Positions 1-64,000 of a DNA stretch of 64,000 nt are shown one piece after another; within the stretch, counting starts at the first letter, position 1; each line of letters starts with the position of its first letter. A model generated the notes under the pieces. The model saw nothing but the letters and a program-made list of their open reading frames with translations, was not told where the DNA came from and ran no database searches. This DNA comes from Nitrospira sp. (GTDB taxonomy: Bacteria; Nitrospirota; Nitrospiria; Nitrospirales; Nitrospiraceae): NCBI GenBank assembly GCA_024998625.1, contig JACOEL010000003.1, positions 62,001-126,000 of the forward strand, given 5' to 3'. A program made the position numbers and the translations under genes.

Positions 1-384
1 CCGCATGCAGGAGAGCATGGTCTGTTCGGCAACGAGGAATCGACCAGCATCGCACCGGCCGTCAAGCTGGCCAGGGCGGCGGGTATCAAGGCCAGTGATC
101 CGCTTCCGGCGGATACCCTGTTCGGGAAGGCCGCCCGGGGCGACTACGACGGCGTAGTGGCGATGTATCATGATCAGGGGCTCATTCCTCTGAAGCTGGT
201 CGCATTCGGAACCTGCGTAAACCTGACCGTCGGGCTGCCGATTATCCGGACCTCAGTGGATCATGGAACGGCCTACGACATTGCCGGCAAAGGGGTGGCC
301 GAGCATGGGAGTCTGTTGGAGGCCGTGAAGGTGGCGGCCCGCCTGGCTCAATTCTGGTCCCCGGTGACCAAAACGTCCCGATAG
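1..384 (+). CDS. pdxA: 4-hydroxythreonine-4-phosphate dehydrogenase, C-terminal part
   Basis: This is the last 127 codons of a gene that begins before the window, and the frame is open from base 1. PdxA oxidises 4-phosphohydroxy-L-threonine in the DXP-dependent pyridoxal phosphate pathway in the cytoplasm. The visible part has the family signatures: [12 protein letters not shown] near the left edge, then [11 protein letters not shown], whose His is a metal ligand in the family, and the closing block [16 protein letters not shown]. The stop (TAG) lies 20 bases before the next gene, so it probably leads an operon with the small gene and rsmA; pdxA-ksgA neighbours are also known in enterobacteria. 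Family assignment is firm, but the N-terminal half cannot be judged. Confidence 0.95.
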
Positions 385-404
385 GAAAGAAGGGGAATAC
401 GTTC

Positions 405-725
405 ATGGCAGAAACAGAACTTTCCACGGCGACGATGATCGATCAGCTGGTGAAGGAATTGGATGCGATCGCGACAAGGACCATTCAGGACTTCAACACC
501 ACCTTGGGCACTGAACGCATGGGGCAGTGGAAGATCCGCACGGTAGCCCTGCTCCAGCAGCATGCCGGACAGCATGCGGCCGATGAGTTGGCGCGCAAAA
601 CTCCCGGCATGTCGTTCACCAACGATCTGATCGAAGAGTTCACCGACGAGGTGGAAAGTTATCGCTCCTACCTCGTGGCGCTCGCCAAACGCATTCGGGC
701 CGCGGCCCCTCCGGCCGCCGGCTAG
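405..725 (+). CDS. small protein of unknown function between pdxA and rsmA
   Basis: This encodes 106 residues that I do not recognise. The protein is predicted soluble and largely helical, acidic in the middle, with no signal peptide and an Ala/Pro-rich tail (AAAPPAAG). A purine-rich stretch (GAAAGAAGGGG) precedes the ATG and could act as ribosome binding site. It fits between pdxA (20-base gap) and rsmA (16-base gap) on the same strand, which supports a real gene co-transcribed with both. The position suggests a housekeeping accessory role, but nothing in the sequence identifies one. Confidence 0.75.
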   Translation: MAETELSTATMIDQLVKELDAIATRTIQDFNTTLGTERMGQWKIRTVALLQQHAGQHAADELARKTPGMSFTNDLIEEFTDEVESYRSYLVALAKRIRAAAPPAAG

Positions 726-741
726 CAGACGGCGCGAGATT

Positions 742-1545
742 ATGGCCACCTCGTTCCCGCCGGCCCTGAAACGGCTCGGTCAGAATTTTCTCATCGACCC
801 GAACATTATCCGCAAGATCGTGTCCCTCGCGGCGCTTGGCCCGGAGGACTCTGTCTTGGAGATCGGACCGGGGCGGGGCGCCCTGACCGCCGGCTTGTGC
901 GCCGAAGCGGGACGCGTCATTGCCGTAGAGATCGATCCACAGTTGCAGCCTCATCTGCAGGAGAGTCTGGGGCATTGCCGCAACCTGGATCTCCGGATCG
1001 GGGACGCGCTCGCTTTTCCGTTCGAGGCCTTGCCGCCGCGCACGGTGGTGGTGGCGAATCTTCCCTATTACGTCTCTACACCGATTCTCTTCGCGCTGCT
1101 CGATGCGCGTGCTCGTCTCGATCGTCTGGTGCTCATGCTGCAGACGGAAGTGGCGCTCAGACTGGCCGCCAAGCCGAATAGCGAGGACTACGGGGTGCTG
1201 TCGGTGTTGACCCAGGAGGCGGCCGAGGTGGAACTGGTCTTTCGTGTGTCTGCGAATTGTTTCCGTCCCCGTCCGACCGTCGAATCGGCGGTGGTGCATC
1301 TTCGGATCAAAACGCAGGAAGGGTTCGATCCGGTCCGGCACGAACGGTTCCGGCGGCTGGTGCGCGCGTCGTTCGCTCATCGCCGTAAAACGCTGGTGAA
1401 TTCCCTGCGGGATGAAGGCTATCCTCCCGAACAGATTGCACGGGCCATTGCGGAGGCCGGCGTGCCGCCGCAAGCCAGGGCCGAGATGCTCACGCTCGAC
1501 GACTACCGGACACTGGCGCGCGCATTCGATCGCGATTCGATCTGA
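742..1545 (+). CDS. rsmA: 16S rRNA (adenine(1518)-N(6)/adenine(1519)-N(6))-dimethyltransferase
   Basis: RsmA (KsgA) dimethylates two adjacent adenines in the 3' hairpin of 16S rRNA during late small-subunit assembly, using S-adenosylmethionine. The 267-residue length is normal for the family. Visible motifs are RLGQNFLIDPNII at residues 11-23, the SAM-binding motif I LEIGPGRG at 39-46, the acidic motif AVEIDP near 61-66, and catalytic motif IV NLPYY at 106-110. The C-terminal helical part has the usual ASFAHRRKTLVNSL. It lies downstream of pdxA and the 106-residue gene, and ftsK starts about 100 bases later from its own promoter. Confidence 0.96.
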   Translation: MATSFPPALKRLGQNFLIDPNIIRKIVSLAALGPEDSVLEIGPGRGALTAGLCAEAGRVIAVEIDPQLQPHLQESLGHCRNLDLRIGDALAFPFEALPPRTVVVANLPYYVSTPILFALLDARARLDRLVLMLQTEVALRLAAKPNSEDYGVLSVLTQEAAEVELVFRVSANCFRPRPTVESAVVHLRIKTQEGFDPVRHERFRRLVRASFAHRRKTLVNSLRDEGYPPEQIARAIAEAGVPPQARAEMLTLDDYRTLARAFDRDSI

Positions 1546-1608
1546 CTCCCGTCCCTGCGAACGTGAACGGGCGCGGCGTGATCGACTTGCGCAACATTCC
1601 CCGTTTGT

Positions 1609-1637
1609 TTGAAAAGGCGTTTTCCCTGTGCTACGAT
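1609..1637 (+). promoter_or_regulatory. sigma-70-type promoter of ftsK, apparently leaderless
   Basis: TTGAAA (1609-1614), a 17-base spacer and TACGAT (1632-1637) form a near-consensus promoter, with TG at 1629-1630 giving an extended -10. Initiation about 7 bases after the -10 falls at or next to the ATG at 1645, so the mRNA would have essentially no 5' leader. No Shine-Dalgarno sequence precedes that ATG. The element also argues against an upstream TTG start at 1609, which would lie inside the -35 box. Confidence 0.6.
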
Positions 1638-1644
1638 CCGCCGC

Positions 1645-4080
1645 ATGGGTGTATCCACCACGGCAAAGCGCGGTGACGCCCGCTCAGCCCCTTCCCGTTC
1701 CTCTCATGTGAAGCGTGAAGTGATCGGGGTTCTCCTGATCGCAGCCGGTCTCTTGATCCTGCTCAGTCTGGTGTCGTTCGTTCCCGGCGACGCCAAGTCG
1801 ATGGCGGCATCCGGAGCAGCCGGCAATCAGCCCAAAAACATGATCGGGTCGGTGGGCGCGCTGTCGGCGGCCGCTTGTTTTTTCATGGTCGGCGGCGCCG
1901 CCTACCTCTTCCCCATTCTTCTCGGACTGCTCGGCGCGCGGTGCTTCACGCCGATCCCGCTCACCATGCGACTGCGAAACGCCGGCAGCGGTCTGGCGGC
2001 CATGGTGTTCTTGAGTGCCCTGCTGCATTTGGAAGTGACGGCGGTGCCCACGATTTCCAGCGGATGGGTCAATCGAGGCCTGGCCGGCGGGATCATCGGG
2101 CAGGTATTGGCCGACGGGGTCCGAAGTTACTTTGCCACGACCGGCGCTCATATCGTGATCCTCACTGGCTTGATGGTGGCGCTCCTGTTTACAGTGCCGC
2201 TGTCGCTGACGGCGCTGCTGCAGCGGGTTCCCGACTGGTGGGCGGCCGCGCGCGCGCGAATGGACGGACTGGTACCGGAGTGGCCGACAAAGCAGGCGGA
2301 GGCGCAGCCCAAGCGCGTTCGTGAGAAGAAGGCGCGGGCTCCGCGCGAGGTTGAGGGGCAGGACTTCGATCGCGAAGTGCAGGTGGTGGCCGAAGCGGTG
2401 GAGCAGATTCCCGTGCCTGTGATTCCTCCCAAGATTCAACCCCCGATGAAAGTAGAAAAACGTGCCGTCTCGACGGACGAACCGGCGGCGACAGTCGCGA
2501 CGAGTCCCTCCGTGTCCGACGGGTATGTGCTGCCTGATCCGCAGGAATTGTTGAGCGATCCCTCGGGTCCGCTTGCCCGTCTCAGCGATGATGAGTTGAA
2601 ACTGCAATCCGAGATTCTGACCAAGGCACTGAAAAGTTTTGCGATCGAAGGGCGGGTGACGGAAGTGCGACCGGGGCCGGTCGTGACGATGTACGAGTTC
2701 GAGCCCGCGCCGGGGACGAAGGTCGCCCGCATCGTCAACCTTGCCGATGACCTGGCCCTGGCGCTCAAAGCGATCAGCTTGCGTATCGTGGCGCCGTTGC
2801 CGGGGAAGTCGGTCGTGGGGATCGAAGTGCCGAATCCCCATCGCGAAATGGTGTCCATGAAGGAAGTCGTCACCAGCGATGCCTTCTCGCGCTCTCGCTC
2901 GAAATTGGGCCTTGCGCTGGGGAAAGATATCTTCGGCGGTGCGGTCTGCGCGGACCTGAGAACCATGCCTCACCTGCTGGTTGCGGGCGCGACCGGAGCC
3001 GGCAAGAGCGTGGGATTGAACACGATGCTGTTGAGCATTCTGTTCAACGCCCGTCCGGACGAAGTGAAACTGCTGCTCATTGACCCGAAAATGCTGGAGT
3101 TCCAGAGCTACGACGGCATTCCGCATTTGCTCCGTCCCGTGATTACCGATCCCAAATCGGCGGCGCGCGGGTTGGGGTGGGTGGTTCAGGAAATGGAGCG
3201 GCGCTACAAGCTGTTGGCCGATGCGGGGGTGCGCAGTATCGATGCGTACAATCGGCGTATCTCAGAAGTGCAAGGGGCCGTGTCGGATGTCTGGCAATCC
3301 GGCAAGCCTGAGCAGGTCGAACTGACGTTTCTGTCGGAAGAGGAGCGTCTCTCCAAGGGAGAGGATGCGGAGCCCGCCGGCGACAATGGGCCGACTGATT
3401 CGGTCAAGCCGAGCCCGCCGGAGCCCCTGCCCTACATCATGGTCATGATCGACGAGCTGGCGGATTTGATGATGGTGGCCCCGAAAGATGTGGAAGATAA
3501 GATTGCGCGTCTGGCCCAGATGGCGCGCGCTTCCGGGATTCATCTCGTGTTGGCGACCCAAAGGCCGTCAGTCGATGTGTTGACCGGACTCATCAAGGCC
3601 AACTTTCCGGCGCGTATCGCGTTTCAAGTCTCGTCCAAGACCGACTCGCGCACGATTCTGGATGCCAACGGCGCCGAGGCGCTGCTCGGTCGCGGCGACA
3701 TGTTGTATCTCGCATCGGGGACCGGGAAGCTGATGCGGATTCACGGGTCCTATGTGTCGGACGATGATGTGCGGCGGGTGGTCGAATTCGTCAAGAAGCA
3801 GGCGTTGCCCTCCTACTGCCGAGAACTCCAATCGCTCAAGATCGAAGAGGCGGAAGAGGAGCAAGCCAAGGACGAAGTCTACGAACAGGCCAAGGATCTG
3901 GTATTGTCCACCGGCCAGGCTTCTGCCTCCCTGATTCAACGGCGTCTCCGCGTCGGGTATCCCCGGGCGGCCCGTATGATCGAGCAGATGGAAGCGGAAG
4001 GTGTGGTTGGGGCGGCAGGCCGGGATGGGCGTCGAGAGGTGCTGGGACGTCGTGGGCCGGTCGGTGGAGATGAGGCATGA
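1645..4080 (+). CDS. ftsK: DNA translocase FtsK
   Basis: This 811-residue FtsK/SpoIIIE-type translocase pumps chromosomal DNA at the division septum and aids dimer resolution. The N-terminus has several hydrophobic segments (about residues 20-200), starting VIGVLLIAAGLLILLSLVSF, that anchor it in the inner membrane. A charged linker (about 210-300) follows, then the RecA-like motor: Walker A AGATGAGKS near residue 450 and Walker B MIDELADLM near 600. The C-terminal winged-helix gamma domain (LVLSTGQASASLIQRRLRVG), which reads KOPS-like sequences in the family, closes the protein. I chose the ATG at 1645 because a strong promoter sits just upstream. The stop overlaps the lolA start (ATGA), so the two are probably translationally coupled. 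Confidence 0.93.
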   Translation: MGVSTTAKRGDARSAPSRSSHVKREVIGVLLIAAGLLILLSLVSFVPGDAKSMAASGAAGNQPKNMIGSVGALSAAACFFMVGGAAYLFPILLGLLGARCFTPIPLTMRLRNAGSGLAAMVFLSALLHLEVTAVPTISSGWVNRGLAGGIIGQVLADGVRSYFATTGAHIVILTGLMVALLFTVPLSLTALLQRVPDWWAAARARMDGLVPEWPTKQAEAQPKRVREKKARAPREVEGQDFDREVQVVAEAVEQIPVPVIPPKIQPPMKVEKRAVSTDEPAATVATSPSVSDGYVLPDPQELLSDPSGPLARLSDDELKLQSEILTKALKSFAIEGRVTEVRPGPVVTMYEFEPAPGTKVARIVNLADDLALALKAISLRIVAPLPGKSVVGIEVPNPHREMVSMKEVVTSDAFSRSRSKLGLALGKDIFGGAVCADLRTMPHLLVAGATGAGKSVGLNTMLLSILFNARPDEVKLLLIDPKMLEFQSYDGIPHLLRPVITDPKSAARGLGWVVQEMERRYKLLADAGVRSIDAYNRRISEVQGAVSDVWQSGKPEQVELTFLSEEERLSKGEDAEPAGDNGPTDSVKPSPPEPLPYIMVMIDELADLMMVAPKDVEDKIARLAQMARASGIHLVLATQRPSVDVLTGLIKANFPARIAFQVSSKTDSRTILDANGAEALLGRGDMLYLASGTGKLMRIHGSYVSDDDVRRVVEFVKKQALPSYCRELQSLKIEEAEEEQAKDEVYEQAKDLVLSTGQASASLIQRRLRVGYPRAARMIEQMEAEGVVGAAGRDGRREVLGRRGPVGGDEA

Positions 4081-4799
4081 TGCGGATATTCTTAATCGTT
4101 GCTGTGCTGCTCATGAGTGGAATTCCGGCAGCGGCTCAACCAGTGAAGCCCGATGAGCCGGGGGGGGACCTCCAGTCTCTGCAAGAGGTCCAAGAAGTCG
4201 TGAAGAAGATTCAGACCCGCTATGAGAAGACCAAGGACTTGCAGGCCTCGTTCACGCAAAAAACCAGGATCGAAGGATTTTCGACGCCCATGATTTCGAC
4301 CGGACATTTCTATATCAAGAAGCCCGGGCGTCTACGATGGGATTATATCGAACCGGCCACGGAAGAAATTTACGTCAACAAAGACGACGTCAAAATGTAC
4401 GTGCCGGAGCACAAGCAGGTGCTGGTGGGCAAGCTCACTTATATGGCCGCCTCCCAGGCTCCGCTGCAATTACTGCAAGGGGTGGCCAAGCTGGATGAAG
4501 AATTCGATATCGAACCCACGGCGAACAAGGACCGCGGCGCAGGGGGTATTCTGCTGGTCTCTTTGACTCCGAAGCAGGGGCGGGCCGAACCGGAGCGCGC
4601 GATTCAGAAGATTGTGATCGAAGTACAGCCGAAGACGTACTTCCTCAAGACGATCGCCCTGCATGAGGTCAGCGGCAATATCGCGACCTTTGAGTTTTCA
4701 GAATTGAAGCCGAACAGCGGACTGAAGGACGACCTATTTGATTTCAAGGCCCCGGCCGATGTAGAAATCGTGCGAGCGCCGGTGCTGAGCAGACCCTAG
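4077..4799 (+). CDS. lolA: outer-membrane lipoprotein carrier protein LolA
   Basis: LolA is the periplasmic chaperone that carries lipoproteins from the LolCDE complex to the outer membrane. The 240-residue product begins with a clear Sec signal peptide (IFLIVAVLLMSGIPAAAQ, cleavage after about residue 21). The family hallmark follows: a stretch predicting exposure to hydrophobic cargo, with QTRYEKTKDLQASFTQKT, GHFYIKKPGRLRWDY and a C-terminal LKDDLFDFKAP. The start codon overlaps the ftsK stop, and a second ATG at 4080 is also possible. FtsK-LolA adjacency is common in bacteria. It shows that the organism has an outer membrane. Confidence 0.93.
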   Translation: MMRIFLIVAVLLMSGIPAAAQPVKPDEPGGDLQSLQEVQEVVKKIQTRYEKTKDLQASFTQKTRIEGFSTPMISTGHFYIKKPGRLRWDYIEPATEEIYVNKDDVKMYVPEHKQVLVGKLTYMAASQAPLQLLQGVAKLDEEFDIEPTANKDRGAGGILLVSLTPKQGRAEPERAIQKIVIEVQPKTYFLKTIALHEVSGNIATFEFSELKPNSGLKDDLFDFKAPADVEIVRAPVLSRP

Positions 4800-4850
4800 C
4801 AGGAGGGTGAAAAGTCCGCCGGCATCTCGCTCGACAGCCCGGAAGTGTGG

Positions 4851-5000
4851 CTCGTGAAACGTAAAACGTACCTCGCGGGGACCCAGAGCGTATGGCGGAT
4901 GGCGTATAGCTGATAACCCTCTCTCTTTCGGAGCATGCGCGATGTGCTATACGCCATGCGCTCATTCATCCGGACGAGATACGAACGACGCTTCACGAAA
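4851..5000. repeat. long imperfect hairpin repeat
   Basis: The two halves are inverted copies. CGTGAA (4853-4858) pairs with TTCACG (4992-4997), and ATGGCGTATAGC (4899-4910) pairs perfectly with GCTATACGCCAT (4946-4957), with further partial matches between. Related words occur at 52348-52430 and 62964-63093, which points to a dispersed repeat family. It sits between lolA and the oxygenase gene and ends about 10 bases before the chosen oxygenase start. Confidence 0.75.
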
Positions 5001-5009
5001 GGCGAAGGT

Positions 5010-5771
5010 ATGAGCCCAACCTGTACAAGCAGCGTGACCGAAACGGTGGAGCGGGCGATCGCGGCATTGAATCTCGACCGGTTGGAGCGGGAGTACTGGG
5101 ACCAGAACGAGTTTCTCTACATTCCGGAGTTTCTGCCGCGCGATTTTGTGGAAGCCACCCTGGCTCAGCAAGCCCAGATGCTCAAGTCAGGATTGAACCG
5201 CAATTATATTCCCGGGCATAAGAAGGGCGGCAGTGTCAGCTATTATGCCGTGATGGAGAAAGCGCCGCAGTTCATCGACCTGTATCGCTCGGACGCCTTC
5301 CGGACGATGCTCAACCGGTTGACCAGGGTGAATCTGTTGCTCTGTCCCGACAACGATCCCCATTCCTGTGCGCTCTATTACTATACGGAAGCCGGCGATC
5401 ACATCGGGTATCACTACGATACGTCCTATTACAAAGGCGCCCGGTACACGATTCTGATGGGGTTGCTCGATCAGTCTAAACAGTGTCGCTTAGTCTGCGA
5501 TCTTTTCAAGGATGTGCCGGGGAAACAGCCGGTACACCGTGAATTGGCGACTGCGCCGGGCGATCTGGTGATCTTCAATGGCGACAAGCTCTGGCACGCC
5601 GTGACGCCGCTTGGAGTGCAGGAAGAGCGGATCGTGTTGACCATGGAGTATGTGACAAATCCAGACATGGGCGCGTTCAAGCGCCTGTATTCCAATCTGA
5701 AAGATTCATTCGCCTATTTCGGATTGCGGTCGGTGTTTAAGCGGGCGTATGCTCCTCGCTCACCATCCTGA
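5010..5771 (+). CDS. 2OG-Fe(II) dioxygenase-like protein
   Basis: This 253-residue protein looks like a non-haem iron, 2-oxoglutarate-dependent oxygenase. The facial triad is visible as H135-x-D137 (HIGYHYDTSYY) and H196 (KLWHAVTP), with R207 (EERIVLTME) placed to bind the co-substrate carboxylate. It has no signal peptide, so it should be cytoplasmic. The substrate is unknown; small molecules, amino acids and lipids are all possible. I chose the ATG at 5010 because AAAGG lies 7 bases upstream and because an upstream ATG at 4935 falls inside the hairpin repeat. It is the last gene of the leading plus-strand group and converges on the kinase gene ending at 5866. Confidence 0.8.
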   Translation: MSPTCTSSVTETVERAIAALNLDRLEREYWDQNEFLYIPEFLPRDFVEATLAQQAQMLKSGLNRNYIPGHKKGGSVSYYAVMEKAPQFIDLYRSDAFRTMLNRLTRVNLLLCPDNDPHSCALYYYTEAGDHIGYHYDTSYYKGARYTILMGLLDQSKQCRLVCDLFKDVPGKQPVHRELATAPGDLVIFNGDKLWHAVTPLGVQEERIVLTMEYVTNPDMGAFKRLYSNLKDSFAYFGLRSVFKRAYAPRSPS

Positions 5772-5865
5772 CATCCTTCCCGGCTGCAAGCTTGCCGATC
5801 GACTCCTCGCGTGTCTCTTCTCGTCAGGCCAGAATGGAATCACGACGTCGTCGTGGCGGTTCCTC

Positions 5866-8598
5866 TTACTGAGTGAGGGCTGGAAACCGTAACCGGAAGG
5901 TGGTGCCTCCGCCTTCGGTGCTGTCCACGGTGATGGTTCCGGCATATTTGCTCACGATCTTATGCACGATGCTGAGTCCGAGTCCCGTCCCCTTGCCGGC
6001 CGTTTTAGTGGTGAAGAACGGATCGAAAATCCTCGGCCGGATGGAAGCCGGGATGCCAGGACCGGTATCGGCAATGGTCACCTGAATCCATCTGCCGTCC
6101 TGACCGGTCGCTAACCTCAAGCAGCCGATCCCCTCCATGGCCTGGGTGGCGTTGCTGATCAAGTTGACAAACACCTGATCGAGTTCTCCCTTTCGCGCGC
6201 GAAGAAACACAGGAGCTTCAAACTGTGTGGCGATCTCCACTTGACCGAAATGAGGCCCCCGCCGGACCATCTTGACCGCTTCGAGCAAACGTTCTGCCAC
6301 ATCGATTTCCGTCTCTCCATCCCTGCCGGCCGCGCGGGCATAGCCGGCGAAGTCCCGCACGACCGTGGAGACGTGACGGGCGTAGCCCACGATATCGGCG
6401 GCAAACTGTTTCACCGTGTTCGGATCGTCTTCATCCTGGATCAACTCGGCCATGCTGAGAATAGCCTGGGCCGGGTTGTTGATTTCGTGCGCCATACCGG
6501 ACACCATGGTGCCAAGGCTGGAGAGTTTTTCAGCCTGGATCAGTTCATCCTGGAGTCGTTTGTCGTCGGTGATATCCCATAACAGGATGCCCACTTGATA
6601 CTGCGGGGATTCCGGGGTCGAAACCGGAAAAAAACGATAGCGATACAGCCGTGTGGCGACTTCGCACTCACGTTCAGACAGTCGATGGGGCGAGTCTGCC
6701 GTTTGCGTGCTCCATTCCACCAGCAGCTGTTGAATCGCGGGTTCGCTGAGGGAAAGACATTCGCACAGCGGACGGCCGATCAGCGACTCGCCGGGAGGCG
6801 CAAAATACTGATGGGCCAGCGCATTCGCATATTGAACGTGCCAGTCGCTTCCGCACAGGAAAATGGCGCCGGGCAGACTGGCCAGCAGGCTCTGAGTCAT
6901 GTGATGCGCCGCACGTAATGCCTGCGCAGCTCGCGTGCGATCGATGAACTGTCCGATTTTCATGCCCGTGTCGGCGAGGATCTGAATCAAGTGGCTGTCG
7001 GAGGCTCGCCGCTGTTCGGCATACAACTCAAGCACTCCGTGGATGGTGCTGCCGGTCCGGATGGGGACAATGCAGGCCCCGTGAATGCCCAGGCGAGAGG
7101 CGGTCGGTGCGCGGGTGAATCGGGAATCCGCCAGGACGTCCGGTATCCAGAGCGGGAGTTTGGAGGCCCAGGCGATGCCAGGGAAATCCATTCCCGGCGG
7201 GAACTCACTGTTGCGACAAACCGAGAGAAACTCATCCCATCGATGTGAGGGGCGGACCCAGCCTCCCTGACATTTCAGCTGGTCTCCCATCGGTTCGCAT
7301 TGCCACAAGAGCGCCATATCCCACGCACCCATGGTGCCTGCGACGTGCAGAAGTTGCGGGATGGCTTCTTCGACGGTGCCGGCTTGTGCGAGGATATGGC
7401 TGACGGAGAGTTGTGCCTGTTGCAGACTTTCCTGCTGTTTACGAGCGCTGATGTCCTGGAAGACCACGACTGCGCCGACCGGCCGGTCTCCCTCACGGAT
7501 GGGACTGGTGACGTATTGGACAGGAAACAGCGAGCCGTCCTTTCTGGCGAAGGTCTCGTTCTGGATGCGATGAATGGCCCCGTCATGAAGCGCCGCGCAG
7601 AGACAGAAAGGGTCCGAGGAGTGGCCCGCATTCCCCTTGTCGATCTGATAGAGGAGCGGTGCCAACGGTTTGCCGATCAGCTCGGCCGCACTCCACCCGA
7701 GCATCCGCGCCGCAGTGGCGTTGGTGAAGGTGGCGCATCCTTGCGGGTCTAGTCCGAAGATGCCTTCCCCGGCGCTGTCGAGAATCAGCGCGTTTTGATG
7801 GCTCAACCTGACGACAGATTCTTCGGCACGTTTGCGCCGCGCAATATTGCGGATGATGCCGCTGAAGAACATCCCTTCACTCGCGCGCCAGGATGCCAGC
7901 GAGAGCTCAATCGGGAATTCATCTCCGGTTTTGGTCAGGCCGACCATTTCGATGGTATGCCCGATGATCGTGGCTGTTCCACCCTGGGCAATGCGCGCGA
8001 TGCCGGCCGAGTGTGCCGCGCGAAACCGTTCCGGCATTATGGTGGTCAGCGGGCGCCCGAGGGCGTCGTCTTTGGTGTATCCGAACATTCGCTCGGCGGC
8101 ACCGTTCCACCAGATGATGAGCCCGCTCTGGTCGGCGAGCACAATGGCGTCGGTCGCCGACTCCACCAATGCCCGGAAGCGTTCTTCACTGGCCTGCAGC
8201 GCCTCTTCAACATGCTCGGCCCGAACGGTCAACCCTTTCACCGAGACGGCGCGGCGAAGGATGGCCTTGAGTTCTTGGGAATTATATGGCTTGGTCAGGT
8301 ACGCGAAGGCTCCTTTGGCCAGAGAGCCGATCGTGTTTTCAGGCGTGACGTTTCCGGTCAGAATGATGACGGGGAGACTCGCATCCAGTTCCATGAGCAC
8401 TTTTAAGACCGAGAGACCGTTGAGGTCGGGCAATTGGATGTCGAGGAGCGCCGCGTCGTAGCGGGTCTGTTTGGCTCGTTGAAGGGCGTCGGCTCCGGAG
8501 GCGGCGCTGTGTACAAGGTATCCCTCGTGACCCAACATGTCCCTGAGAGATTCCCGGATATCCGGATCGTCATCGACAATGAGAACGGGAGGGTGCAT
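5866..8598 (-). CDS. hybrid sensor histidine kinase (REC-PAS-PAS-GAF-PAS-HisKA-HATPase)
   Basis: This is a 910-residue soluble signalling protein with no membrane segment. An N-terminal receiver (ILIVDDDPDI type start, phospho-Asp in ALLDIQLPD, Lys in LTKPYN) is followed by two PAS domains (about 135-250 and 265-385, the second ending VVVFQDISARKQQ). Next come a GAF-like domain (about 400-545), a third PAS (about 565-680) and the kinase core. The H box is GMAHEINNPAQAI with the phospho-acceptor His near 703. The ATP-binding part has FVNLISNATQAM, DTGPGIP and GKGTGLGLSIVHK. The receiver at the N-terminus suggests phosphorylation by another kinase, plausibly the membrane kinase encoded upstream. 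It is the last gene of the minus-strand sensory block. Confidence 0.9.
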   Translation of the reverse strand: MHPPVLIVDDDPDIRESLRDMLGHEGYLVHSAASGADALQRAKQTRYDAALLDIQLPDLNGLSVLKVLMELDASLPVIILTGNVTPENTIGSLAKGAFAYLTKPYNSQELKAILRRAVSVKGLTVRAEHVEEALQASEERFRALVESATDAIVLADQSGLIIWWNGAAERMFGYTKDDALGRPLTTIMPERFRAAHSAGIARIAQGGTATIIGHTIEMVGLTKTGDEFPIELSLASWRASEGMFFSGIIRNIARRKRAEESVVRLSHQNALILDSAGEGIFGLDPQGCATFTNATAARMLGWSAAELIGKPLAPLLYQIDKGNAGHSSDPFCLCAALHDGAIHRIQNETFARKDGSLFPVQYVTSPIREGDRPVGAVVVFQDISARKQQESLQQAQLSVSHILAQAGTVEEAIPQLLHVAGTMGAWDMALLWQCEPMGDQLKCQGGWVRPSHRWDEFLSVCRNSEFPPGMDFPGIAWASKLPLWIPDVLADSRFTRAPTASRLGIHGACIVPIRTGSTIHGVLELYAEQRRASDSHLIQILADTGMKIGQFIDRTRAAQALRAAHHMTQSLLASLPGAIFLCGSDWHVQYANALAHQYFAPPGESLIGRPLCECLSLSEPAIQQLLVEWSTQTADSPHRLSERECEVATRLYRYRFFPVSTPESPQYQVGILLWDITDDKRLQDELIQAEKLSSLGTMVSGMAHEINNPAQAILSMAELIQDEDDPNTVKQFAADIVGYARHVSTVVRDFAGYARAAGRDGETEIDVAERLLEAVKMVRRGPHFGQVEIATQFEAPVFLRARKGELDQVFVNLISNATQAMEGIGCLRLATGQDGRWIQVTIADTGPGIPASIRPRIFDPFFTTKTAGKGTGLGLSIVHKIVSKYAGTITVDSTEGGGTTFRLRFPALTQ

Positions 8599-8840
8599 GG
8601 TGCGACTGCTCCGGATTGTGAAAAGTCTTCACGGTTTGGTCTGAGCGCAATACTTATGCCGCCGGTGGGTCGATGTAGCGTGAGCCAACAGACCGGGAAC
8701 CCATTGATTCTGTGAGGAACAACGAGGAAGGGAAGACGCCGCCGCCGTGTGGCGCTGCCGGCGATTGTTCAAATAAATGCGGGGTTTATCGGATCGGATA
8801 CAGCCGAGGAGAAGCTGTCGCACGGTTGCAGAGGTGGGGC

Positions 8841-11156
8841 CTACGGCGTCAATGCGGAAGAGTTGTCGAGCGGTAAGGTGAAATAGAACTGAGTTCCGAC
8901 ACCGAGCCGGCTTTCCACGCACATCTGTCCGCCGTGCAGGGCCACCAGACTCTTCGTGATGAAGAGTCCGAGTTGGGCTCCTTGCGAGGAGGGCATGGCG
9001 GATTCGACCTTGGAGAACTCGTTAAAGACATGGGGCAACTCGTCGGGCGCGATTCCGCAGCCGGTGTCGGCCACCATAATCTGGGCGTATCTTGCGTCGC
9101 AGATGCTGCAGCTGACTGAGACATGTCCTGAAGGGGGAGTGAATTTGATGGCGTTGCCGACAAGATTCCACAGAATTTGCTCCAGCTTGTCGCGGTCAGC
9201 ACGCACTGTGATCGGCTGTTCGCAGGGCAGCACGTCGAGGACGATGGATTTTTCGGCGGCGAGCGTCTGAAAGCTTTCTACCACATCCCGGACGAACTCA
9301 TCGATATGCAGCGATTCGGGCTTGATCTCGATCCGTCCGACATCCAGGCGAGACCAATCCAGCAGTTGATTGATGATTCGTGTGAGCCGATCCACGTTGT
9401 GTTTGACCCGCTGGAGATAGTGCTCTTGCCGTTCTGAGAGTTGACCGGTGAGCCCGTCCAGCATGTTCTCGACGAACCCTTTGATGGAGGTCATCGGCGT
9501 GCGTAATTCATGCGATGCGACCGACACAAATTTTGAGCGCCGTTGGTCGTGCTCCTGCAGGCGCTCGTTCACCGTTTGCAATTCGTGCGTTCGTTCCTGC
9601 ACGCGTCGTTCCAGGTGGTCCGTCAGCGTGGCGAGTTCGGTATAGGCGCGCGCATTGTCCACGGCGACCGCCACGTGACTGGCAATGGTGACCAGAAGAT
9701 CGAGATCTTCCTGGCTGCAGGGATGGGTGCCCCGGTCGGCGCCCAGGTAGCCGAGAATCCGCTGCTGGCTTCGAAGCGGCGCGGCGACGAAGGACGAGAT
9801 TCCCACCTGACGAAGCCAGGGAAGCACTGCGGGGGAGATGCGATCGGCGACCGGCTCAATGCTCGGAACGAACAGGGGCTTCCCACGGATCAGAAGTTCG
9901 GCGGCAAATCCGCCGTCTTCGCACACGGGAATCTCAAGCCGTCGAGCGGCTTCCTCCACTTCCGGGGGCATACCCAGCATTTGTCCCACCGTCGCGATGC
10001 CTCGCTCGCTATCCCACAAAAACAACACCATCCGGGCGAAGCCCAAATTTTCACTGAGGAGCTGCAATACAATTGAGAGGAGCCGGTCAAGATCGAGCGT
10101 CGAAGTGATGGCCGTGCTGGATTGATTCAAGGTGGTCAGTTGCGTGACATGACGCCGAATGGTTTCAAGGTTGGCGGAAATGGCCTGGTTGCGTTCTTGA
10201 AGGGATTTGGTCATCAAATTGAACAGCGCCGTCAGTTGGCCGACCTCGTCCTGGGTCGTCGGAACGACAAAGGTGGAGAGATCGCCTTCGCTGACTCTGC
10301 GCGCGCCTGCGGCGAGATGGTGCAAGGGGGTGATGATCCGGCGGGCCAGCAGATTCGTGCAGAGAATGCCGGCCGTGATGATGCCGAGGGTGAGCAGGAG
10401 AAAGTTGCGCAGAACCTTCGCCAGTTCTCGTTGCATTGGCACTTCGGTCAAGCCGATTTGGACGACGCCGAAAGCCTGAGGGGTGGCCGGTGCGTTCACC
10501 GCTTTGCGCGTTTCTTCCTCCTGGAGCGCCAGCGCTTCCAGGCGGGATTCCGATCGCTTCATCACCGGGATAGCAAAATCGTAGAAGGTCTCTTCGTGAA
10601 TGCCTGATGTCGAAATAGGAAGGGTCGAGTCCTTCTCCTGCAGGGTGATTGTGTCCGCGCCGCGGAGCCTGAGGCGCGTGATGGTCGGCTCCGCGCCTGA
10701 ACGCTTGATCACCGATTCGGCAATGTCGAGACGCGGATAAAACGGTCGTTCTGCCGATCGGACGGTCCCGAGCGGGCTGTTGAGTTTGCCTTTGCTTTTT
10801 GCGGCGAGGATCTGGCCGTCTGCGCCGGTGATCCGCGCATAGACCACTTCGTCGACCCCCATGACACCGTCGATGAACTGCTCCAGGATGACACGTTCCT
10901 CGATGATGATGCCGTATCGCACGTTGTGGGCGAGATTCTTGACCAGAATGATTCCGAGGTCTTGGACTCGTTCGGTCATGGCGATACGTTTGCTGTGAAT
11001 GAAGTACCAACTCATTCCCGAGCAGGTCAGAATAATGATCAAGCTGAAAAATACGACGAATTTCGTCCGGAGACTGACAAATCGTCCCGGGCTGCTCAGG
11101 TAGAACGAGGGTGAGGTGAGGTAGTGGGCGGGGCGTTTCACGGTGAGTCCTTTCAT
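8841..11156 (-). CDS. membrane sensor histidine kinase (HAMP-GAF-HisKA-HATPase)
   Basis: The product is 771 residues. TM1 is FVVFFSLIIILTCSGMSWYF, followed by a periplasmic sensor region of about 240 residues. TM2 (FLLLTLGIITAGILCTNLLA) leads into a HAMP domain (RRIITPLHHLAAGARRVSEG), then a GAF domain and a coiled linker. The kinase has H box SVASHELRTPMTSIKGF (His near residue 548) and ATPase motifs LVGNAIKFTP and DTGCGIAPDE. A longer frame reaches 11354, but I chose the ATG at 11156 because it overlaps the stop of the upstream substrate-binding protein gene (TGATG). That overlap implies translational coupling and suggests the binding protein feeds this kinase. No receiver is attached; partners may be the REC domains of the flanking genes. 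Confidence 0.9.
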   Translation of the reverse strand: MKGLTVKRPAHYLTSPSFYLSSPGRFVSLRTKFVVFFSLIIILTCSGMSWYFIHSKRIAMTERVQDLGIILVKNLAHNVRYGIIIEERVILEQFIDGVMGVDEVVYARITGADGQILAAKSKGKLNSPLGTVRSAERPFYPRLDIAESVIKRSGAEPTITRLRLRGADTITLQEKDSTLPISTSGIHEETFYDFAIPVMKRSESRLEALALQEEETRKAVNAPATPQAFGVVQIGLTEVPMQRELAKVLRNFLLLTLGIITAGILCTNLLARRIITPLHHLAAGARRVSEGDLSTFVVPTTQDEVGQLTALFNLMTKSLQERNQAISANLETIRRHVTQLTTLNQSSTAITSTLDLDRLLSIVLQLLSENLGFARMVLFLWDSERGIATVGQMLGMPPEVEEAARRLEIPVCEDGGFAAELLIRGKPLFVPSIEPVADRISPAVLPWLRQVGISSFVAAPLRSQQRILGYLGADRGTHPCSQEDLDLLVTIASHVAVAVDNARAYTELATLTDHLERRVQERTHELQTVNERLQEHDQRRSKFVSVASHELRTPMTSIKGFVENMLDGLTGQLSERQEHYLQRVKHNVDRLTRIINQLLDWSRLDVGRIEIKPESLHIDEFVRDVVESFQTLAAEKSIVLDVLPCEQPITVRADRDKLEQILWNLVGNAIKFTPPSGHVSVSCSICDARYAQIMVADTGCGIAPDELPHVFNEFSKVESAMPSSQGAQLGLFITKSLVALHGGQMCVESRLGVGTQFYFTLPLDNSSALTP

Positions 11157-12133
11157 CAATAGAGCTCGTCGGCCTTTTCCTCGAGGTCTTTGGGGATCTC
11201 GATGTCGAGGAATTTGGCGGTTTTGCGATTCAGACTCATTTCGATACGGTCCGGGTGTAACGGTTTCGCGGGGAGTGAGACGTGACTGTCCAGGATCTTG
11301 CGGGTGAGTTGCCCGGCTTGCCGTCCGATATCCCCATAGTTGACCGACAGGCACAGCAGGGCCCCGCTTCGGGCGAACTCGCGCGAAAATCCGACCACCG
11401 GCACGCGTTCCTCCAATGCGGCATTCAAGATAAACCGCAGCGATTCATCCGTGAGCACGGTGGAGTCGGGGACGAGCCACAATGCATCGATCGATGGCAG
11501 CAAGGTGCGCAGAGCGCCAGGCACATCCCGCTCGTTGTTCAGTTGGATCGGGACAAGGTCTGTCCCGTTGGATTTGAGCAGTCTCCGCGCGTCTTCGATC
11601 AGCGTCGCGGTTTTGGATGGATCGTACAAGGTGCCGACGTGTTTGAGACGAGGCAGCAGGGATTTAATCAGGGTGAGCTGCCGTTCCAGTGGAATTTCCA
11701 TGAGCACGCCCGTCATGTTGGGGGCGTTGAGCCCATACTTGGACGGGTCCAGCACCATGGCATAGACCACTGGAATGTCGACGATCTCGAGTTGTGCTGC
11801 CTTCGCCGCCTTCAATCCGACAGCGAACACCAATGCCGGGTCGGCTGCACGGACCTTGCGGGCCAGTTTCCGTCCCTTCTCCAAGTCCCCTTGTAAATCA
11901 TATTCGGCGAGCACGACGTCGTTGGGAAGGGCGGCTTTGAAGCCGCTGATGGCTTGGTTATAGGCGGCGATGTCCGACGACTTGAGAATGACGACGTCCG
12001 TGGCCGAGGCCAGCCCGGTACTGAAGAGTAAGCAGGCAAGGACGGCGATGGTCCGACTCAGGCACTGCCGAAATCGATCGGCAGGCCCAGTGGTGAACGT
12101 TGGTTGTACGAATGGGAACGTTACAGTCTGCAT
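11156..12133 (-). CDS. ABC-type substrate-binding protein (ABC_sub_bind family), orphan
   Basis: This 325-residue protein resembles the ABC_sub_bind family of periplasmic binding proteins, with a two-lobed Rossmann-like pattern. A hydrophobic signal segment lies near residues 26-45 (TIAVLACLLFSTGLASA). It is followed by DVVILKSSDIAAYNQAISG, a lobe-I strand region with VFAVGLKAAKAAQ, and a lobe-II region with ALWLVPDSTVLTD and SVNYGDIGRQAGQL. No permease or ATPase gene is nearby. It is coupled to the membrane kinase gene by a one-base stop/start overlap and follows a REC-PAS gene. A role as periplasmic ligand-sensing partner of that kinase is more likely than transport, but this is inference. 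The ligand is unknown. Confidence 0.85.
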   Translation of the reverse strand: MQTVTFPFVQPTFTTGPADRFRQCLSRTIAVLACLLFSTGLASATDVVILKSSDIAAYNQAISGFKAALPNDVVLAEYDLQGDLEKGRKLARKVRAADPALVFAVGLKAAKAAQLEIVDIPVVYAMVLDPSKYGLNAPNMTGVLMEIPLERQLTLIKSLLPRLKHVGTLYDPSKTATLIEDARRLLKSNGTDLVPIQLNNERDVPGALRTLLPSIDALWLVPDSTVLTDESLRFILNAALEERVPVVGFSREFARSGALLCLSVNYGDIGRQAGQLTRKILDSHVSLPAKPLHPDRIEMSLNRKTAKFLDIEIPKDLEEKADELY

Positions 12134-12179
12134 CCCCGTCGATCCAGTCGCCCTCGTGAGCTTGCCGAATGCCCCCTGC

Positions 12180-15100
12180 CTACGTGTCCGAGTGTCCCTT
12201 TACCGTATGAACGATACCGAGGACGCGTGTGGCGACTCCATCGGCGTTGCGATGAACGCGGCCGGTCCAAGCCAGCCAATGGATGGCCTGATCGGCCCAC
12301 ACGACGCGATGCCGGATGTTAATAGTGGCCTGATCGCGCAAACTGTGTTCGATCTGCATCAGGACCGCCCCGCGATCGAGCGCATAAATCAGGCCGATAT
12401 AGGCGGCATAGGTGCCGGGGAAAGACCCTGGGCTCAGACCGAACAGGGCCTCGACGTCGGGTGACCAGTAGAGGCGATCGGACCGCAGATCCCAATCCCA
12501 GATGCCGACTTCCGATTCGGTCAGGGCCCTGCGCAACCGTTCCTCGCTGAGGCGCAGGTTCGCTTCCGCCTGCTTGCGCTCCGTGATGCATTGCAGCGAG
12601 CCGGCCATGCGGAGCGCATAACCTTGCGCGTCCCGCTCCAGCACTTCGGCGCGCGCGTGAAACCAGCAGTACTCGCCCTGCTTGGTCAGCAATCGGTAGT
12701 CGACGTCGTAATGAGAACTGCCCTTTTCGAGACAGGCCGCCAGCCGATCGAATACGATCTCGCGATCATCCGGGTGCAGTCGGGAGGCCCAACTGTCGAG
12801 GATATCGGGAAACTCCTCCTCGTTGTATCCCAGCATCTCCCGGACGCGCGGCGACCACCAGACCGGAGTCATCGGTGAGTGCCAGGGCTGGTCGGGAAGC
12901 ACACGGCCGTCCCAGAATCCGTCGTTCGATCCCCGGATGACCGATTCGAGCCGCTCCTCGCTCGCCCGAAGCGAATCCTGGACCTGTCTGTAGTCGGTGA
13001 TATCGCGGGAGATCGCCAAGAGGCGTCGTGAATAACCCCGCGTGTCGAGCATGGGAGTGACCTGCACGTCCCACCACTTCGGGACTCCGTTGGTGGTGGG
13101 ACAGAAGCCGACAAACTTGCCGATCTCGCCCGCCTTGGCGGCTTCGAGCGCAGCCAGGGCGGCATTCCGATCGTCTCCTTCCCAGAAGTCCGCCCAGGGT
13201 TTGTTCAGGTAGCCGCTGAGATCGTCGATGTGTAAGAGTGTTTTTCCTGCATCGTTCATGTATTGCAGCCGACCTTCCAGATCCAACACTTTGATGCAGT
13301 CTGCACTGCTGCGCAGGATTTGGTTCTTGAACTCTTCGCTGTCGTGGAGGGCGATCTCAGCCTCCTTCATGGCGGTGATGTCTTCGCACACGATCAACAC
13401 CACCGGAGTCTGTTGGTCGTTGAGCACGGCCTGAGCGGTTTCTCGCACCCAGATGACGCTGCCGTCCTTCCGAACCTTGCGAAATTCCCAACCTCTGGGC
13501 CGGCCCATTTCGGAAAGACATGCGGCAAGGTTCGTGCGCACGTCGTCCTGATCGCTCGGGTGGAAAATGTTCAACACGGACGATCCGAGCAGTTCCTGGA
13601 CGTCGTACCCGAGGCGCTCGGCTCCGAAGCGGTTGACCGACAGGACGGTGCCTGCCGCATCGACCATGAAATACATGGATGGGTTGTCGTCGAACAGGAC
13701 CCGATAGCGGCGTTCGCTTTCGATCAGCGCCGCTTCAACCCGTTTGCGTTCCGTCACGTCCTCCGCGAAACCCACGATGCGGTAGACCGTTCCCGACGCG
13801 TCACGGATCGGGAATGCGCGATCCCAGATCCATCGCATCGATCCATCGGGGCGGAGGATGCGATATTCCTCACTGTACGCTCCGGATATTTGCCGGCACA
13901 TGGCCGCGTCCAGGACCCGTGACCGGTCGTCGGGATGGATGGCGTCCATCCACGAGCCCGGCATCGCGTAGAGGCTTTCGCAGGAGTGCCCCCAGATTTC
14001 TTCGTACCCGGGGCTAATATAGAGCACCCGGCTCTTGGCCGGGTCGGTGATCCAGAACACTTCCCTGATGTGTTCTGCCAGCTGACGGAATCGCTCCTGA
14101 CTTTCTTCGACGGCGCGTTCGGCTTCCAGGCGTTCGGTGATGTCGCGGAAGACGACCACGGCCCCTGCGACCACGCCCTTCTCGATGATCGGGGTGCTTA
14201 CATACTCCACCGGGAGAACGGTGCCGTCTTTCCTCCAGAAAACATCGCGCGACACACGATGGACCACGCCGTCGCGAAGGGCCGCGTAGATGGGGCAATC
14301 ATCGGCCGGGTAGGAGCTGCCGTCGGGCCGTGAGTGGTGGAGCCGTATATGCATCGGTTGCTCGATGAGTTCGGATGGGGCATACCCGAGCAATTGGGCG
14401 GCGGTCGGATTCACGAAGGTGGTCAGGCCGTCGCGATCCAGTCCGTAGATGCCTTCCCCTGCTTGCGTGAGGATGACTTCGTGCAGATGGCGGAGGCGGT
14501 CGAGAATCTCTTCTGCCTTGCGCCGTTGAGTGATGTCGCGAATGATGCCGCTGAAGAAGATCGCGACATCGGTGCTCCACATGGCCAATGACAGCTCGAT
14601 CGGGAACTCGCTTCCGTCCTTGCGTAGTCCTTCCAGTTCGACCAGGCGACCGATGAGACGGGACTGGCCGGTTTCCTTCACGCGGGCGAGCCCTCGCTCG
14701 TGAGCGGCGCGATAACGTTGCGGCATCAACATGGTCAGGGGGCGCCCGCGGACTTCCTCATCCGTATATCCGAACAGGCGGGAAGCGGCTTGATTCCAGG
14801 AGAGGATATGACCCTTGTGGTCCGCCAGCACGATGGAGTCGGTGGCGGCCTCGACCAAGGATTGAAATCGCGCTTCGCTTTCGCTCAGCGCGTGTTCGGC
14901 GTGCTCGGCTTTGGCGGCGAGGGCCTGAATGCCGACCGCCCGGCGCAGGACGGCCCGCAATTCGTCCCGGTTATAGGGTTTGGTGAGGTAGGCGAATGCC
15001 CCCTGTGTCAGCGAACCAACGGTACGGTCGGCGCTCGTGTAAGCCGTGAGGATGATGACCGGAAGCTGCGGTTGTTGTTCTTGCAATGCCCGTAGGACCG

Positions 15101-15302
15101 AGGAGCCGTCTCCGTCCGGCAGGCCCAAATCCAGCAAGACAGCATTGTACTGATGGTCGTGTGTCTGCGTGAGTGCTTCCGCGCAGGTGCCGGCGACGCT
15201 CACATCGTAGCCGTCGTGGTCGAGTAAGTCTTGTAGCCCGAGGGCGATGTCTGGATCGTCGTCCACGACGAGGATCGAATGCCCGGGTGTAATGGCTGTC
15301 AT
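12180..15302 (-). CDS. response-regulator receiver with seven PAS domains, no output domain
   Basis: This is a 1040-residue cytoplasmic protein. An N-terminal receiver (SILVVDDDPDIALGL, VLLDLGLPDGDG, YLTKPYN) is closely related to the one in the hybrid kinase at 5866-8598. Seven PAS/PAC units follow, each opened by a helix of the SEERFxxL type and several closed by DIT-type PAC ends (DITQRRKAEE, DITERLEAE, DVTERKRVE, DITAMKEAE, DITDYRQVQ). The last PAS ends at VLGIVHTVKGHSDT. There is no HisKA, HATPase, GGDEF, EAL or DNA-binding domain. The next gene starts 46 bases on, and no kinase remnant fits in that gap. It may be a phospho-scaffold or sensor for the kinases in the same gene string. Confidence 0.88.
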   Translation of the reverse strand: MTAITPGHSILVVDDDPDIALGLQDLLDHDGYDVSVAGTCAEALTQTHDHQYNAVLLDLGLPDGDGSSVLRALQEQQPQLPVIILTAYTSADRTVGSLTQGAFAYLTKPYNRDELRAVLRRAVGIQALAAKAEHAEHALSESEARFQSLVEAATDSIVLADHKGHILSWNQAASRLFGYTDEEVRGRPLTMLMPQRYRAAHERGLARVKETGQSRLIGRLVELEGLRKDGSEFPIELSLAMWSTDVAIFFSGIIRDITQRRKAEEILDRLRHLHEVILTQAGEGIYGLDRDGLTTFVNPTAAQLLGYAPSELIEQPMHIRLHHSRPDGSSYPADDCPIYAALRDGVVHRVSRDVFWRKDGTVLPVEYVSTPIIEKGVVAGAVVVFRDITERLEAERAVEESQERFRQLAEHIREVFWITDPAKSRVLYISPGYEEIWGHSCESLYAMPGSWMDAIHPDDRSRVLDAAMCRQISGAYSEEYRILRPDGSMRWIWDRAFPIRDASGTVYRIVGFAEDVTERKRVEAALIESERRYRVLFDDNPSMYFMVDAAGTVLSVNRFGAERLGYDVQELLGSSVLNIFHPSDQDDVRTNLAACLSEMGRPRGWEFRKVRKDGSVIWVRETAQAVLNDQQTPVVLIVCEDITAMKEAEIALHDSEEFKNQILRSSADCIKVLDLEGRLQYMNDAGKTLLHIDDLSGYLNKPWADFWEGDDRNAALAALEAAKAGEIGKFVGFCPTTNGVPKWWDVQVTPMLDTRGYSRRLLAISRDITDYRQVQDSLRASEERLESVIRGSNDGFWDGRVLPDQPWHSPMTPVWWSPRVREMLGYNEEEFPDILDSWASRLHPDDREIVFDRLAACLEKGSSHYDVDYRLLTKQGEYCWFHARAEVLERDAQGYALRMAGSLQCITERKQAEANLRLSEERLRRALTESEVGIWDWDLRSDRLYWSPDVEALFGLSPGSFPGTYAAYIGLIYALDRGAVLMQIEHSLRDQATINIRHRVVWADQAIHWLAWTGRVHRNADGVATRVLGIVHTVKGHSDT

Positions 15303-15370
15303 AGCGGCCTCGCTGTCACTCCGGAGTTCTCATGACCTGAAACCTTGCTGTGAGCAATCCGATGATTCCG

Positions 15371-17434
15371 TCAAAATCTCACGGTGACCCATCCCATCGA
15401 CCGGCTGCCGATCCGGTCGCCGAGCGGATGCTCCCGATGTTTGTCGTTCAGTGCATTGAAGATCGATACGGCCACTTCTGCCTCACGCAGGTAGCCGGCG
15501 GCGGCCTTCTGCTGCCAGAAGCGATAGCCGACGCGGAGATTGAGCAGGTTGTAACTGCCGACACGATCCGCCGGCGGTATCACGCCGGTGGTCGGGATAT
15601 TTGCCAATGTCGTGAAGGTTTGGGCGATGGGGTAGGCCGTTGCGCCGACATAGTAATAACTGATTTCTCCGCTCAGGCCGTTTTCCCATTCGGTCCTCAG
15701 GCCTGCGCTGACTTTCGATCGCGGGGCACCCCGTCTGACCGTCCCGCTGAACGACTGGCCGATTTCCTCATAGGCATAGTTGGCAAATCCGCTCAGCCAG
15801 TGACTGGCGAGAAACTCAATTCCGGCCTCGCCGCCATAGATGTCCGCAACGCCTTGGTCGTTGACGAACTCAGAAGCGCCGCTGGAGGTGATTCGGCTCC
15901 CGATCAGATCGGAGACATGGTTGAAAAATAGGTCCGCTCGCACCCTCAATCGATGTTTCCAGTACCAGCCTTGATAACCAGCCTCGTACGAAATGATCTG
16001 TTCAGGATCGAGCCGGGTCGAGCCGGTGACCGGAACCGTCGACGAGATTGAGGGCGGAAACGGCACCCCAGTCGGAATGGTCGTGGTCACGCGTTGGTCC
16101 TGATGTGATTCGAAGAGGGTCGGGGGCCGATAGGCAGCTGATCCGGAGAGGTGAAAGGTGTGGCCCTCAACGGGCTGGTAGAGGATGGCCACTCGCGGAC
16201 TCCAGGTCCCGGCAATTTGACTATGGAGATCGTAACGCATCCCGGCGACGATCGTCAGCGTGGATGTGGCGCGCCATTCGTCCTGGATGAACAGCCCCAG
16301 CCGATCTTCTCGACTGAATTGATCGATGACCGTGCTTGAGAGGGAGTTGTGGCGATAGGCGGCGCCGTACAGCATACGGTTGGTGGATCCAAGATTGGTC
16401 GCATGTTGCACGTCTACATTATACGTGTTGCCTGCGAAGGGGTTGGTGGATAGACCGTTCCGGTCGGTGACGCGAAGGAAGTTTGTCAATTGCTGACCGG
16501 GGTTGATCGTCGCGTCGTCTGTATAACCGGACCACCAGGCTCGAATGAGAAAGGCGCCCTGCTCGTAGAGAACATTGGCGTAGGCGAGCGATGGGCGGAT
16601 CGAATTGCTGGTGACTTCGCCGACTTGCCCGTCGTACCGGTTGGTGTCAACCAGCCCTCCTGATACCTGCAGTTTGGAAGTCGACGACAACGCATACTCG
16701 GTCTGCACATTGAACTTATTCGACCGAAAGCCCAAGGCATCTCGATCCCGCCACTGCTGTGTCTGATCGCGGCCGATGGAGAACCGATAGCCGAATTTCC
16801 CGACGGTTCCAGCTTGGATGGCGGCGCTGCTGATCGTCCCGAGTTCGCCCCCACCGAACTGCAGCGTGGTGCCTTTCATTTCTTCCGGTGACTTGGTGAT
16901 GATATTGATGACCCCGTCGAAGGCATTGAATCCATACATGGCTGCGGCCGGTCCCTTGAGCACCTCGATCCGTTTGATCTCCGGGAGCGTGACGGGGATC
17001 GATTTCCAGTAGACGATTCCCTGCACATCGAGATAGATCGAGCGGCCGTCGACCATCACCAGCATCTTGTTCGCGAAGGGTTGGTTGCCCCCTCTGGCGC
17101 TGACGTTGAAGTCGCCGCCGGTCAATTGCATGATTTCCAGTCCCGGAACCCGGCGAAGGACGCTCGGGAGATCGATCGCGCCGGATTGCCGGATATCCTC
17201 GTCCGTGACCACGTAGACGTTCGACGGGGCTTGTGAAATCGGTTGCTCATAACGCGACGCAATGCTGACGGTCTCTTCTTCTTTCAAGAGCTCCAATTCA
17301 TCACTCGAGGCGAGGGACGACGACTCATGAACGATGACCGGCGGCGGTTCGGCAGCCGCAATGCTTCTAACGCACAGGGTCAACAACGCCGCCAGCAGGG
17401 GATACCACGATGTATTCAGCTCAGATTTCATCAC
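15371..17434 (-). CDS. TonB-dependent outer-membrane receptor
   Basis: The product is a 687-residue outer-membrane active transporter. A signal peptide (WYPLLAALLTLCVRSIAAAE) is followed by a putative TonB-box region (ELELLKEEETVSIASR). The plug domain is about residues 60-175, with ITDEDIRxSG-type start, VPGLEIMQLTGG, MVDGRSIY and IEVLKGPAAAMYG. The beta-barrel runs to an aromatic C-terminus (MGWVTVRF) typical of BAM substrates. It is a tandem paralogue of the receptor 7 bases upstream, with which it shares the TonB-box region almost exactly. The substrate is unknown; candidates are metal chelates, cobamides or organic ligands. It leads directly toward the REC-PAS and binding-protein genes, so sensing of a transported ligand is plausible. 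Confidence 0.92.
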   Translation of the reverse strand: MMKSELNTSWYPLLAALLTLCVRSIAAAEPPPVIVHESSSLASSDELELLKEEETVSIASRYEQPISQAPSNVYVVTDEDIRQSGAIDLPSVLRRVPGLEIMQLTGGDFNVSARGGNQPFANKMLVMVDGRSIYLDVQGIVYWKSIPVTLPEIKRIEVLKGPAAAMYGFNAFDGVINIITKSPEEMKGTTLQFGGGELGTISSAAIQAGTVGKFGYRFSIGRDQTQQWRDRDALGFRSNKFNVQTEYALSSTSKLQVSGGLVDTNRYDGQVGEVTSNSIRPSLAYANVLYEQGAFLIRAWWSGYTDDATINPGQQLTNFLRVTDRNGLSTNPFAGNTYNVDVQHATNLGSTNRMLYGAAYRHNSLSSTVIDQFSREDRLGLFIQDEWRATSTLTIVAGMRYDLHSQIAGTWSPRVAILYQPVEGHTFHLSGSAAYRPPTLFESHQDQRVTTTIPTGVPFPPSISSTVPVTGSTRLDPEQIISYEAGYQGWYWKHRLRVRADLFFNHVSDLIGSRITSSGASEFVNDQGVADIYGGEAGIEFLASHWLSGFANYAYEEIGQSFSGTVRRGAPRSKVSAGLRTEWENGLSGEISYYYVGATAYPIAQTFTTLANIPTTGVIPPADRVGSYNLLNLRVGYRFWQQKAAAGYLREAEVAVSIFNALNDKHREHPLGDRIGSRSMGWVTVRF

Positions 17435-17441
17435 GCAACGT

Positions 17442-19535
17442 TCAAAACCTGAGAGTGACCCATCCCATCACCCGACTGCCGAGTGTGTCGCCCAAAGGAT
17501 GTTCCTTGTGGCGATCGTTCAGGGCGTTAAAGACTGCAATGGCCACCTCGGCCTTGTCGTGCCAGAATCGGTACCCGCTCCGCAGGTTCAGCAGCGTGTA
17601 ACTATCGACCGTCGGACCGGTCGATACGGGCAGCACCGGCGCGAGCGCGCTGAAGAATTCGATCAACGGATAGGTAGCGCTTGCCACGTAATGCACCGCC
17701 ATTTCTGAATTGAAGCCGTTGTCCCAGTCACCGCGGAGGCCCACATTCACTTTCCAGTCCGGGCCGCCGCGTCGAGAGACGCCGGTGAAGGTTTGTCCGA
17801 TCTTCTGGTAGGACACATTCGCAAAGCCGCTGAGCCATCTGGCGGCGAGGAACTCCAGTCCTGCTTCGGTGCCATAGATGTCGGCTTCGCCGCCGTTGAC
17901 GAGCGTGCGCGCGGTGCCGACGGTTTGGAAGTTGATCAGGTCGGAGAGGTGATTGAAGAAGAGGTCGAGCCTGGTCCGGAGCCGGTGTTTCATCCACCAG
18001 CCCTGGTATCCGGCTTCGTAGGAAATGATTTGCTCAGGATTGAGTTTTTGTGAGCCAAACAGCGGGATGGGTGCGAACAGCGGTGGAACGGTCGGCAAGA
18101 TGCGAAGGTCAAGATTCGACTCGAATAGAGTCGAGGGACGGTAGGCGACAGATCCGCTGACGCGAAACGTATGCTCCGGTGTCAGGTTGTAGACGAGGGC
18201 GACACGCGGACTCCAGGTGCCGTTGATTCTCGTGTGCAGGTCGTAGCGAACCCCAGCCACCAGGGTGAGCGTGGGACGTATGTTCCACTCGTCTTGGAGA
18301 TGGACCCCGAGACGATCTTCTCGTCCTAATTCTGAGACGGCACTGCCGTCGACGGTGTTGTAACGATAATTGACGCCATAACTCAGCCGGTTGGCCGAGC
18401 CGAATTCGAGGCTGTGTTGGGCCTCGATGTTATAGGTGTTTGTGGTGAAAGACACATTGGACCCGCCCGTGGCGTTCGTCTGCCGGACAAATTGCGAGAG
18501 GAGCGGGTGCGTGGCGGAGTCGACGGGGATGTCGTTGCCCTGCCACCAGCCGCGCACGGAGAAATTGCGGTACTGGTAATGCACGTCCGTATACCCTTGA
18601 TTGAATTGGGAACGCGGAATCTGGACGTTTGATACGGGGCCGTCGAAGCGATTGGTATCGATGAACCCTCCGGCCACGCGCAAGGTGGCGTCGCCGGAGA
18701 AGGTGTACTGCGTCTGCACGTTGAACTTGTTCGACCGGAAGGCAAGGGCGTCATGGTTGCGCCATTGTTGATTCTGGTCATGGCCGATGGAGAGACGGTA
18801 GTCAAGTTTGCCCGCTGATCCGGCCTGGACGGCGGAACTGGAGATGGTGCCGAGTTCCCCGCCGCCGAACTGCAACGTCGTGCCCTTCATGTCCTGAGCG
18901 GACTTCGTGATGATGTTGATCACCCCGTCGAAGGCATTGAAGCCGTAGACGACAGAGGCGGGCCCTTTCAGTACCTCGATGCGTTTAATCTCCGGGAGGG
19001 TGACCGGAAGCGATTTCCAGAACACGAGGCCTTGGCCGTCGATGTAGATCGAGCGACCGTCCACCATCACGAGAATTTTGTTGGCGAAGAGTTGATTGTC
19101 GCCTCGCGCGCTGACATTGAAGTCCGCCCCGGTGACTTGCATGACATCCAATCCGGGTACGCGGCGGAGAATGGTGGGAATGTCGGTCGCGCCCGAGTGC
19201 CGGATGTCCTCGTCGGTGATGACGTAGACGTTGGAGGGGGCTTGCGAGATGGGTTGCTCGTGGCGAGTGGCAATGCTGACGGTTTCTTCCTCCTTGAGCA
19301 GTTCGAGTTCTTCGCTGGCTGGTGCGGCTGCTGTTGGAGTCGCCAAGGAAAGCGATGCGTCCTGAGCATGAGCGCCGATGGCACCGCAGCAGATCAGGAG
19401 TCCTCCACAAAGGGGAAGGGCGGAGTGCCGCAATCGATGGCTGATCGGTCGCGTCGCCACAGGGCGTTGTTTGGCTGGTGGAGAGGGAGATGGGGCGTGG
19501 TAGACGGTGCCGGGGGGTTGCATCGGAGGGCGCAT
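17442..19535 (-). CDS. TonB-dependent outer-membrane receptor (tandem paralogue)
   Basis: The architecture matches the next gene: signal region (LPLCGGLLICCGAIGAHAQ), conserved ELELLKEEETVSIATR, plug with SNVYVITDEDIRHSG, VMVDGRSIYIDGQG and IEVLKGPASVVYG, then a barrel ending MGWVTLRF. The true start is uncertain. The frame is open to a GTG at 19622, ATGs occur at 19535 and 19520, and none has a good ribosome binding site. A start closer to the signal peptide is also possible. Only 7 bases separate it from the second receptor, so they form one transcript. A perfect 10-base inverted repeat lies 116 bases upstream of the chosen start. Confidence 0.9.
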   Translation of the reverse strand: MRPPMQPPGTVYHAPSPSPPAKQRPVATRPISHRLRHSALPLCGGLLICCGAIGAHAQDASLSLATPTAAAPASEELELLKEEETVSIATRHEQPISQAPSNVYVITDEDIRHSGATDIPTILRRVPGLDVMQVTGADFNVSARGDNQLFANKILVMVDGRSIYIDGQGLVFWKSLPVTLPEIKRIEVLKGPASVVYGFNAFDGVINIITKSAQDMKGTTLQFGGGELGTISSSAVQAGSAGKLDYRLSIGHDQNQQWRNHDALAFRSNKFNVQTQYTFSGDATLRVAGGFIDTNRFDGPVSNVQIPRSQFNQGYTDVHYQYRNFSVRGWWQGNDIPVDSATHPLLSQFVRQTNATGGSNVSFTTNTYNIEAQHSLEFGSANRLSYGVNYRYNTVDGSAVSELGREDRLGVHLQDEWNIRPTLTLVAGVRYDLHTRINGTWSPRVALVYNLTPEHTFRVSGSVAYRPSTLFESNLDLRILPTVPPLFAPIPLFGSQKLNPEQIISYEAGYQGWWMKHRLRTRLDLFFNHLSDLINFQTVGTARTLVNGGEADIYGTEAGLEFLAARWLSGFANVSYQKIGQTFTGVSRRGGPDWKVNVGLRGDWDNGFNSEMAVHYVASATYPLIEFFSALAPVLPVSTGPTVDSYTLLNLRSGYRFWHDKAEVAIAVFNALNDRHKEHPLGDTLGSRVMGWVTLRF

Positions 19536-19650
19536 AGCATACCGTGGGTCCCGTTCCGGCGGTGTCGGGCATGATCGGGCGGAAGAAAAGAACAAGGACC
19601 ATCTGGTTAGAGGTATGCTCACGCAAAAGGCATGCTTGTGGGATTTTCGG

Positions 19651-19692
19651 CGCGCGGATCGCCGATACGTGAATTCTGCGAGGATCCGCGCG
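19651..19692. promoter_or_regulatory. 10-base perfect inverted repeat upstream of TonB receptor genes
   Basis: CGCGCGGATC (19651-19660) and GATCCGCGCG (19683-19692) are perfect inverted copies separated by 22 bases. The element lies between the ribbon-helix-helix gene and the first TonB receptor gene. It could be an operator or an RNA hairpin in the receptor leader. No run of T follows on either strand, so it is not a simple intrinsic terminator. Confidence 0.4.
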
Positions 19693-19749
19693 GTTTGGCC
19701 GCTCTTCGCAGGGGGCGAAGTTGAGAGAGGGGCTCTAGATTCGAGTCGC

Positions 19750-19790
19750 GTATCTAACTAGATACAGGCTGTATGTCTTCAGATACAGGC
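19750..19790. promoter_or_regulatory. palindrome and 21-base-spaced direct repeat, possible operator
   Basis: GTATCT-AACT-AGATAC (19750-19765) is a perfect palindromic pair. AGATACAGGC occurs twice (19760-19769 and 19781-19790), exactly 21 bases apart, about two helical turns. The element overlaps the 3' end of the ribbon-helix-helix gene. The spacing and size would suit paired dimers of a small regulator, but binding is unproven. Confidence 0.3.
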
Positions 19791-20035
19791 GCCCGATTGG
19801 TTTTATTTGCGCGTGGACGACCTGGCTTCAAATCTTGGAGCCGCGGTGAAAAAGGGCGACCATTCTGCGACTCCAGATTGTGGAGGAGATCTTCGATCGC
19901 GGATGAAATGAGGCCGGCCATAGTGGTGCCCGACGTCCAATAGGCGGCATCACGCATGCGTTCCAGAAGTTCGGTCGGCAGGCTGACCGTCATACGTTGG
20001 CGTTTCTGGGATCGCAGATAAATAAATCGATTCAT
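19754..20035 (-). CDS. ribbon-helix-helix (CopG-like) regulator
   Basis: The product is a 93-residue basic protein. The N-terminal part (KRQRMTVSLPTELLERMRDAAYW, then a helix with TMAGLISSAIEDLL) has the strand-helix-helix pattern of ribbon-helix-helix DNA-binding proteins, which bind as dimers. The C-terminal half is Pro/Arg-rich and probably disordered. The ATG at 20035 is preceded at good distance by AAGGAG, which decides the start over an upstream codon at 20095. It lies just upstream of the TonB receptor genes on the same strand, and palindromic repeats occur at its 3' end, so local regulation is plausible. No toxin gene accompanies it. Confidence 0.7.
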   Translation of the reverse strand: MNRFIYLRSQKRQRMTVSLPTELLERMRDAAYWTSGTTMAGLISSAIEDLLHNLESQNGRPFSPRLQDLKPGRPRANKTNRAPVSEDIQPVSS

Positions 20036-20143
20036 GGTGCCACTCCTTTGCACGAAGCTACTGATGTTGAGCGCTTGGCTCGGCGCCTGTGTCATATCGA
20101 TGCGCGAGTTTGTGGCGCAGGGATATGGTCAGTGTAATGAGGT

Positions 20144-20263
20144 TCACCCCTGCGGCGGATGTGTTTCAGGGTGCTGCGGGGCGGCGTCTTTCCATACGGC
20201 AACAATCAAGAGAGCCAACATGCCACTGACTCCGATCAGGAGACCACCCATGACGAGTTCCAT
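20144..20263 (-). CDS. 39-residue single-pass membrane peptide
   Basis: This short gene encodes one transmembrane helix (MGGLLIGVSGMLALLIVAVW) followed by a hydrophilic Pro/His-rich tail (KDAAPQHPETHPPQG). AGGAG sits 6 bases before the ATG. The start lies one base beyond the stop of the 74-residue gene upstream, so its ribosome binding site is inside the end of that gene and coupling is likely. The function is unknown. Small peptides of this type often associate with larger membrane proteins, but no partner is evident. Confidence 0.6.
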   Translation of the reverse strand: MELVMGGLLIGVSGMLALLIVAVWKDAAPQHPETHPPQG

Positions 20264-20264
20264 G

Positions 20265-20489
20265 TCAGGCTCCTTTCTGTACTGAGTAGGTATTTCCGGT
20301 GACCTCAAGAATGGAAAAGCCCTGTACACCCCTGGGAATAGCAACAGCCGTGCCGTAGGTGCCTGAGAAAAAAGTGCTCGCTGATTCCCCCCAACCCTTT
20401 GGGAAATTCTGCATCGGTAGAGCGGTCTGACAAGAACTGTAGTCTTTATCCGTGGGCGCCTCGCGCATCACACCTGTATCGGATTTCAT
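20265..20489 (-). CDS. 74-residue protein of unknown function
   Basis: I do not recognise this product. The C-terminal half (STFFSGTYGTAVAIPRG, then FSILEVTGNTYSVQ) has a strand-rich pattern typical of a folded small protein, and there is one Cys. There is no signal peptide and no clear Shine-Dalgarno sequence. Two copies of ATCCGATAC flank the start codon region. Its stop codon lies one base from the start of the membrane peptide gene, an arrangement that supports it being translated. It may otherwise be a chance frame in a 280-base gap. Confidence 0.45.
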   Translation of the reverse strand: MKSDTGVMREAPTDKDYSSCQTALPMQNFPKGWGESASTFFSGTYGTAVAIPRGVQGFSILEVTGNTYSVQKGA

Positions 20490-20540
20490 TCACCGCGTAT
20501 CGGATTGGATAACGGGCCGAAGCAATGCAGGGAGAGAATC

Positions 20541-21272
20541 TCATGTAGGCAAATACACTCCGGACTGCTTCAAGAGGTGATGAAGCATTCGCTCCAACAA
20601 CGGTTTGTCCTCCTCATTGGTTATGAGGTCGAGCAGGCAGGCGATGGCGTCGTACCAGAGGCCGGATTCGGAATAGCGATAGATCGCGTCACGATCGCAA
20701 GAGGTCCATGTGCATGGCATGCCCAGCGAGCAGGCCTCACTATAGGGGATCCGTTCGATGGTTCCGCCTGCGACAACGTCCCGAGAAGGCTCATCCGGGT
20801 CCACGACCAACGTGACGAACCATCGGTAGGATTCCTGCTCCTTGAATTCAATTCCATATTCCCGAGGCCTGGTACAGTGGATGCCGGCATGAAGAGGTGA
20901 GGGCAGCGCGCGTTCAAGGATAGGCCGAATTCCGCGGGAGTCCACCACTGTAATGGTCATGGCGTGAGTGGTATGCAGAGACAGGTACCAACAGAGCGAC
21001 GGATCGCCTTTGATCGTAAAGCCGACATGATCCGGGACCAAGGCGATCAGCAGAGGAACTCCCGACTCGGCACCCCTGCTCTGCCCGCCGATGCGCGCTC
21101 GCGGCGCATGGTCTTTTCGCGGTTTATATAGGGGCATAGGCACGTCAGGATCCTTGACGAGGCTGGCCGCGCGCCCGTCCGGCAGTGTCGGCGAGAAGCC
21201 GACGGCGCTGCGCCAGCACATCGGCCACGTCATGGCAACGATAACCAACAGGGTGACTCTGAGGTAGAACAT
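20541..21272 (-). CDS. DUF928-type exported protein
   Basis: The 243-residue product has an N-terminal export segment (LRVTLLVIVAMTWPMCW). It has the DUF928 pattern: PRARIGGQSRG, LIALVPDHVGFTIKGDPSLCWYLS, an internal YRWFVTLVVDPDEPSRDVVAGG and a C-terminal GLWYDAIACLLDLI. DUF928 proteins are known mainly from cyanobacteria, where they neighbour CHAT and two-partner-secretion genes, as here. No biochemical function is established. It is paralogous to the next gene upstream and has 40 bases between. Two Cys pairs in the C-terminal half could form disulphides in the periplasm. Confidence 0.82.
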   Translation of the reverse strand: MFYLRVTLLVIVAMTWPMCWRSAVGFSPTLPDGRAASLVKDPDVPMPLYKPRKDHAPRARIGGQSRGAESGVPLLIALVPDHVGFTIKGDPSLCWYLSLHTTHAMTITVVDSRGIRPILERALPSPLHAGIHCTRPREYGIEFKEQESYRWFVTLVVDPDEPSRDVVAGGTIERIPYSEACSLGMPCTWTSCDRDAIYRYSESGLWYDAIACLLDLITNEEDKPLLERMLHHLLKQSGVYLPT

Positions 21273-21311
21273 CTTGCGCCGATCAATAGTTGGACGGACT
21301 CGCGCAACCTG

Positions 21312-22019
21312 TCAGCGCCGGTCGGCCTGGGCCTGCGCAAGATCCCATTCTGCCACGCCATGCAAGCCGACTTGCTTGAGCAAGGCTGCCCGCTGTTTTC
21401 GCAGACTCGTATCACCTGGATCGGAGGTAATGAGATCGCAGAGGCAGGCCATGGCGTCGTACCAAAAACCTGTGGCGGCACTGGTCCTCACTGTTTCCTG
21501 GGTGCAGGTGGTCGTGGCGCCCAATACCATACATTCGCTGAACTCGCAGCGTTCGATCATTCCGCCGGTCACGATATCGCGTGAGGGAGAGTTCTCGTCT
21601 TTGATCACGGAGATATACCACCGGTATTGAGTGTGTGCCTGAAGAGTGAAGCCGAGGTCTTCAAGGTTGACGGCTTGAACACCGGCGTGATTCGGGGGCG
21701 TGATGAACCGTTCAACGAGCGCGTGAATTGATCGCTCATCGATCAGGGTGAATTTAATCGGCAACGCCGTGTGCTTCGAAAGGTACCAGTTCAGAACCGG
21801 ATGTTGCCTGACCGTGATACCGACGTGGTCGGGAACGAGTGCGGCAATAGCGGGGTCTTCTCCTTCGTGGCCTCTCAGCGTCCCACCGATGCGAGCCCTG
21901 GGCATCACTTGCGGAGGCGCCTTGTACATCGGAATGTCCGGTTGTACTTCAGTGCCTGCCGCGATGCTGCTTGCGAACAGGGCCGCAAGCAGCACCGTTG
22001 CGCCTATTTTCCTGGCCAT
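21312..22019 (-). CDS. DUF928-type exported protein (paralogue)
   Basis: The 235-residue product has a clear signal peptide (IGATVLLAALFASSIAAG) and the same blocks as its neighbour: PRARIGGTLRG, IAALVPDHVGITVRQHPVLN, YRWYISVIKDENSPSRDIVTGG and GFWYDAMACLCDLI. The frame is open to 22103, but the ATG at 22019 sits right before the signal peptide and is preferred. It follows the CHAT gene on the same strand after a 160-base gap. A shared periplasmic role with the CHAT protein and the haemagglutinins is suggested by gene order only. Confidence 0.82.
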   Translation of the reverse strand: MARKIGATVLLAALFASSIAAGTEVQPDIPMYKAPPQVMPRARIGGTLRGHEGEDPAIAALVPDHVGITVRQHPVLNWYLSKHTALPIKFTLIDERSIHALVERFITPPNHAGVQAVNLEDLGFTLQAHTQYRWYISVIKDENSPSRDIVTGGMIERCEFSECMVLGATTTCTQETVRTSAATGFWYDAMACLCDLITSDPGDTSLRKQRAALLKQVGLHGVAEWDLAQAQADRR

Positions 22020-22181
22020 GCAGCTATGTGCCCATGTCGTCACGATGTCACGATCTCTTCGTGGTCGTTCGCAGGATCTTACCCATCCGCCTCTCGCCTG
22101 CATGGGCAGGCGTATTTCCCGTGGCCGTACGTTGAGGGTCTAATCGATGGCAATGCCGATGATGAACTTTTCAACATCCTG

Positions 22182-24494
22182 CTAGAGCCAATTGTTTAAC
22201 AACAGAAAGGCCGACCAATACGCCGGATGTTCATAGAGCTGTTCGGACAGTAGCTTCAGCTGTGCAAGCTGCAAAGCACGTGCCTTTGATATCGAGGAGT
22301 CATGCAAGTGACGATAAAATTCTGAAACCAGTTCCGACGACGCTTCATCGTTAATGAACCAGAGGGTTGCGAGGGCACTCCTGGCTCCCGCCTTCACCGC
22401 AATGCCGGCAAGCCCGAGCGCAGCACGGTCGTCGCCGATACCGGTCTGACAGGCGCTCAACGTGAGGAGTTCCAAGGGATCTTGGCGAAAGCGAAGCAGC
22501 CCCACCAGTCGCTCCAACTGCGTCATGGTCAGTCGATCGTCGAATGTCAGCAGAAATGATTGATTCACGTCCGTGGCGAATTGTCCGTGCGTGGCAATGT
22601 GGAGAATGTTGTAGCGGCCATCCTTCAATTCTCCTTCCAGGCGTGGCGTGACAAAGTTGTGGTCGAGGAGTTGCTCGCCCTTGAACAGCGAATGAATGTG
22701 CTCCATCTCTTCGGCGACATGCGGGAGAGGAGGAAAGCCCTGTACCGCCTTGGTCAAACCGCTGGATAGAAGTTGGGCTCTGGATCGATTGATGGGTTGA
22801 GGGTCAGTCAAATCAAGGCCGGGGGTCATTGCGACGGCGTACTGTGCGATAAGGAATTGGTTGCCGTCATGGAGGGCCGACATGGGAACGGTGCGAAGCG
22901 GTCCGTCCGGGACAAAGACCAGCGTGTTGACCTTGAGTTTGCGAAGGTCCCCCAACAGCGGCCGGAGCAACCAGTCATACAATTGCTGAGCATGGGGCAG
23001 GTACTCGCGGGTCGTCCGCTTTTCAAGCATGCGGCGGAAGCTGCGTATCTCGGCGGTCAGCGCAGACGCCGTCACCGGAACAGAGTGTCTTCTGAGACCG
23101 TCCGGGAAGCTCACGAGCAGTTCGGTACGATCGCTGAAAATGATCGGGTAAATGATGGCCGTGGCCGGAGACACGGCATCCAGCTTGGTCAGTCGAGCCT
23201 GTATCTGGTCCACACAATCATCGCGGAAATAATCCCGAAGCTCGGCAGCCTTGTAAGCCTCGATCGCGTCGCGCGCCGCTCTTAAATAGGGGTCGGCTTC
23301 AGAAGCATCGCTCATCAACGCCGCCCGTTGCAGCAGCAGATCGGCCAACTCGAAATACAACGAACGAATCGATCGGTGGTCAGGCTCCAGCGAGGTTTGC
23401 GACGCGAAGGCCACTTCGGCGCGGATCGGTTGCAGGGTGGCCGCCGCCTCTTGATAGGCAGACAATGCGTCATCCAGCTTGCCCAAACGGGTGAGGAGAC
23501 GACCACTTTGCCATTGCCAACGGTAGAGTGATTCAGGCGCACCGGCGGACTGCGCAGCAAAGACAGCTCGTCGGGTGAGTCGGAGGGCTTCATCTAAACG
23601 GCGTTCCCCCTCATAGAGATGGCCGAGGTGCCCATAGGCATAGGAGGCGAGGCGCGTATCGCCGGACTCCCCCGCCGCGGCAACCGCCTCTTGCAGCAGT
23701 GCCGCGGATTGTGTCACCCCGCGCGCATGATCATCCGGCCGCCCCGTCGCAAGGTCGCGATACCCCAAAGCCAGATTGATGAGTTCATCGACCTTGTCGT
23801 GCGAAGCCGGCGTGACTGACAGCTGCTTGTCGGCCTCACTCAAGGCCGCTGCCGCCTCATCAAATCGGTTCAACCGCATCGCCACCCGCGCAGCGTTGAC
23901 GCGAGCGCGCACGAAGAGCATGTACAAATTTTCCTCCGTCGCGCTTGTCGCGCTGTCTTGGAATGCGGCCAGCGCTTCAGGAAGACGGTCCTGTAGCGCT
24001 AGGACAATGCCGAGGTCATTCCGGATCGCCGCCGAAAGCGTTCTGAGATTCCGTGTCTGCGCAATCCCGGCCGCCTGGGACAAATAGTCCGCAGCCGTGT
24101 CGTATTGATGGCTCGTCACATAGGTTTTCCCCAACTCGGAGAGGGTGAGCGTCAGCCATGTGGGATCGCCCATTTTGCGGGCGAGTTGTAAGGCCAATTC
24201 CTGTTGCAGGAAGGCCTGGTTGATATGCCCCAATGCACGCGCTGCGTAAGCGGCATGGGAGAGCGCCTGAATGTGTCCCTTCGCCTGGCCCGCCTGTTCG
24301 TACAGTTGCGCGGCTGCTTTCCAGTCGACGAGCGCCTGCTCCAAAGCGCCCTGCTGCGCAGCGGAGCGGCCTCGCTGCATCAGCTCATCGGCCGACGGCC
24401 CGGCTTCTGTGGCGTATGCCACCGTACCGGAGAGCAGGAGCATGATCCCCAATCTGAGCACCGCCTGAAGTGATCCACGAAGCCGTGATGCCAT
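22182..24494 (-). CDS. exported TPR-CHAT caspase-like protein
   Basis: The 770-residue product starts with a Sec-type signal peptide (AVLRLGIMLLLSGTVAYA). About nine or ten TPR-like helical pairs follow (residues 35-420), then a CHAT domain (about 440-770). The caspase-clan dyad is visible: His636 in LHIATHGQF and Cys682 in LLTLSACQTGIGDDRA. AGIAVKAGARSALATLW also matches the CHAT C-terminal block. CHAT domains belong to the caspase-like peptidases, and some are proven proteases activated through their TPR part. The signal peptide would place this one in the periplasm. It lies 30 bases from the TpsB gene, so control or processing of TPS exoproteins is the natural hypothesis, not yet a demonstrated one. 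Confidence 0.92.
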   Translation of the reverse strand: MASRLRGSLQAVLRLGIMLLLSGTVAYATEAGPSADELMQRGRSAAQQGALEQALVDWKAAAQLYEQAGQAKGHIQALSHAAYAARALGHINQAFLQQELALQLARKMGDPTWLTLTLSELGKTYVTSHQYDTAADYLSQAAGIAQTRNLRTLSAAIRNDLGIVLALQDRLPEALAAFQDSATSATEENLYMLFVRARVNAARVAMRLNRFDEAAAALSEADKQLSVTPASHDKVDELINLALGYRDLATGRPDDHARGVTQSAALLQEAVAAAGESGDTRLASYAYGHLGHLYEGERRLDEALRLTRRAVFAAQSAGAPESLYRWQWQSGRLLTRLGKLDDALSAYQEAAATLQPIRAEVAFASQTSLEPDHRSIRSLYFELADLLLQRAALMSDASEADPYLRAARDAIEAYKAAELRDYFRDDCVDQIQARLTKLDAVSPATAIIYPIIFSDRTELLVSFPDGLRRHSVPVTASALTAEIRSFRRMLEKRTTREYLPHAQQLYDWLLRPLLGDLRKLKVNTLVFVPDGPLRTVPMSALHDGNQFLIAQYAVAMTPGLDLTDPQPINRSRAQLLSSGLTKAVQGFPPLPHVAEEMEHIHSLFKGEQLLDHNFVTPRLEGELKDGRYNILHIATHGQFATDVNQSFLLTFDDRLTMTQLERLVGLLRFRQDPLELLTLSACQTGIGDDRAALGLAGIAVKAGARSALATLWFINDEASSELVSEFYRHLHDSSISKARALQLAQLKLLSEQLYEHPAYWSAFLLLNNWL

Positions 24495-24524
24495 TTCACA
24501 CCCTTTCCGCCGCGGTCGTCTCGT

Positions 24525-26285
24525 TTACAGTGCCTGCACGACGAACTGGAGATGGATGCCGTGATCCTGCAAATTTCCCTCGCCGCCCCGGACGTGATTA
24601 AGTTGCTGGCCCCAGTAGACTTCGAACCGCGCACGTTCTTGGGGCAGAATGGTCCAACGTAATCCGACTCCCACGCTCGCCAACGTGTGAGGATCAGGGG
24701 TGTGCCCTTTGGCGTTCCAGGCCCGTCCGAAATCGACGAATTGGGCGAACTGCAGCCGATCCTCGCCGGAAGCGAATCGGAGCAGGGGAACACGCGATTC
24801 AAATGACGCCAGCACGGCGTCGTCCCGCACGAGCGTGTTTTCCCGATAGCCGCGCACACTGAAGCGTCCGCCGACGGGCATTTGTTCGAGAGGGAAGAGC
24901 CGGTCATTGGCGATCTGCGCGGCCACGCGTCCCAACAACTGGATGCCCCACCATTCCTCTACACGTTTCACCGCCTGAGCTTGGCCCAACCAGGATACAA
25001 ATTGACCGTCCGGCAGAGGCCCGCTATTGATGGTGGCGCCCAGGACGTTCAGTCCGACGCTGAATCGGGACAGGGCGGCAAACACAAAGGAGGGAGATCG
25101 ATGTGTATATTCCTGGCTGAATCGGAGTGCGCTGACGGTGGCCACCCCGGTCGTGGAAGAACCCGGAATGAAGAGTGACGGCAGGCCCGGTACGTCGAAC
25201 GCAGACGTCGTTTTGAGATATAAATGTTCGCCGCTCAGAGAGAGTGCGACCTCGTCGTTCACGGTGCGGTAGACAGGTTGGCGTAGGGCGACACCGATGA
25301 TTTCGGAATCCACATTCAGATCCAAGGAGCGGAAGGGATTCTCGACGACCAGAAAGGCGTTGCGCCGATAGTAGGCCGTGAGGGTCGTCTCGTAGGCATT
25401 GAGCGGCACACTGTAGGACGTATCGATGATGGGGTTCACGCCGTGAGACCGTCCATAGGTGAACATAAATTGGTCGCCGTGACCCGTCACATTCTGGTGC
25501 GCCACCGTCGCGAGCCCACGCTCAGCGCCGACGACCGGCGTTTGATAGTTGTTGAACTCCAGCCAGGCTTTAAAGGGGTTGGCGTCTTTCACGCGTAAGT
25601 TCAGGACGCTTTCACCACGAATGTCTCCCGGTCTCAGCTCGGCATTGATCCGTTCGATGCGCGAATCCTGCTGGAGTAATTGGATTCGTTCCTGGAGCGG
25701 CTGGATGCTGACGGGAGTACCAATGCCGCGCGCCACACGATCGCGCAGATACGAACTGCGGAACCATTGGTTGCCTTCCACGTCGATTCGAGAAAGGGTT
25801 CCTTCGACGATCTGAATGATGATGGTCCCGAAGGTGACATCTTGGTCGGGAATGACGGCCCCGGATGTGAGATATCCTCTATTGACGTATAAGAGGGTGA
25901 GGGCCAGGCGAACCCGCTCTAGATCTTCCGTGGTCAACTCACGATTGCGATAGGGAGCGATGACGTCGGCAATCTCTGCTTCAGAAAACACGGTACTGCC
26001 GGTGACATGAATGTCATGGACGAACACTCGAACGGATCCCAATCTGTTCTCGAACGGCCTTTGCGGCGCGGGCGACACCTCCGGAAGGATTGGGCTCGGG
26101 GGAGGAGTCTCCGGCGCTTTGAATTCTTCCCTCAACGGAGCAGGAGGTTTCCCCGACCGGCCGGTCGGATCAAAAATCGGAGGAAGCGGCGGCGTGACCT
26201 GTGCCGTGGCCGGAACTTTCATGAGGCAGATGCCCACTAAAACACCTATGCACAAAGGTCGGATATTAAAGATCCCGCAATGCAA
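24525..26285 (-). CDS. ShlB/FhaC/HecB-type two-partner secretion transporter (TpsB)
   Basis: TpsB proteins are Omp85-type barrels that export their TpsA partner across the outer membrane. This one is 586 residues. An export segment and a Pro-rich linker precede a first POTRA (about 88-165: VHDIHVTGSTVFSEAEIAD, LYVNRGYLTSGAVIPDQDV), then a second POTRA with IEGNQWF-like DVEGNQWFRSSYLRDRV. The barrel carries the essential loop-6 VRGY motif (GRFSVRGYRENTLVRDD, near residue 475). The start is a TTG at 26285 with GGAAG upstream; a later TTG or GTG is possible. It lies 38 bases from the last TpsA gene and is the only TpsB for three TpsA genes. Confidence 0.93.
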   Translation of the reverse strand: MHCGIFNIRPLCIGVLVGICLMKVPATAQVTPPLPPIFDPTGRSGKPPAPLREEFKAPETPPPSPILPEVSPAPQRPFENRLGSVRVFVHDIHVTGSTVFSEAEIADVIAPYRNRELTTEDLERVRLALTLLYVNRGYLTSGAVIPDQDVTFGTIIIQIVEGTLSRIDVEGNQWFRSSYLRDRVARGIGTPVSIQPLQERIQLLQQDSRIERINAELRPGDIRGESVLNLRVKDANPFKAWLEFNNYQTPVVGAERGLATVAHQNVTGHGDQFMFTYGRSHGVNPIIDTSYSVPLNAYETTLTAYYRRNAFLVVENPFRSLDLNVDSEIIGVALRQPVYRTVNDEVALSLSGEHLYLKTTSAFDVPGLPSLFIPGSSTTGVATVSALRFSQEYTHRSPSFVFAALSRFSVGLNVLGATINSGPLPDGQFVSWLGQAQAVKRVEEWWGIQLLGRVAAQIANDRLFPLEQMPVGGRFSVRGYRENTLVRDDAVLASFESRVPLLRFASGEDRLQFAQFVDFGRAWNAKGHTPDPHTLASVGVGLRWTILPQERARFEVYWGQQLNHVRGGEGNLQDHGIHLQFVVQAL

Positions 26286-26323
26286 TTCGACTTCCTATCC
26301 GCCGGAACGCCAGGCTCAAGAGG

Positions 26324-29300
26324 TCATGAGCGACAACCTGCCGGCCATTCACTGACACCATGTTGTGGTAACGGACCAAGACGATCCGTCGCCTGCGCTG
26401 AGCGCACCAGCGCCTGTTGCACAGATAGAGAGGAGGAGCTTGTAGACTCATGTGTCGGTTGAGCGGAGTCTTCGTCGGCAAACATCGGGGCACTCAGGAG
26501 CCATCCGCCCGGTTCTGCAGGAAGAGTATCCCGCCCTGCCAGGGCGAGGCTGCTCAAGTGACCATTCGCCTGTGCGGCGCAACGCTGAGTGAGTAGCGGT
26601 TGTGCGTGCAGTGGGCGTTGCGGCAGCGTGGCCAAGGTGTTGCTTAAGCTAGACACGGGGGATTGAATGTTCACGCTGCCGCTCAAGCCGAATTGGGATG
26701 ACGCACTCACGACACTGCTCTGGTCGGCCAAAAACGTTCCCGCGACAATGCTGATGTTGCCGCCTTGCCCTTGCACGGCTTGGGCGAGGATTTGACTGTT
26801 CTGGAGCGTTACAACTGCCGGATCGAGCGTGATGTTACCCCCGGCGGTGGTCGGCCCGCCTTGGACCGAGGTGCTGAGTCGACCATTGATGAATCGGATC
26901 GAATCGATCGCCTGAATAAAGATATTGCCGCCGCTGGCCCGGTTGGCTTCCGTCGTGACGGACACGTTTTGACCGAGGAATCGAGGCCCGGAATTGATGG
27001 TAATGTTGCCGGCATTACCAAGACCTGTGCTGCTGGCGGAAAGGAGGGCCCCGTCGCTCACCGTGACGGATTCAGCCGCGTTCAGCGAGACGTTGCCGCC
27101 GCTCCGAGTTCCTCTGGAAAGGGCGGAAATTCCCCCACCCTCCACCAAGATGTTTCCAGCCGTCAGATCAATATTGCCGCTGTGCTCCTGGCCGTTCACG
27201 GACTGTGGCCGCAAGTCCGTCACATTGGCGGATATATTTGTATTGCGCAGTTCCAGTGGACCCCGCGCGCGCATCTCTATTCTGCCCCCAAGACCAATGC
27301 TGCTCGTGTCGGTCGATACATCGGTTCCTGACAGGCGGATGGTCGTGGAAGGAGGGTAGGGAACATCGTCAGGGATGGGCCCACTTACACCGGTGATACT
27401 GATCATACCCGCACCGCCGGTGCTGCCACTGTTGCTGGAAATGACCACTCTGGAGGGATCGGCGGCATCCAAGACCCTGGGTGCCGCCAGCGTCCCTCCC
27501 GGTCTGGTTCCAGGCCTGGTGGTCAATACATCGGAGTGCAACTCAATGCGGTTGGCAATCCGATTGCCTTGCGTGGGGGCAATAATCCCTCCCCCGGTGA
27601 TGTCCAAGTTCGTCGCAGACAGGAGCAGGCTGCCCTGGACACTCCGGCCGTCCGTGAGAACTGGGCCTGCCTCCCCCGCGCCCACGACATCGATCAACCG
27701 GCCCTGGGAATCCAGAACGTTCGTCACATTGTTCACTTGTGAGTTCACGACGGAATGGTCGAGGATGATATTGTCGCCTCTGATTCTCAGATACCCAGGT
27801 AACCCTTCGTGCAGCGCTTCGACCGTGACTTCCGAATTGGTCAACTTCACCGTATCGGTGGGAGCATCCGGATACGGGGCATCCCACACAGCGCCGAATG
27901 AAAAGTAGTGATCCTTGATAATCTTCGTGATGCCCGCTTGAGCCCGTCCATGTCCCGTATTCGTGATCAAGGAGTTGTCGGCTATGAAGGAATGCTCGGC
28001 CCGCAACCAGATCTCACCTGCACTCGGACCGCCCTGACAGAGCGGGCATGACCCAATGTCCGATACCTCGGCATTGGCTGTGATGGTACTGTCTTTCAAG
28101 GCAATATCCCGGCCCATGATATCGATTCGGCTGAAGCCCTGGTTCTGCGCGGGCTGCCCGTTGGGTTTATTGTCATTGATGGTGAAGTCTTGGGTTGTGA
28201 CTGAGACGCTGGAGTCGACCAACGATGCCTGCCCGTTCGTCCTCATCATCACGATCCCGCCCGGCGCGTTGCCGATGGCGTCGGAATGGATCTCCGTGCC
28301 ACGTATGTCAAACGCTCGCGCGAAATAATAGGTGATGGCTCTGTTGGGCTCAGAATCAGGGGCGGTGACGTGTCTGTACAGTCGCGTATTCGGAGGGGTA
28401 ACGCCAGGAATACCTTGAAGAGTAATATAACCGGCCTGCCCCCCGACACATCGGCCGCCGCAGTTACTATCGCTTGAAATCAGGACGCGTCCGTCCGGAC
28501 CGGATTGGGTTTTCAGCCGATCCACATTCATCGTGATCGCCCCGGCATCCGCTCCACCCGTGGTGTCCGCCCGTACGACGGTTCCGTTTGCCAGCTCAAC
28601 CTGTCGAGCCGTGATCTCAATGTTGCCGGGCGCCACAGTGGGTATTGCCGCACTGGTCACGCCTGTCACGATATGGGAGTTGCTTAGCCAGATCGCATCA
28701 GCCGGTTCCCCTGCCTTTCCTGCAAAGGCAATCGATCCGGCTCCGCCCTGTCCCGTACTCGTGCTCGCGATGGTTACCGGTGCGGCGCCAAGGAGAGGAC
28801 GGCCGTCCGCTCCGACATTGCTGCGCAACGTGCTCACCTCAAAGCTGATATCCCCTGCCGTGCCGTCGATGGCGGAGGTGAGGACATTAGAGCCGTGCGA
28901 CAGGGTCACGTGATCCGCCTGGACAGAGATCCCTCCTGCTGTTGAGGCAGAGGGTGCGGTATTCGGGGCGATAGCCGTCGCGCTCGCTTCCAGCCGGGAA
29001 CCGTCCATGGTGAATTGACCGCTACGAATCACAATTCGTCCTGCGGTAGGTGCGCTCGTCGTAACGGTTGATCCTTGCGCGAGTGAAATATTTCTCAGGG
29101 TCGTAAACCCGTTCAACGTCGGGTCGGTGGGCGGGGCTACTGTCCCGGTCGTCAACACTTCTCCAGCCGAGCCGACAGCGACGAGATTGATTTGGCCGCC
29201 GGGGGCCGCCAGGCGAGCAGGTTGTGCGGTTCCATTCGGGAGCGTCCCTCCGGTGATCTCGATATTCCCGCCTGCCAGCGAAATACTGTGCCCCTCCGCG

Positions 29301-29908
29301 ACAGCAAGCTGACCACCTTGCACAGCAATTGCTGCCGAATTGGACCCCAGAAATCCAAACGCCGCTATCGGTGCGCTGGAGATGGCCGCATCCTGCGGCC
29401 CGGCAATCGCGTTGAACCTTGCGCCGTCCGTCAAGCGCAGATAATCGGCCGTGGTGAAGCTCACCGATCCCCCGACATTCAGAGCCGCATTCGGGCCGAA
29501 GACGATCCCGGCTGGATTCATCAGGAACAGATTGGCGTTGCCGAAGCCGGTCGTTTGGATGGTGCCGAAGATGTTGGAGGGATTGCCGCCGGTGACGCGT
29601 CCAAGAATGTTGGATGTGGGCAGAGCGGTATCATTGAGAAAATTAGCGATGTTGTGAGCAGGGACCCCAAATTCCCCGAAGCTGTGAAAGAGATTCGGCC
29701 CGTTTCCGGGCCTCGTCCCGCCCGTAATGTCGAACAGGGTTCCGCTTTGGGTGACGGTCGTATTCATCCCTGACGGAGTGATGGGCGGCGTCACTTGGGC
29801 CTGGCCCCTGTCAGGAAGGTTCGGCGAGATCACGCAACAGGCGAGCAGCGCAGCCGAGAATAATGGGCGGCGTGTATGACCGGCGCCGATGAGAAACTTG
29901 CTGATCAT
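26324..29908 (-). CDS. filamentous haemagglutinin-like exoprotein (TpsA), copy 1
   Basis: The 1194-residue product has a signal segment (PLFSAALLACCVISP) and an N-terminal TPS secretion domain (about 45-160): NLFHSFGEFGVPAHNIANFL, NIFGTIQTTGFGNANLFLMN and PAGIVFGPNAALNVGG. Long repetitive beta-helix segments follow, with recurrent GGxIxI/GNITI-type rungs. The C-terminus has LLTQRCAAQANGHLSSLALAGRDTLPAEPGGWLL, abbreviated here as QRCAAQ...GRDTLP...PGGWLL, which recurs in all three copies and resembles cyanobacterial TpsA ends. It is presumably exported by the adjacent TpsB. Bases 28797-29386 are identical to part of copy 2. The spacing to copy 2 is 42 bases. Confidence 0.92.
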   Translation of the reverse strand: MISKFLIGAGHTRRPLFSAALLACCVISPNLPDRGQAQVTPPITPSGMNTTVTQSGTLFDITGGTRPGNGPNLFHSFGEFGVPAHNIANFLNDTALPTSNILGRVTGGNPSNIFGTIQTTGFGNANLFLMNPAGIVFGPNAALNVGGSVSFTTADYLRLTDGARFNAIAGPQDAAISSAPIAAFGFLGSNSAAIAVQGGQLAVAEGHSISLAGGNIEITGGTLPNGTAQPARLAAPGGQINLVAVGSAGEVLTTGTVAPPTDPTLNGFTTLRNISLAQGSTVTTSAPTAGRIVIRSGQFTMDGSRLEASATAIAPNTAPSASTAGGISVQADHVTLSHGSNVLTSAIDGTAGDISFEVSTLRSNVGADGRPLLGAAPVTIASTSTGQGGAGSIAFAGKAGEPADAIWLSNSHIVTGVTSAAIPTVAPGNIEITARQVELANGTVVRADTTGGADAGAITMNVDRLKTQSGPDGRVLISSDSNCGGRCVGGQAGYITLQGIPGVTPPNTRLYRHVTAPDSEPNRAITYYFARAFDIRGTEIHSDAIGNAPGGIVMMRTNGQASLVDSSVSVTTQDFTINDNKPNGQPAQNQGFSRIDIMGRDIALKDSTITANAEVSDIGSCPLCQGGPSAGEIWLRAEHSFIADNSLITNTGHGRAQAGITKIIKDHYFSFGAVWDAPYPDAPTDTVKLTNSEVTVEALHEGLPGYLRIRGDNIILDHSVVNSQVNNVTNVLDSQGRLIDVVGAGEAGPVLTDGRSVQGSLLLSATNLDITGGGIIAPTQGNRIANRIELHSDVLTTRPGTRPGGTLAAPRVLDAADPSRVVISSNSGSTGGAGMISITGVSGPIPDDVPYPPSTTIRLSGTDVSTDTSSIGLGGRIEMRARGPLELRNTNISANVTDLRPQSVNGQEHSGNIDLTAGNILVEGGGISALSRGTRSGGNVSLNAAESVTVSDGALLSASSTGLGNAGNITINSGPRFLGQNVSVTTEANRASGGNIFIQAIDSIRFINGRLSTSVQGGPTTAGGNITLDPAVVTLQNSQILAQAVQGQGGNISIVAGTFLADQSSVVSASSQFGLSGSVNIQSPVSSLSNTLATLPQRPLHAQPLLTQRCAAQANGHLSSLALAGRDTLPAEPGGWLLSAPMFADEDSAQPTHESTSSSSLSVQQALVRSAQATDRLGPLPQHGVSEWPAGCRS
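28797..29386. repeat. 590-base tract identical to 32424-33013
   Basis: Read base by base, this tract in TpsA copy 1 has no mismatch with the tract in copy 2 at an offset of 3627. It is bounded by mismatches at 28796/32423 and 29387/33014. Beyond these the genes diverge, with another mismatch at 28754/32381. It encodes the region just after the TPS secretion domain. Gene conversion between tandem copies is the simplest explanation. Confidence 0.85.
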
Positions 29909-29950
29909 AGGACTCTTTTATGATCGTACGTTCTATCTATCCGGCAGTCG

Positions 29951-32900
29951 TTAGGACTTACAGCCCATTGTCCAGTCGGATGCACCTCGTTGTGATGAGA
30001 AGCCCAGTCGGGAGGACGATACTTGTTCTGCCGGCCCCTGTTCTGAAATTTCGTGGGAGTAGCCGGTGACCGGCTCGGCCTCTTGGGCAACGACCTCGTG
30101 AGGCATGAAGGCCATGGGACTCAGGAGCCATCCGCCCGGTTCGATGGGCAGGGTGTCTCTCCCCGCGATCACCAGGCTGCTCAGCCGACCGTATGCCTGT
30201 GCGGCACAGCGTTGCCGCAGGAGATTGTGGACGTGCAGCGGTTGCTGCGGCAGCGTGGCCAAGGTTCCGCTCAAGCTGGACAGGGGCGATTGAATAGTCA
30301 CTGTGCCGCTCAACCCGAGTTGAGATGACGCACTCACGACGCTGCTCTGATCGGCCAGAAATGTTCCCGCGACGATGCTGATGTTGCCGCCTTGCCCTTG
30401 GACAGCCTGGGCGAGGATTTGACTGTTCTGAAGCGTGACAACTTCCGGATCGATCATAATATTGCCGCCGGCCGTGGTCGGACCCCCCTGAACCGACGTA
30501 TTGAGCTGGCTGTTCACGAGCCGGATGGATTCGACAGCCTGGATCGTAATATTCCCGCCGCTGGCCTGACTGGATTGTGTCGTGACGGAACCATTCTGGC
30601 TGAGAAACTGATTTCCGGCATGGATGACGATGTTACCGGCATCCGCCGAACCGGTGTTGCTGGCTGAAATTGTTGCACCGTCGCTCACTGAGATCGGTCC
30701 TTGAACGGTGACAATGATATTGCCGCCGTTCTGAGTTCCTCTGGAAAGTGCAGAGACGCCTCCTCCTTGTATCGAGAGGCTGCCGGCCGAGACGTCGATA
30801 TTTCCCCCTTGCTCCTGCAGGTTTATAGACTGCGGCCTCACATCCGTCACGTTGGCTGAAATGGTGGAGTCGTGCAGTTCGACAGGGCCTCTGACTTTCA
30901 GAAGGATCTTTCCGCCCAGCGCATCGATATTGGTGTTTGTGAGCAGATCGGTTCCGCTTAGACGGATGGAAGCCCCTGGTGGTAAGGGTGTATCCCCGCG
31001 TGCCGGTGGCCTTAGGCCGCTGATAGAGATCATCCCTGCACCGCCGCTGCCGGTGCTACTGCTGGAGATGACCACGCGAGTAGGATCATCGGGGTTTAAT
31101 ATTTTTGGCGCAGCCAGTGTCCCCCCCGGCCCAGTTCCCGGCCGGGTGATCAGTTCATCGGTTTGTAACTGGATGCGGCTGGCGATTCGACTGCCCTGAG
31201 TTGGCGCGACGATCCCTCCTCCGGTGATGTCCAGGATTTTCGCGGAAATAAGTGTGCTCCCCTGGACGTCTCGGCCATCTGTACTCACAGGACCCCGTTC
31301 ACCCGCGCCGACGACGTCGAACAATTGACCTGCGGAGTCCCTGACATTGGACACATCATTGGCGCTGGAGTTCAGGATGCTATGATTGAGCATGACCTTG
31401 TCGGCCCTGATTCTGAGGTAGCCGGGAAGCCCGGAATGGAGAGCTTCGACCGTGACCTCGGAATTGATGAGACGGACGGTGCCTGTCGGTCGATCAGGGT
31501 AAAGGGTGTCCCAAATGGCGCCTTCGGTGAAATAGTTATCTCCAATGATCTTTGTAAGGCCCGCCTGAGCCCTCCCTCGACTGGTATTGGTAATAAACGA
31601 ATTGTTGGCGGTCACCGAATGATCAGCCCGCAACCAAATCTCCCCTGCGGTTGGTCCTCCCTGGCACGTAGGGCACGTGCCGATGTCAGATACCAGCGCG
31701 TCCGCCTTGATGGTGCTGTCATTCAGGACGATGTCCGATGACATAATATCGATGTTACTCAGCCCCTGATATCGTGCGGGTTGACCGTTGGGTTTCGTGC
31801 CGTCCAGGTAGAAGTCTTGCGTCGCAACTGAAATGCTCGTATCCGTTAACGATACCTGCTCTTGCCCCCGCATGATCACTTTTCCGCCGGGGGCATTACT
31901 CGTGGCTTGCGAATGGAGATCCGTACCCTGCATGTCGATCCGTCGCGCAAAATACAAGGTCAGCGGATCTGTGCGCCCAAGTTGGGGTGTGAAGATAAAT
32001 GAGTAGTTTCGCGTGACGCTATGCTCGGCGTCATGAAGACCTTGAATCGTAATATCGCCGGCTTGTCCGCCGAAGCATTGGCTTCCACAATTGCTGTCGC
32101 TGGAGAACAATACACGTCCGTCGGGCCCTTCTTGTGTTGTGAGCGTATTCACGTTCAACGTGATCGCCCCGGCATCCGCCCCCCCGGTGGTATCCGATCG
32201 CAAAACAGTGCCGTTCGATAACTCGACCTGCTGTGCCGTGATCACAATGTCACCAGGGGCCACCGTTGGGTCGGCGGCATTGGTGACGCCTGTGACAATA
32301 TGGGTATTGCTCAGTAGAACCGCGTCAGCGGGGCCTCCTGCCTGGCCCGTAATGGAAATCGATCCGGCTCCGCCCTGTCCGGTACTCGTGCTCGCGATGG
32401 TTACCGGTGCGGCGCCAAGGAGCGGACGGCCGTCCGCTCCGACATTGCTGCGCAACGTGCTCACCTCAAAGCTGATATCCCCTGCCGTGCCGTCGATGGC
32501 GGAGGTGAGGACATTAGAGCCGTGCGACAGGGTCACGTGATCCGCCTGGACAGAGATCCCTCCTGCTGTTGAGGCAGAGGGTGCGGTATTCGGGGCGATA
32601 GCCGTCGCGCTCGCTTCCAGCCGGGAACCGTCCATGGTGAATTGACCGCTACGAATCACAATTCGTCCTGCGGTAGGTGCGCTCGTCGTAACGGTTGATC
32701 CTTGCGCGAGTGAAATATTTCTCAGGGTCGTAAACCCGTTCAACGTCGGGTCGGTGGGCGGGGCTACTGTCCCGGTCGTCAACACTTCTCCAGCCGAGCC
32801 GACAGCGACGAGATTGATTTGGCCGCCGGGGGCCGCCAGGCGAGCAGGTTGTGCGGTTCCATTCGGGAGCGTCCCTCCGGTGATCTCGATATTCCCGCCT

Positions 32901-33535
32901 GCCAGCGAAATACTGTGCCCCTCCGCGACAGCAAGCTGACCACCTTGCACAGCAATTGCTGCCGAATTGGACCCCAGAAATCCAAACGCCGCTATCGGTG
33001 CGCTGGAGATGGCGGCATCCTGCGGGCCGGGGAGCGCATGAAACTGCGCGCCATCCGCAAACCGCAAATAGTCAGCCGTGGTGAAGCTCACCGACCCGCC
33101 GACATTCAACGACGCATTCGGGCCGAACACGATTCCGGCCGGATTCATCAAGAGTAAATTGGCGCTGCCGAAGCCGGTCGTCTGGATGGTTCCGAAGATG
33201 TTGGAAGGATTACCGCCGGTGACGCGTCCAAGAATGTTCGAAGTGGGCAACGCGGTCTCGTTCAGGAAGTTGGCGATGTTGCCGGTGGGCACGCCGAATT
33301 CGCCGAAGCTGTGAAAGAGATTCGGCCCGCTGCCAGGGCGAGTGCCGCCGGTGATGTCGTACACATTGCCGTTTTTTGTGACGGTCGTATTCAAGCCCGA
33401 GGAGGTGATGGGGGGGAGCGCTTGGGCGTGGCCCATCCCAGGCACGGACGATTGGATCAGCCAGCTGGCGAGCAGTGTCGCGCCCAGTAATGGGTGGCGC
33501 TCGGGACTGGAGCCGGTCCGAAGTGCACTCAACAT
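29951..33535 (-). CDS. filamentous haemagglutinin-like exoprotein (TpsA), copy 2
   Basis: This is also 1194 residues. A signal segment (LLGATLLASWLIQSSVPG) leads into the TPS domain (NLFHSFGEFGVPTGNIANFL, NIFGTIQTTGFGSANLLLMN, PAGIVFGPNASLNVGG). The beta-helix body and the C-terminal LLRQRCAAQAYGRLSSLVIA and LPIEPGGWLL block match the other copies. GAGG lies 7 bases before the ATG. It is a tandem duplicate of copy 1, with more divergence in the middle and 3' parts than in the 590-base identical tract. The 179-bp inverted-repeat element lies 30 bases upstream, so this gene may have its own expression control. A likely cell-surface adhesin or structural fibre; the target is unknown. Confidence 0.92.
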   Translation of the reverse strand: MLSALRTGSSPERHPLLGATLLASWLIQSSVPGMGHAQALPPITSSGLNTTVTKNGNVYDITGGTRPGSGPNLFHSFGEFGVPTGNIANFLNETALPTSNILGRVTGGNPSNIFGTIQTTGFGSANLLLMNPAGIVFGPNASLNVGGSVSFTTADYLRFADGAQFHALPGPQDAAISSAPIAAFGFLGSNSAAIAVQGGQLAVAEGHSISLAGGNIEITGGTLPNGTAQPARLAAPGGQINLVAVGSAGEVLTTGTVAPPTDPTLNGFTTLRNISLAQGSTVTTSAPTAGRIVIRSGQFTMDGSRLEASATAIAPNTAPSASTAGGISVQADHVTLSHGSNVLTSAIDGTAGDISFEVSTLRSNVGADGRPLLGAAPVTIASTSTGQGGAGSISITGQAGGPADAVLLSNTHIVTGVTNAADPTVAPGDIVITAQQVELSNGTVLRSDTTGGADAGAITLNVNTLTTQEGPDGRVLFSSDSNCGSQCFGGQAGDITIQGLHDAEHSVTRNYSFIFTPQLGRTDPLTLYFARRIDMQGTDLHSQATSNAPGGKVIMRGQEQVSLTDTSISVATQDFYLDGTKPNGQPARYQGLSNIDIMSSDIVLNDSTIKADALVSDIGTCPTCQGGPTAGEIWLRADHSVTANNSFITNTSRGRAQAGLTKIIGDNYFTEGAIWDTLYPDRPTGTVRLINSEVTVEALHSGLPGYLRIRADKVMLNHSILNSSANDVSNVRDSAGQLFDVVGAGERGPVSTDGRDVQGSTLISAKILDITGGGIVAPTQGSRIASRIQLQTDELITRPGTGPGGTLAAPKILNPDDPTRVVISSSSTGSGGAGMISISGLRPPARGDTPLPPGASIRLSGTDLLTNTNIDALGGKILLKVRGPVELHDSTISANVTDVRPQSINLQEQGGNIDVSAGSLSIQGGGVSALSRGTQNGGNIIVTVQGPISVSDGATISASNTGSADAGNIVIHAGNQFLSQNGSVTTQSSQASGGNITIQAVESIRLVNSQLNTSVQGGPTTAGGNIMIDPEVVTLQNSQILAQAVQGQGGNISIVAGTFLADQSSVVSASSQLGLSGTVTIQSPLSSLSGTLATLPQQPLHVHNLLRQRCAAQAYGRLSSLVIAGRDTLPIEPGGWLLSPMAFMPHEVVAQEAEPVTGYSHEISEQGPAEQVSSSRLGFSSQRGASDWTMGCKS
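32424..33013. repeat. 590-base tract identical to 28797-29386
   Basis: This is the second member of the identical pair, in TpsA copy 2. The flanks are only moderately similar, so the identity is local and not gene-wide. The two tracts are in direct orientation 3627 bases apart and could recombine to delete one gene length. Confidence 0.85.
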
Positions 33536-33564
33536 AAAGCCTCGCTCTCTCGATCGGCCGCTTC

Positions 33565-33743
33565 TAGCCCGGACTATTCATGAATGCCTGCTCCGTCGTC
33601 CGATTCTCTCGCCCGGCGGGGCTGTTCTCGTTCGGCCTCCTCGACGGACTGTCAGTACGCCTGCGTCGGCCTCGCTTGCGAGAAGCCCCGGCGGGCTTCG
33701 GTCTCGAACGCCTCGCGACGACATTCATGAATAATCCGGGCTA
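33565..33743. mobile_element. 179-bp MITE-like element with 22-bp terminal inverted repeats
   Basis: The left end (33565-33586, beginning TAGCCCGGACTATTCATG) and right end (33722-33743) are inverted copies with one mismatch in 22. The interior is GC-rich and partly self-complementary (CCCGGCGGGGCT on the left, GCCCCGGCGGGC on the right), so the whole element can fold into a long hairpin. No coding sequence fits inside. It sits between TpsA copy 3 (stop 33753) and copy 2 (start 33535), so on the transcript it may act as a terminator or attenuator. No transposase is encoded in the window. Confidence 0.75.
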
Positions 33744-33752
33744 GGGCGGCTC

Positions 33753-36617
33753 TTATGACCCACAGCCGGTTTCTCGGTCCCATGCACCTCGTTGTAGTGG
33801 CGAGTCTCTTTGATCAAACAAATCTCTCGCAGGATCCTGGTAATGGCTTGAGAGCTCGAAGATTTGATTGGTGGCCAAGTGAGCTTGGGGGGCGGACGCA
33901 TCGTCAGCCATCCCCGCCATGGGACTCATCAGCCAGCCGCCTGGTTCAACGGGGAGCGCATCTCGCCCTGCCACCACGAGGCTGCTCAATCGACCGCTTA
34001 TTTGCGCAGCGCAGCGCTGGGTGAGCAGCTGCTGCGCTTGCAGGGGGCGTTGTGTCAGCGTGGCCAACGTGCCGCTCAAACTGGACAGGGGCGATTGAAT
34101 ATTCACCGTGCCGCTAAGACCGAACTGAGACGACGCGCTCACGATGCTCGTCTGGTCGGCAAGAAAGGTCCCTGCAACAATATTGATGTTGCCGCCTGCG
34201 CCCTGCACGGCTTGCGCTAGTACCTGACTGTTCTGCAGCGTGACGATAGCCGGGTCGAGGGTGATGTTGCCGCCGGATGTAGTGGGTCCGCCTTGCACCG
34301 ATGTGTCGATATGGCTGTTGATGAGCCTGATCGCATCGGTGGCCTGAACAAGAATATTGCCGCCGCTGGCTTGGCTGGCCTGTGTGGTCACGGAGCCATT
34401 CTGACTAAGGAACTGGGCTCCGGCATTGATGGCAATGTTGCCGGCATTGGCTGGCCCGGCACTGCTGGCGGAAACAGAGCCCCCATTGTTTAAGGCCACA
34501 GAATCAGTCGCTACGACTGAGATATTGCCGCCGATTCCACTAGCAGCTGTTCCTGAAGTTGAGGCAGAGATTGTTCCTCCATTTTGAATCGTTATAGATT
34601 GGGCGACCACATTCACATCGCCGCCTTCACCGATGCCTTGGGCGTCAGTGAAGATACCGCTTCTCTGGCCGTCAATCAGCAATGAGCGCGCCGGTCCGGC
34701 AGGGCCTTGGATAGTGATGGTTCCGCCCGCTCCGGTCGGGATCTCCCTTGTAGGAGCCGGAGGAACAGGCTGTATTGTGCTCCCGCTTCTGATCTGTCCC
34801 CCATCCGTTAGTCGTACAGTCTCGGCAAAAATGTTGAGAGTTCCTCCCTGTCCGGAACGAAAAGTCTCGCTTGAAAGCCTACTACTTCCGGTAATGAGAA
34901 CGTCCTTGGCCGTAATAGTAAAATCAGCGGCGGCGGCCCCGGACCGACTCCGTGAGACAGGCGAAATAGAGGAACCGTCGCGTAAGGTTAAATTGCCGGA
35001 GAGTGCCACTATGATGTTGCCTGGTTGCATCGGGCCAAGATTGTCATCCGTTATATTGCTGTTACCTATCAAGTCGAGATTATTGGCGGATATTTCAATA
35101 CCACCGCCTGAGCCAGCCCCACGCGTCGCAGAAAACAGTTGCCCGTCAGCCATGAGGATGTTTCCCTCTCGTGCACTTACCAAGATGTTTCCCGTGTTTC
35201 CTGTCGTTTCTTCCGTTTGGGAAGTGACGAAAGAAAAGTTCTTTATCACAACATTTTCGTGCAGTGATCGAAGCTCTATATTGCCCGCATTACCTGACCC
35301 GAAGAACGAATTTGTTGTAATCTCAGCCGAATCAACCGCAAGTCTATTTCTGGCTACTAATATGATGTTACCCGCATTACCACCTGCTTCTGTCGCAGCT
35401 TCAAGTATCGCTGCATTGATCAGAATCGAATTGGCCTCTAACTTGATATCGCCGCTACTACCGCCCGTGCTCCCCTCGAGGACGTTCGATTGGATAATCG
35501 TGAATGACTCGGATTCTGGAACACCGATCATTTCGATGCGATCTGCTCTCACGCGTACTCCGCCTGATCCGACACCAGGAGAGGCATTTTCCGTTACATT
35601 TGTTTCGAGCGTGGCACCGTTCTGAATCACCACGTTCTGATTCACGTGAAGATCAATGCCCTCGCCAGGTGGGAGCCCAAGCTGGGCGTTTGGCGCAGTA
35701 AAGTTATTTGCCGAGATCCGTGAATTGTCGATTATAAAGCGGCCACTCCGAATCAGGACGGTACCGCCGCCATCACCGCTGGCATCGATGACCGAGTTTT
35801 GTAAGGCCTGGACTTCCCCGAGCGTTCCAAAGGATTGCCCATTGATATTGAGCCCCTGGTCCAACGTTCCCATCGCGAATTCACCTGGTGATTTAGCGCT
35901 CGCAAGATAGATCTGACCGCCGGACGCTGACAGTTGAGCGGGCTGAACGGTGTCGGTGGCAAGCGTAACTCCTTCAATCGTGATGTCCCCGCCGACGAGT
36001 GAGAGCGCGTGCCCATCTATGACTGCCAGCTGCCCGTCCTGAACGGTAATGGTGCCGGGGTTCGATCCCAGGAATCCAAAGGCGGCCACCGGCGCGCTGG
36101 AGATGGAAGCGTCTTGTGACCCAGGAATCGCATGGAACTGTGCTCCGTTCGCCAAACGCAAGTAATCGGCCGTCGTGAAGGTCGCCGATCCGCCGACGTT
36201 CAACGATGCAGTCGGCCCGAAGACGATCCCGGCCGGGTTCATTAGGAATAGATTGGCGCTGCCGAAGCCGGTGGTTTGAAGGGTGCCGAAGATGTTAGAA
36301 GGGTTGCCGCCGGTGACGCGTCCAAGAATGTTGGAAGTGGGTAGAGCGGCGTCGTTCAAAAAGTTGGCGATATTGTTCGTGGAAACGCTGAATTCGCCGA
36401 AGCTATGAAAGAGGTTGGCCCCGCTCCCCGGTCTGCTGCCACCGGTGATCTGATAGGTGTTCCCCATTTGCGTGACAGTAGTACCTAGGTTACCGACACC
36501 CGTGGTGGGAGTGACCGTTGCGGTTCCTTGTGCCAGAGTGAGCGACCCTTGTGCACTAGGCCAACAGAGAGATAGAACCACTATGGTCCAACGAATGGAT
36601 ACGACGACACGGTCCAC
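33753..36617 (-). CDS. filamentous haemagglutinin-like exoprotein (TpsA), copy 3
   Basis: The product is 954 residues from the chosen GTG at 36617, which has AGAAGGAG about 7 bases upstream. An in-frame start at 36659 would place that ribosome binding site inside the gene. A short signal segment (WTIVVLSLCWPSAQG) precedes the TPS domain (NLFHSFGEFSVSTNNIANFL, NIFGTLQTTGFGSANLFLMN, PAGIVFGPTASLNVGG). A beta-helix body and the shared C-terminal block (LLTQRCAAQISGRLSSLVVA, LPVEPGGWLM) follow. It is more divergent than copies 1 and 2 in the middle and lacks the identical tract. It is separated from copy 2 by the MITE-like element. Confidence 0.9.
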   Translation of the reverse strand: MDRVVVSIRWTIVVLSLCWPSAQGSLTLAQGTATVTPTTGVGNLGTTVTQMGNTYQITGGSRPGSGANLFHSFGEFSVSTNNIANFLNDAALPTSNILGRVTGGNPSNIFGTLQTTGFGSANLFLMNPAGIVFGPTASLNVGGSATFTTADYLRLANGAQFHAIPGSQDASISSAPVAAFGFLGSNPGTITVQDGQLAVIDGHALSLVGGDITIEGVTLATDTVQPAQLSASGGQIYLASAKSPGEFAMGTLDQGLNINGQSFGTLGEVQALQNSVIDASGDGGGTVLIRSGRFIIDNSRISANNFTAPNAQLGLPPGEGIDLHVNQNVVIQNGATLETNVTENASPGVGSGGVRVRADRIEMIGVPESESFTIIQSNVLEGSTGGSSGDIKLEANSILINAAILEAATEAGGNAGNIILVARNRLAVDSAEITTNSFFGSGNAGNIELRSLHENVVIKNFSFVTSQTEETTGNTGNILVSAREGNILMADGQLFSATRGAGSGGGIEISANNLDLIGNSNITDDNLGPMQPGNIIVALSGNLTLRDGSSISPVSRSRSGAAAADFTITAKDVLITGSSRLSSETFRSGQGGTLNIFAETVRLTDGGQIRSGSTIQPVPPAPTREIPTGAGGTITIQGPAGPARSLLIDGQRSGIFTDAQGIGEGGDVNVVAQSITIQNGGTISASTSGTAASGIGGNISVVATDSVALNNGGSVSASSAGPANAGNIAINAGAQFLSQNGSVTTQASQASGGNILVQATDAIRLINSHIDTSVQGGPTTSGGNITLDPAIVTLQNSQVLAQAVQGAGGNINIVAGTFLADQTSIVSASSQFGLSGTVNIQSPLSSLSGTLATLTQRPLQAQQLLTQRCAAQISGRLSSLVVAGRDALPVEPGGWLMSPMAGMADDASAPQAHLATNQIFELSSHYQDPARDLFDQRDSPLQRGAWDRETGCGS

Positions 36618-36673
36618 GATGGGATCTCCTTCTGACTCTGTAACTAGCGTGAGAATCATCCTCCAGCGTGCGA

Positions 36674-37162
36674 TTATTGAGACTGCTGTGGGAAAGACTC
36701 CTGCTTACTGGTTTTGCCGGACTCAGACACGAAATCAGTGCACATCAATCGTGACTGTATGGTGAGTCGCCCGCACTCGCCGGGCCTTCTATTTTGGAAC
36801 TTCTGCGGATCTGTGACAGGAAACTCCAACCGCCGCGCATCATGTTGAGCCGTAAAAAACGCTTTGCCGCTTGCTGTATCAAATCGTTCGAAACATACCT
36901 TCTCGCCCTCAAGACCTGTTTCACATGAGCAGCCACACTTGCAGCCGGCAAAGCACTGTCCACACGGACAGCAGTTGGTCATGTGAGACGGTTGGACCTC
37001 GGTCGCTGACCGCATACCTGCGGACGGCGAGGCGGTCTCTGTCTCATACATGTCCGTTGTTTTTTTTAACTCTAGGAAAGAGATTTTCTCTTTGTAAGAG
37101 GATGCACAGCCGGAGAAGAGTCCAATTACAAGAACGGCATAGAGAAGGGAGACTGGAAACAT
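36674..37162 (-). CDS. Cys-rich probable lipoprotein
   Basis: The 162-residue product has a signal segment ending LFSGC, a lipobox-like site for lipidation at Cys. The mature part contains eight Cys within 19 residues (NCCPCGQCFAGCKCGCSCE), with CxC and CxxC spacing like small metal-binding proteins, and then two further Cys. I know no characterised homologue. AGGAGG lies 7 bases before the ATG at 37162, which decides the start over a GTG two codons earlier. It precedes TpsA copy 3 by 56 bases and follows the metzincin-like gene by 32, so all three probably share a transcript. Metal storage or a disulphide-rich knot are both possible. Confidence 0.75.
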   Translation of the reverse strand: MFPVSLLYAVLVIGLFSGCASSYKEKISFLELKKTTDMYETETASPSAGMRSATEVQPSHMTNCCPCGQCFAGCKCGCSCETGLEGEKVCFERFDTASGKAFFTAQHDARRLEFPVTDPQKFQNRRPGECGRLTIQSRLMCTDFVSESGKTSKQESFPQQSQ

Positions 37163-37194
37163 GACCACACCTCCTTGGGAAGGTTTCTTGCCTA

Positions 37195-38490
37195 CTACTC
37201 TTTCCCACGCTTGCGATAGTATTCGGACAGGCCTCGTTCCCGAACCAATTTGTTGGTCCGCATAGCTTCTTGTACTAAAGGTCCGACTTGGCGCTGAAAT
37301 TTCTCCGCAGAATCAGAGGAGGCTGGCTGTTTCATTGCTTCCAGCGTCTTGCTTGCTTCCTCGGAACCCGATAAAGCCAACCCCAGGATAGCCATGCTGC
37401 TAAGTTGTTCGTCGCGAGCGGTCATGCTCGCCTGGAACGGACTCCGCCACAATACCTTCTTTTCCTCTTGCCACTTCTGCGGGTTCACCTTGTTCTGCAA
37501 ATACGACAATGCTTTCAGACTCTTGGCCTTATTGACCAGATAGCCAAGTGCAACAATCGCGCTGGTCTTTGCCCTATACTGCGCCGGAGAAATGGCTTCA
37601 TCGCCGTTGCCTTCTATGAACTGTATGAGACGATCAGGGGTCTGCTCGTCTCCTATGATTCCTAATACGACGACAATATTGGCCCAATATTCTTGTTCGC
37701 CTTCATCATTTAGCATTTCAAATAATGTTGGAACATCCTCCAGGCCAAATTTCCTCGCCTCCTCGTAAGGAACGCCGTGGATGAAGACTTGGCGTACAAA
37801 TTCCCGAACGGTTCGGGACCGCTTATCGCTAGCCTGTTGCAAGTCATACGAAGGGCTGGGTGAATCAGTGGCAGCTGCATGTATCGAAGCTATCTTATAG
37901 TTAGTGCACTCTTGTGTGGTAAGGTTCGTTCGGGTCGGACTTATTGTGGGATTCATGACAGCATCCGGATTGTCTCTATGCTGTAATCCTTTGTTATGAC
38001 CATATTCATGAAGCCACAAAATCCCTTCCAATGTCGGTTGATATCGGACCACAACATAGGAATCTCCTGGAATAGGGGCACAACCTAGGATGTTGGGAGC
38101 TACACCGCCACACCAGTTAATTTGGTTCAGCACCTTTACATGACCTGGTTGGTGCATCAGGTTATCAAGATCCTCGGGACTATTAACTATATTGGGAGAC
38201 ACAAAGATGGTTATGCCCCCATCTCTGATAAGCCCAATGTCACAAGCTGTGTCATGGGCTACTTGAGTGGCAAGGGAGAAGATCGCATCGGCTCCTGAAT
38301 CATTAAATGACAGGGAATCGTGTCGGCTAACTTTCAACTTGTACGCATTAGGCGGTGTCGGCTGCGTATCGGTCGTAGGCGTAGGATCTTCTTTTCGGAC
38401 CTCTTCTGATGAACATCCGATCGTAACAATCAGCATTGATGATAGGAGAACCCTGATGAGCGCCAGCTTGATCCAATGTAGGAGTCCCAT
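37195..38490 (-). CDS. metzincin-like metalloprotease lipoprotein with HEAT-like C-terminus
   Basis: The 431-residue product has a signal segment ending VTIGCSSEE (Cys26 as candidate lipid site). The zinc-binding motif is HEYGHNKGLQH (His161, Glu162, His165, His171), the extended HExxHxxGxxH of metzincins, followed by a Met-turn AVMNPTI (Met179). The catalytic domain (about 60-195) has four Cys. The C-terminal half (about 235-400) is a series of helices with HEAT/armadillo-like spacing (TLFEMLNDEGEQEYWANIVV, IVALGYLV, SMAILGLALSG). AAGGAG precedes the ATG at good distance. It heads the minus-strand TPS cluster. A periplasmic or surface-anchored protease acting on cluster products is plausible, and the sequence does not exclude unrelated substrates. 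Confidence 0.8.
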   Translation of the reverse strand: MGLLHWIKLALIRVLLSSMLIVTIGCSSEEVRKEDPTPTTDTQPTPPNAYKLKVSRHDSLSFNDSGADAIFSLATQVAHDTACDIGLIRDGGITIFVSPNIVNSPEDLDNLMHQPGHVKVLNQINWCGGVAPNILGCAPIPGDSYVVVRYQPTLEGILWLHEYGHNKGLQHRDNPDAVMNPTISPTRTNLTTQECTNYKIASIHAAATDSPSPSYDLQQASDKRSRTVREFVRQVFIHGVPYEEARKFGLEDVPTLFEMLNDEGEQEYWANIVVVLGIIGDEQTPDRLIQFIEGNGDEAISPAQYRAKTSAIVALGYLVNKAKSLKALSYLQNKVNPQKWQEEKKVLWRSPFQASMTARDEQLSSMAILGLALSGSEEASKTLEAMKQPASSDSAEKFQRQVGPLVQEAMRTNKLVRERGLSEYYRKRGKE

Positions 38491-39247
38491 TAGCCGTCTC
38501 CTTCAGTAAGTTTCATGATACTCAGCAAATTGAAGGAAGTTTGCTAGTACTGCGGTTCCTTTGGCATGAAACACACATTCTACTGCGTGCCATCTAATAG
38601 ATTTTCTTGCGATCAATACTTACTTCGAAAAGGGGCGAATCTTGTTTGTTAGCGTAGGAATTTCCGCAACTGTGAATTCGGAGTAGTCCTTAGTTGTAAA
38701 GCCATGCATCCTCAGCCGTATCTTGGGGCAAACGAATAGAGCTCAATTGACCACGCATGGTCATGCTCAGCACCGCCCCACAGAATGAGTGAGTCGGGCT
38801 TGAGGAAGGTCGAACGGCTGCTTTGAGGAGGAGTGTCCGGCGAGAAAGGACTGCGGAACCTGAGCAACCATCCATGGCTCGCTCCTTCCGGCCTTCTCCA
38901 AGCCACGCCGGGATGCCCGGGAAATGGCTGTGGTGGCTGTTTAGATAGGCCTTTCGCAATCCTTTTGCAAGCCCTGCCTTCCCGATCGGCTAAGGTGCCC
39001 ACTTTGGATCTTGATTTGACAGCATGACTGTGACAATTTTCACTGCTCGCTTACCCGATGTCTTTCTGGAAAACTTCTGACACAGCGTTCCTCCTCGATT
39101 TGCATGAACTGCCTGGATCGCGCGCGGTACTTGCGAGTGACGCATCGCCGTGCCCGGATGCTTCGCGATGCCGAATCCTTCTCTGAGAACCCCCGACGAT
39201 GGGTGTCGCGATTGGTGCAACGAAACTGTTCCAGCGTATCACCTTCG
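38491..39247. other. 757-base intergenic region without convincing gene
   Basis: The part up to about 38700 is noticeably more AT-rich than its surroundings and should hold the promoter of the metzincin-like gene, though no clear -35/-10 pair was found. Open frames of 76-96 codons between 38690 and 39220 have no ribosome binding sites and no recognisable product. A small palindromic stretch (GCCGGGATGCCCGGG, about 38909-38923) is present. Confidence 0.5.
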
Positions 39248-39424
39248 CTACCCCGTTGAGTCCTTACCCTCGGACCGGTGATTCAGGGTGACAGACTCGC
39301 CGGCGTTGTCCGTTGTCGTTGAATCGATGGTTGGTGAATCTAGAGGCGTCGCGTCGATCCAGATGCGGCTAGCTGCCGCGAGGAGGAAGACACTGCCGAG
39401 AAGGAGGAGGGTGAGCGTAATCAT
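39248..39424 (-). CDS. 58-residue small secreted or membrane peptide
   Basis: AGGAGG sits 5 bases before the ATG, an unusually strong ribosome binding site. The product starts with a hydrophobic helix (MITLTLLLLGSVFLLAAASR) that could be a signal anchor. A Thr/Ser/Asp-rich hydrophilic part follows (PTIDSTTTDNAGES and a lysine-containing end). I do not recognise the family. It stands alone in a sparse region, with hairpins in the 270 bases upstream. Confidence 0.6.
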   Translation of the reverse strand: MITLTLLLLGSVFLLAAASRIWIDATPLDSPTIDSTTTDNAGESVTLNHRSEGKDSTG

Positions 39425-39695
39425 GGTAACCTCCTGAATGCGCTGTTTTCCCCTCGGTGTGCCCTCCTAGGGAAACATCCCATATGGGCTTGTCGATGCG
39501 CAAAGGTTGTGCCATATAAAGCGAGTGGAGCATTGCGTTATTTGCAAGGGAATGATGTGTAGAGATTCTGAGGACATCCGGCAGCGGGATGTCTCTCTTC
39601 GTGGGGGAGGACACAGGTACGTAGGCTGCGTGGTGTATCGAATTGGATGCTAGGCGTATCCAATGTGATACGAAAGGCTGAACCATTGGTGGCTC
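39425..39695. other. non-coding stretch with two hairpins
   Basis: GACATCC (39573-39579) pairs with GGATGTC (39587-39593) across 7 bases. A second structure has TTGGAT and ATCCAA flanked by GTATC and GATAC (about 39636-39673). Both lie upstream of the small peptide gene and downstream of the terminator, so they may belong to its leader. No gene was seen. Confidence 0.4.
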
Positions 39696-39735
39696 AAAAA
39701 GGTTGCCGCGTCTCCTGTGATGGCGGAGACGCGGC
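39696..39735 (-). terminator. intrinsic terminator for minus-strand transcription
   Basis: GCCGCGTCTCC (39705-39715) and GGAGACGCGGC (39725-39735) form a perfect 11-base stem with a 9-base loop. Reading the minus strand, the stem is followed by AACCTTTTT. It would end the transcript that comes from the FadL gene and its kinase. Confidence 0.8.
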
Positions 39736-39763
39736 AGATGGCGCGGAGAAGGAGGCGGTCTGA

Positions 39764-40021
39764 TCAGCGCTGGATGGGCACGATCCAGGAGGCCGTGTCA
39801 TGCGGTTGCTCTTGGTTGACAACCGGCGACAGGAAACCGGCTTTCTGCCACGCCGATAGGGCACCAGCACCATTCGATCATCATGGTTGGCCCGACTGCA
39901 TTGACCCATGGCGGTGGAAGAAGCAACCGTCATGCCGTTGATGGCTGAAGATGAAGCCTCCCGGCGCATCAACGAATGGTTGTCCCGAAGCCGAAGGGGC
40001 TCCGCCGTAGGCGTGGGGCAT
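39764..40021 (-). pseudogene. possible gene remnant with two adjacent in-frame stops
   Basis: One minus-strand frame reads 46 residues from an ATG (MPHAYGGAPSASGQPFVD onward), then two consecutive TGA codons (39878-39883), then 37 more residues ending HDTASWIVPIQR before a TGA and the terminator. Both parts have plausible composition, which suggests a degraded gene. An alternative frame on the same strand is also open across the region, so chance cannot be ruled out. No family is recognised. Confidence 0.25.
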
Positions 40022-40081
40022 GTTGTGTCTGAAGGCAAGAAACAGGGCGTCAGGAAATAACGACCGGAGCGCGAGTAGGAC

Positions 40082-41467
40082 TCAGTAATTGAAGCGCAAC
40101 GACAGCGAGCCGACATGAACCATGCTGTCGTATCGGCCATTGACGGTGGGGTTTTGGTTGCCCGCGATGGTGTGTACTTCATACAGACCCGCTTGATACG
40201 CAAGATCGATGGCGAACAATTTCGGCTTCAGCGGGCCGATCCCCAGTTCGCCGCAACGCACCAGCCCGAGGAACGAACCGTTTTCATGGCAGGCCAACCC
40301 GATCCCGACGGAGGGAATGTGGGTATTAGCTGAGGGAACTCCCGGATTAAAGGTGCGATCGGGTATTTGTGCCTGCTGGTTCATATAGCCGGCCCGAAGC
40401 GCAATGTCCCAATCTGGCATTGAGGCCAGGCGAAGCCATCGGTATTCGGTGCCGATCATGACGGTGTAGGTGCTCTGCCAATTTTGTGGAAACGGCAACA
40501 GGGCGCCGTTCGTCAAATGGATATCGAGGTTCCGATTGGATTTCCATCCGGTGTAGTCCACATCGAATTCCAGTTTCCACTCGCGCTCGGACGTACGAAC
40601 CGGCCAGATGCCGATGCCGCCGGAGAAGACTTGCGGCAGGACGAAGGTGGCTGTGGCACCGGCGACCGAGGCGCCGTTGGCAAGAAAGTTGCCCGTGAGA
40701 TGGAAGGTGGCTTGACTGCGATAGACCATGCCGATGTTGACGAGTGGTTTTCCGTCGCTGTTGCGGAAGGGTGTGTATAGGAGGCTGACGTTAAACCCTG
40801 CCGTGGTGTCGCTTCCGTTGATCTCCATCAGGGAGCCGGCCGGGATGCCCAGCCCACCTGGCCAGATGGATTTCTGTTCGAGATGGCCTTCTCCGAAGAG
40901 CCCGGAAAACGTGTAAATATCCGCGCCCAACCCGAACGAGAGCTGATCGTTCAGTTTGTAGGCGATGGTGGGTTTGATATCGAGCAACGGCAAGGTGGTA
41001 AAGGTGATGGCGGTGCGAAACGGCCCATCGTTCGGATACCGGGTCAATGAACCGAACGGATTGTTCATCCCGATACCGGCGGTGAAGTTCCCGAGTGCCG
41101 ACAGTCCGAGGTCTTTGAGATTCGCGACCAGGTAGACGTGGCCGGGAGGAGGCCAGGCCACGCTTCCGTTGCGATCGCCTGTCGTTTGTGCGCCGGTCGG
41201 ACTCGTGAACCGGGTGGTGCCGCCGATGAGCGTGGTTCCGAACAGCGTTTGAAACCCATGCAGTTGTGTCATGCCGGCGGGGTTGTAATGAAGCGCGGAA
41301 GGGTCATCGGCCTGAGCGACGAAGGCGTTCCCCATGGCGGCGGCGGCGGCGGACTGGCCCTGGAGCCGTGGGGTTTGGGCGTTGGCGGCGGTAACGAGGG
41401 CGAATCCGGCGGCTGGAACAAGTAAGCAGAGCAGCAGGGCGCGGCGGAATCGTTGAGCGCGAGGCAT
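40082..41467 (-). CDS. FadL/TodX-type outer-membrane transporter
   Basis: The 461-residue product has a signal peptide (LLLCLLVPAAGFALVTAANAQ). The FadL family N-terminus follows: GQSAAAAAMGNAFVAQADDPSALHYNPAGMTQL, given here as the SAxAxGxAxxAxADDPSAxxxNPAG pattern. A 14-strand-type barrel ends in LSLRFNY. FadL proteins pass hydrophobic molecules such as long-chain fatty acids or aromatics through a lateral gate. The gene begins 5 bases after the stop of the V4R-like kinase, so they share a transcript. That pairing suggests the kinase may respond to, or control uptake of, a hydrophobic compound. Confidence 0.93.
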   Translation of the reverse strand: MPRAQRFRRALLLCLLVPAAGFALVTAANAQTPRLQGQSAAAAAMGNAFVAQADDPSALHYNPAGMTQLHGFQTLFGTTLIGGTTRFTSPTGAQTTGDRNGSVAWPPPGHVYLVANLKDLGLSALGNFTAGIGMNNPFGSLTRYPNDGPFRTAITFTTLPLLDIKPTIAYKLNDQLSFGLGADIYTFSGLFGEGHLEQKSIWPGGLGIPAGSLMEINGSDTTAGFNVSLLYTPFRNSDGKPLVNIGMVYRSQATFHLTGNFLANGASVAGATATFVLPQVFSGGIGIWPVRTSEREWKLEFDVDYTGWKSNRNLDIHLTNGALLPFPQNWQSTYTVMIGTEYRWLRLASMPDWDIALRAGYMNQQAQIPDRTFNPGVPSANTHIPSVGIGLACHENGSFLGLVRCGELGIGPLKPKLFAIDLAYQAGLYEVHTIAGNQNPTVNGRYDSMVHVGSLSLRFNY

Positions 41468-41471
41468 GGGG

Positions 41472-44189
41472 TTACCGTCCTATCGGAGACTGGGATTGAC
41501 CGGAGCCGGCGAGGAACCAACGATCGACGATCTGCCGCAGCCTGGCTCCATCGAAGGGCTTTAGGAGGTAATCTTGAGCGCCGGATTCCACTGCCGCCAT
41601 GGCGCGATCCAGCGCCTCCACGGCCGTCATCATGACCACCGGTAACGTGGGGTGAGTGAGACGCAACTGTCGCAGGACTTCAAACCCGTCCAATTCCGGC
41701 AGGGCGATATCAAGCAACACTCCATCGACCGTCGTCTCTGCCAGCATGCGTAATGCGGCGCAACCGTCCGCCGCGGTGCAGACATGTACGCCTTCCGCTT
41801 CCAGACGGTCCCGCAGCAGGTCGCAAATGTCAGGATCGTCGTCGACGACCAACACCGTGCGGCGAACGGCGGGTAACCGGCCGCCGGGAGATGGTTCGCG
41901 TGAATGCAGGGGGAGGGTGAAGGTAAACGCCGTTCCCTGATCCACCTCGCTACGAACCGTGATGTTGCCGCCGTGCAGATCGACCAAATCTTTGACAATC
42001 GCCAACCCGAGTCCCAATCCCTTGGTTTGGCTTCGCTCTTCTTGCTGTACGCGGAAGAACGGATCAAAGAGTTTGGGAAGCGCATCCGGGGGGATGCCCT
42101 GGCCGTTATCACGGATGACGATACGAGCCATGTCGTGCGTATCGATCGAAAGCTCCACCGAAACCTGTCCCCCGTCAGGAGTGTACTTGATAGCATTATC
42201 CAATAAATTCGTCAAAATCTGGCTGAGCCGGTCCTGATCCGCCCACACCAACAGTTCGGGATCCGGACCGTGAAGTTCGATAGTGAGGTGCTTGGTGATG
42301 GCCAGCGGCAGAAGTTGTTCGATGACGTCGCTGACGACGGTCGGAAGGCAAACCTGTTCGAAGGAGAGCACGAGTTTGCCGGCCTCGACACGCGAGAGGT
42401 CCAGCAGGTCGGTGATCATGCGGGCGAGTCTGGTGCCGTTGGCTTTGATGCGGGTGAGGTACTGCTCCTGCTTCATGTTGAGGGAGCCGACGAGTCCCTC
42501 GAGCATATTGTCGGCGAAGCCGACGATGCTGGTGAGCGGCGTTCGCAGCTCGTGGGACACGTGGGCAAGAAATTTCGATTTGAGTCGATCCATCTGTTTG
42601 AGTTGCGCGTTGGCGGCTTCCAATTCCGCCGTACGCTCGTGCACGCGGGCCTCCAGGCCGGCATTCAACGATTCGATTTCCCGATACGCCTGGGCATTGT
42701 CCAGAGCGATGGCGACCTGGCTGGCAAGGGTCACCAGGACATCGAGATCGTCCTGGGTCAGGGCTTGGTTGTGCGTGCGATCGACCGAGAGGGAACCGAT
42801 GACGGCATCTTGAGTTTTGAGTGGAACGGTGATGAACGATTTCACATTCACCATCGCGATCAATTTTTGATCGAACGGGTGCAACCGATCCCAGATCTCG
42901 TGAATGTTGTTCGTCAGCACGGGTTCGCCACGCAGGAACACGGTCCCTTCGACACTGTTGGGGTCGGTGACGGGCACTTCCTGCGTACGCAGAAAATCCG
43001 CGACCTCCTGCGGCATGCCGCGCACACGAAAGTCGTGTGACACGTTCCTCGCGCGATCGAACTGCGTGATCATGGCGCGATCGTAGTGCAATTCACGGAC
43101 GATCGTCTCCAAAACATTGGTCAGCAACTCTTCCCGATCGAAAGTCGAGCTGAACAACAGTCCTGCGCGGTGCAGTGTCGTCAGGTCGTTGATTTTTCGT
43201 CGCAAGGTGACGGCGGTACTCTGTTGTTCGAGGTAGGCCTCGCGCAATTCTTCATGCCGCGCATCGACGACCTGCTCCTGATCCCTGATCAACCGTTGCA
43301 GCGGTTTGGCGGCTTGCCGCATGTGATTGGTGATCATCCACCACAACAGCGACGCGGGAACGGCCGCGAGTCCCAGCGCTTCCACCGTCGGCACGTCGGG
43401 ACGGCGGAGGTGCAGATAGGTGAAGGTCCCTCCCGCGACGAGCATCCACATAGCAAGCGGTACGGAGCTGCGGACTTGCGGCGTCCAGGTGAATTCCCAT
43501 TCACAATAGGGATCGCCGTTGGCGGTGCAGGAGAGGTCTCTGACCGCCGCGGCCGGTGTGCCGTGCATTTGTGTCTGTACCCGCGCGATGCTGCTTTTGC
43601 AGGAGAGGCAGATCACATCCACGCAGCGCTTCCGGTAGGGACCGAATTGCACAAGGGCCCGATCGGTGAAGGTCATGCGGAGGACAGCCGAACGCCTGGT
43701 CACCCGGCCGACCTCGAACTCCAACACGCCTCGGACATACTTGCTGCCGAAATAGGGCCACATTTTGTAGAGTTGCGGGGTCGAAAACGGGCGACAGAGG
43801 ATTTGGATCAGAGGAGGGACTTTTCTGTCCGTTCCCACGTTGACATGAAACTGGGGATCTCCGGACAAATGTTCGCAGAACTCCCTCAGGTAACAGACGA
43901 ATTCGTAGGAGTAACTATTCCAGATATTGCGAAGGGAGTCGGGGGTGACGTGGTAAGTCCGGTCCGGAAGGCGGGCGTTGAGCAATCGGCACAGTTCCTC
44001 CAGCGCCTGAGTGGCGGCGGCTTTCCCGGCGGTGCGACTCAGATAGTCGCACATGTAGTCCACATTTGACTGAACGATGACCCCGCTGATGTCGCAGATC
44101 TTTTCGCCCTGGTCGTTGAGGCCGAAGGGGCGAAATTCCATGAACGGTCGTTCAAGAATGGAGTGTTCTTTGGAGAGCAGGTCGGTCAT
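41472..44189 (-). CDS. hybrid histidine kinase with V4R-like sensor, GAF and receiver
   Basis: The 905-residue product starts with an N-terminal region (about 1-230) that resembles heme/vinyl-reductase-type (V4R-like) sensor domains. It has a C-terminal Cys-containing signature (CVDVICLSCKSSIAR, LSCTANGDPYCEWEF). Two hydrophobic segments follow (VPLAMWMLVAGGTFTYL and AVPASLLWWMITN), then a coiled coil and a GAF domain (about 350-510). The kinase core has HVSHELRTPLTSIVGF (His near 545), LLDNAIKYTP, DNGQGIP and GLGLGLAIVK. The C-terminal receiver has VLVVDDDPDICDLL, LLDIALPELDG and YLLKPFD. The five Cys in the sensor could bind a metal or ligand. The V4R identification is by pattern and less certain than the rest. 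Confidence 0.88.
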   Translation of the reverse strand: MTDLLSKEHSILERPFMEFRPFGLNDQGEKICDISGVIVQSNVDYMCDYLSRTAGKAAATQALEELCRLLNARLPDRTYHVTPDSLRNIWNSYSYEFVCYLREFCEHLSGDPQFHVNVGTDRKVPPLIQILCRPFSTPQLYKMWPYFGSKYVRGVLEFEVGRVTRRSAVLRMTFTDRALVQFGPYRKRCVDVICLSCKSSIARVQTQMHGTPAAAVRDLSCTANGDPYCEWEFTWTPQVRSSVPLAMWMLVAGGTFTYLHLRRPDVPTVEALGLAAVPASLLWWMITNHMRQAAKPLQRLIRDQEQVVDARHEELREAYLEQQSTAVTLRRKINDLTTLHRAGLLFSSTFDREELLTNVLETIVRELHYDRAMITQFDRARNVSHDFRVRGMPQEVADFLRTQEVPVTDPNSVEGTVFLRGEPVLTNNIHEIWDRLHPFDQKLIAMVNVKSFITVPLKTQDAVIGSLSVDRTHNQALTQDDLDVLVTLASQVAIALDNAQAYREIESLNAGLEARVHERTAELEAANAQLKQMDRLKSKFLAHVSHELRTPLTSIVGFADNMLEGLVGSLNMKQEQYLTRIKANGTRLARMITDLLDLSRVEAGKLVLSFEQVCLPTVVSDVIEQLLPLAITKHLTIELHGPDPELLVWADQDRLSQILTNLLDNAIKYTPDGGQVSVELSIDTHDMARIVIRDNGQGIPPDALPKLFDPFFRVQQEERSQTKGLGLGLAIVKDLVDLHGGNITVRSEVDQGTAFTFTLPLHSREPSPGGRLPAVRRTVLVVDDDPDICDLLRDRLEAEGVHVCTAADGCAALRMLAETTVDGVLLDIALPELDGFEVLRQLRLTHPTLPVVMMTAVEALDRAMAAVESGAQDYLLKPFDGARLRQIVDRWFLAGSGQSQSPIGR

Positions 44190-44333
44190 ACGGAAGCCGT
44201 CCGATTCGGTCGATGCCGCGTGACGGAGGAGCGCCCCGGCGGCCAGATCTTAACGTACCGGCATTTGGGAGGCGAGGCCCTCCGTGCAGCGCTGTGTCTG
44301 TTGGCGCGCGCCTGGTTCGCCTGCGGTGATCCG

Positions 44334-46067
44334 TTATTCAAGATCCCGGCAGGCCGGGGCTTCATGTATGACCAAACGGTCGAGATCACAGGTCTTCAAG
44401 TATTCGATGATGGCCCAGCGATCAGCGATCGGTATCTCACATCCTAGGACACCGGGTTCCGTCACCCCGGACCCACAGTCAGCCCCTTTGAATTCATGCC
44501 CTTCCATGCTGTTGCCCGGAAGCTGAGTTTTAAACTCAAACCCTGCCAATGGATCGCGGAAGGTCGGAGAATCGTTGCATTCCGCGACGACGAATCCGAT
44601 CTTCACCGGATCGAATTCCATGTTCGGACTGAGATAGAAGCAGGACGGCCGATCCTTAACCGGAGAGAGCAATGCGTAGAGGTTGGGAACGGACCCATTG
44701 TGAAGAAATGGAGCGGTTGCCCAGACGGCGAGATGCGGGCGCGCGATGTATTGGGCCTTGTCGCGCCAGGTGTTTGTGAGATGCTGGTACTCAGGGTCGC
44801 TTCCCGCGCCGTTGAGGGTCATCAGTTCCGTGGTCACCAATTGGGAAGCGTCTTTGGCCGAGAGTCGGCCCAACCCAAGACGTTCGAGATCGACGGTACG
44901 TCGGGAAAAATTCTCCAGATACAGGCTGTCGGTACCGACTTCTTTCTGAGGGATCATCGTGACGTGCAGGCTCGGGCCGTTTGGATTCGGCGAATCGAGC
45001 TTCGTGGCGACATGGCAATGGGCGCAGAGATTCGGCAGGCCCTTGAGCTTGTTGCCGTGATACAGATCCTTCCCTCTTGCAGCCAACTCTCGATTGATCG
45101 GAGGAAAACTCGTCGGCCATCTGGGCGGGTGCAGCCGTTTCGCAAGGTCTTCCAATGTTTTCAACGAGGCCACATCAACCGATGACCGAAAGATCTCCTG
45201 CTTTTCTGAAGGAGTGTGCGGAGAGGTTTTTGTCCAGGAGAAGAGGGCAGCATTTACCCCGATGACTTGGGCGATATTTCTGGCGAGCGGATGTTGAATA
45301 GAGCCCGCCCACTGCACCCAGTCATATTCCCATACGCCCCAGAGCGGCGGAATACTCACCGGCGCGTTGGCAGGCCTGAGGTTGTCCGGATTGAGCGGCG
45401 CGAAGACCGTATTGCCGCCACGCCCGAGCGCATCGAACCGTCCAGGCCCCCACAGCGCTGGGGAGGCATCTCTTCCGCCTCTAGCGACCAGATCCTTCAT
45501 GACCCGTGAAAATTGTGTGGCTAAGGCGGTGATATTCTCTGGAGTCACCGGCTGTCCACGGCGGTGTAAGACGCGAACGGCGAAGGCTTGGAATTTATCA
45601 GGCGCTTTCAGCTCACCAAGACTTTCGAGAAGTATTTGCAGGAATCGCTGGTTGTATTGGAGGGAGGGGCCCCCTTCGATACGAACCGGGCTACCTCGGT
45701 AGGTGAATTGAGTCGTGTGGCAGAATGCACAGGTCAACCCAATAGTCGGCTCCGGGACGTTCGGTCCTTCGGCCTTTGCAAATCCGATCGGAAGTTTGTC
45801 GGGATGGGTCGGGTCGGGGATAATGCCGGTTCGGGCAAAATTGTTCTTCAGCGGCTCGTCTTCCAGGACGACAAACCAATCATAAGGGAGGAGTTGGGTC
45901 CCGGCGGACGTATGGTACCACTGTTGCCGGTCTTGCTCCGTCCATCCTTGAGTGTCGGAGGAACTGCCCGTGTGGTGAGGGGGCAGGTCAATCGCCTGGC
46001 AATGTACGGTCGACAATGCGAACAGGACTGCAGCAAGCGCCACGACACGTCGGGGGCAGAAATGCAT
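44334..46067 (-). CDS. di-haem cytochrome c, RoxA/CCP-like
   Basis: The 577-residue periplasmic protein has a signal peptide (VVALAAVLFALSTVHCQA). Two c-type haem sites are visible: C113-AF-C116-H117 (LTCAFCHTTQF) and C348-AH-C351-H352 (NLCAHCHVATK). The block ARPHLAVWATAPFLHNGSVPN near the C-terminal third is characteristic of the RoxA-like/di-haem peroxidase group. Rubber oxygenases cleave polyisoprene, but most relatives are uncharacterised, so a specific reaction should not be assumed. AGGAG lies 8 bases before the ATG. It stands between the kinase gene and a small membrane protein gene, with gaps of about 145 and 350 bases. Confidence 0.88.
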   Translation of the reverse strand: MHFCPRRVVALAAVLFALSTVHCQAIDLPPHHTGSSSDTQGWTEQDRQQWYHTSAGTQLLPYDWFVVLEDEPLKNNFARTGIIPDPTHPDKLPIGFAKAEGPNVPEPTIGLTCAFCHTTQFTYRGSPVRIEGGPSLQYNQRFLQILLESLGELKAPDKFQAFAVRVLHRRGQPVTPENITALATQFSRVMKDLVARGGRDASPALWGPGRFDALGRGGNTVFAPLNPDNLRPANAPVSIPPLWGVWEYDWVQWAGSIQHPLARNIAQVIGVNAALFSWTKTSPHTPSEKQEIFRSSVDVASLKTLEDLAKRLHPPRWPTSFPPINRELAARGKDLYHGNKLKGLPNLCAHCHVATKLDSPNPNGPSLHVTMIPQKEVGTDSLYLENFSRRTVDLERLGLGRLSAKDASQLVTTELMTLNGAGSDPEYQHLTNTWRDKAQYIARPHLAVWATAPFLHNGSVPNLYALLSPVKDRPSCFYLSPNMEFDPVKIGFVVAECNDSPTFRDPLAGFEFKTQLPGNSMEGHEFKGADCGSGVTEPGVLGCEIPIADRWAIIEYLKTCDLDRLVIHEAPACRDLE

Positions 46068-46419
46068 GGTTCATCTCCTCATGGTGGGCGAGATTATCTG
46101 AACGGGGAATGCATATTCGATCCAGCGGTTGGTCAACGTGACGCGCCTTCACTATTCATTCGCCCATTGCGACGGCAGCGATCGGGGCAAGCGCCGCACG
46201 CACCCAAGTGTCGAGAAGCAACTCATATGCCACAAGCGCGGGAAGGGTACCTGGATCGGTACACGAAAGCCATTTATTTTTTGAGCGCGATGCGTGGCGG
46301 TGGCAGGTTTGAAACTCGCCTGGTCTGGTGTGGAAAGGGAAGAGGTGGCTCAAGCGCATGGGGTATCTGAAGAGCTACAGAGCAGTTGATGAAAACGATA
46401 TGCGGAAGAAGTGAACTTG
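46068..46419. other. 352-base gap without gene
   Basis: This holds the leader of the di-haem cytochrome gene on the minus strand; a GATAAT lies about 25 bases before its ATG, without a good -35 at the right distance. One 67-codon minus-strand frame (46156-46359) lacks a ribosome binding site and recognisable features. Nothing else was seen. Confidence 0.5.
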
Positions 46420-46935
46420 CTACTGATGGAGATGTTTCATGGCAGCGGCGCAGAGGATGATGAAGAAGCCCATCCAGAGCGCAGCGCGTTGAAACGGAAT
46501 CGACTCGTAGTTTTCGCCTTCCTCTTCCTCGTCCTGATCCGATTTGAAAATGACCGTATAGAGGAACAGCGTGAGGAGGCATAGAACCAGGATCAGCTTG
46601 ATACAGAAAATCCAGAGGTACTTGGGATGGTTCTGCATGCCCTGGCCGGTTTGGGAGATGAAGATCTGATTGACGTAATGGAGATTGATGCCGCCGGTGA
46701 ACAGCAGGACGACCAGCAGGATCCCCGCTACCCGCTTGTAATGCTTGTAAAACGCGTCAGTGATTGGGCGAACGTATTCCTTGGGCAGGGCGGCATCCCG
46801 AAGCCCCGGCTTGACGGCCATCACGATGAACGCGAGTCCGCCGATCCAGATCACGGCCGAAAGCAGATGGAACCAGTGATTGACGATTGGAATCAGCTGA
46901 TTGATGTCAAGGAAGATACTTTGTACGGAATCCAT
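46420..46935 (-). CDS. CopD-like four-helix membrane protein
   Basis: The 171-residue inner-membrane protein has four hydrophobic helices: HWFHLLSAVIWIGGLAFIVM, GILLVVLLFTGGINL, LILVLCLLTLFLYTVIF and ALWMGFFIILCAAAM. An acidic loop (SDQDEEEEGENYE) lies between helices 3 and 4. The His in helix 1 (HWFHLLSAVIWIG) and the GG-containing helices match the CopD superfamily of copper-resistance or haem-containing membrane proteins. I chose the ATG at 46935; a TTG eight codons earlier is possible. It is downstream of the USP-PCP_red/radical SAM pair and upstream of the di-haem cytochrome, so a link to electron transfer or metal handling is possible. Confidence 0.7.
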   Translation of the reverse strand: MDSVQSIFLDINQLIPIVNHWFHLLSAVIWIGGLAFIVMAVKPGLRDAALPKEYVRPITDAFYKHYKRVAGILLVVLLFTGGINLHYVNQIFISQTGQGMQNHPKYLWIFCIKLILVLCLLTLFLYTVIFKSDQDEEEEGENYESIPFQRAALWMGFFIILCAAAMKHLHQ

Positions 46936-47004
46936 TATAGATCGGTCAGGGGCGAACAACGAATGTAGTTAGGGCCATCAAAGACCTTACGTGGCGCCCG
47001 GTTC

Positions 47005-48411
47005 CTAGTCCTTCCCTCGCATATCGAAATTGAAGACCGGCGCGTCATTCCCGAAGCGCTTTTTCCGCAGCTCTTCCATCAATTCAACGGTAATCATCGC
47101 GATTCCGGTTTCTCTCGCATGGCGCTCCACGCCCTTCTTCACCATGGCCCGTAGGAAATAGGGAATCCGGCTGAGTCGAAGCGCCGAGGCCTCGTCCCAT
47201 GCGATATCGGTCTCTTCCGGAGTGTTGAACGCAACCTTGATCTTGTCTCCGCCCTTGGGTGTATACAGGCACCATTGGTCTTCATCAAGCCAGTCACCGT
47301 GATCCACGTAGGGTCGCGCCCGACAGCCGCCGCAGATGTCCGTGTACTCGCAATCGCCGCATTTGCCCTTGAGTTGAGGGTAGCGGAAGGAATTGAACAC
47401 GTCGGAGCGTTCCCACAAATCGACAAAACTCGTTTCGCGAACATTTCCGGCCGATAGCGGCATGTAGGGGCAGGGGGTCAGTTCCCCGTTCGGAGTGACT
47501 CGCGCGTAATTTGTCCCTGCCAGACAGCCTCCGCCCATATATCCGGTGGCTTTGGTCAGGGGGGAATTGGGATCTTTTTCGTAGGCCAGTCGCTTGAAAT
47601 GCGGAGCGCAGCGGGCGCGTACCAGCATATCTTTGTACTGGTCCTGGCAATCGACAAGATAGCCCAGCACTTCTTCGTATTGTTGGGGGGTGATGTCCGT
47701 CAGTTCTTCGCCGCGTCCGGTGCACACCATGAAGAAGACGTTCAGGACCCGTGCGCCGAGGGTGTGGGCCCATTCCACGACTGCAGGCAATTCCTGATAG
47801 TTCATGGGTTGCGCACTAAAGTGAACCTGGAATTGCAGACCGTTTCGCTTGCACGCCTCGATTCCGGCCAATGCGCTCGCAAAGGCGCCAGGAACGCCGC
47901 GGAACTTGTCGTGCTTGTCCGGATCAAGGGAGTCGATGCTGATGCCGACGCCCATGACGCCGATCTCGACCAGCGTTTTTGCCATGCGATCGTTGATCAA
48001 CATGCCATTGGTGCCGAACACGACGATGAAGCCGAGCCCTACGGCATGGCGGGCGATGTCCAGGATGTCGGGACGCACCAACGGCTCGCCGCCGGTGATC
48101 ACGAGGAGACACCCCTTGTTCACCTCAGCGATTTGATCGATCAGGCGGAAGCATTCTTCCGTGCTGAGCTCATCCGACCCGCCGCCGGCTTTGGTCGTCG
48201 CATCAAGATAACAGTGGTCACACTTGAGGTTGCAGCGCTTGGTGAGGTTCAGCGCAACCAGATAGGGTTTGAAGTCATCGACCGTGCGACCATCGTTCGG
48301 CGCAGCCGAGGGAGAGGTCGGGGAGATGAACTTCGAGATGTGTTGCTGGAGAGACTCCAGCTTATCCCCGAGGAACGGGAAATTAAGAACCGGCAGTGAC
48401 TTTCCCATCAC
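47005..48411 (-). CDS. radical SAM/SPASM protein with C-terminal PCP_red-like domain
   Basis: The 468-residue product has the radical SAM cluster motif CNLKCDHC (about residues 60-67), followed by ITGGEPLVRPDI and GTNGMLI. A SPASM-type region holds auxiliary cluster Cys (GGCLAG, TPCPYMPLS, CGDCEYTDICGGCRARPY). The C-terminal 60 residues (AWDEASALRLSRIPYFLRAM, then ERHARETGIAMITVEL) match the PCP_red module of protochlorophyllide reductase subunit B. The nearest characterised relatives of this layout are NirJ/AhbD-type haem-modifying and PqqE-type peptide-modifying enzymes, but the substrate here is unknown. The start overlaps the stop of the upstream USP fusion gene by four bases, so the two are coupled and share the PCP_red module. 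Confidence 0.87.
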   Translation of the reverse strand: MMGKSLPVLNFPFLGDKLESLQQHISKFISPTSPSAAPNDGRTVDDFKPYLVALNLTKRCNLKCDHCYLDATTKAGGGSDELSTEECFRLIDQIAEVNKGCLLVITGGEPLVRPDILDIARHAVGLGFIVVFGTNGMLINDRMAKTLVEIGVMGVGISIDSLDPDKHDKFRGVPGAFASALAGIEACKRNGLQFQVHFSAQPMNYQELPAVVEWAHTLGARVLNVFFMVCTGRGEELTDITPQQYEEVLGYLVDCQDQYKDMLVRARCAPHFKRLAYEKDPNSPLTKATGYMGGGCLAGTNYARVTPNGELTPCPYMPLSAGNVRETSFVDLWERSDVFNSFRYPQLKGKCGDCEYTDICGGCRARPYVDHGDWLDEDQWCLYTPKGGDKIKVAFNTPEETDIAWDEASALRLSRIPYFLRAMVKKGVERHARETGIAMITVELMEELRKKRFGNDAPVFNFDMRGKD

Positions 48412-50519
48412 CGGTTCGCCCCGGTTTTGCTGGAGGAGCCTGTCAGGTTGGCAATCATGTCTTTCAGATTGCCGGTTTTCATGGCATCGGCCATGTAGCC
48501 CTTCGCCTGTTCGATTCCTTCAGTTGCGACTTCCAGGGTGATGACCGTCGTACCGATTTTGTCGGCATGTTTCTCGATCAGGGCCTTGGTGCATTCCCGC
48601 ATGAACCCTTCCGGTGCGCGGTCCAAACGACCCTGAGCATCCGGCGTCCACGTATAGGGTGACAGGGTTTCCTGAGGCGCCGGAGCCGGTTCCTCGCCAT
48701 GGCCGTTCTTGGCATGGGTGTCGGTTCCGTTGGTTTCGGCTGCCGCAGGACCCTGTTGAGGACTGGTCCCCGTCCCCTTGTTTGCAAAGATGGGCGTATA
48801 GTCTTCGGAGGCCGCTTCTTGAATCATCGGACCGGCATATTCCAGCGTGATCGTAGTCATGCCGAGCTTGCGGGCACTCTTTTCGATTTTGGCTTTGGCC
48901 CGGCGACGTTGGAATCCGGCCGGTACGGCGCGAATCGCTTCCTTCGCATCCTTGGTCCACTGCATCGGGATATCGTCATAGGCGACGTCGGTCTCGAGCC
49001 CACCCTCGGCCTTGGCGGCTGCTTCGAAGATGGTCTTGTCCACTTGTTTGAAGCGATCACCTTCGGCGCTGCACACCGGGCACTTCACGGGGGTGTCGCC
49101 CTTTCCGACATATCCGCACCCGTCGCAGACAAAGTAGTTTTGGCTCATCCGATCCAGGTAGGCCTGCGTGCCAGGGCTGTGGGCCGGTTTTTCTTCCACA
49201 ACTTGGGTCATCATGCCGCTCAGGGTGGAGCCCATCAGGTCCTGTGCGACTGAATCGTCCGCCTGCATCTTGTCGCGATCGATTCCGGCGGCATCCAGAT
49301 TTCCGCCCAACGCCCGCATCGCATCCATCGCTCCCTTGGGGAGAATATGGCCGACGGCAGAGTCGACGACCGTATTGCTGATAATCGTGTGGCCCTTCTC
49401 AATGGCGTACCGATGAATGGCGGTCTTGGCGACTCCACGGGCAAACACGGGAATTCGTTCCATCCGGCGCAAGGCTTCTTCGGTCCAGGCAATGGTGTAT
49501 TCCGCCTGCGTATCGATCGGTGGCACATACTTCCGATTCGACACCAGGATGTTACAGGACGCGGAACGAAGCAGGTTTTCCGTATTGCTGCCGATATCCA
49601 TATCCTCGTCGCTGTGGACGCCGATGCGACCCACGATGAGGAGCCACGGATTTTCTTTCCGCACGTATTGAATGATCTTCTCGAAGGCTTTCCCGTCCAG
49701 GAGGGTCGTTTTCACATCGGTCTGCTCGGCCTGGGCGATTTCACGGGAGATATCCAGGTGCGACTGGTAAATCTTTGCCAGACCGCTGTCGATGACTTCT
49801 TCGTGCAGCTTCTCCTGCTCCTTGAAGCGGAAGACCTTGCCCGCTTCTTCATTGAGCACGCCGGAAATGCTGTGAAACGCCGCGTAGTGGAAGTAGGGAT
49901 CGAAGGCGGAAATCGCTTCTACCGGCACATTAAAGGCTTTGCCGAGTGCCAAGCCGGTCATGAGGCCGCCGAACGAATAGGGGCTGCCGTCTACGGCCAC
50001 GACGATCTTGCCGCTACCGACCGGAGTCGGTTGTTTGATGATCAACATGTCGGAGTTGCGCACGCGTCGCAGGACTCGCTCGGTGTTGCTGCCGATCACG
50101 CTGTCCTTGACCGCTCCGACTCCCAAGGCTCCCATGATGACGAGATCATAGGCGTTGGTGTTGATGTCCTCAGCCAGCACTTTCCAATTGCGCCCTTCTA
50201 AGGAACGGCGTTCGACAGGCAGGTTCGCCTCGGTACACTTTTTATCCACGTAGTCGAGGTAGGAATCAGTGATGATCTGCAGTCCGCGCGTAATCAGCGA
50301 ATCGTGGATCTGACGCTGGCGGTCGAGTTCCTTCTCGTCGTGATATTCCTCGGGAAGTCCGGCCTCCATCTGCTTAAAACGTTTATCGTGCATCTTGGCG
50401 GCATACACGTGGCTACCCACAATCTTCGAGCCGTAGGTTTTTGCCAATTCGACTCCAACGTCGACGGCTGTATTGGAATGGTCGGAATTATCGACCGGGA
50501 TATAAATGGTCTTGTACAT
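48408..50519 (-). CDS. USP-USP-PCP_red-rubredoxin-like-PCP_red-PCP_red fusion protein
   Basis: The 703-residue cytoplasmic protein has two universal stress domains (about 1-155 and 160-320) with the ATP-type end motif GSNTERVLRRV and GSNTENLLRSA. Then come a PCP_red-like module (about 325-385, IAWTEEALRRMERIPVFARG) and a rubredoxin-like zinc/iron site (about 452-485: CDGCG and CPVC). Two more PCP_red-like modules follow (MQWTKDAKEAIRAVPAGFQR; YTWTPDAQGRLDRAPEGFMR), separated by a disordered linker. GGAGG lies 7 bases before the ATG. The combination suggests a stress- or redox-responsive binding protein. The tetrapyrrole link of PCP_red is known only in chlorophyll enzymes and should not be transferred without evidence. 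Confidence 0.87.
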   Translation of the reverse strand: MYKTIYIPVDNSDHSNTAVDVGVELAKTYGSKIVGSHVYAAKMHDKRFKQMEAGLPEEYHDEKELDRQRQIHDSLITRGLQIITDSYLDYVDKKCTEANLPVERRSLEGRNWKVLAEDINTNAYDLVIMGALGVGAVKDSVIGSNTERVLRRVRNSDMLIIKQPTPVGSGKIVVAVDGSPYSFGGLMTGLALGKAFNVPVEAISAFDPYFHYAAFHSISGVLNEEAGKVFRFKEQEKLHEEVIDSGLAKIYQSHLDISREIAQAEQTDVKTTLLDGKAFEKIIQYVRKENPWLLIVGRIGVHSDEDMDIGSNTENLLRSASCNILVSNRKYVPPIDTQAEYTIAWTEEALRRMERIPVFARGVAKTAIHRYAIEKGHTIISNTVVDSAVGHILPKGAMDAMRALGGNLDAAGIDRDKMQADDSVAQDLMGSTLSGMMTQVVEEKPAHSPGTQAYLDRMSQNYFVCDGCGYVGKGDTPVKCPVCSAEGDRFKQVDKTIFEAAAKAEGGLETDVAYDDIPMQWTKDAKEAIRAVPAGFQRRRAKAKIEKSARKLGMTTITLEYAGPMIQEAASEDYTPIFANKGTGTSPQQGPAAAETNGTDTHAKNGHGEEPAPAPQETLSPYTWTPDAQGRLDRAPEGFMRECTKALIEKHADKIGTTVITLEVATEGIEQAKGYMADAMKTGNLKDMIANLTGSSSKTGANR

Positions 50520-50684
50520 CGAGACGCCTCCTAGGCAAACACTCTATAGGGGGATGAGATCAGAGAACCGCCAAGAATTCAAACGGTTGAATGGAACTTT
50601 ACCCCAAAAGAAGCGGCATGATAGCACCGTGTTCTCGGGGAATGCAAGCAAACCGAGGGGCGAGCAAAGGCCTGTGAATAACGG

Positions 50685-52340
50685 CTAACTCATTGGACTC
50701 ACAGCCGTCTTTTCTGTGGTTGCGGTGGTCGACTGAGTCGGCCGGCGCGACCGGAGAATCTCCTCCAGGGTCAGGAGCGCTTCGCGTCCGGAGTTGTTTT
50801 GGATGCCGCGAATGAGATTCGCATCGGCGTAGTGGGCCGTGTCCGGCTTCGGACCGGAGGAGGCCGTTTGAGAAGTGTTCTGAGATAACGATCCGGTCCA
50901 GGATCGAGGATCGCGGCTGCCTTCTTTTCGCTCCCACGCCGCGAGGCAGGCTTTGGCGATGATCTTGTTGAGCGGCGCCGGGTTATAGAGAAGTTTGCGG
51001 ATGCTCGTTGGTGTCAGCATAAGCGGGTTGTACCCTGCCGAGAGGTAGCCTTCTTCCAGCAGCCGGTGCTCCAGGTCCGTATTGGGTTGGATGCCGAGGA
51101 AGAACATCAAGGGGAAGACCCGTTCCTCTCCCAGAATCGACGCGACTTTCTTGTAGGACTCGACGCTCTGGAGCAGGCTCTCTTCCGTCTCCTTCGGGGA
51201 GTTCAGTGAATAGTTGAGGATGACCTTGCCCTTGAAGCCGGCTTCGGCCAGATAGCGGCACCCGTCGTAGAGCCGTTCGAGCTTGAAGCCCATGTGCAAG
51301 TTATTCAACACTTCCTGGGACCCGGAGGTGATGGCGACTTCTAGATCTCCGACACCCGATCGCACCATCAGCTTGGCCAACTCCGGTGTGATCAACGAGG
51401 TGCGGATGTAACCGGACCACTCGATCTCCAGTTTTTCACGCAAAATCCGTTCGAGGATCTCGGTGCATTGCGGATAGGCTTCCTTCCCCGTGATGAACTG
51501 GGCATCGGTAAACCAGAACCGCCTGGCGCCCCATTGGTGATAGTGCTGCGAAATGTCCTTCACGACCATTTCCGGCGGCCGGTACCGCACCCGTTTGCCT
51601 TCGATATAGGGATAGAGACAGAAGGCGCAGTCGTAGGGGCAGCCCCGTTTCGTCTGGACGCCGATAGATTCATCCATATAAGAGGCGTGTTGCGGGAAAA
51701 TGGAGGTGAGATAGGGTAGATCGACGGTCAAGGCATCAAGGAGCGCCGGTGAGCCCTGGTTGCCCTTGCGTGTCTGTTTCCCCTCGCGAATGATATAGCG
51801 TTCGTTTTCCAGCGATTCGCCGTTGACCACCTTCAGAATCGCATCTTCCCCTTCGCCCAGAATGCCGATGGTTCCTTCCGGTAGTTTTTCGATCAGCTGG
51901 TCGGCAAAGGCCGTGAAGGCTCCGCCGCCGATCATGATCTGGCTCTTGGGGAATTCCTTGCGGATCAACCAGGGATAGGACAGGTTCGCGCGAATGTGGC
52001 TGTAGTAGCGATAGAGCTGTTTCAGCCCGGCGAACGACGCAGCCACCCGCTTGATGGGGTTCCCGGCAAAGTAAAAATTGAATGCATGCTCCAGCGAGGC
52101 ATCCCCTTCGTGGGGAGAGAAAATCTGAATGTCCCGCCATGAAAAGCAGACGAGGTCCGGCTTGAACTCAAGCGCGGCATCGCGAATCGCCTGACTGCGC
52201 TGTGACTCGGAAAACAACGACAGGTCGAGAATGCGCTGCCGCACCTCCGGCTTCCGGCGGTGGATAAAGTCGGCCAGATAGGTGACCCCGATCGGGTACA
52301 CCTTCTTGCAGGGGAGAAAAATGTAGAGGATGGAGTTCAT
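50685..52340 (-). CDS. B12-binding-type radical SAM protein
   Basis: The 551-residue product has an N-terminal cobalamin-binding-like fold (about 1-170: ILYIFLPCKKVYPIGVTYLA, KPDLVCFSWRD, MIGGGAFTAF, GILGEGEDAI). A radical SAM core follows with CPYDCAFC (CxxxCxxC, near residue 230). The C-terminal part (about 480-551) is Ser/Thr-rich and probably disordered. It resembles BchE/anaerobic-cyclase and methylthiotransferase relatives in layout, but the substrate is unknown. I chose the ATG at 52340; a TTG three codons upstream is possible. The hairpin repeat at 52348-52430 fills the gap to the methyltransferase gene, so its leader lies within a repeat. Confidence 0.83.
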   Translation of the reverse strand: MNSILYIFLPCKKVYPIGVTYLADFIHRRKPEVRQRILDLSLFSESQRSQAIRDAALEFKPDLVCFSWRDIQIFSPHEGDASLEHAFNFYFAGNPIKRVAASFAGLKQLYRYYSHIRANLSYPWLIRKEFPKSQIMIGGGAFTAFADQLIEKLPEGTIGILGEGEDAILKVVNGESLENERYIIREGKQTRKGNQGSPALLDALTVDLPYLTSIFPQHASYMDESIGVQTKRGCPYDCAFCLYPYIEGKRVRYRPPEMVVKDISQHYHQWGARRFWFTDAQFITGKEAYPQCTEILERILREKLEIEWSGYIRTSLITPELAKLMVRSGVGDLEVAITSGSQEVLNNLHMGFKLERLYDGCRYLAEAGFKGKVILNYSLNSPKETEESLLQSVESYKKVASILGEERVFPLMFFLGIQPNTDLEHRLLEEGYLSAGYNPLMLTPTSIRKLLYNPAPLNKIIAKACLAAWERKEGSRDPRSWTGSLSQNTSQTASSGPKPDTAHYADANLIRGIQNNSGREALLTLEEILRSRRPTQSTTATTEKTAVSPMS

Positions 52341-52347
52341 CTGAGAC

Positions 52348-52430
52348 AAGAGCTTATAGCCTATGGCAAATAGCTGATCGCGAACAATAGCGGGTTAGTC
52401 TGAACCATACGCCATTAGCCATTAGCTCTT
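52348..52430. repeat. hairpin repeat between two genes
   Basis: The left arm (52348-52375, AGAGCTTATAGCCTATGGC) and right arm (52402-52430, CATACGCCATTAGCCATTAG) are imperfect inverted copies. The words CATACGCCAT and GCTTATAGC also occur in the repeats at 4851-5000 and 62964-63093. It fills the whole intergenic space between ubiE and the radical SAM gene. Confidence 0.65.
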
Positions 52431-53207
52431 CTATTTGGTTGCGATGTGGATTGCGACAATGCCCCCGGTGAGGTTCCGGTACTCCACCTGGCTGAATCCG
52501 GCTTCGCGCAACAGGGTGGTCAACCGCTCCTGATCGGGAAACGTGCGGATCGACGCCGGGAGGTATTCGTAGACCCCTGTCCGATCTCGCGCGACCTTGG
52601 TGCCGATCCAGGGCAGCAGTCGAAACGAATACCAATCATAGAGGGCCCGAAGCCAGGCATAGGGTGGATGCGAGAATTCCAAGCAGATGAAGCGTCCGCC
52701 TGGTCGCAATACCCGACGGATTTCTGTGAACGCCTGCATCAGGTTGCCCACATTGCGCATGCAGAATCCGGTGGTCACGGCGTGGAAGGTCTCGTCGGGG
52801 AAGCCCAACTGCTCGGCATTGGCCTGTAGGCAGGTAATCCGGTTGCGGAGCCCGCGCCCGATCACTTTCCTCAGCCCTTCCGCCAACATCGCATGGTTCA
52901 AGTCGGAGGCGATGACATGGCCCTGCTCGCCCATTTTGGGTTCAATCAAGAGGGCGAGATCCGCCGTTCCGGCACCGATGTCCAACGCGCGCCCGTTCGT
53001 CACGGTGGGCACGTAGGAGGCTGTGAGGCGTTTCCAATGGTGATGGAGGCCGAAACTCAGCAGCGTATTATTGAGATCGTAGACGCCCGCGATCGCGGTG
53101 AACATCCGTTGGACGGCTTGCTCACGCGCTTGCCCGGACCACGTTGAGACGGCCTTTGCCGCCCCTTCCGGCTGATCATGTATGGAAGATCGTTCCGCCC
53201 GCACCAT
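52431..53207 (-). CDS. ubiE: UbiE/MenG-type quinone C-methyltransferase
   Basis: The 258-residue product methylates the ring of demethylmenaquinone or a ubiquinone precursor using S-adenosylmethionine. Motif I is ALDIGAGTADLALLI. The family blocks include FTAIAGVYDLNNTLLSFG near the start, NAEQLGFPDETFHAVTTGFC, the LEFSHPP motif and a C-terminal GGIVAIHIATK. The ATG at 53207 is chosen; the frame is open to 53243. Whether the organism's quinone is mena- or ubiquinone cannot be told from this gene alone, and Nitrospirota usually carry menaquinone. Neighbouring genes on the same strand are the radical SAM protein and the ODP-type protein. Confidence 0.9.
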   Translation of the reverse strand: MVRAERSSIHDQPEGAAKAVSTWSGQAREQAVQRMFTAIAGVYDLNNTLLSFGLHHHWKRLTASYVPTVTNGRALDIGAGTADLALLIEPKMGEQGHVIASDLNHAMLAEGLRKVIGRGLRNRITCLQANAEQLGFPDETFHAVTTGFCMRNVGNLMQAFTEIRRVLRPGGRFICLEFSHPPYAWLRALYDWYSFRLLPWIGTKVARDRTGVYEYLPASIRTFPDQERLTTLLREAGFSQVEYRNLTGGIVAIHIATK

Positions 53208-53303
53208 GGGAGGGTGGTAGCACCCGCTTTTGCCTGTTGTCAAGGTCGCGGTGCCGGTGGGACGGATGTGATGGGAACGACTCGCTCGGTGCGCGAGTGG
53301 CGA

Positions 53304-54083
53304 TCAGGCCGCCGCGCGTGTGTCGGTCTTGGCCGCGCTGTCCTTCCACTGACCCACTTCCAGGCTGTCCAGCCAGTCCAGCAGTTTGCCGACCATCTCG
53401 CCTTCGAAGATCGAGCCGTGCTGCGGGCAGATCATACGGGGCTTGATGGCGCGGACCCGTTGTGTCCACCCGCGCAGGGCGACGGTGGACGGCATCCAAC
53501 GCAGGTGAAACCCTCGCATATATTGGATGTGCTGCTCGAAATCGGTGACGACCAGACTGGCATGGTGATCCGGGACCAGGGCGCCGCCGATGTCACCCGA
53601 AAAGAGAATGCCAGCGGTCGGATCGTAGAGAGAAAAATTGCCGGAGGAATGACAGTAATGGGCCGGAACGGCTTCAACCTCAGGTCCTTCGTCGTCGATC
53701 CTGATACGCATCCCCTGGTCCGGAATGGGGTTCAACGTAATCACCGCGCCGGTACTGAAATGGCTGACGAAGCCCGTCCAGAGCCAGGAACAATAGGTTT
53801 TGATCGCAGGGTTCAGGTCGAGCCACATGGCGAGTGACGAGCAGATGTCCGGATCCTGGTGACTGGCGAAGATGACGCGGATGTCCTGCATGCGTACATA
53901 CTTGGCGAGTTCCGACAGAACCTGCGGGAAGATTTGAATGCCTCCCGGGTCCAGCAACATGGCATGGCCTCGATGGATGATCACGTACTCATTCGTGTCG
54001 ATGACGTGGCTGTCCTTCCCGGGGTCCCGGCCGATGACGATCCACTGGTGGCCGTCCTGGTTGTACAAGACTTTACTTTGCAT
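53304..54083 (-). CDS. ODP-type metallo-beta-lactamase-fold di-iron protein
   Basis: The 259-residue product has the di-metal ligands of the oxygen-binding di-iron (ODP, flavodiiron-like) group: SHQDPD (HxDxD), HYCHSSGNF (His), LFSGDIGG (Asp) and CPQHGSIF (His). The fold pattern is TNEYVIIHRGHAMLLDPGG at the start and AVPAHYCHS in the middle. No flavodoxin domain is attached, so it is not a full flavodiiron reductase. ODP proteins can act as oxygen or redox sensors for chemoreceptors. Its start overlaps the end of the helical protein gene upstream by 11 bases, which strongly links the two. Confidence 0.82.
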   Translation of the reverse strand: MQSKVLYNQDGHQWIVIGRDPGKDSHVIDTNEYVIIHRGHAMLLDPGGIQIFPQVLSELAKYVRMQDIRVIFASHQDPDICSSLAMWLDLNPAIKTYCSWLWTGFVSHFSTGAVITLNPIPDQGMRIRIDDEGPEVEAVPAHYCHSSGNFSLYDPTAGILFSGDIGGALVPDHHASLVVTDFEQHIQYMRGFHLRWMPSTVALRGWTQRVRAIKPRMICPQHGSIFEGEMVGKLLDWLDSLEVGQWKDSAAKTDTRAAA

Positions 54084-54864
54084 ACGTGTGCCCTTTCAGC
54101 AGCAGTTCTAAGAGCTCTTGCCCGTGCTCAATGGCCTCTTTCATGGCGCGGGTCTTTGCATCCAGATCATCGACGACATGGGTGATTTCCGTCGCCAAGT
54201 TCTTGAAGTTGCCTTCTGCCTCGGCTAATCCGGCCGCTTCCGAGGCGATACAGAAGGCCATGTAGCGCGCGGTGAGGCCGATCGTTTTCAGGCCGACCAG
54301 GGCCTGCTGGGTTTCCCCCAGGCAGCGCAGCGCCTCTTTCAGCCGTTCATGCAATTCGACGAGGTTGGTCTGGCACAGGTGGATGATATAGGCGCGATTG
54401 TCACGCTCGAGTGCTCCCGCGTCCGAAAACGCCGGATGGTGCATCAATTGGGTCACATCGGCCGCTGTGGTAAAGCGGAGGTGAGACAGAGTCTCCAGAC
54501 GCTTCGAAGCGGAGCCCTGTTCCGCATGCGCCATCGCCGAGAGCAGGCTGGCGATGAGCTGGTGATAGCGCCAGACAATGTTTGAACTGTGGGCCGTGAC
54601 ACGAGCGAGCCCCGCGCAGAGGTGCTCGAGCGCCTCCACCTCAGGCCGGATTTCCTTGGGGGTATTGTTCAGAATTTCAACGAGCGCCAGCATGGGCCGG
54701 CCCTTCCCTCCTGCGATTTTGGCTGCCTGCACGACGCCGTTATTCGCCAGAATTTGCATGGAGAGCGACAGCTGTTGGAGAGAGCGCCCGACGTTGAGGA
54801 TATCGACGCAGATGCCGAAGAGCTGATTGATATTACGCTTAAAGAGGCTCAGGACGTCATGCAT
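54073..54864 (-). CDS. all-helical cytoplasmic protein coupled to the ODP gene
   Basis: I do not recognise this 263-residue protein as a characterised family. It is predicted almost wholly alpha-helical with heptad-like stretches (VEALEHLCAGLARVTAHSSN, ITHVVDDLDAKTRAMKEAIE), and has no membrane segment or signal peptide. The pattern resembles the cytoplasmic signalling bundle of methyl-accepting proteins, without the conserved hairpin tip. The 11-base overlap with the ODP gene implies that the two products work together, perhaps as a soluble oxygen or redox sensor and its transducer. It is divergently placed to uvrA, with about 200 bases between. Confidence 0.7.
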   Translation of the reverse strand: MHDVLSLFKRNINQLFGICVDILNVGRSLQQLSLSMQILANNGVVQAAKIAGGKGRPMLALVEILNNTPKEIRPEVEALEHLCAGLARVTAHSSNIVWRYHQLIASLLSAMAHAEQGSASKRLETLSHLRFTTAADVTQLMHHPAFSDAGALERDNRAYIIHLCQTNLVELHERLKEALRCLGETQQALVGLKTIGLTARYMAFCIASEAAGLAEAEGNFKNLATEITHVVDDLDAKTRAMKEAIEHGQELLELLLKGHTYAK

Positions 54865-55052
54865 AGTGGTCGAGCTGATGGTGGGTTGGCCTGTTCAAGG
54901 TTCGGGGCCCTTTGTGATGCTCTATCGGCACATTCGGGAAAAACTCAAGTCGTAGCTCGACTGAGTTCGCCCTGGCCTGCGTCGGAATTTTGACGCCGGC
55001 CGGGGCCTCCGTCAGCACGCCGTCATCGGGTGCCGAGACTCGCGCGACGGCG

Positions 55053-55061
55053 TGCTATAAT
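55053..55061 (+). promoter_or_regulatory. extended -10 promoter of uvrA, nearly leaderless
   Basis: TGCTATAAT is a perfect extended -10 (TGnTATAAT, consensus hexamer 55056-55061). The ATG of uvrA is at 55071, so the expected leader is only a few bases. No good -35 is present, as is common with extended -10 sites. The same layout is seen before ftsK. Confidence 0.6.
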
Positions 55062-55070
55062 CCCCCGCTT

Positions 55071-57578
55071 ATGAGCAATTCGATCATTATCAAAGGGGCG
55101 CGTGAGCACAATCTGAAGAACCTTGATGTCGAGATTCCGCGGGATAAGCTGGTCGTCATGACCGGCTTGAGCGGGTCGGGGAAGTCCTCCCTGGCGTTCG
55201 ACACGATCTACGCGGAAGGCCAGCGGCGGTACGTCGAATCCCTCTCCGCCTATGCCCGACAGTTTCTCGAACAGATGGGCAAGCCCGACGTGGACTCCAT
55301 CGAGGGCCTCTCGCCGGCCATTTCCATCGAACAAAAGAGCACCAGCCACAATCCCCGTTCAACCGTGGGGACTGTTACGGAAATCTACGACTATCTGCGG
55401 CTTCTCTATGCCCGTGTCGGCCATCCCTACTGTTTTCAGTGCGGGCAGGAAATCACGGCACAGACCGTCCAGCAGATGGTGGATGCGATCTGTGAATTGC
55501 CGGAAGGGACGAAATTCCAGATTCTCTCGCCTATCGTGCGCGGGCGGAAGGGTGAATACCGGAAAGAATTGCTGGAAATGCGGAAGGCCGGCTATGTGCG
55601 GGCCCGCATCAACGGGGAGATCGTCGATCTTGGCGAGGACATCACGCTCGATAAGCAGAAGAAACACACTATCGAGATCGTCGTGGACCGTCTAGTCATG
55701 AAGCCGGGTGACGCGTTGATGCGGCGGGTGGCGGACTCCGTCGAAACCTCCATGAAGCTGGCCGGAGGCTTGGTCGGCGTCCTGTCCGAGACCGGCAAAG
55801 TGCATCTGTATAGCGAAAAGCTGGCCTGTATTAAATGTGGCGTGAGTTATCCGGAGATCACGCCGCGCATCTTCTCGTTCAATAGCCCGCATGGAGCCTG
55901 TCCGGCCTGCGACGGAATCGGGTATGCCATGACGCCGGGCGCGTCCGAAGAAGAGGACTTTACGTTGCTGGAACGGTGCGAAACCTGCGACGGGGCGCGG
56001 CTCAAGCCGGAAAGTCTGGCGGTGAAGATCGCCAAGAAATCGATTGCCGAAGTCACGATGTTATCGGTGCGGGCGGCGGCGGATTTTTTCACGTCCCTCA
56101 AGTTCACCGAACGCGAACTCGTCATCGCCCATCGCATCCTGAAGGAAATTCGCGAGCGTCTGGGATTTCTCGTCAATGTCGGCTTGGATTACCTGACGCT
56201 GGATCGTCCCGCGGCCACGCTTTCAGGCGGCGAAGGTCAGCGCATTCGTCTCGCCACCCAAATCGGGTCCGGCCTGGTCGGTGTCTTGTACATTCTGGAC
56301 GAGCCGTCGATCGGCCTCCATCAGCGGGACAATCGCCGCCTGCTGCAGACCCTGCTTCGCCTCCGCGATCTCGGCAATACGGTCATCGTCGTCGAGCATG
56401 ACGCGGAGACGATGGAAGCGGCCGATTACATCCTCGACCTGGGGCCGGGCGCCGGCACGCATGGCGGCCGAATCATCGCTCAGGGCACGCCCAAGCAGGT
56501 GATGGCGAATCCCGACTCCCTCACCGGGATGTATTTGCGCGGCGAGCAGATGGTCTCACTCCCGCCTCGCACCCGGAAGCCCAAGGGTGTTGTGACCGTC
56601 GTGGGGGCGAGGAAACACAATCTCAAGGGCGTCACCGTCAACATTCCCCTGGGCCTGTTGACCTGCGTGACCGGCGTGTCGGGATCAGGCAAGAGCACCC
56701 TCGTGCTCGAAGTGCTGTTCCATTCGCTGTCGCAGTTGCTCTATCACAAGAAACCGAAAATCGATGGTTGCAAGGAACTCAAAGGTGTCGATGCGCTGGA
56801 CAAAATCATCGACATCGACCAATCGCCGATCGGCCGCACGCCGCGATCCAATCCGGCGACCTACACCGGCCTCTTTACCTTCATCCGCGATCTATTCTCC
56901 AACCTGCCGGAGTCCCGCGTGCGCGGGTACAAGCCGGGCCGCTACAGCTTCAATGTGAAGGGCGGACGTTGTGAAGCCTGTCAGGGCGACGGCCTCATCA
57001 AGATCGAAATGCATTTCCTGCCCGACGTCTACGTCACCTGCGAGGTCTGCAAGGGGCAGCGTTACAACCGCGAGACCCTGGAGATTCAATATAAGGGCCG
57101 CAGCATCGCCGACATCCTGAACATGACGGTGGACGACGCCTTGGAGTTCTTCGAGAACATTCCCTACATCAAGACGAAATTGCAGACGTTGCACGACGTG
57201 GGCCTGCATTATGTCAAGCTCGGGCAATCGGCCACGACCCTGTCGGGCGGCGAGGCCCAGCGCGTGAAGCTTTCGCGCGAGCTCTCCAAACGTCCCACCG
57301 GCCGCACCATGTACATTCTGGACGAGCCCACCACCGGCCTCCACTTCGCCGACATTCAGCGATTGCTGGATGTGCTCAACCGTCTCGTCGAGACCGGCAA
57401 CACCGTCCTCGTGATCGAACATAATCTCGACATGATCCGCAACGCCGATTGGATCATCGACCTAGGACCGGAAGGCGGCGACCGGGGCGGCGAAATCGTG
57501 GCCGAAGGCTCGCCGAAAGAAATCGCCAAAGTGAAGCGGTCGTACACGGGGCAGGTGTTAAGAGAGGCGGGGGTGTAG
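55071..57578 (+). CDS. uvrA: excinuclease ABC subunit UvrA, lacking most of the insertion domain
   Basis: UvrA is the damage-sensing ATPase of nucleotide excision repair. This one is 835 residues, about 100 shorter than usual. ATPase I has Walker [10 protein letters not shown] (32-40) and [14 protein letters not shown]; ATPase II has GVSGSGKST and [14 protein letters not shown]. The UvrB-binding region is present ([15 protein letters not shown] to about residue 235), as are both zinc modules (CIKC/CPAC; CEAC/CEVC). Only 18 residues separate CDGIG (about 281) from CETCDG (about 303), where E. coli-type UvrA has over 100. The DNA is continuous there, so the insertion domain is absent rather than frameshifted. 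I chose the ATG at 55071, close behind the extended -10; an upstream frame to 54990 is spurious. Confidence 0.94.
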
Positions 57579-57605
57579 GCGTCAATCGTCAAGCGTCAGT
57601 CGTTT
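57579..57605. repeat. left flanking repeat of the four-helix-bundle gene
   Basis: This is a run of related words, GCGTCAATCGTCAAGCGTCA then GTCGTTT. GCGTCAATCGT is inverted in the right-hand copy at 58009-58041. It begins at the uvrA stop. Confidence 0.65.
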
Positions 57606-57619
57606 AAACGAGGAGCCGA

Positions 57620-58024
57620 ATGGGGAAAATCACGTCCTTTGAGGATTTGGACGTTTGGAAAGTGGGCAGGAAAATTCGAAAGGACCTGTATGCGCTCACC
57701 GCTTCTTTTCCCAAAGAAGAGCACTATTGCCTTGTTCAGCAGATTCGGACGGCGGCCATCTCCCTAACCGCTAACATAGCTGAGGGTTATGGACGATTTC
57801 ACTATAAGGAGAACGTTCAATTTTGCCGTATCGCTCGAGGATCAGCATATGAACTGATGGATCATCTTGTGAGCTCTCAGGATCAGGGGTATATCGACGA
57901 GCGACAATTTGATGATGTTCGTTCGCAGCTTCATCGTTTTGTGCAACTCATCAATGGGTATATCCGCAGCATTGGCCAGGTCAGCATGAAAATGAAGTCT
58001 TCCTCTGGAACGATTGACGCGTGA
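57620..58024 (+). CDS. four-helix-bundle protein (23S rRNA IVS-type)
   Basis: The 134-residue product has the signature of the four-helix-bundle/S23 family known from intervening sequences in 23S rRNA and related to DGR accessory protein Avd: FEDLDVWKVGRKIRKDLY at the start, then LVQQIRTAAISLTANIAEGY and GSAYELMDHL. It is not inside an rRNA gene here. AGGAG lies 5 bases before the ATG. The last codons (GTIDA) and stop fall inside the right-hand repeat. The gene and its flanking inverted repeats form a 463-base unit (57579-58041). No reverse transcriptase or transposase is near, so it looks like a solitary unit; its role is unknown. Confidence 0.88.
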   Translation: MGKITSFEDLDVWKVGRKIRKDLYALTASFPKEEHYCLVQQIRTAAISLTANIAEGYGRFHYKENVQFCRIARGSAYELMDHLVSSQDQGYIDERQFDDVRSQLHRFVQLINGYIRSIGQVSMKMKSSSGTIDA

Positions 58025-58041
58025 CGTATGGCGGTTGACGA
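58009..58041. repeat. right flanking repeat of the four-helix-bundle gene
   Basis: The sequence (beginning AACGATTGACGCGTGACG) is an inverted relative of the left copy. ACGATTGACGC pairs with GCGTCAATCGT over 11 bases. It overlaps the gene's stop codon and also contains ATGGCGG, as in the other hairpin repeats. Confidence 0.65.
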
Positions 58042-58080
58042 GGATATGTAGGAGCCATCGCCTGTACTGAGGGGAACTGA

Positions 58081-58410
58081 ATGCACACCATCCTGCTACT
58101 CACCGTCTCCAACATTTTCATGACGTTCGCCTGGTACGGGCATCTCAAGTACAAAGAGTCGCCCTTGTGGGTCGCAATCCTGGTGAGTTGGGGGATTGCG
58201 TTCGTGGAGTACTGTTTTCAGGTGCCGGCGAATAGGATTGGCCACTATGAATTCACGGCGGCGCAGTTGAAGACGATTCAGGAGGTCCTCACCCTGATCG
58301 TGTTCTGCGTCTTCTCAGTCCTCTATCTCAAGGAAGAGCTGAAATGGAATTATCTGGTCGGGTTCGGAATGATGATCGGTGCCGTGTTCTTTGTCTTTAA
58401 GGAGTGGTGA
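58081..58410 (+). CDS. DUF486 family membrane protein
   Basis: The 109-residue integral membrane protein has four predicted helices: TILLLTVSNIFMTFAWYGHL, LWVAILVSWGIAFVEYCF, LTLIVFCVFSVLYL and YLVGFGMMIGAVFFVF. Family-wide blocks are TFAWYGHLK, QVPANRIG and AAQLKTIQEV, matching DUF486, a small relative of the drug/metabolite transporter superfamily. No substrate is known for DUF486. GAGGGGAA precedes the ATG at a suitable distance. It stands alone between the repeat-flanked gene and a 240-base gap, and probably has its own promoter. Confidence 0.9.
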   Translation: MHTILLLTVSNIFMTFAWYGHLKYKESPLWVAILVSWGIAFVEYCFQVPANRIGHYEFTAAQLKTIQEVLTLIVFCVFSVLYLKEELKWNYLVGFGMMIGAVFFVFKEW

Positions 58411-58650
58411 GCGCGCACCGCAGCCCTTTCCAATCGTTCTCCCCTCACACCCTCCGTTGCAATCCTGTGAGATTGGCCTTCGATAGCGCCCCGTGGAATT
58501 ACGTCTCCATACCTTGCCGCTGCTAGCGCCTTTCTTCCCCCTCCCAAGGGTAATGACTAGGGGCTCCCTGAATGTTTATCGGTTACAACGTGAGCAGAAG
58601 GCTGGGCCGAAAAGTTATCTAACGCTGACAGCCCCGAGAAGGAGGCATGT

Positions 58651-59079
58651 ATGAAGACGTCACCATCCATGAAAAACCTCGGATTGGGCGTGTGTGTTGT
58701 GGCTGCCGGTTTCACGCTTGGGGGCTGTAACACCACAAAAGCCACGGTCGACACGACCGTCAATTTCTTCTCCAGTACGAGCCCCAGTGGGCTCTTTTCA
58801 GCGGACGGGATGGTGCTGAAAGAGCAGAAGATCAATCTCTTTGCAGGGGTGGCGTACGAGAACCTGCGTCAGGAGGCTGCGGCCGGCGGGGGCCAATATG
58901 TGAGTGCGTTGGCCTCGTTGTACGAAATTCCAGCCGGCAAACAGGAGGATTTTGGCCTGGTGCTGCAGCGCAAACACGCCGACTTATTTGCGGCGGGCCT
59001 GGAAGACGATCGCACGGTGCACCTGAAGATGGTCAGCGCGCTGAATCGCGAGCTGGTGGCAGCGTCGCTACTACCATAA
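58651..59079 (+). CDS. small probable lipoprotein of unknown function
   Basis: The 142-residue product has a signal segment (LGLGVCVVAAGFTLGGC) ending in a lipobox-like LGGC, so it is probably lipid-anchored. The mature part has a Thr/Ser-rich start and a helical C-terminal region (NLRQEAAAGGGQYVSALASL). That pattern reminds me of the DUF3015-like exported proteins, but this is a weak match. GGAGG lies 5 bases before the ATG. It is followed after 24 bases by a 30-residue membrane peptide gene with its own strong ribosome binding site, so they are likely co-expressed. Confidence 0.75.
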   Translation: MKTSPSMKNLGLGVCVVAAGFTLGGCNTTKATVDTTVNFFSSTSPSGLFSADGMVLKEQKINLFAGVAYENLRQEAAAGGGQYVSALASLYEIPAGKQEDFGLVLQRKHADLFAAGLEDDRTVHLKMVSALNRELVAASLLP

Positions 59080-59103
59080 TCTTCGGTTAGTCAGGAGGAC
59101 TGC

Positions 59104-59196
59104 ATGGGAACGATGGGGAAAGGATTCATCCTCTGGTTGCTCGGTGTCCCGGCAAGCCTGCTGGTCTTGCTGTGGTTTCTGGGCATTCTCAAGTAA
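59104..59196 (+). CDS. 30-residue hydrophobic membrane peptide
   Basis: GGAGG sits 4 bases before the ATG. The product is essentially one transmembrane helix (GFILWLLGVPASLLVLLWFL) with a lysine at each end. Short peptides of this GKGFxLWLLGVPxxxLLxW type are common in Gram-negative genomes and not characterised. It follows the lipoprotein gene after 24 bases. Confidence 0.65.
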   Translation: MGTMGKGFILWLLGVPASLLVLLWFLGILK

Positions 59197-59345
59197 CCCG
59201 ACTATGCAGGGGCGCTTTCAGAAGGACAGGTTGTCTGCGCCTGAGGAATCAGTGCGACATTCCTAGTGCTACTCATGCTGACGGCAGAGCAGGGGGATCC
59301 AATCTCTTCTGTCTGGTCCGCTTGCATGGCAGAGGGCCTGGTCTT

Positions 59346-60260
59346 CTATTTGAACCAGCGTTCGTACATATAGAGCAGATCGAAGGTCAGGCGGGCGCCG
59401 AAGGTCGGGCCGTAGTCTTTCTGGTTGATGAGATCGTTCCAGGTCTCGAAGGAGAAGGCCGAATAGCGCAGCGCCAGCGATACGAATCGTTCTTCCAGCG
59501 CATCCCCCCGATGATCCACAAACAAACCTGAATCCACGGTGACGGCCAATTCAATTTCCCAGGGCGTCGAATCCGTCCAGTGATGATAGTTCCCCAGGCC
59601 CACCGAGGCCTGTGCGAGGTAGGACTGGGGTGCGACTTGGTGAAACGCGGCGCCGCTGAACGGACGACCGTATCGCGCAAGGGCTGAGACGCGGAGGTAG
59701 TCACCCAGCAGCGGTACCGGGGCGAAGAGGGCCAACCGGCGAAATCCTGCCTGCACATAGGGTTCATAATACAACGACCCGCCGGCGCCACCCAGACCGG
59801 CAAAGAACGCATCGTTCGATCCTATGAGGCTGAACCAGCGGGTCAGCGACCCGCTGAGCATGAAGTCGTTCGCTTCGCGTTTGTTCCCGACCGGGACCTC
59901 TGTGAGTCCTCGAAACTTATGCACCACATCGTTTTGAAGAAACCGGCTGGGCCCGTCGCGCGTAGGTCCGCCGCCTGCCGTGAGGTTGAGATTCCATCCC
60001 GGCAATTGGGCAAGGGGCTTGGTCCAGCTCAAGGTGAAGAAATTCAGCCCCATGGTTTCCCGGATGTCGTTGTAGCGCCTGCCTTCCCCGTCGAACTCGG
60101 TAAATCGATCCAGGAGTGCGGCGCTCAGGGTCAAGGTCGGGTCGTGGTCGGGGAAGGCGATGGCGCCCCAGTGGACGCTATGCGGGGGAGCGTCGGCCCG
60201 AGCGAATCCCGGGATCGCGCAGACGGCGATCACGAGGGAGAAGATCCATCGACGATACAT
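59346..60260 (-). CDS. probable outer-membrane beta-barrel protein
   Basis: The 304-residue product has a signal peptide (WIFSLVIAVCAIPGFARA). The body alternates short amphipathic strands rich in Tyr, Phe, Gly and Trp (LSAALLDRFTEFDG, GLNFFTLSWTKPL, SLALRYSAFSFETW). The C-terminus is FDLLYMYERWFK, aromatic but not a perfect BAM signal because Lys is last. I do not recognise a specific family; a transporter or LPS-modifying barrel are both possible. The frame is open to 60425, but the ATG at 60260 lies directly before the signal peptide. It is divergent to the HerA-like gene, with a shared regulatory gap. Confidence 0.7.
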   Translation of the reverse strand: MYRRWIFSLVIAVCAIPGFARADAPPHSVHWGAIAFPDHDPTLTLSAALLDRFTEFDGEGRRYNDIRETMGLNFFTLSWTKPLAQLPGWNLNLTAGGGPTRDGPSRFLQNDVVHKFRGLTEVPVGNKREANDFMLSGSLTRWFSLIGSNDAFFAGLGGAGGSLYYEPYVQAGFRRLALFAPVPLLGDYLRVSALARYGRPFSGAAFHQVAPQSYLAQASVGLGNYHHWTDSTPWEIELAVTVDSGLFVDHRGDALEERFVSLALRYSAFSFETWNDLINQKDYGPTFGARLTFDLLYMYERWFK

Positions 60261-60351
60261 CAGGGCGCATAGTGCCTGTGTGGAATTCGTTTCGCAAGTA
60301 GCCGGTACGTAATCGCACGGCAAGATCGCCTCGATGACGGTGCCCGCAGGC

Positions 60352-60380
60352 TTGCAGTCTCGGCCTTTGCTTACTAGAAT
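60352..60380 (+). promoter_or_regulatory. sigma-70-type promoter of the HerA-like gene
   Basis: TTGCAG (60352-60357), a 17-base spacer and TAGAAT (60375-60380) form a reasonable promoter. The expected start near 60387 gives a leader of about 50 bases before the ATG at 60437. Confidence 0.5.
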
Positions 60381-60436
60381 GCCCGTCGAATTTGGTCGAG
60401 TCGACTTGGTGCTCTTCATCTCCATTGCGGGGAGTT

Positions 60437-62938
60437 ATGCCGCCGAAGAAAAAACAGACCACCACCGGTACCGGATCATCGACGGACGACACAGCTGGGT
60501 TCGAAAAGCTCGGCGTGTTTTATCTTGGTCGGCCCTACGATCTGCCCGCCAAACAGGCCAAGCCCGGATGGCTGCTCTACGATTCGAAGGATCTGGTCAC
60601 TCACGCAGTCTGTGTCGGTATGACGGGAAGCGGCAAGACCGGTCTCTGTGTGGGTTTATTGGAAGAAGCGGCCATCGACGGCATCCCGGCCATTGTCATT
60701 GATCCGAAGGGGGATCTCGCCAATCTCCTGCTCACCTTCCCTCAGCTGCGCGGCGAAGATTTCGCGCCGTGGATCAATGAAGACGACGCCCGCAAGAAGG
60801 GCCTGTCCGCCGCCGACTTCGCCGCGCAGCAGGCGACCCTCTGGCAAAAGGGGCTTGGCGATTGGGGCCAGAGCGGCGAGCGGATCAAGAAGTTGCGCGA
60901 TGCGGCGGACTTCGTTGTGTACACACCGGGAAGCAACGCCGGGCTTCCGGTGTCGATTCTGAAATCCTTTGCCGCTCCGTCGGCAGAATGGCTCGACGAT
61001 GCCGAACTGCTCCGTGAGCGCATCGGGACGACCGTCACCAGCCTGTTGGGGCTGATCGGCGTCGATGCCGATCCGATCAGGAGTCGCGAGCATATTCTCC
61101 TGTCCTCGATTCTCGACAGCGCCTGGCGAGGGGGGCGGGATCTCGATCTGCCCGCGCTCATTCATCAGATCCAAACGCCTCCCATGACGAAGGTGGGTGT
61201 GCTCGATGTGGAATCGTTCTTTCCCTCGAAAGAACGATTCGCCCTGGCCATGCAGCTGAACAACCTGCTGGCCGCGCCGGGTTTTGCCGCCTGGAGGGAA
61301 GGGGAGGCGCTGGATGTCGGGCGTATGCTCTACGGTCCGTCGGGCAAACCCCGCATGGCCATTTTTTCCATCGCCCATTTGAACGATGCCGAACGCATGT
61401 TCTTTGTGTCCCTGCTCCTGAACCAGACGTTGGGGTGGGTCCGCGGCCAATCCGGCACCACGAGCCTGCGGGCTATCCTCTATATGGATGAGATTTTCGG
61501 CTACTTCCCGCCGGTCGCCAATCCGCCGTCCAAAGCGCCCTTGCTCACGTTGCTGAAGCAGGCGCGCGCGTTCGGGTTGGGTGTGGTGCTGGCCACGCAG
61601 AACCCGGTTGATCTCGACTACAAGGGGCTGGCCAATACCGGCACCTGGTTCATCGGTCGGCTGCAGACCGAGCGCGACAAAGCGCGCGTGATGGAGGGGT
61701 TGGAGGGCGCGGCGGCCAGCAGCGGCAAGAAATTCGATCGCCAACAGATGGAGCAAATTCTTGCCGGACTCGGCAATCGAGTGTTCTTGCTGAATAACGT
61801 GCACGAAGATGCGCCGGAAGTCTTCCAAACCCGCTGGACCCTGTCCTATCTGCGCGGGCCGCTCACGCGGACACAAATCAAACAATTGATGGATCCGGTC
61901 CGACGTCAATCGTCAAGCGTGATGCGGCAAGCGCCTTCTGCTGTCGGGGCTTCACGATCGACGAATGACGAATCACGAATGACGCCCGCGCGGCCCATGT
62001 TGCCGCCGGAGGTGCCGCAACACTTTGTGCCGCTACGGGGGAGCCGACCGGATGGGCAAGCACTCGTCTATCAGCCGATGGTCTTGGGGGTGGCACAAGT
62101 GCGGGTGGCAGACAACAAGGCCGGGGTCGATGTGACCGAACCCCTCACCTTGCTGGCGCCGCTCACTGAGGGTGCCGTGCCGGTGGAGTGGGATCATGCG
62201 ACGATCGTCGATCTGACCGTAGCGGACTTGGAGCGCGATCCCGCAGATGGGGCTCAGTTTGCCACGCTGCCGTCTGCCGCCGGGAAGGCCAAGCAGTATG
62301 ATGGTTGGAAGACCGACTTGTCGGGCTGGTTATTCCGGACGCAAAAAGTCGAGTTGTTCCGCAGTCCGAGCACGAAGGCGTTTTCGATGCCCGGAGAGCC
62401 GGAGCGTGACTTCCGTGTGCGGCTTCAACAGGCGGGCCGGGAGCAGCGCGATCAGCAGAGCGAAGCCTTGCGGAAGAAGTACTCCCCCAAGATCGCCGCG
62501 TTGCAGGATCGTATCCGGCGCGCGGAACAGATGGTAGAACGGCAACAGGCCGAGTCCCGCAGTAGTCAGATCCAGGCGGCCATTTCGGTTGGCGCCACGA
62601 TCCTGGGTGCGTTTCTCGGACGGAAAACGATCAGCGCCGGCAATATCGGCAAGGCGACGACGGCGATCCGCGGCGCCGGTCGGGCGATGAAAGAGTCGAA
62701 GGACGTGAGTCAGGCGGAAGACAATGTGGCGGCGTTGCAACAACAGCTGGCGGCGCTCGAGGCCGAGTTTAAAGCGGAAGCCGAGGCCCTGGCTGCGGCG
62801 ACCGATCCCCTCACGGAAACATTGGAACTCCTGTCGTTAAAACCTACCACATCGAATATCTCGATCAAGCTGGTGGCTCTCGCCTGGGTGCCCCATTGGC
62901 GGGATGAAGCGGGGACACAGACCCCTGCCTGGCAATGA
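60437..62938 (+). CDS. HerA/DUF853-like ATPase with C-terminal coiled coil
   Basis: The 833-residue product is a FtsK/HerA-superfamily ATPase. Walker A is GMTGSGKTGLCVGLL and Walker B RAILYMDEIFGYFPP, followed by LATQNPVDLDYKGLANTGTW and ERDKARVMEGLEG, as in DUF853-type HerA-like proteins that move DNA or act on membranes. The C-terminal part (about 600-833) has a coiled coil with a central hydrophobic segment (AAISVGATILGAFLGRKTIS). Residues about 490-516 are encoded by a hairpin repeat inserted in frame at 61902-61984, in the linker after the ATPase core. The ATG at 60437 follows GGGGAG closely; upstream starts are possible. It has no NurA or other nuclease partner in the window, so a general role in DNA or envelope metabolism is only inference. 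Confidence 0.88.
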   Translation: MPPKKKQTTTGTGSSTDDTAGFEKLGVFYLGRPYDLPAKQAKPGWLLYDSKDLVTHAVCVGMTGSGKTGLCVGLLEEAAIDGIPAIVIDPKGDLANLLLTFPQLRGEDFAPWINEDDARKKGLSAADFAAQQATLWQKGLGDWGQSGERIKKLRDAADFVVYTPGSNAGLPVSILKSFAAPSAEWLDDAELLRERIGTTVTSLLGLIGVDADPIRSREHILLSSILDSAWRGGRDLDLPALIHQIQTPPMTKVGVLDVESFFPSKERFALAMQLNNLLAAPGFAAWREGEALDVGRMLYGPSGKPRMAIFSIAHLNDAERMFFVSLLLNQTLGWVRGQSGTTSLRAILYMDEIFGYFPPVANPPSKAPLLTLLKQARAFGLGVVLATQNPVDLDYKGLANTGTWFIGRLQTERDKARVMEGLEGAAASSGKKFDRQQMEQILAGLGNRVFLLNNVHEDAPEVFQTRWTLSYLRGPLTRTQIKQLMDPVRRQSSSVMRQAPSAVGASRSTNDESRMTPARPMLPPEVPQHFVPLRGSRPDGQALVYQPMVLGVAQVRVADNKAGVDVTEPLTLLAPLTEGAVPVEWDHATIVDLTVADLERDPADGAQFATLPSAAGKAKQYDGWKTDLSGWLFRTQKVELFRSPSTKAFSMPGEPERDFRVRLQQAGREQRDQQSEALRKKYSPKIAALQDRIRRAEQMVERQQAESRSSQIQAAISVGATILGAFLGRKTISAGNIGKATTAIRGAGRAMKESKDVSQAEDNVAALQQQLAALEAEFKAEAEALAAATDPLTETLELLSLKPTTSNISIKLVALAWVPHWRDEAGTQTPAWQ
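61902..61984. repeat. hairpin repeat inside the HerA-like coding sequence
   Basis: The left arm (61904-61924, CGTCAATCGTCAAGCGTGAT) and right arm (61951-61984, including GACGAATGACGAATCACGA) are imperfect inverted copies and share words with the repeats at 57579-57605 and 58009-58041. It is translated in frame as about 27 residues rich in Ser, Arg and Ala (SSSVMRQAPSAVGAS and neighbours). Confidence 0.7.
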
Positions 62939-62963
62939 GCCGGGTGTAAGTATGCTCGGAGAA

Positions 62964-63093
62964 GAAAGAGCCTATGGCGTATCGCTTATAGCGTATGATC
63001 CGACATGGAAAGCGGGTGTCTCTGCTACCAACCATGCGCCATGTGCCAAGTGCTCTTGTCCCCATCAAGATACGCGTCACGATTCACGAAGGC
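62964..63093. repeat. compound hairpin repeat downstream of the HerA-like gene
   Basis: The left arm has AGCCTATGGCGTATCGC (about 62970) and the right arm CCATGCGCCATGTGCC (63031-63048), roughly inverted. The end AGATACGCGTCACGATTCAC (from 63068) matches the right end of the 4851-5000 repeat (AGATACGAACGACGCTTCAC). It lies between two convergent genes. Confidence 0.65.
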
Positions 63094-63104
63094 CGCACAT
63101 CCAG

Positions 63105-64000
63105 TCAGCTTAGTTGGCAGGACATACGAAACCGGGTCGGATCAGACCGGTCACGCGTAAACCCGAGTTGTTCGTAGAAACGGAGCCAGCCGACGTTGCG
63201 GATGGACGTGCCGGCCCAGGCCGGATTATCCGGCCCCAAATCGACGATCAGATTGTGCCCGGAGTATGCCGCCGTTAATTCCGCAATGGCATGTCTGAAC
63301 AAGCGGTGCCCCAGGCCCAAGCCTCGATAGGCCGGTCGTACCCAGCCATGCAGCGCAAGCCGGTGACCGGCCACCGAAAGACGGGTCGCAGCCACTACGG
63401 CCAGGATTTCCCCAGGGCCGGCCGAGTCGTCCGGTGAGGGCCTTGCTTTCAAACGCATGGACCAGGCCGCCTGTCGAGTGTGGTCGCCGGTCGGTTCCTC
63501 CAAAGGCAGCGGTTTGTGGAGCGCCTGCATGAACGTCTCCGCGTAATCCGGCACGGAATCCCACTCGATCGACAGGTCTCTGAAGAGTGATGAGAGATCG
63601 CTGGTCGGCCCCATCGCTTCCAACACGACCACTTTATCGATACTTACATTCAAGTGTTGCTCGGCGAAGCGGACGAATTGCTGGCTGTACATGCCGCAGA
63701 GCGTTGGCCAGAAGAGACGGAAGGTCTCGGTTGAGGTCCAGCGCCGGAATAAGTTCATCCAGCCTCGATTGAGGGCGTGATTGTGGAACTCTTCGAGGTT
63801 TACGGCCAGGTAGACCTGCTCCATGAGCTGGATCTGCAGGTTGCAGGTATGCAGCGCGGCTCGCGGATTGATCGCGATGGCGCCGGGGTCGATCCCGAAC
63901 ACCGAGCGGAGTTCGGGATAGATTTCCAGGTCGTAGCGAAGCAGATCCGGATCGTCGCGCAGGAGGCGTTCGAGATCCTTCAGGTCATCGGTTTCGCCGA
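63105..64000 (-). CDS. GNAT-type acyltransferase domain protein, N-terminus outside window
   Basis: The frame runs open to the right edge with no start required inside, so at least 298 residues are visible. The C-terminal 140 residues have a GNAT-like core: VVAATRLSVAGHRLALHGWV, the acetyl-CoA loop RPAYRGLGLGHRLF (Q/RxxGxG/A type) and WLRFYEQLGF. The N-terminal visible part (from GETDDLKDLERLLRDDPDLL) is helical and unrecognised. It may be a substrate-selecting domain. The acyl acceptor is unknown. It converges on the HerA-like gene, with a hairpin repeat between. Confidence 0.75.
   Translation of the reverse strand, partial: GETDDLKDLERLLRDDPDLLRYDLEIYPELRSVFGIDPGAIAINPRAALHTCNLQIQLMEQVYLAVNLEEFHNHALNRGWMNLFRRWTSTETFRLFWPTLCGMYSQQFVRFAEQHLNVSIDKVVVLEAMGPTSDLSSLFRDLSIEWDSVPDYAETFMQALHKPLPLEEPTGDHTRQAAWSMRLKARPSPDDSAGPGEILAVVAATRLSVAGHRLALHGWVRPAYRGLGLGHRLFRHAIAELTAAYSGHNLIVDLGPDNPAWAGTSIRNVGWLRFYEQLGFTRDRSDPTRFRMSCQLS

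Follow-up and report, generated by a model that had tools for sequence, protein, structure and literature searches.

The window, the 64,000-nucleotide stretch of Nitrospira sp. DNA analyzed here, contains nine ORFs between positions 20541 and 38490, all on the minus strand and separated by intergenic gaps of 14-217 bp. The one-strand cluster described in an earlier note on this DNA was thus recovered, with 9/9 ORFs in place. In the direction of transcription, the genes encode a metzincin lipoprotein, a Cys-rich lipoprotein, TpsA3, TpsA2, TpsA1, TpsB, a TPR-CHAT protein, DUF928 b and DUF928 a. The features of the locus are as follows:

37195..38490, minus strand: metzincin lipoprotein with a fused HEAT-like C-terminal part (ORF; Pfam M10, 24.8 bits)
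36674..37168, minus strand: small Cys-rich lipoprotein, lipobox FSGC, orphan (ORF)
33753..36659, minus strand: TpsA3, 968 aa, TPS-domain secreted beta-helix protein (PF05860, 138 bits)
33753..34130, minus strand: C-terminal two-Cys tail of TpsA3, LLTQRCAAQ..SSLVVAGRDALPVEPGGWL ... GCGS (tail HMM; counts)
29951..33535, minus strand: TpsA2, 1194 aa (PF05860, 141 bits)
29951..30328, minus strand: C-terminal two-Cys tail of TpsA2 (tail HMM)
26324..29908, minus strand: TpsA1, 1194 aa (PF05860, 138 bits)
26324..26701, minus strand: C-terminal two-Cys tail of TpsA1 (tail HMM)
24525..26285, minus strand: TpsB, POTRA plus ShlB/FhaC-type Omp85 transporter (PF08479, 82 bits; PF03865, 96 bits)
22182..24494, minus strand: predicted exported TPR-CHAT protease, 770 aa (PF12770, 191 bits; signal peptide; AF2 model)
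22587..22589, minus strand: predicted catalytic His636 codon of CHAT (conserved in 105/105 aligned CHAT domains)
22449..22451, minus strand: predicted catalytic Cys682 codon of CHAT (conserved in 105/105 aligned CHAT domains)
21312..22103, minus strand: DUF928 protein b, predicted Ig-like beta-sandwich plus TPR-like hairpins (PF06051, 120 bits)
20541..21272, minus strand: DUF928 protein a (PF06051, 82 bits)

The Pfam scores for the DUF928, CHAT, ShlB/POTRA_2 and TPS domains (138-141 bits for the latter) are well above the cut-off, in agreement with the earlier assignment of three TpsA, one TpsB, one CHAT and two DUF928 genes. The TPS domain is N-terminal in all three TpsA proteins, and the cognate TpsB combines POTRA with a ShlB/FhaC barrel; the TpsA proteins are predicted to cross the outer membrane in a TpsB-dependent manner. 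TPS-domain TpsA, POTRA+Omp85 TpsB and the adjacency of their genes are shared with the known two-partner (type Vb) secretion systems FhaB/FhaC, HMW1 and HxuA, from which the window locus differs by its dedicated protease gene. The known proteases involved in TpsA maturation, such as SphB1, are encoded outside TPS operons (PMC5422565). TpsA1 and TpsA2 are 79% identical at the nucleotide level across the first 2.4 kb (blastn). The C-termini of the TpsA proteins do not follow the pattern of CDI or polymorphic toxin systems, in which a variable C-terminal toxin domain is paired with an immunity gene, being conserved tails, and Pfam detects only the TPS domain in these proteins. The N-termini of the CHAT, DUF928 and TPS proteins resemble signal peptides according to a hydropathy heuristic (not SignalP); translation of DUF928 b probably starts at an internal ATG, at about 22019.

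The earlier note had made its proposal depend in part on co-occurrence of CHAT, DUF928 and TPS genes beyond close relatives, and such co-occurrence is observed well beyond them. A cyanobacterial DUF928 alignment served as a scan query. The survey covered two phyla, the host phylum and cyanobacteria, plus a single match on a Gemmatirosa plasmid. In the host phylum, 51 of the 57 DUF928 loci contain a CHAT gene within about 10 kb, and 44 of the 57 combine CHAT, TpsB and TpsA; with about 3 CHAT genes per 4.4 Mb genome here, chance is excluded as the source of this association. The genes have stayed linked despite about 20 different orders and orientations. Across 296 genomes, DUF928 is accompanied by CHAT in 64/64 cases and by TPS in 61/64, and the co-occurrence spans five families of the phylum along with many cyanobacteria. 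Among cyanobacterial genomes, 59 encode both DUF928 and strong TPS matches, 1 encodes DUF928 only, 2 strong TPS only, and 132 neither. The recurrence of the same gene set in both phyla suggests that a cluster for the export of large surface proteins, equipped with its own caspase-like protease and a small helper protein, is probably a real, undescribed addition to a known secretion route. In 5.39 million open papers, of which one mentions DUF928, we found no combined mention of DUF928 and CHAT, of CHAT domain and two-partner secretion, or of CHAT domain and ShlB; the cluster appears to be undescribed, as originally surmised.

Alignment of 105 CHAT domains identifies His636 as the dyad partner of Cys682, the cysteine already singled out in the earlier note; the dyad is intact in all 105 domains, and the export signal is present as well. 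In the AF2 model of the TPR-CHAT protein (pLDDT 83), the nearest PDB folds are Csx29 (Z about 30) and the separase peptidase (Z 23, 3.7 A). By its fold and intact His/Cys dyad, the protein belongs to the CHAT peptidases of clan CD, and it is a putative protease; it is a full-length orthologue of cyanobacterial proteins (31-36% identity for most). In Csx29 (Craspase) and separase, too, a TPR superhelix precedes a caspase-like peptidase that has a His/Cys dyad, but the window protein differs in its predicted export, and its gene neighbors those for TpsA, TpsB and DUF928 instead of a Cas7-11/gRAMP, RNA or cohesin partner. No Cas proteins were detected among the flanking window genes scanned, which gives no sign of a Csx29/Craspase-type CRISPR association. 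Assignment to a defense system was considered and dropped: the PADLOC match of the CHAT protein covers only the TPR, and the Pycsar-cyclase matches of the companion cyclase are read as shared cyclase homology.

The TPR-CHAT protein is predicted to be soluble and periplasmic. A new observation is the existence of fusion proteins with an N-terminal TPS domain and a C-terminal CHAT domain; such fusions, which lack the tail discussed below, are present in both phyla and place CHAT outside the cytoplasm. The three fusions group together in the TPS-domain tree, and the fusion may have been a single event. In one locus (L203), TpsB is encoded directly upstream of the fusion, which would fit CHAT itself being delivered to the surface as an effector or adhesin-linked protease that works extracellularly, with the TPS system as its carrier. 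We regard this as highly improbable: the common form of CHAT lacks a TPS domain and has just an ordinary signal peptide, so that TpsB should not export it, and the fusions are rare and probably of single origin.

We further observed that the TpsA proteins linked to CHAT share a previously unrecognized, conserved C-terminal tail with two cysteines (consensus LL..RCAA..G..SSF..GRD.LP.EPGGWL.SP ... and Cys near the end), which is preceded by the last beta-helix rung. Of the 69 TpsA proteins of the phylum with CHAT nearby, those of the window included, 66 carry the tail, the remaining three being fragments; so do 5 of the 22 without CHAT nearby, four of these five coming from genomes with a CHAT locus elsewhere. 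G249 is one genome with a tail-bearing TpsA and no CHAT nearby. In two sets of tail-bearing TpsA, 66/71 and 22/23 proteins have at least two cysteines among their last 150 aa, and 63/71 and 22/23 have one among their last 15 aa, versus 2/17 of the others. A two-Cys C-terminus is likewise part of the HMW1/HxuA anchor, in which a disulfide-closed loop is retained in TpsB; the tail-bearing TpsA may form such a loop. The Cys spacing in HMW1 is far narrower than that in the tails described here. HMW1 and HxuA provide the precedent for a C-terminal disulfide anchor (PMC5422565). Such an anchor is not universal, given that the terminal Cys is missing in four deep-branching TpsA loci. The Arg of the tail was rejected as an invariant cleavage site because family f2 has DSKSDSVAPTPG instead, so that a cleavage site is not evident.

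Conservation of a sorting-like tail on many paralogous cargo proteins, together with the clan CD fold of CHAT, could also point to a sorting transpeptidase or anchor enzyme that reads the tail and joins TpsA to a surface component, in the manner of PorU, the caspase-like enzyme that attaches type IX cargo to a surface component. This appears decidedly improbable: CHAT is predicted to be a soluble periplasmic protein rather than an outer-membrane one, its closest folds are plain endopeptidases, and the TPS-CHAT fusions lack the tail. In the TPS-domain tree, the tail-less TpsA fall mostly into one clade, so that tail and CHAT could share a single deep inheritance; the correlation between them appears largely to follow one TpsA lineage, which weakens its value as independent evidence. 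The same lineage effect would be compatible with a merely co-inherited envelope island whose genes have no direct biochemical coupling, an explanation that we consider improbable because the linkage outlasts about 20 rearrangements and spans two phyla, and the presence-absence pattern in cyanobacteria is near perfect.

The AF2 model of DUF928 b (pLDDT 80.6) has its best PDB likeness in MtxA of Magnetospirillum (4z29; Z 9.8, 4.1 A over 150 residues; next match, Z 6.9). The two proteins differ in sequence (12% identity) and profiles do not retrieve 4z29, the likeness being structural only. The predicted resemblance of DUF928 to this periplasmic Ig+TPR protein, new here, extends to the signal peptide and, at part of the DUF928 loci, to the genomic context: MtxA has a signal peptide followed by Ig-like and TPR parts, and mtxA adjoins a CHASE2-adenylate cyclase gene (PMC4439547). 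A CHASE2-cyclase gene adjoins CHAT/DUF928 in 12 of 57 loci of the phylum, and CHASE2 is found in 69 of 88 cyanobacterial loci; the CHASE2 sensor-cyclase is the nearest recurring neighbor of DUF928 elsewhere but is absent at the window locus. Cyanobacterial DUF928 next to CHASE2 has been reported in a WD40 survey, which does not mention CHAT and which links sll1891 to the acid-stress response (PMC5587647). DUF928 is dispensable: the same genome has another TpsB-TpsA-CHAT locus (L031), which lacks it.

These contexts raise an alternative in which CHAT serves in quality control or as a stress executioner, degrading stalled TpsA or mounting a lethal response when TpsB jams, with DUF928 and the CHASE2-cyclase as the sensor arm. 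The CHASE2 neighborhoods, the acid-stress response of sll1891 and the triggered effector role of TPR-CHAT proteins elsewhere (Csx29) are in line with this scenario, which nevertheless seems unlikely for a locus that has no CHASE2 gene, where no toxin or immunity gene was found, and whose CHAT protein matches PADLOC only through the TPR.

The metzincin and the Cys-rich lipoprotein, which the earlier note included in the cluster, are both present, the metzincin with the motif described there, but the former is a rare optional component and the latter an orphan. The zinc motif HExxHxxGxxH reads HEYGHNKGLQH and is followed by VMNP, of which VM is invariant; the Peptidase_M10 match is borderline, the cut-off being 24 bits. 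Both genes are absent from the other DUF928 loci of the same family that were examined. Whole-genome searches overturned the notion that the metzincin is restricted to the window: it occurs in 5/296 genomes, always just upstream of a TpsA, an association not previously described, and in family f2 the homologues of the metzincin lipoprotein occur as two distinct genes, each lying immediately upstream of TpsA. The metzincin is thus part of a rare, optional sub-module. For the Cys-rich lipoprotein, there were no Pfam or NCBIfam matches and no homologue was found in 60 relatives.

The reading that we favor, although we give it slightly less than an even chance, is that the locus serves two-partner secretion and brings along an extracytoplasmic protease of its own. 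TPR-CHAT would mature or release TpsA via the tail, with DUF928 as a partner in the periplasm. TpsA would be exported by Sec and then through TpsB; its C-terminus, comprising the last beta-helix rung and the tail, would reach TpsB last and be held in the periplasm, as in HMW1 and HxuA. The exported TPR-CHAT, with the TPR as scaffold for the caspase-like peptidase, would bind the tail and cut it or the preceding segment, and this cut would decide between TpsA that stays tethered and TpsA that is matured and released. DUF928 would be an MtxA-type Ig+TPR partner that ancestrally reported to a CHASE2 sensor-cyclase, the gene for which would have left the locus in the family of the window. The gene content, conserved linkage, export signals, intact dyad and tail conservation are observed and the folds predicted; tail retention, TpsA cleavage, recognition of the tail by CHAT and signaling by DUF928 are inferred. 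The interpretation given in the earlier note is partly supported: the co-occurrence, the export signal and the intact dyad agree with it, and processing or gating of TpsA by CHAT, or perhaps by the metzincin, is putative. A wider circuit, possible but considerably more doubtful, would have the periplasmic separase-like protease process TpsA via the common tail while the MtxA-like DUF928 reports the state of export or processing to the CHASE2 sensor-cyclase, coupling surface display to cyclic-nucleotide signaling in cyanobacteria and the host phylum.

If the favored reading is correct, two-partner secretion would gain its own protease along with a partner for sensing, and the periplasm would contain a protease of the separase/Csx29 type for which a substrate is predicted. 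For DUF928, there would be a fold and an initial clue to function, and a possible explanation would emerge for MtxA, deletion of which gave no phenotype in the reported assays. Given the many TpsA proteins of cyanobacteria, with 3-64 TPS matches per genome in eight genomes, the consequences for surface biology could be wide-ranging.

The collinear cluster of TPS, CHAT, DUF928 and metzincin genes that an earlier note had claimed is indeed present, as nine ORFs on one strand. Pfam matches (DUF928, CHAT, TPR, ShlB/POTRA and TPS, the N-terminal secretion domain of the secreted cargo TpsA) back all members except the metzincin, with a borderline match, and the Cys-rich protein, for which neither a Pfam assignment nor relatives were found.

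20541-38490, minus strand: in order of transcription, metzincin lipoprotein, small Cys-rich lipoprotein, three TpsA, the outer-membrane transporter TpsB, TPR-CHAT, two DUF928
26324-33535, minus strand: TpsA1 and TpsA2, with 79% DNA identity in their first 2.4 kb, some stretches being protein-identical
8841-20095, downstream of DUF928: conserved 113-aa protein without a Pfam match, two TonB receptors, multi-PAS response regulator, ABC_sub_bind protein, histidine kinase

TpsA1 and TpsA2 are a tandem duplication, perhaps with gene conversion between them; the downstream set also lies 3' of DUF928 in many loci of the window's family. The 4.4 Mb genome carries three CHAT and four TPS genes; its second locus (L031, G000:C36:32000-51000, 6037-11900) consists of TpsB, a short TpsA (430 aa) and TPR-CHAT (824 aa) without DUF928, and many genomes from this genus have such a short TPS gene paired with CHAT.

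The co-occurrence of CHAT, DUF928 and TPS beyond close relatives, for which the earlier note had proposed a neighborhood survey, was borne out. DUF928 is present in 64 of the 296 genomes of the phylum, along with CHAT in all 64 and TPS in 61. The 57 DUF928 loci whose neighborhoods were read contain CHAT (51), TpsB (45) and TpsA (47), with all three in 44, most commonly in the order TpsA-TpsB-CHAT-DUF928. About 20 arrangements, inversions included, still hold these genes together, which points to selection for linkage rather than mere absence of rearrangement. Among cyanobacterial genomes, 59 encode both DUF928 and strong TPS matches, 1 DUF928 alone, 2 TPS alone and 132 neither, given as counts because shared phylogeny would inflate significance. 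DUF928 also occurs in other settings: at six of its loci (L036, L037, L038, L039, L042, L048), neither CHAT nor TPS is nearby. The TPS, CHAT and DUF928 genes very probably form one functional module; that they are only co-inherited is quite unlikely.

TPR-CHAT combines an N-terminal signal peptide (hydropathy heuristic) with TPR and then CHAT, and aligns over its full length with cyanobacterial orthologues (31-36% identity for most, 21% for one). None of the 105 CHAT domains whose alignment covers this region has lost His636 or Cys682. The export signal together with the intact dyad speaks for a protease that would be functional outside the cytoplasm. The AlphaFold2 model (pLDDT 83) resembles both the Craspase protein Csx29 (Z about 30) and separase, with Z 23 and 3.7 A over 308 residues for the peptidase domain of the latter. 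A role for CHAT in quality control or as a stress executioner is unlikely. Two cyanobacterial CHASE2 proteins of ~780 aa (L097 6466-8817, L133 7511-9838) carry a diverged N-terminal CHAT domain (~51-53 bits).

The CHAT-linked TpsA share a C-terminal module, consensus LL..rCaa...g..Ssf...gRd.lP..Pg..l.sp, with the last Cys near the end. Counting the three in the window, 69 TpsA of the phylum have CHAT nearby; 66 carry this tail and the remaining 3 are fragments. Of the 22 without CHAT nearby, 5 carry it: four come from genomes that have a CHAT locus at another place, one from a genome (G249) with a CHAT gene. A Cys lies within the last 15 residues in 63/71 and 22/23 tail-bearing TpsA vs 2/17 others. 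The Cys pair is reminiscent of HMW1 and HxuA, in which a C-terminal anchor closed by a disulfide stays lodged in the TpsB pore (PMC5422565), except that the tail cysteines are farther apart. Most tail-less TpsA form one clade of the TPS-domain tree, so the tail-CHAT correlation may go back to a single old event; it fits a CHAT-tail pair but is not independent proof. At L205 (955-3771), a TpsA gene is interrupted by a stop, with several intact copies in the same genome. In the best supported mechanism, which we hold tentatively at somewhat under even chances, TPR-CHAT would be a dedicated extracytoplasmic protease that recognizes the tail and matures, releases or gates TpsA. Action of CHAT as a sorting transpeptidase is improbable.

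Three single-chain proteins, two cyanobacterial and one from the phylum (L105 10005-15557, L107 14699-18361, L203 9333-13409), join N-terminal TPS to C-terminal CHAT and place CHAT on the TPS route; none of the three carries the tail. They cluster on the TPS-domain tree, so the fusion probably arose once. CHAT as a surface effector is the most improbable reading.

Metzincin homologues were detected in just 5 of the 296 genomes, the window's and four of another family. In three of the latter, separate metzincin and HEAT-like genes, fused in the window lipoprotein, lie directly upstream of a tail-bearing TpsA; the fourth homologue (G229:C2:52983) lies ~2 kb before a TPS match. The metzincin is thus an accessory found in few genomes, though its link to TpsA is real. 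In a sister genus, six loci, among them L086 (18294-19220), encode a cysteine protease with a C70/C39-like papain fold together with a companion gene upstream of TpsA; it is another candidate for a TpsA-associated protease. At L220 (12541-13416), two TpsA genes flank a short subtilisin-like ORF.

The DUF928 model (pLDDT 80.6) combines an Ig-like sandwich with TPR-like hairpins, and MtxA (4z29) is the only solved structure spanning both parts (Z 9.8 over 150 residues; second-best match, Z 6.9 over 96). MtxA has a signal peptide and a CHASE2-adenylate cyclase gene directly 3' of its own (PMC4439547); a CHASE2-cyclase neighbor is seen independently beside DUF928, which also shares the L-x-x-G-x-x-Y tyrosine-corner pattern discussed there. 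Sequence profiles found no DUF928-MtxA link. Within ~10 kb of DUF928 in 88 cyanobacterial loci (DUF928 plasmid matches and 80 named genome loci), CHASE2 occurs in 69, CHAT in 37 and TPS in 21; in the phylum, a CHASE2-guanylate/adenylate cyclase gene adjoins CHAT and DUF928 in 12 loci, from other families and some second loci inside the window's family. On a Gemmatirosa plasmid, a single protein (L096 6805-9579) consists of CHASE2, cyclase and a weakly matching DUF928 (30.6 bits) preceded by a membrane-like segment, so the DUF928 part would again lie outside the inner membrane; three further CHAT genes lie close by. We propose that DUF928 is a periplasmic partner of CHASE2 sensors that stayed beside TPS-CHAT at loci whose CHASE2 gene moved off or was lost.

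Each domain by itself, the fold of the protease and the route of secretion had been known before; no description of the gene combination, the TpsA tail or the DUF928-MtxA-CHASE2 link was found in the searchable open literature. These three features are apparently new, and the locus represents a known secretion route in a new form.
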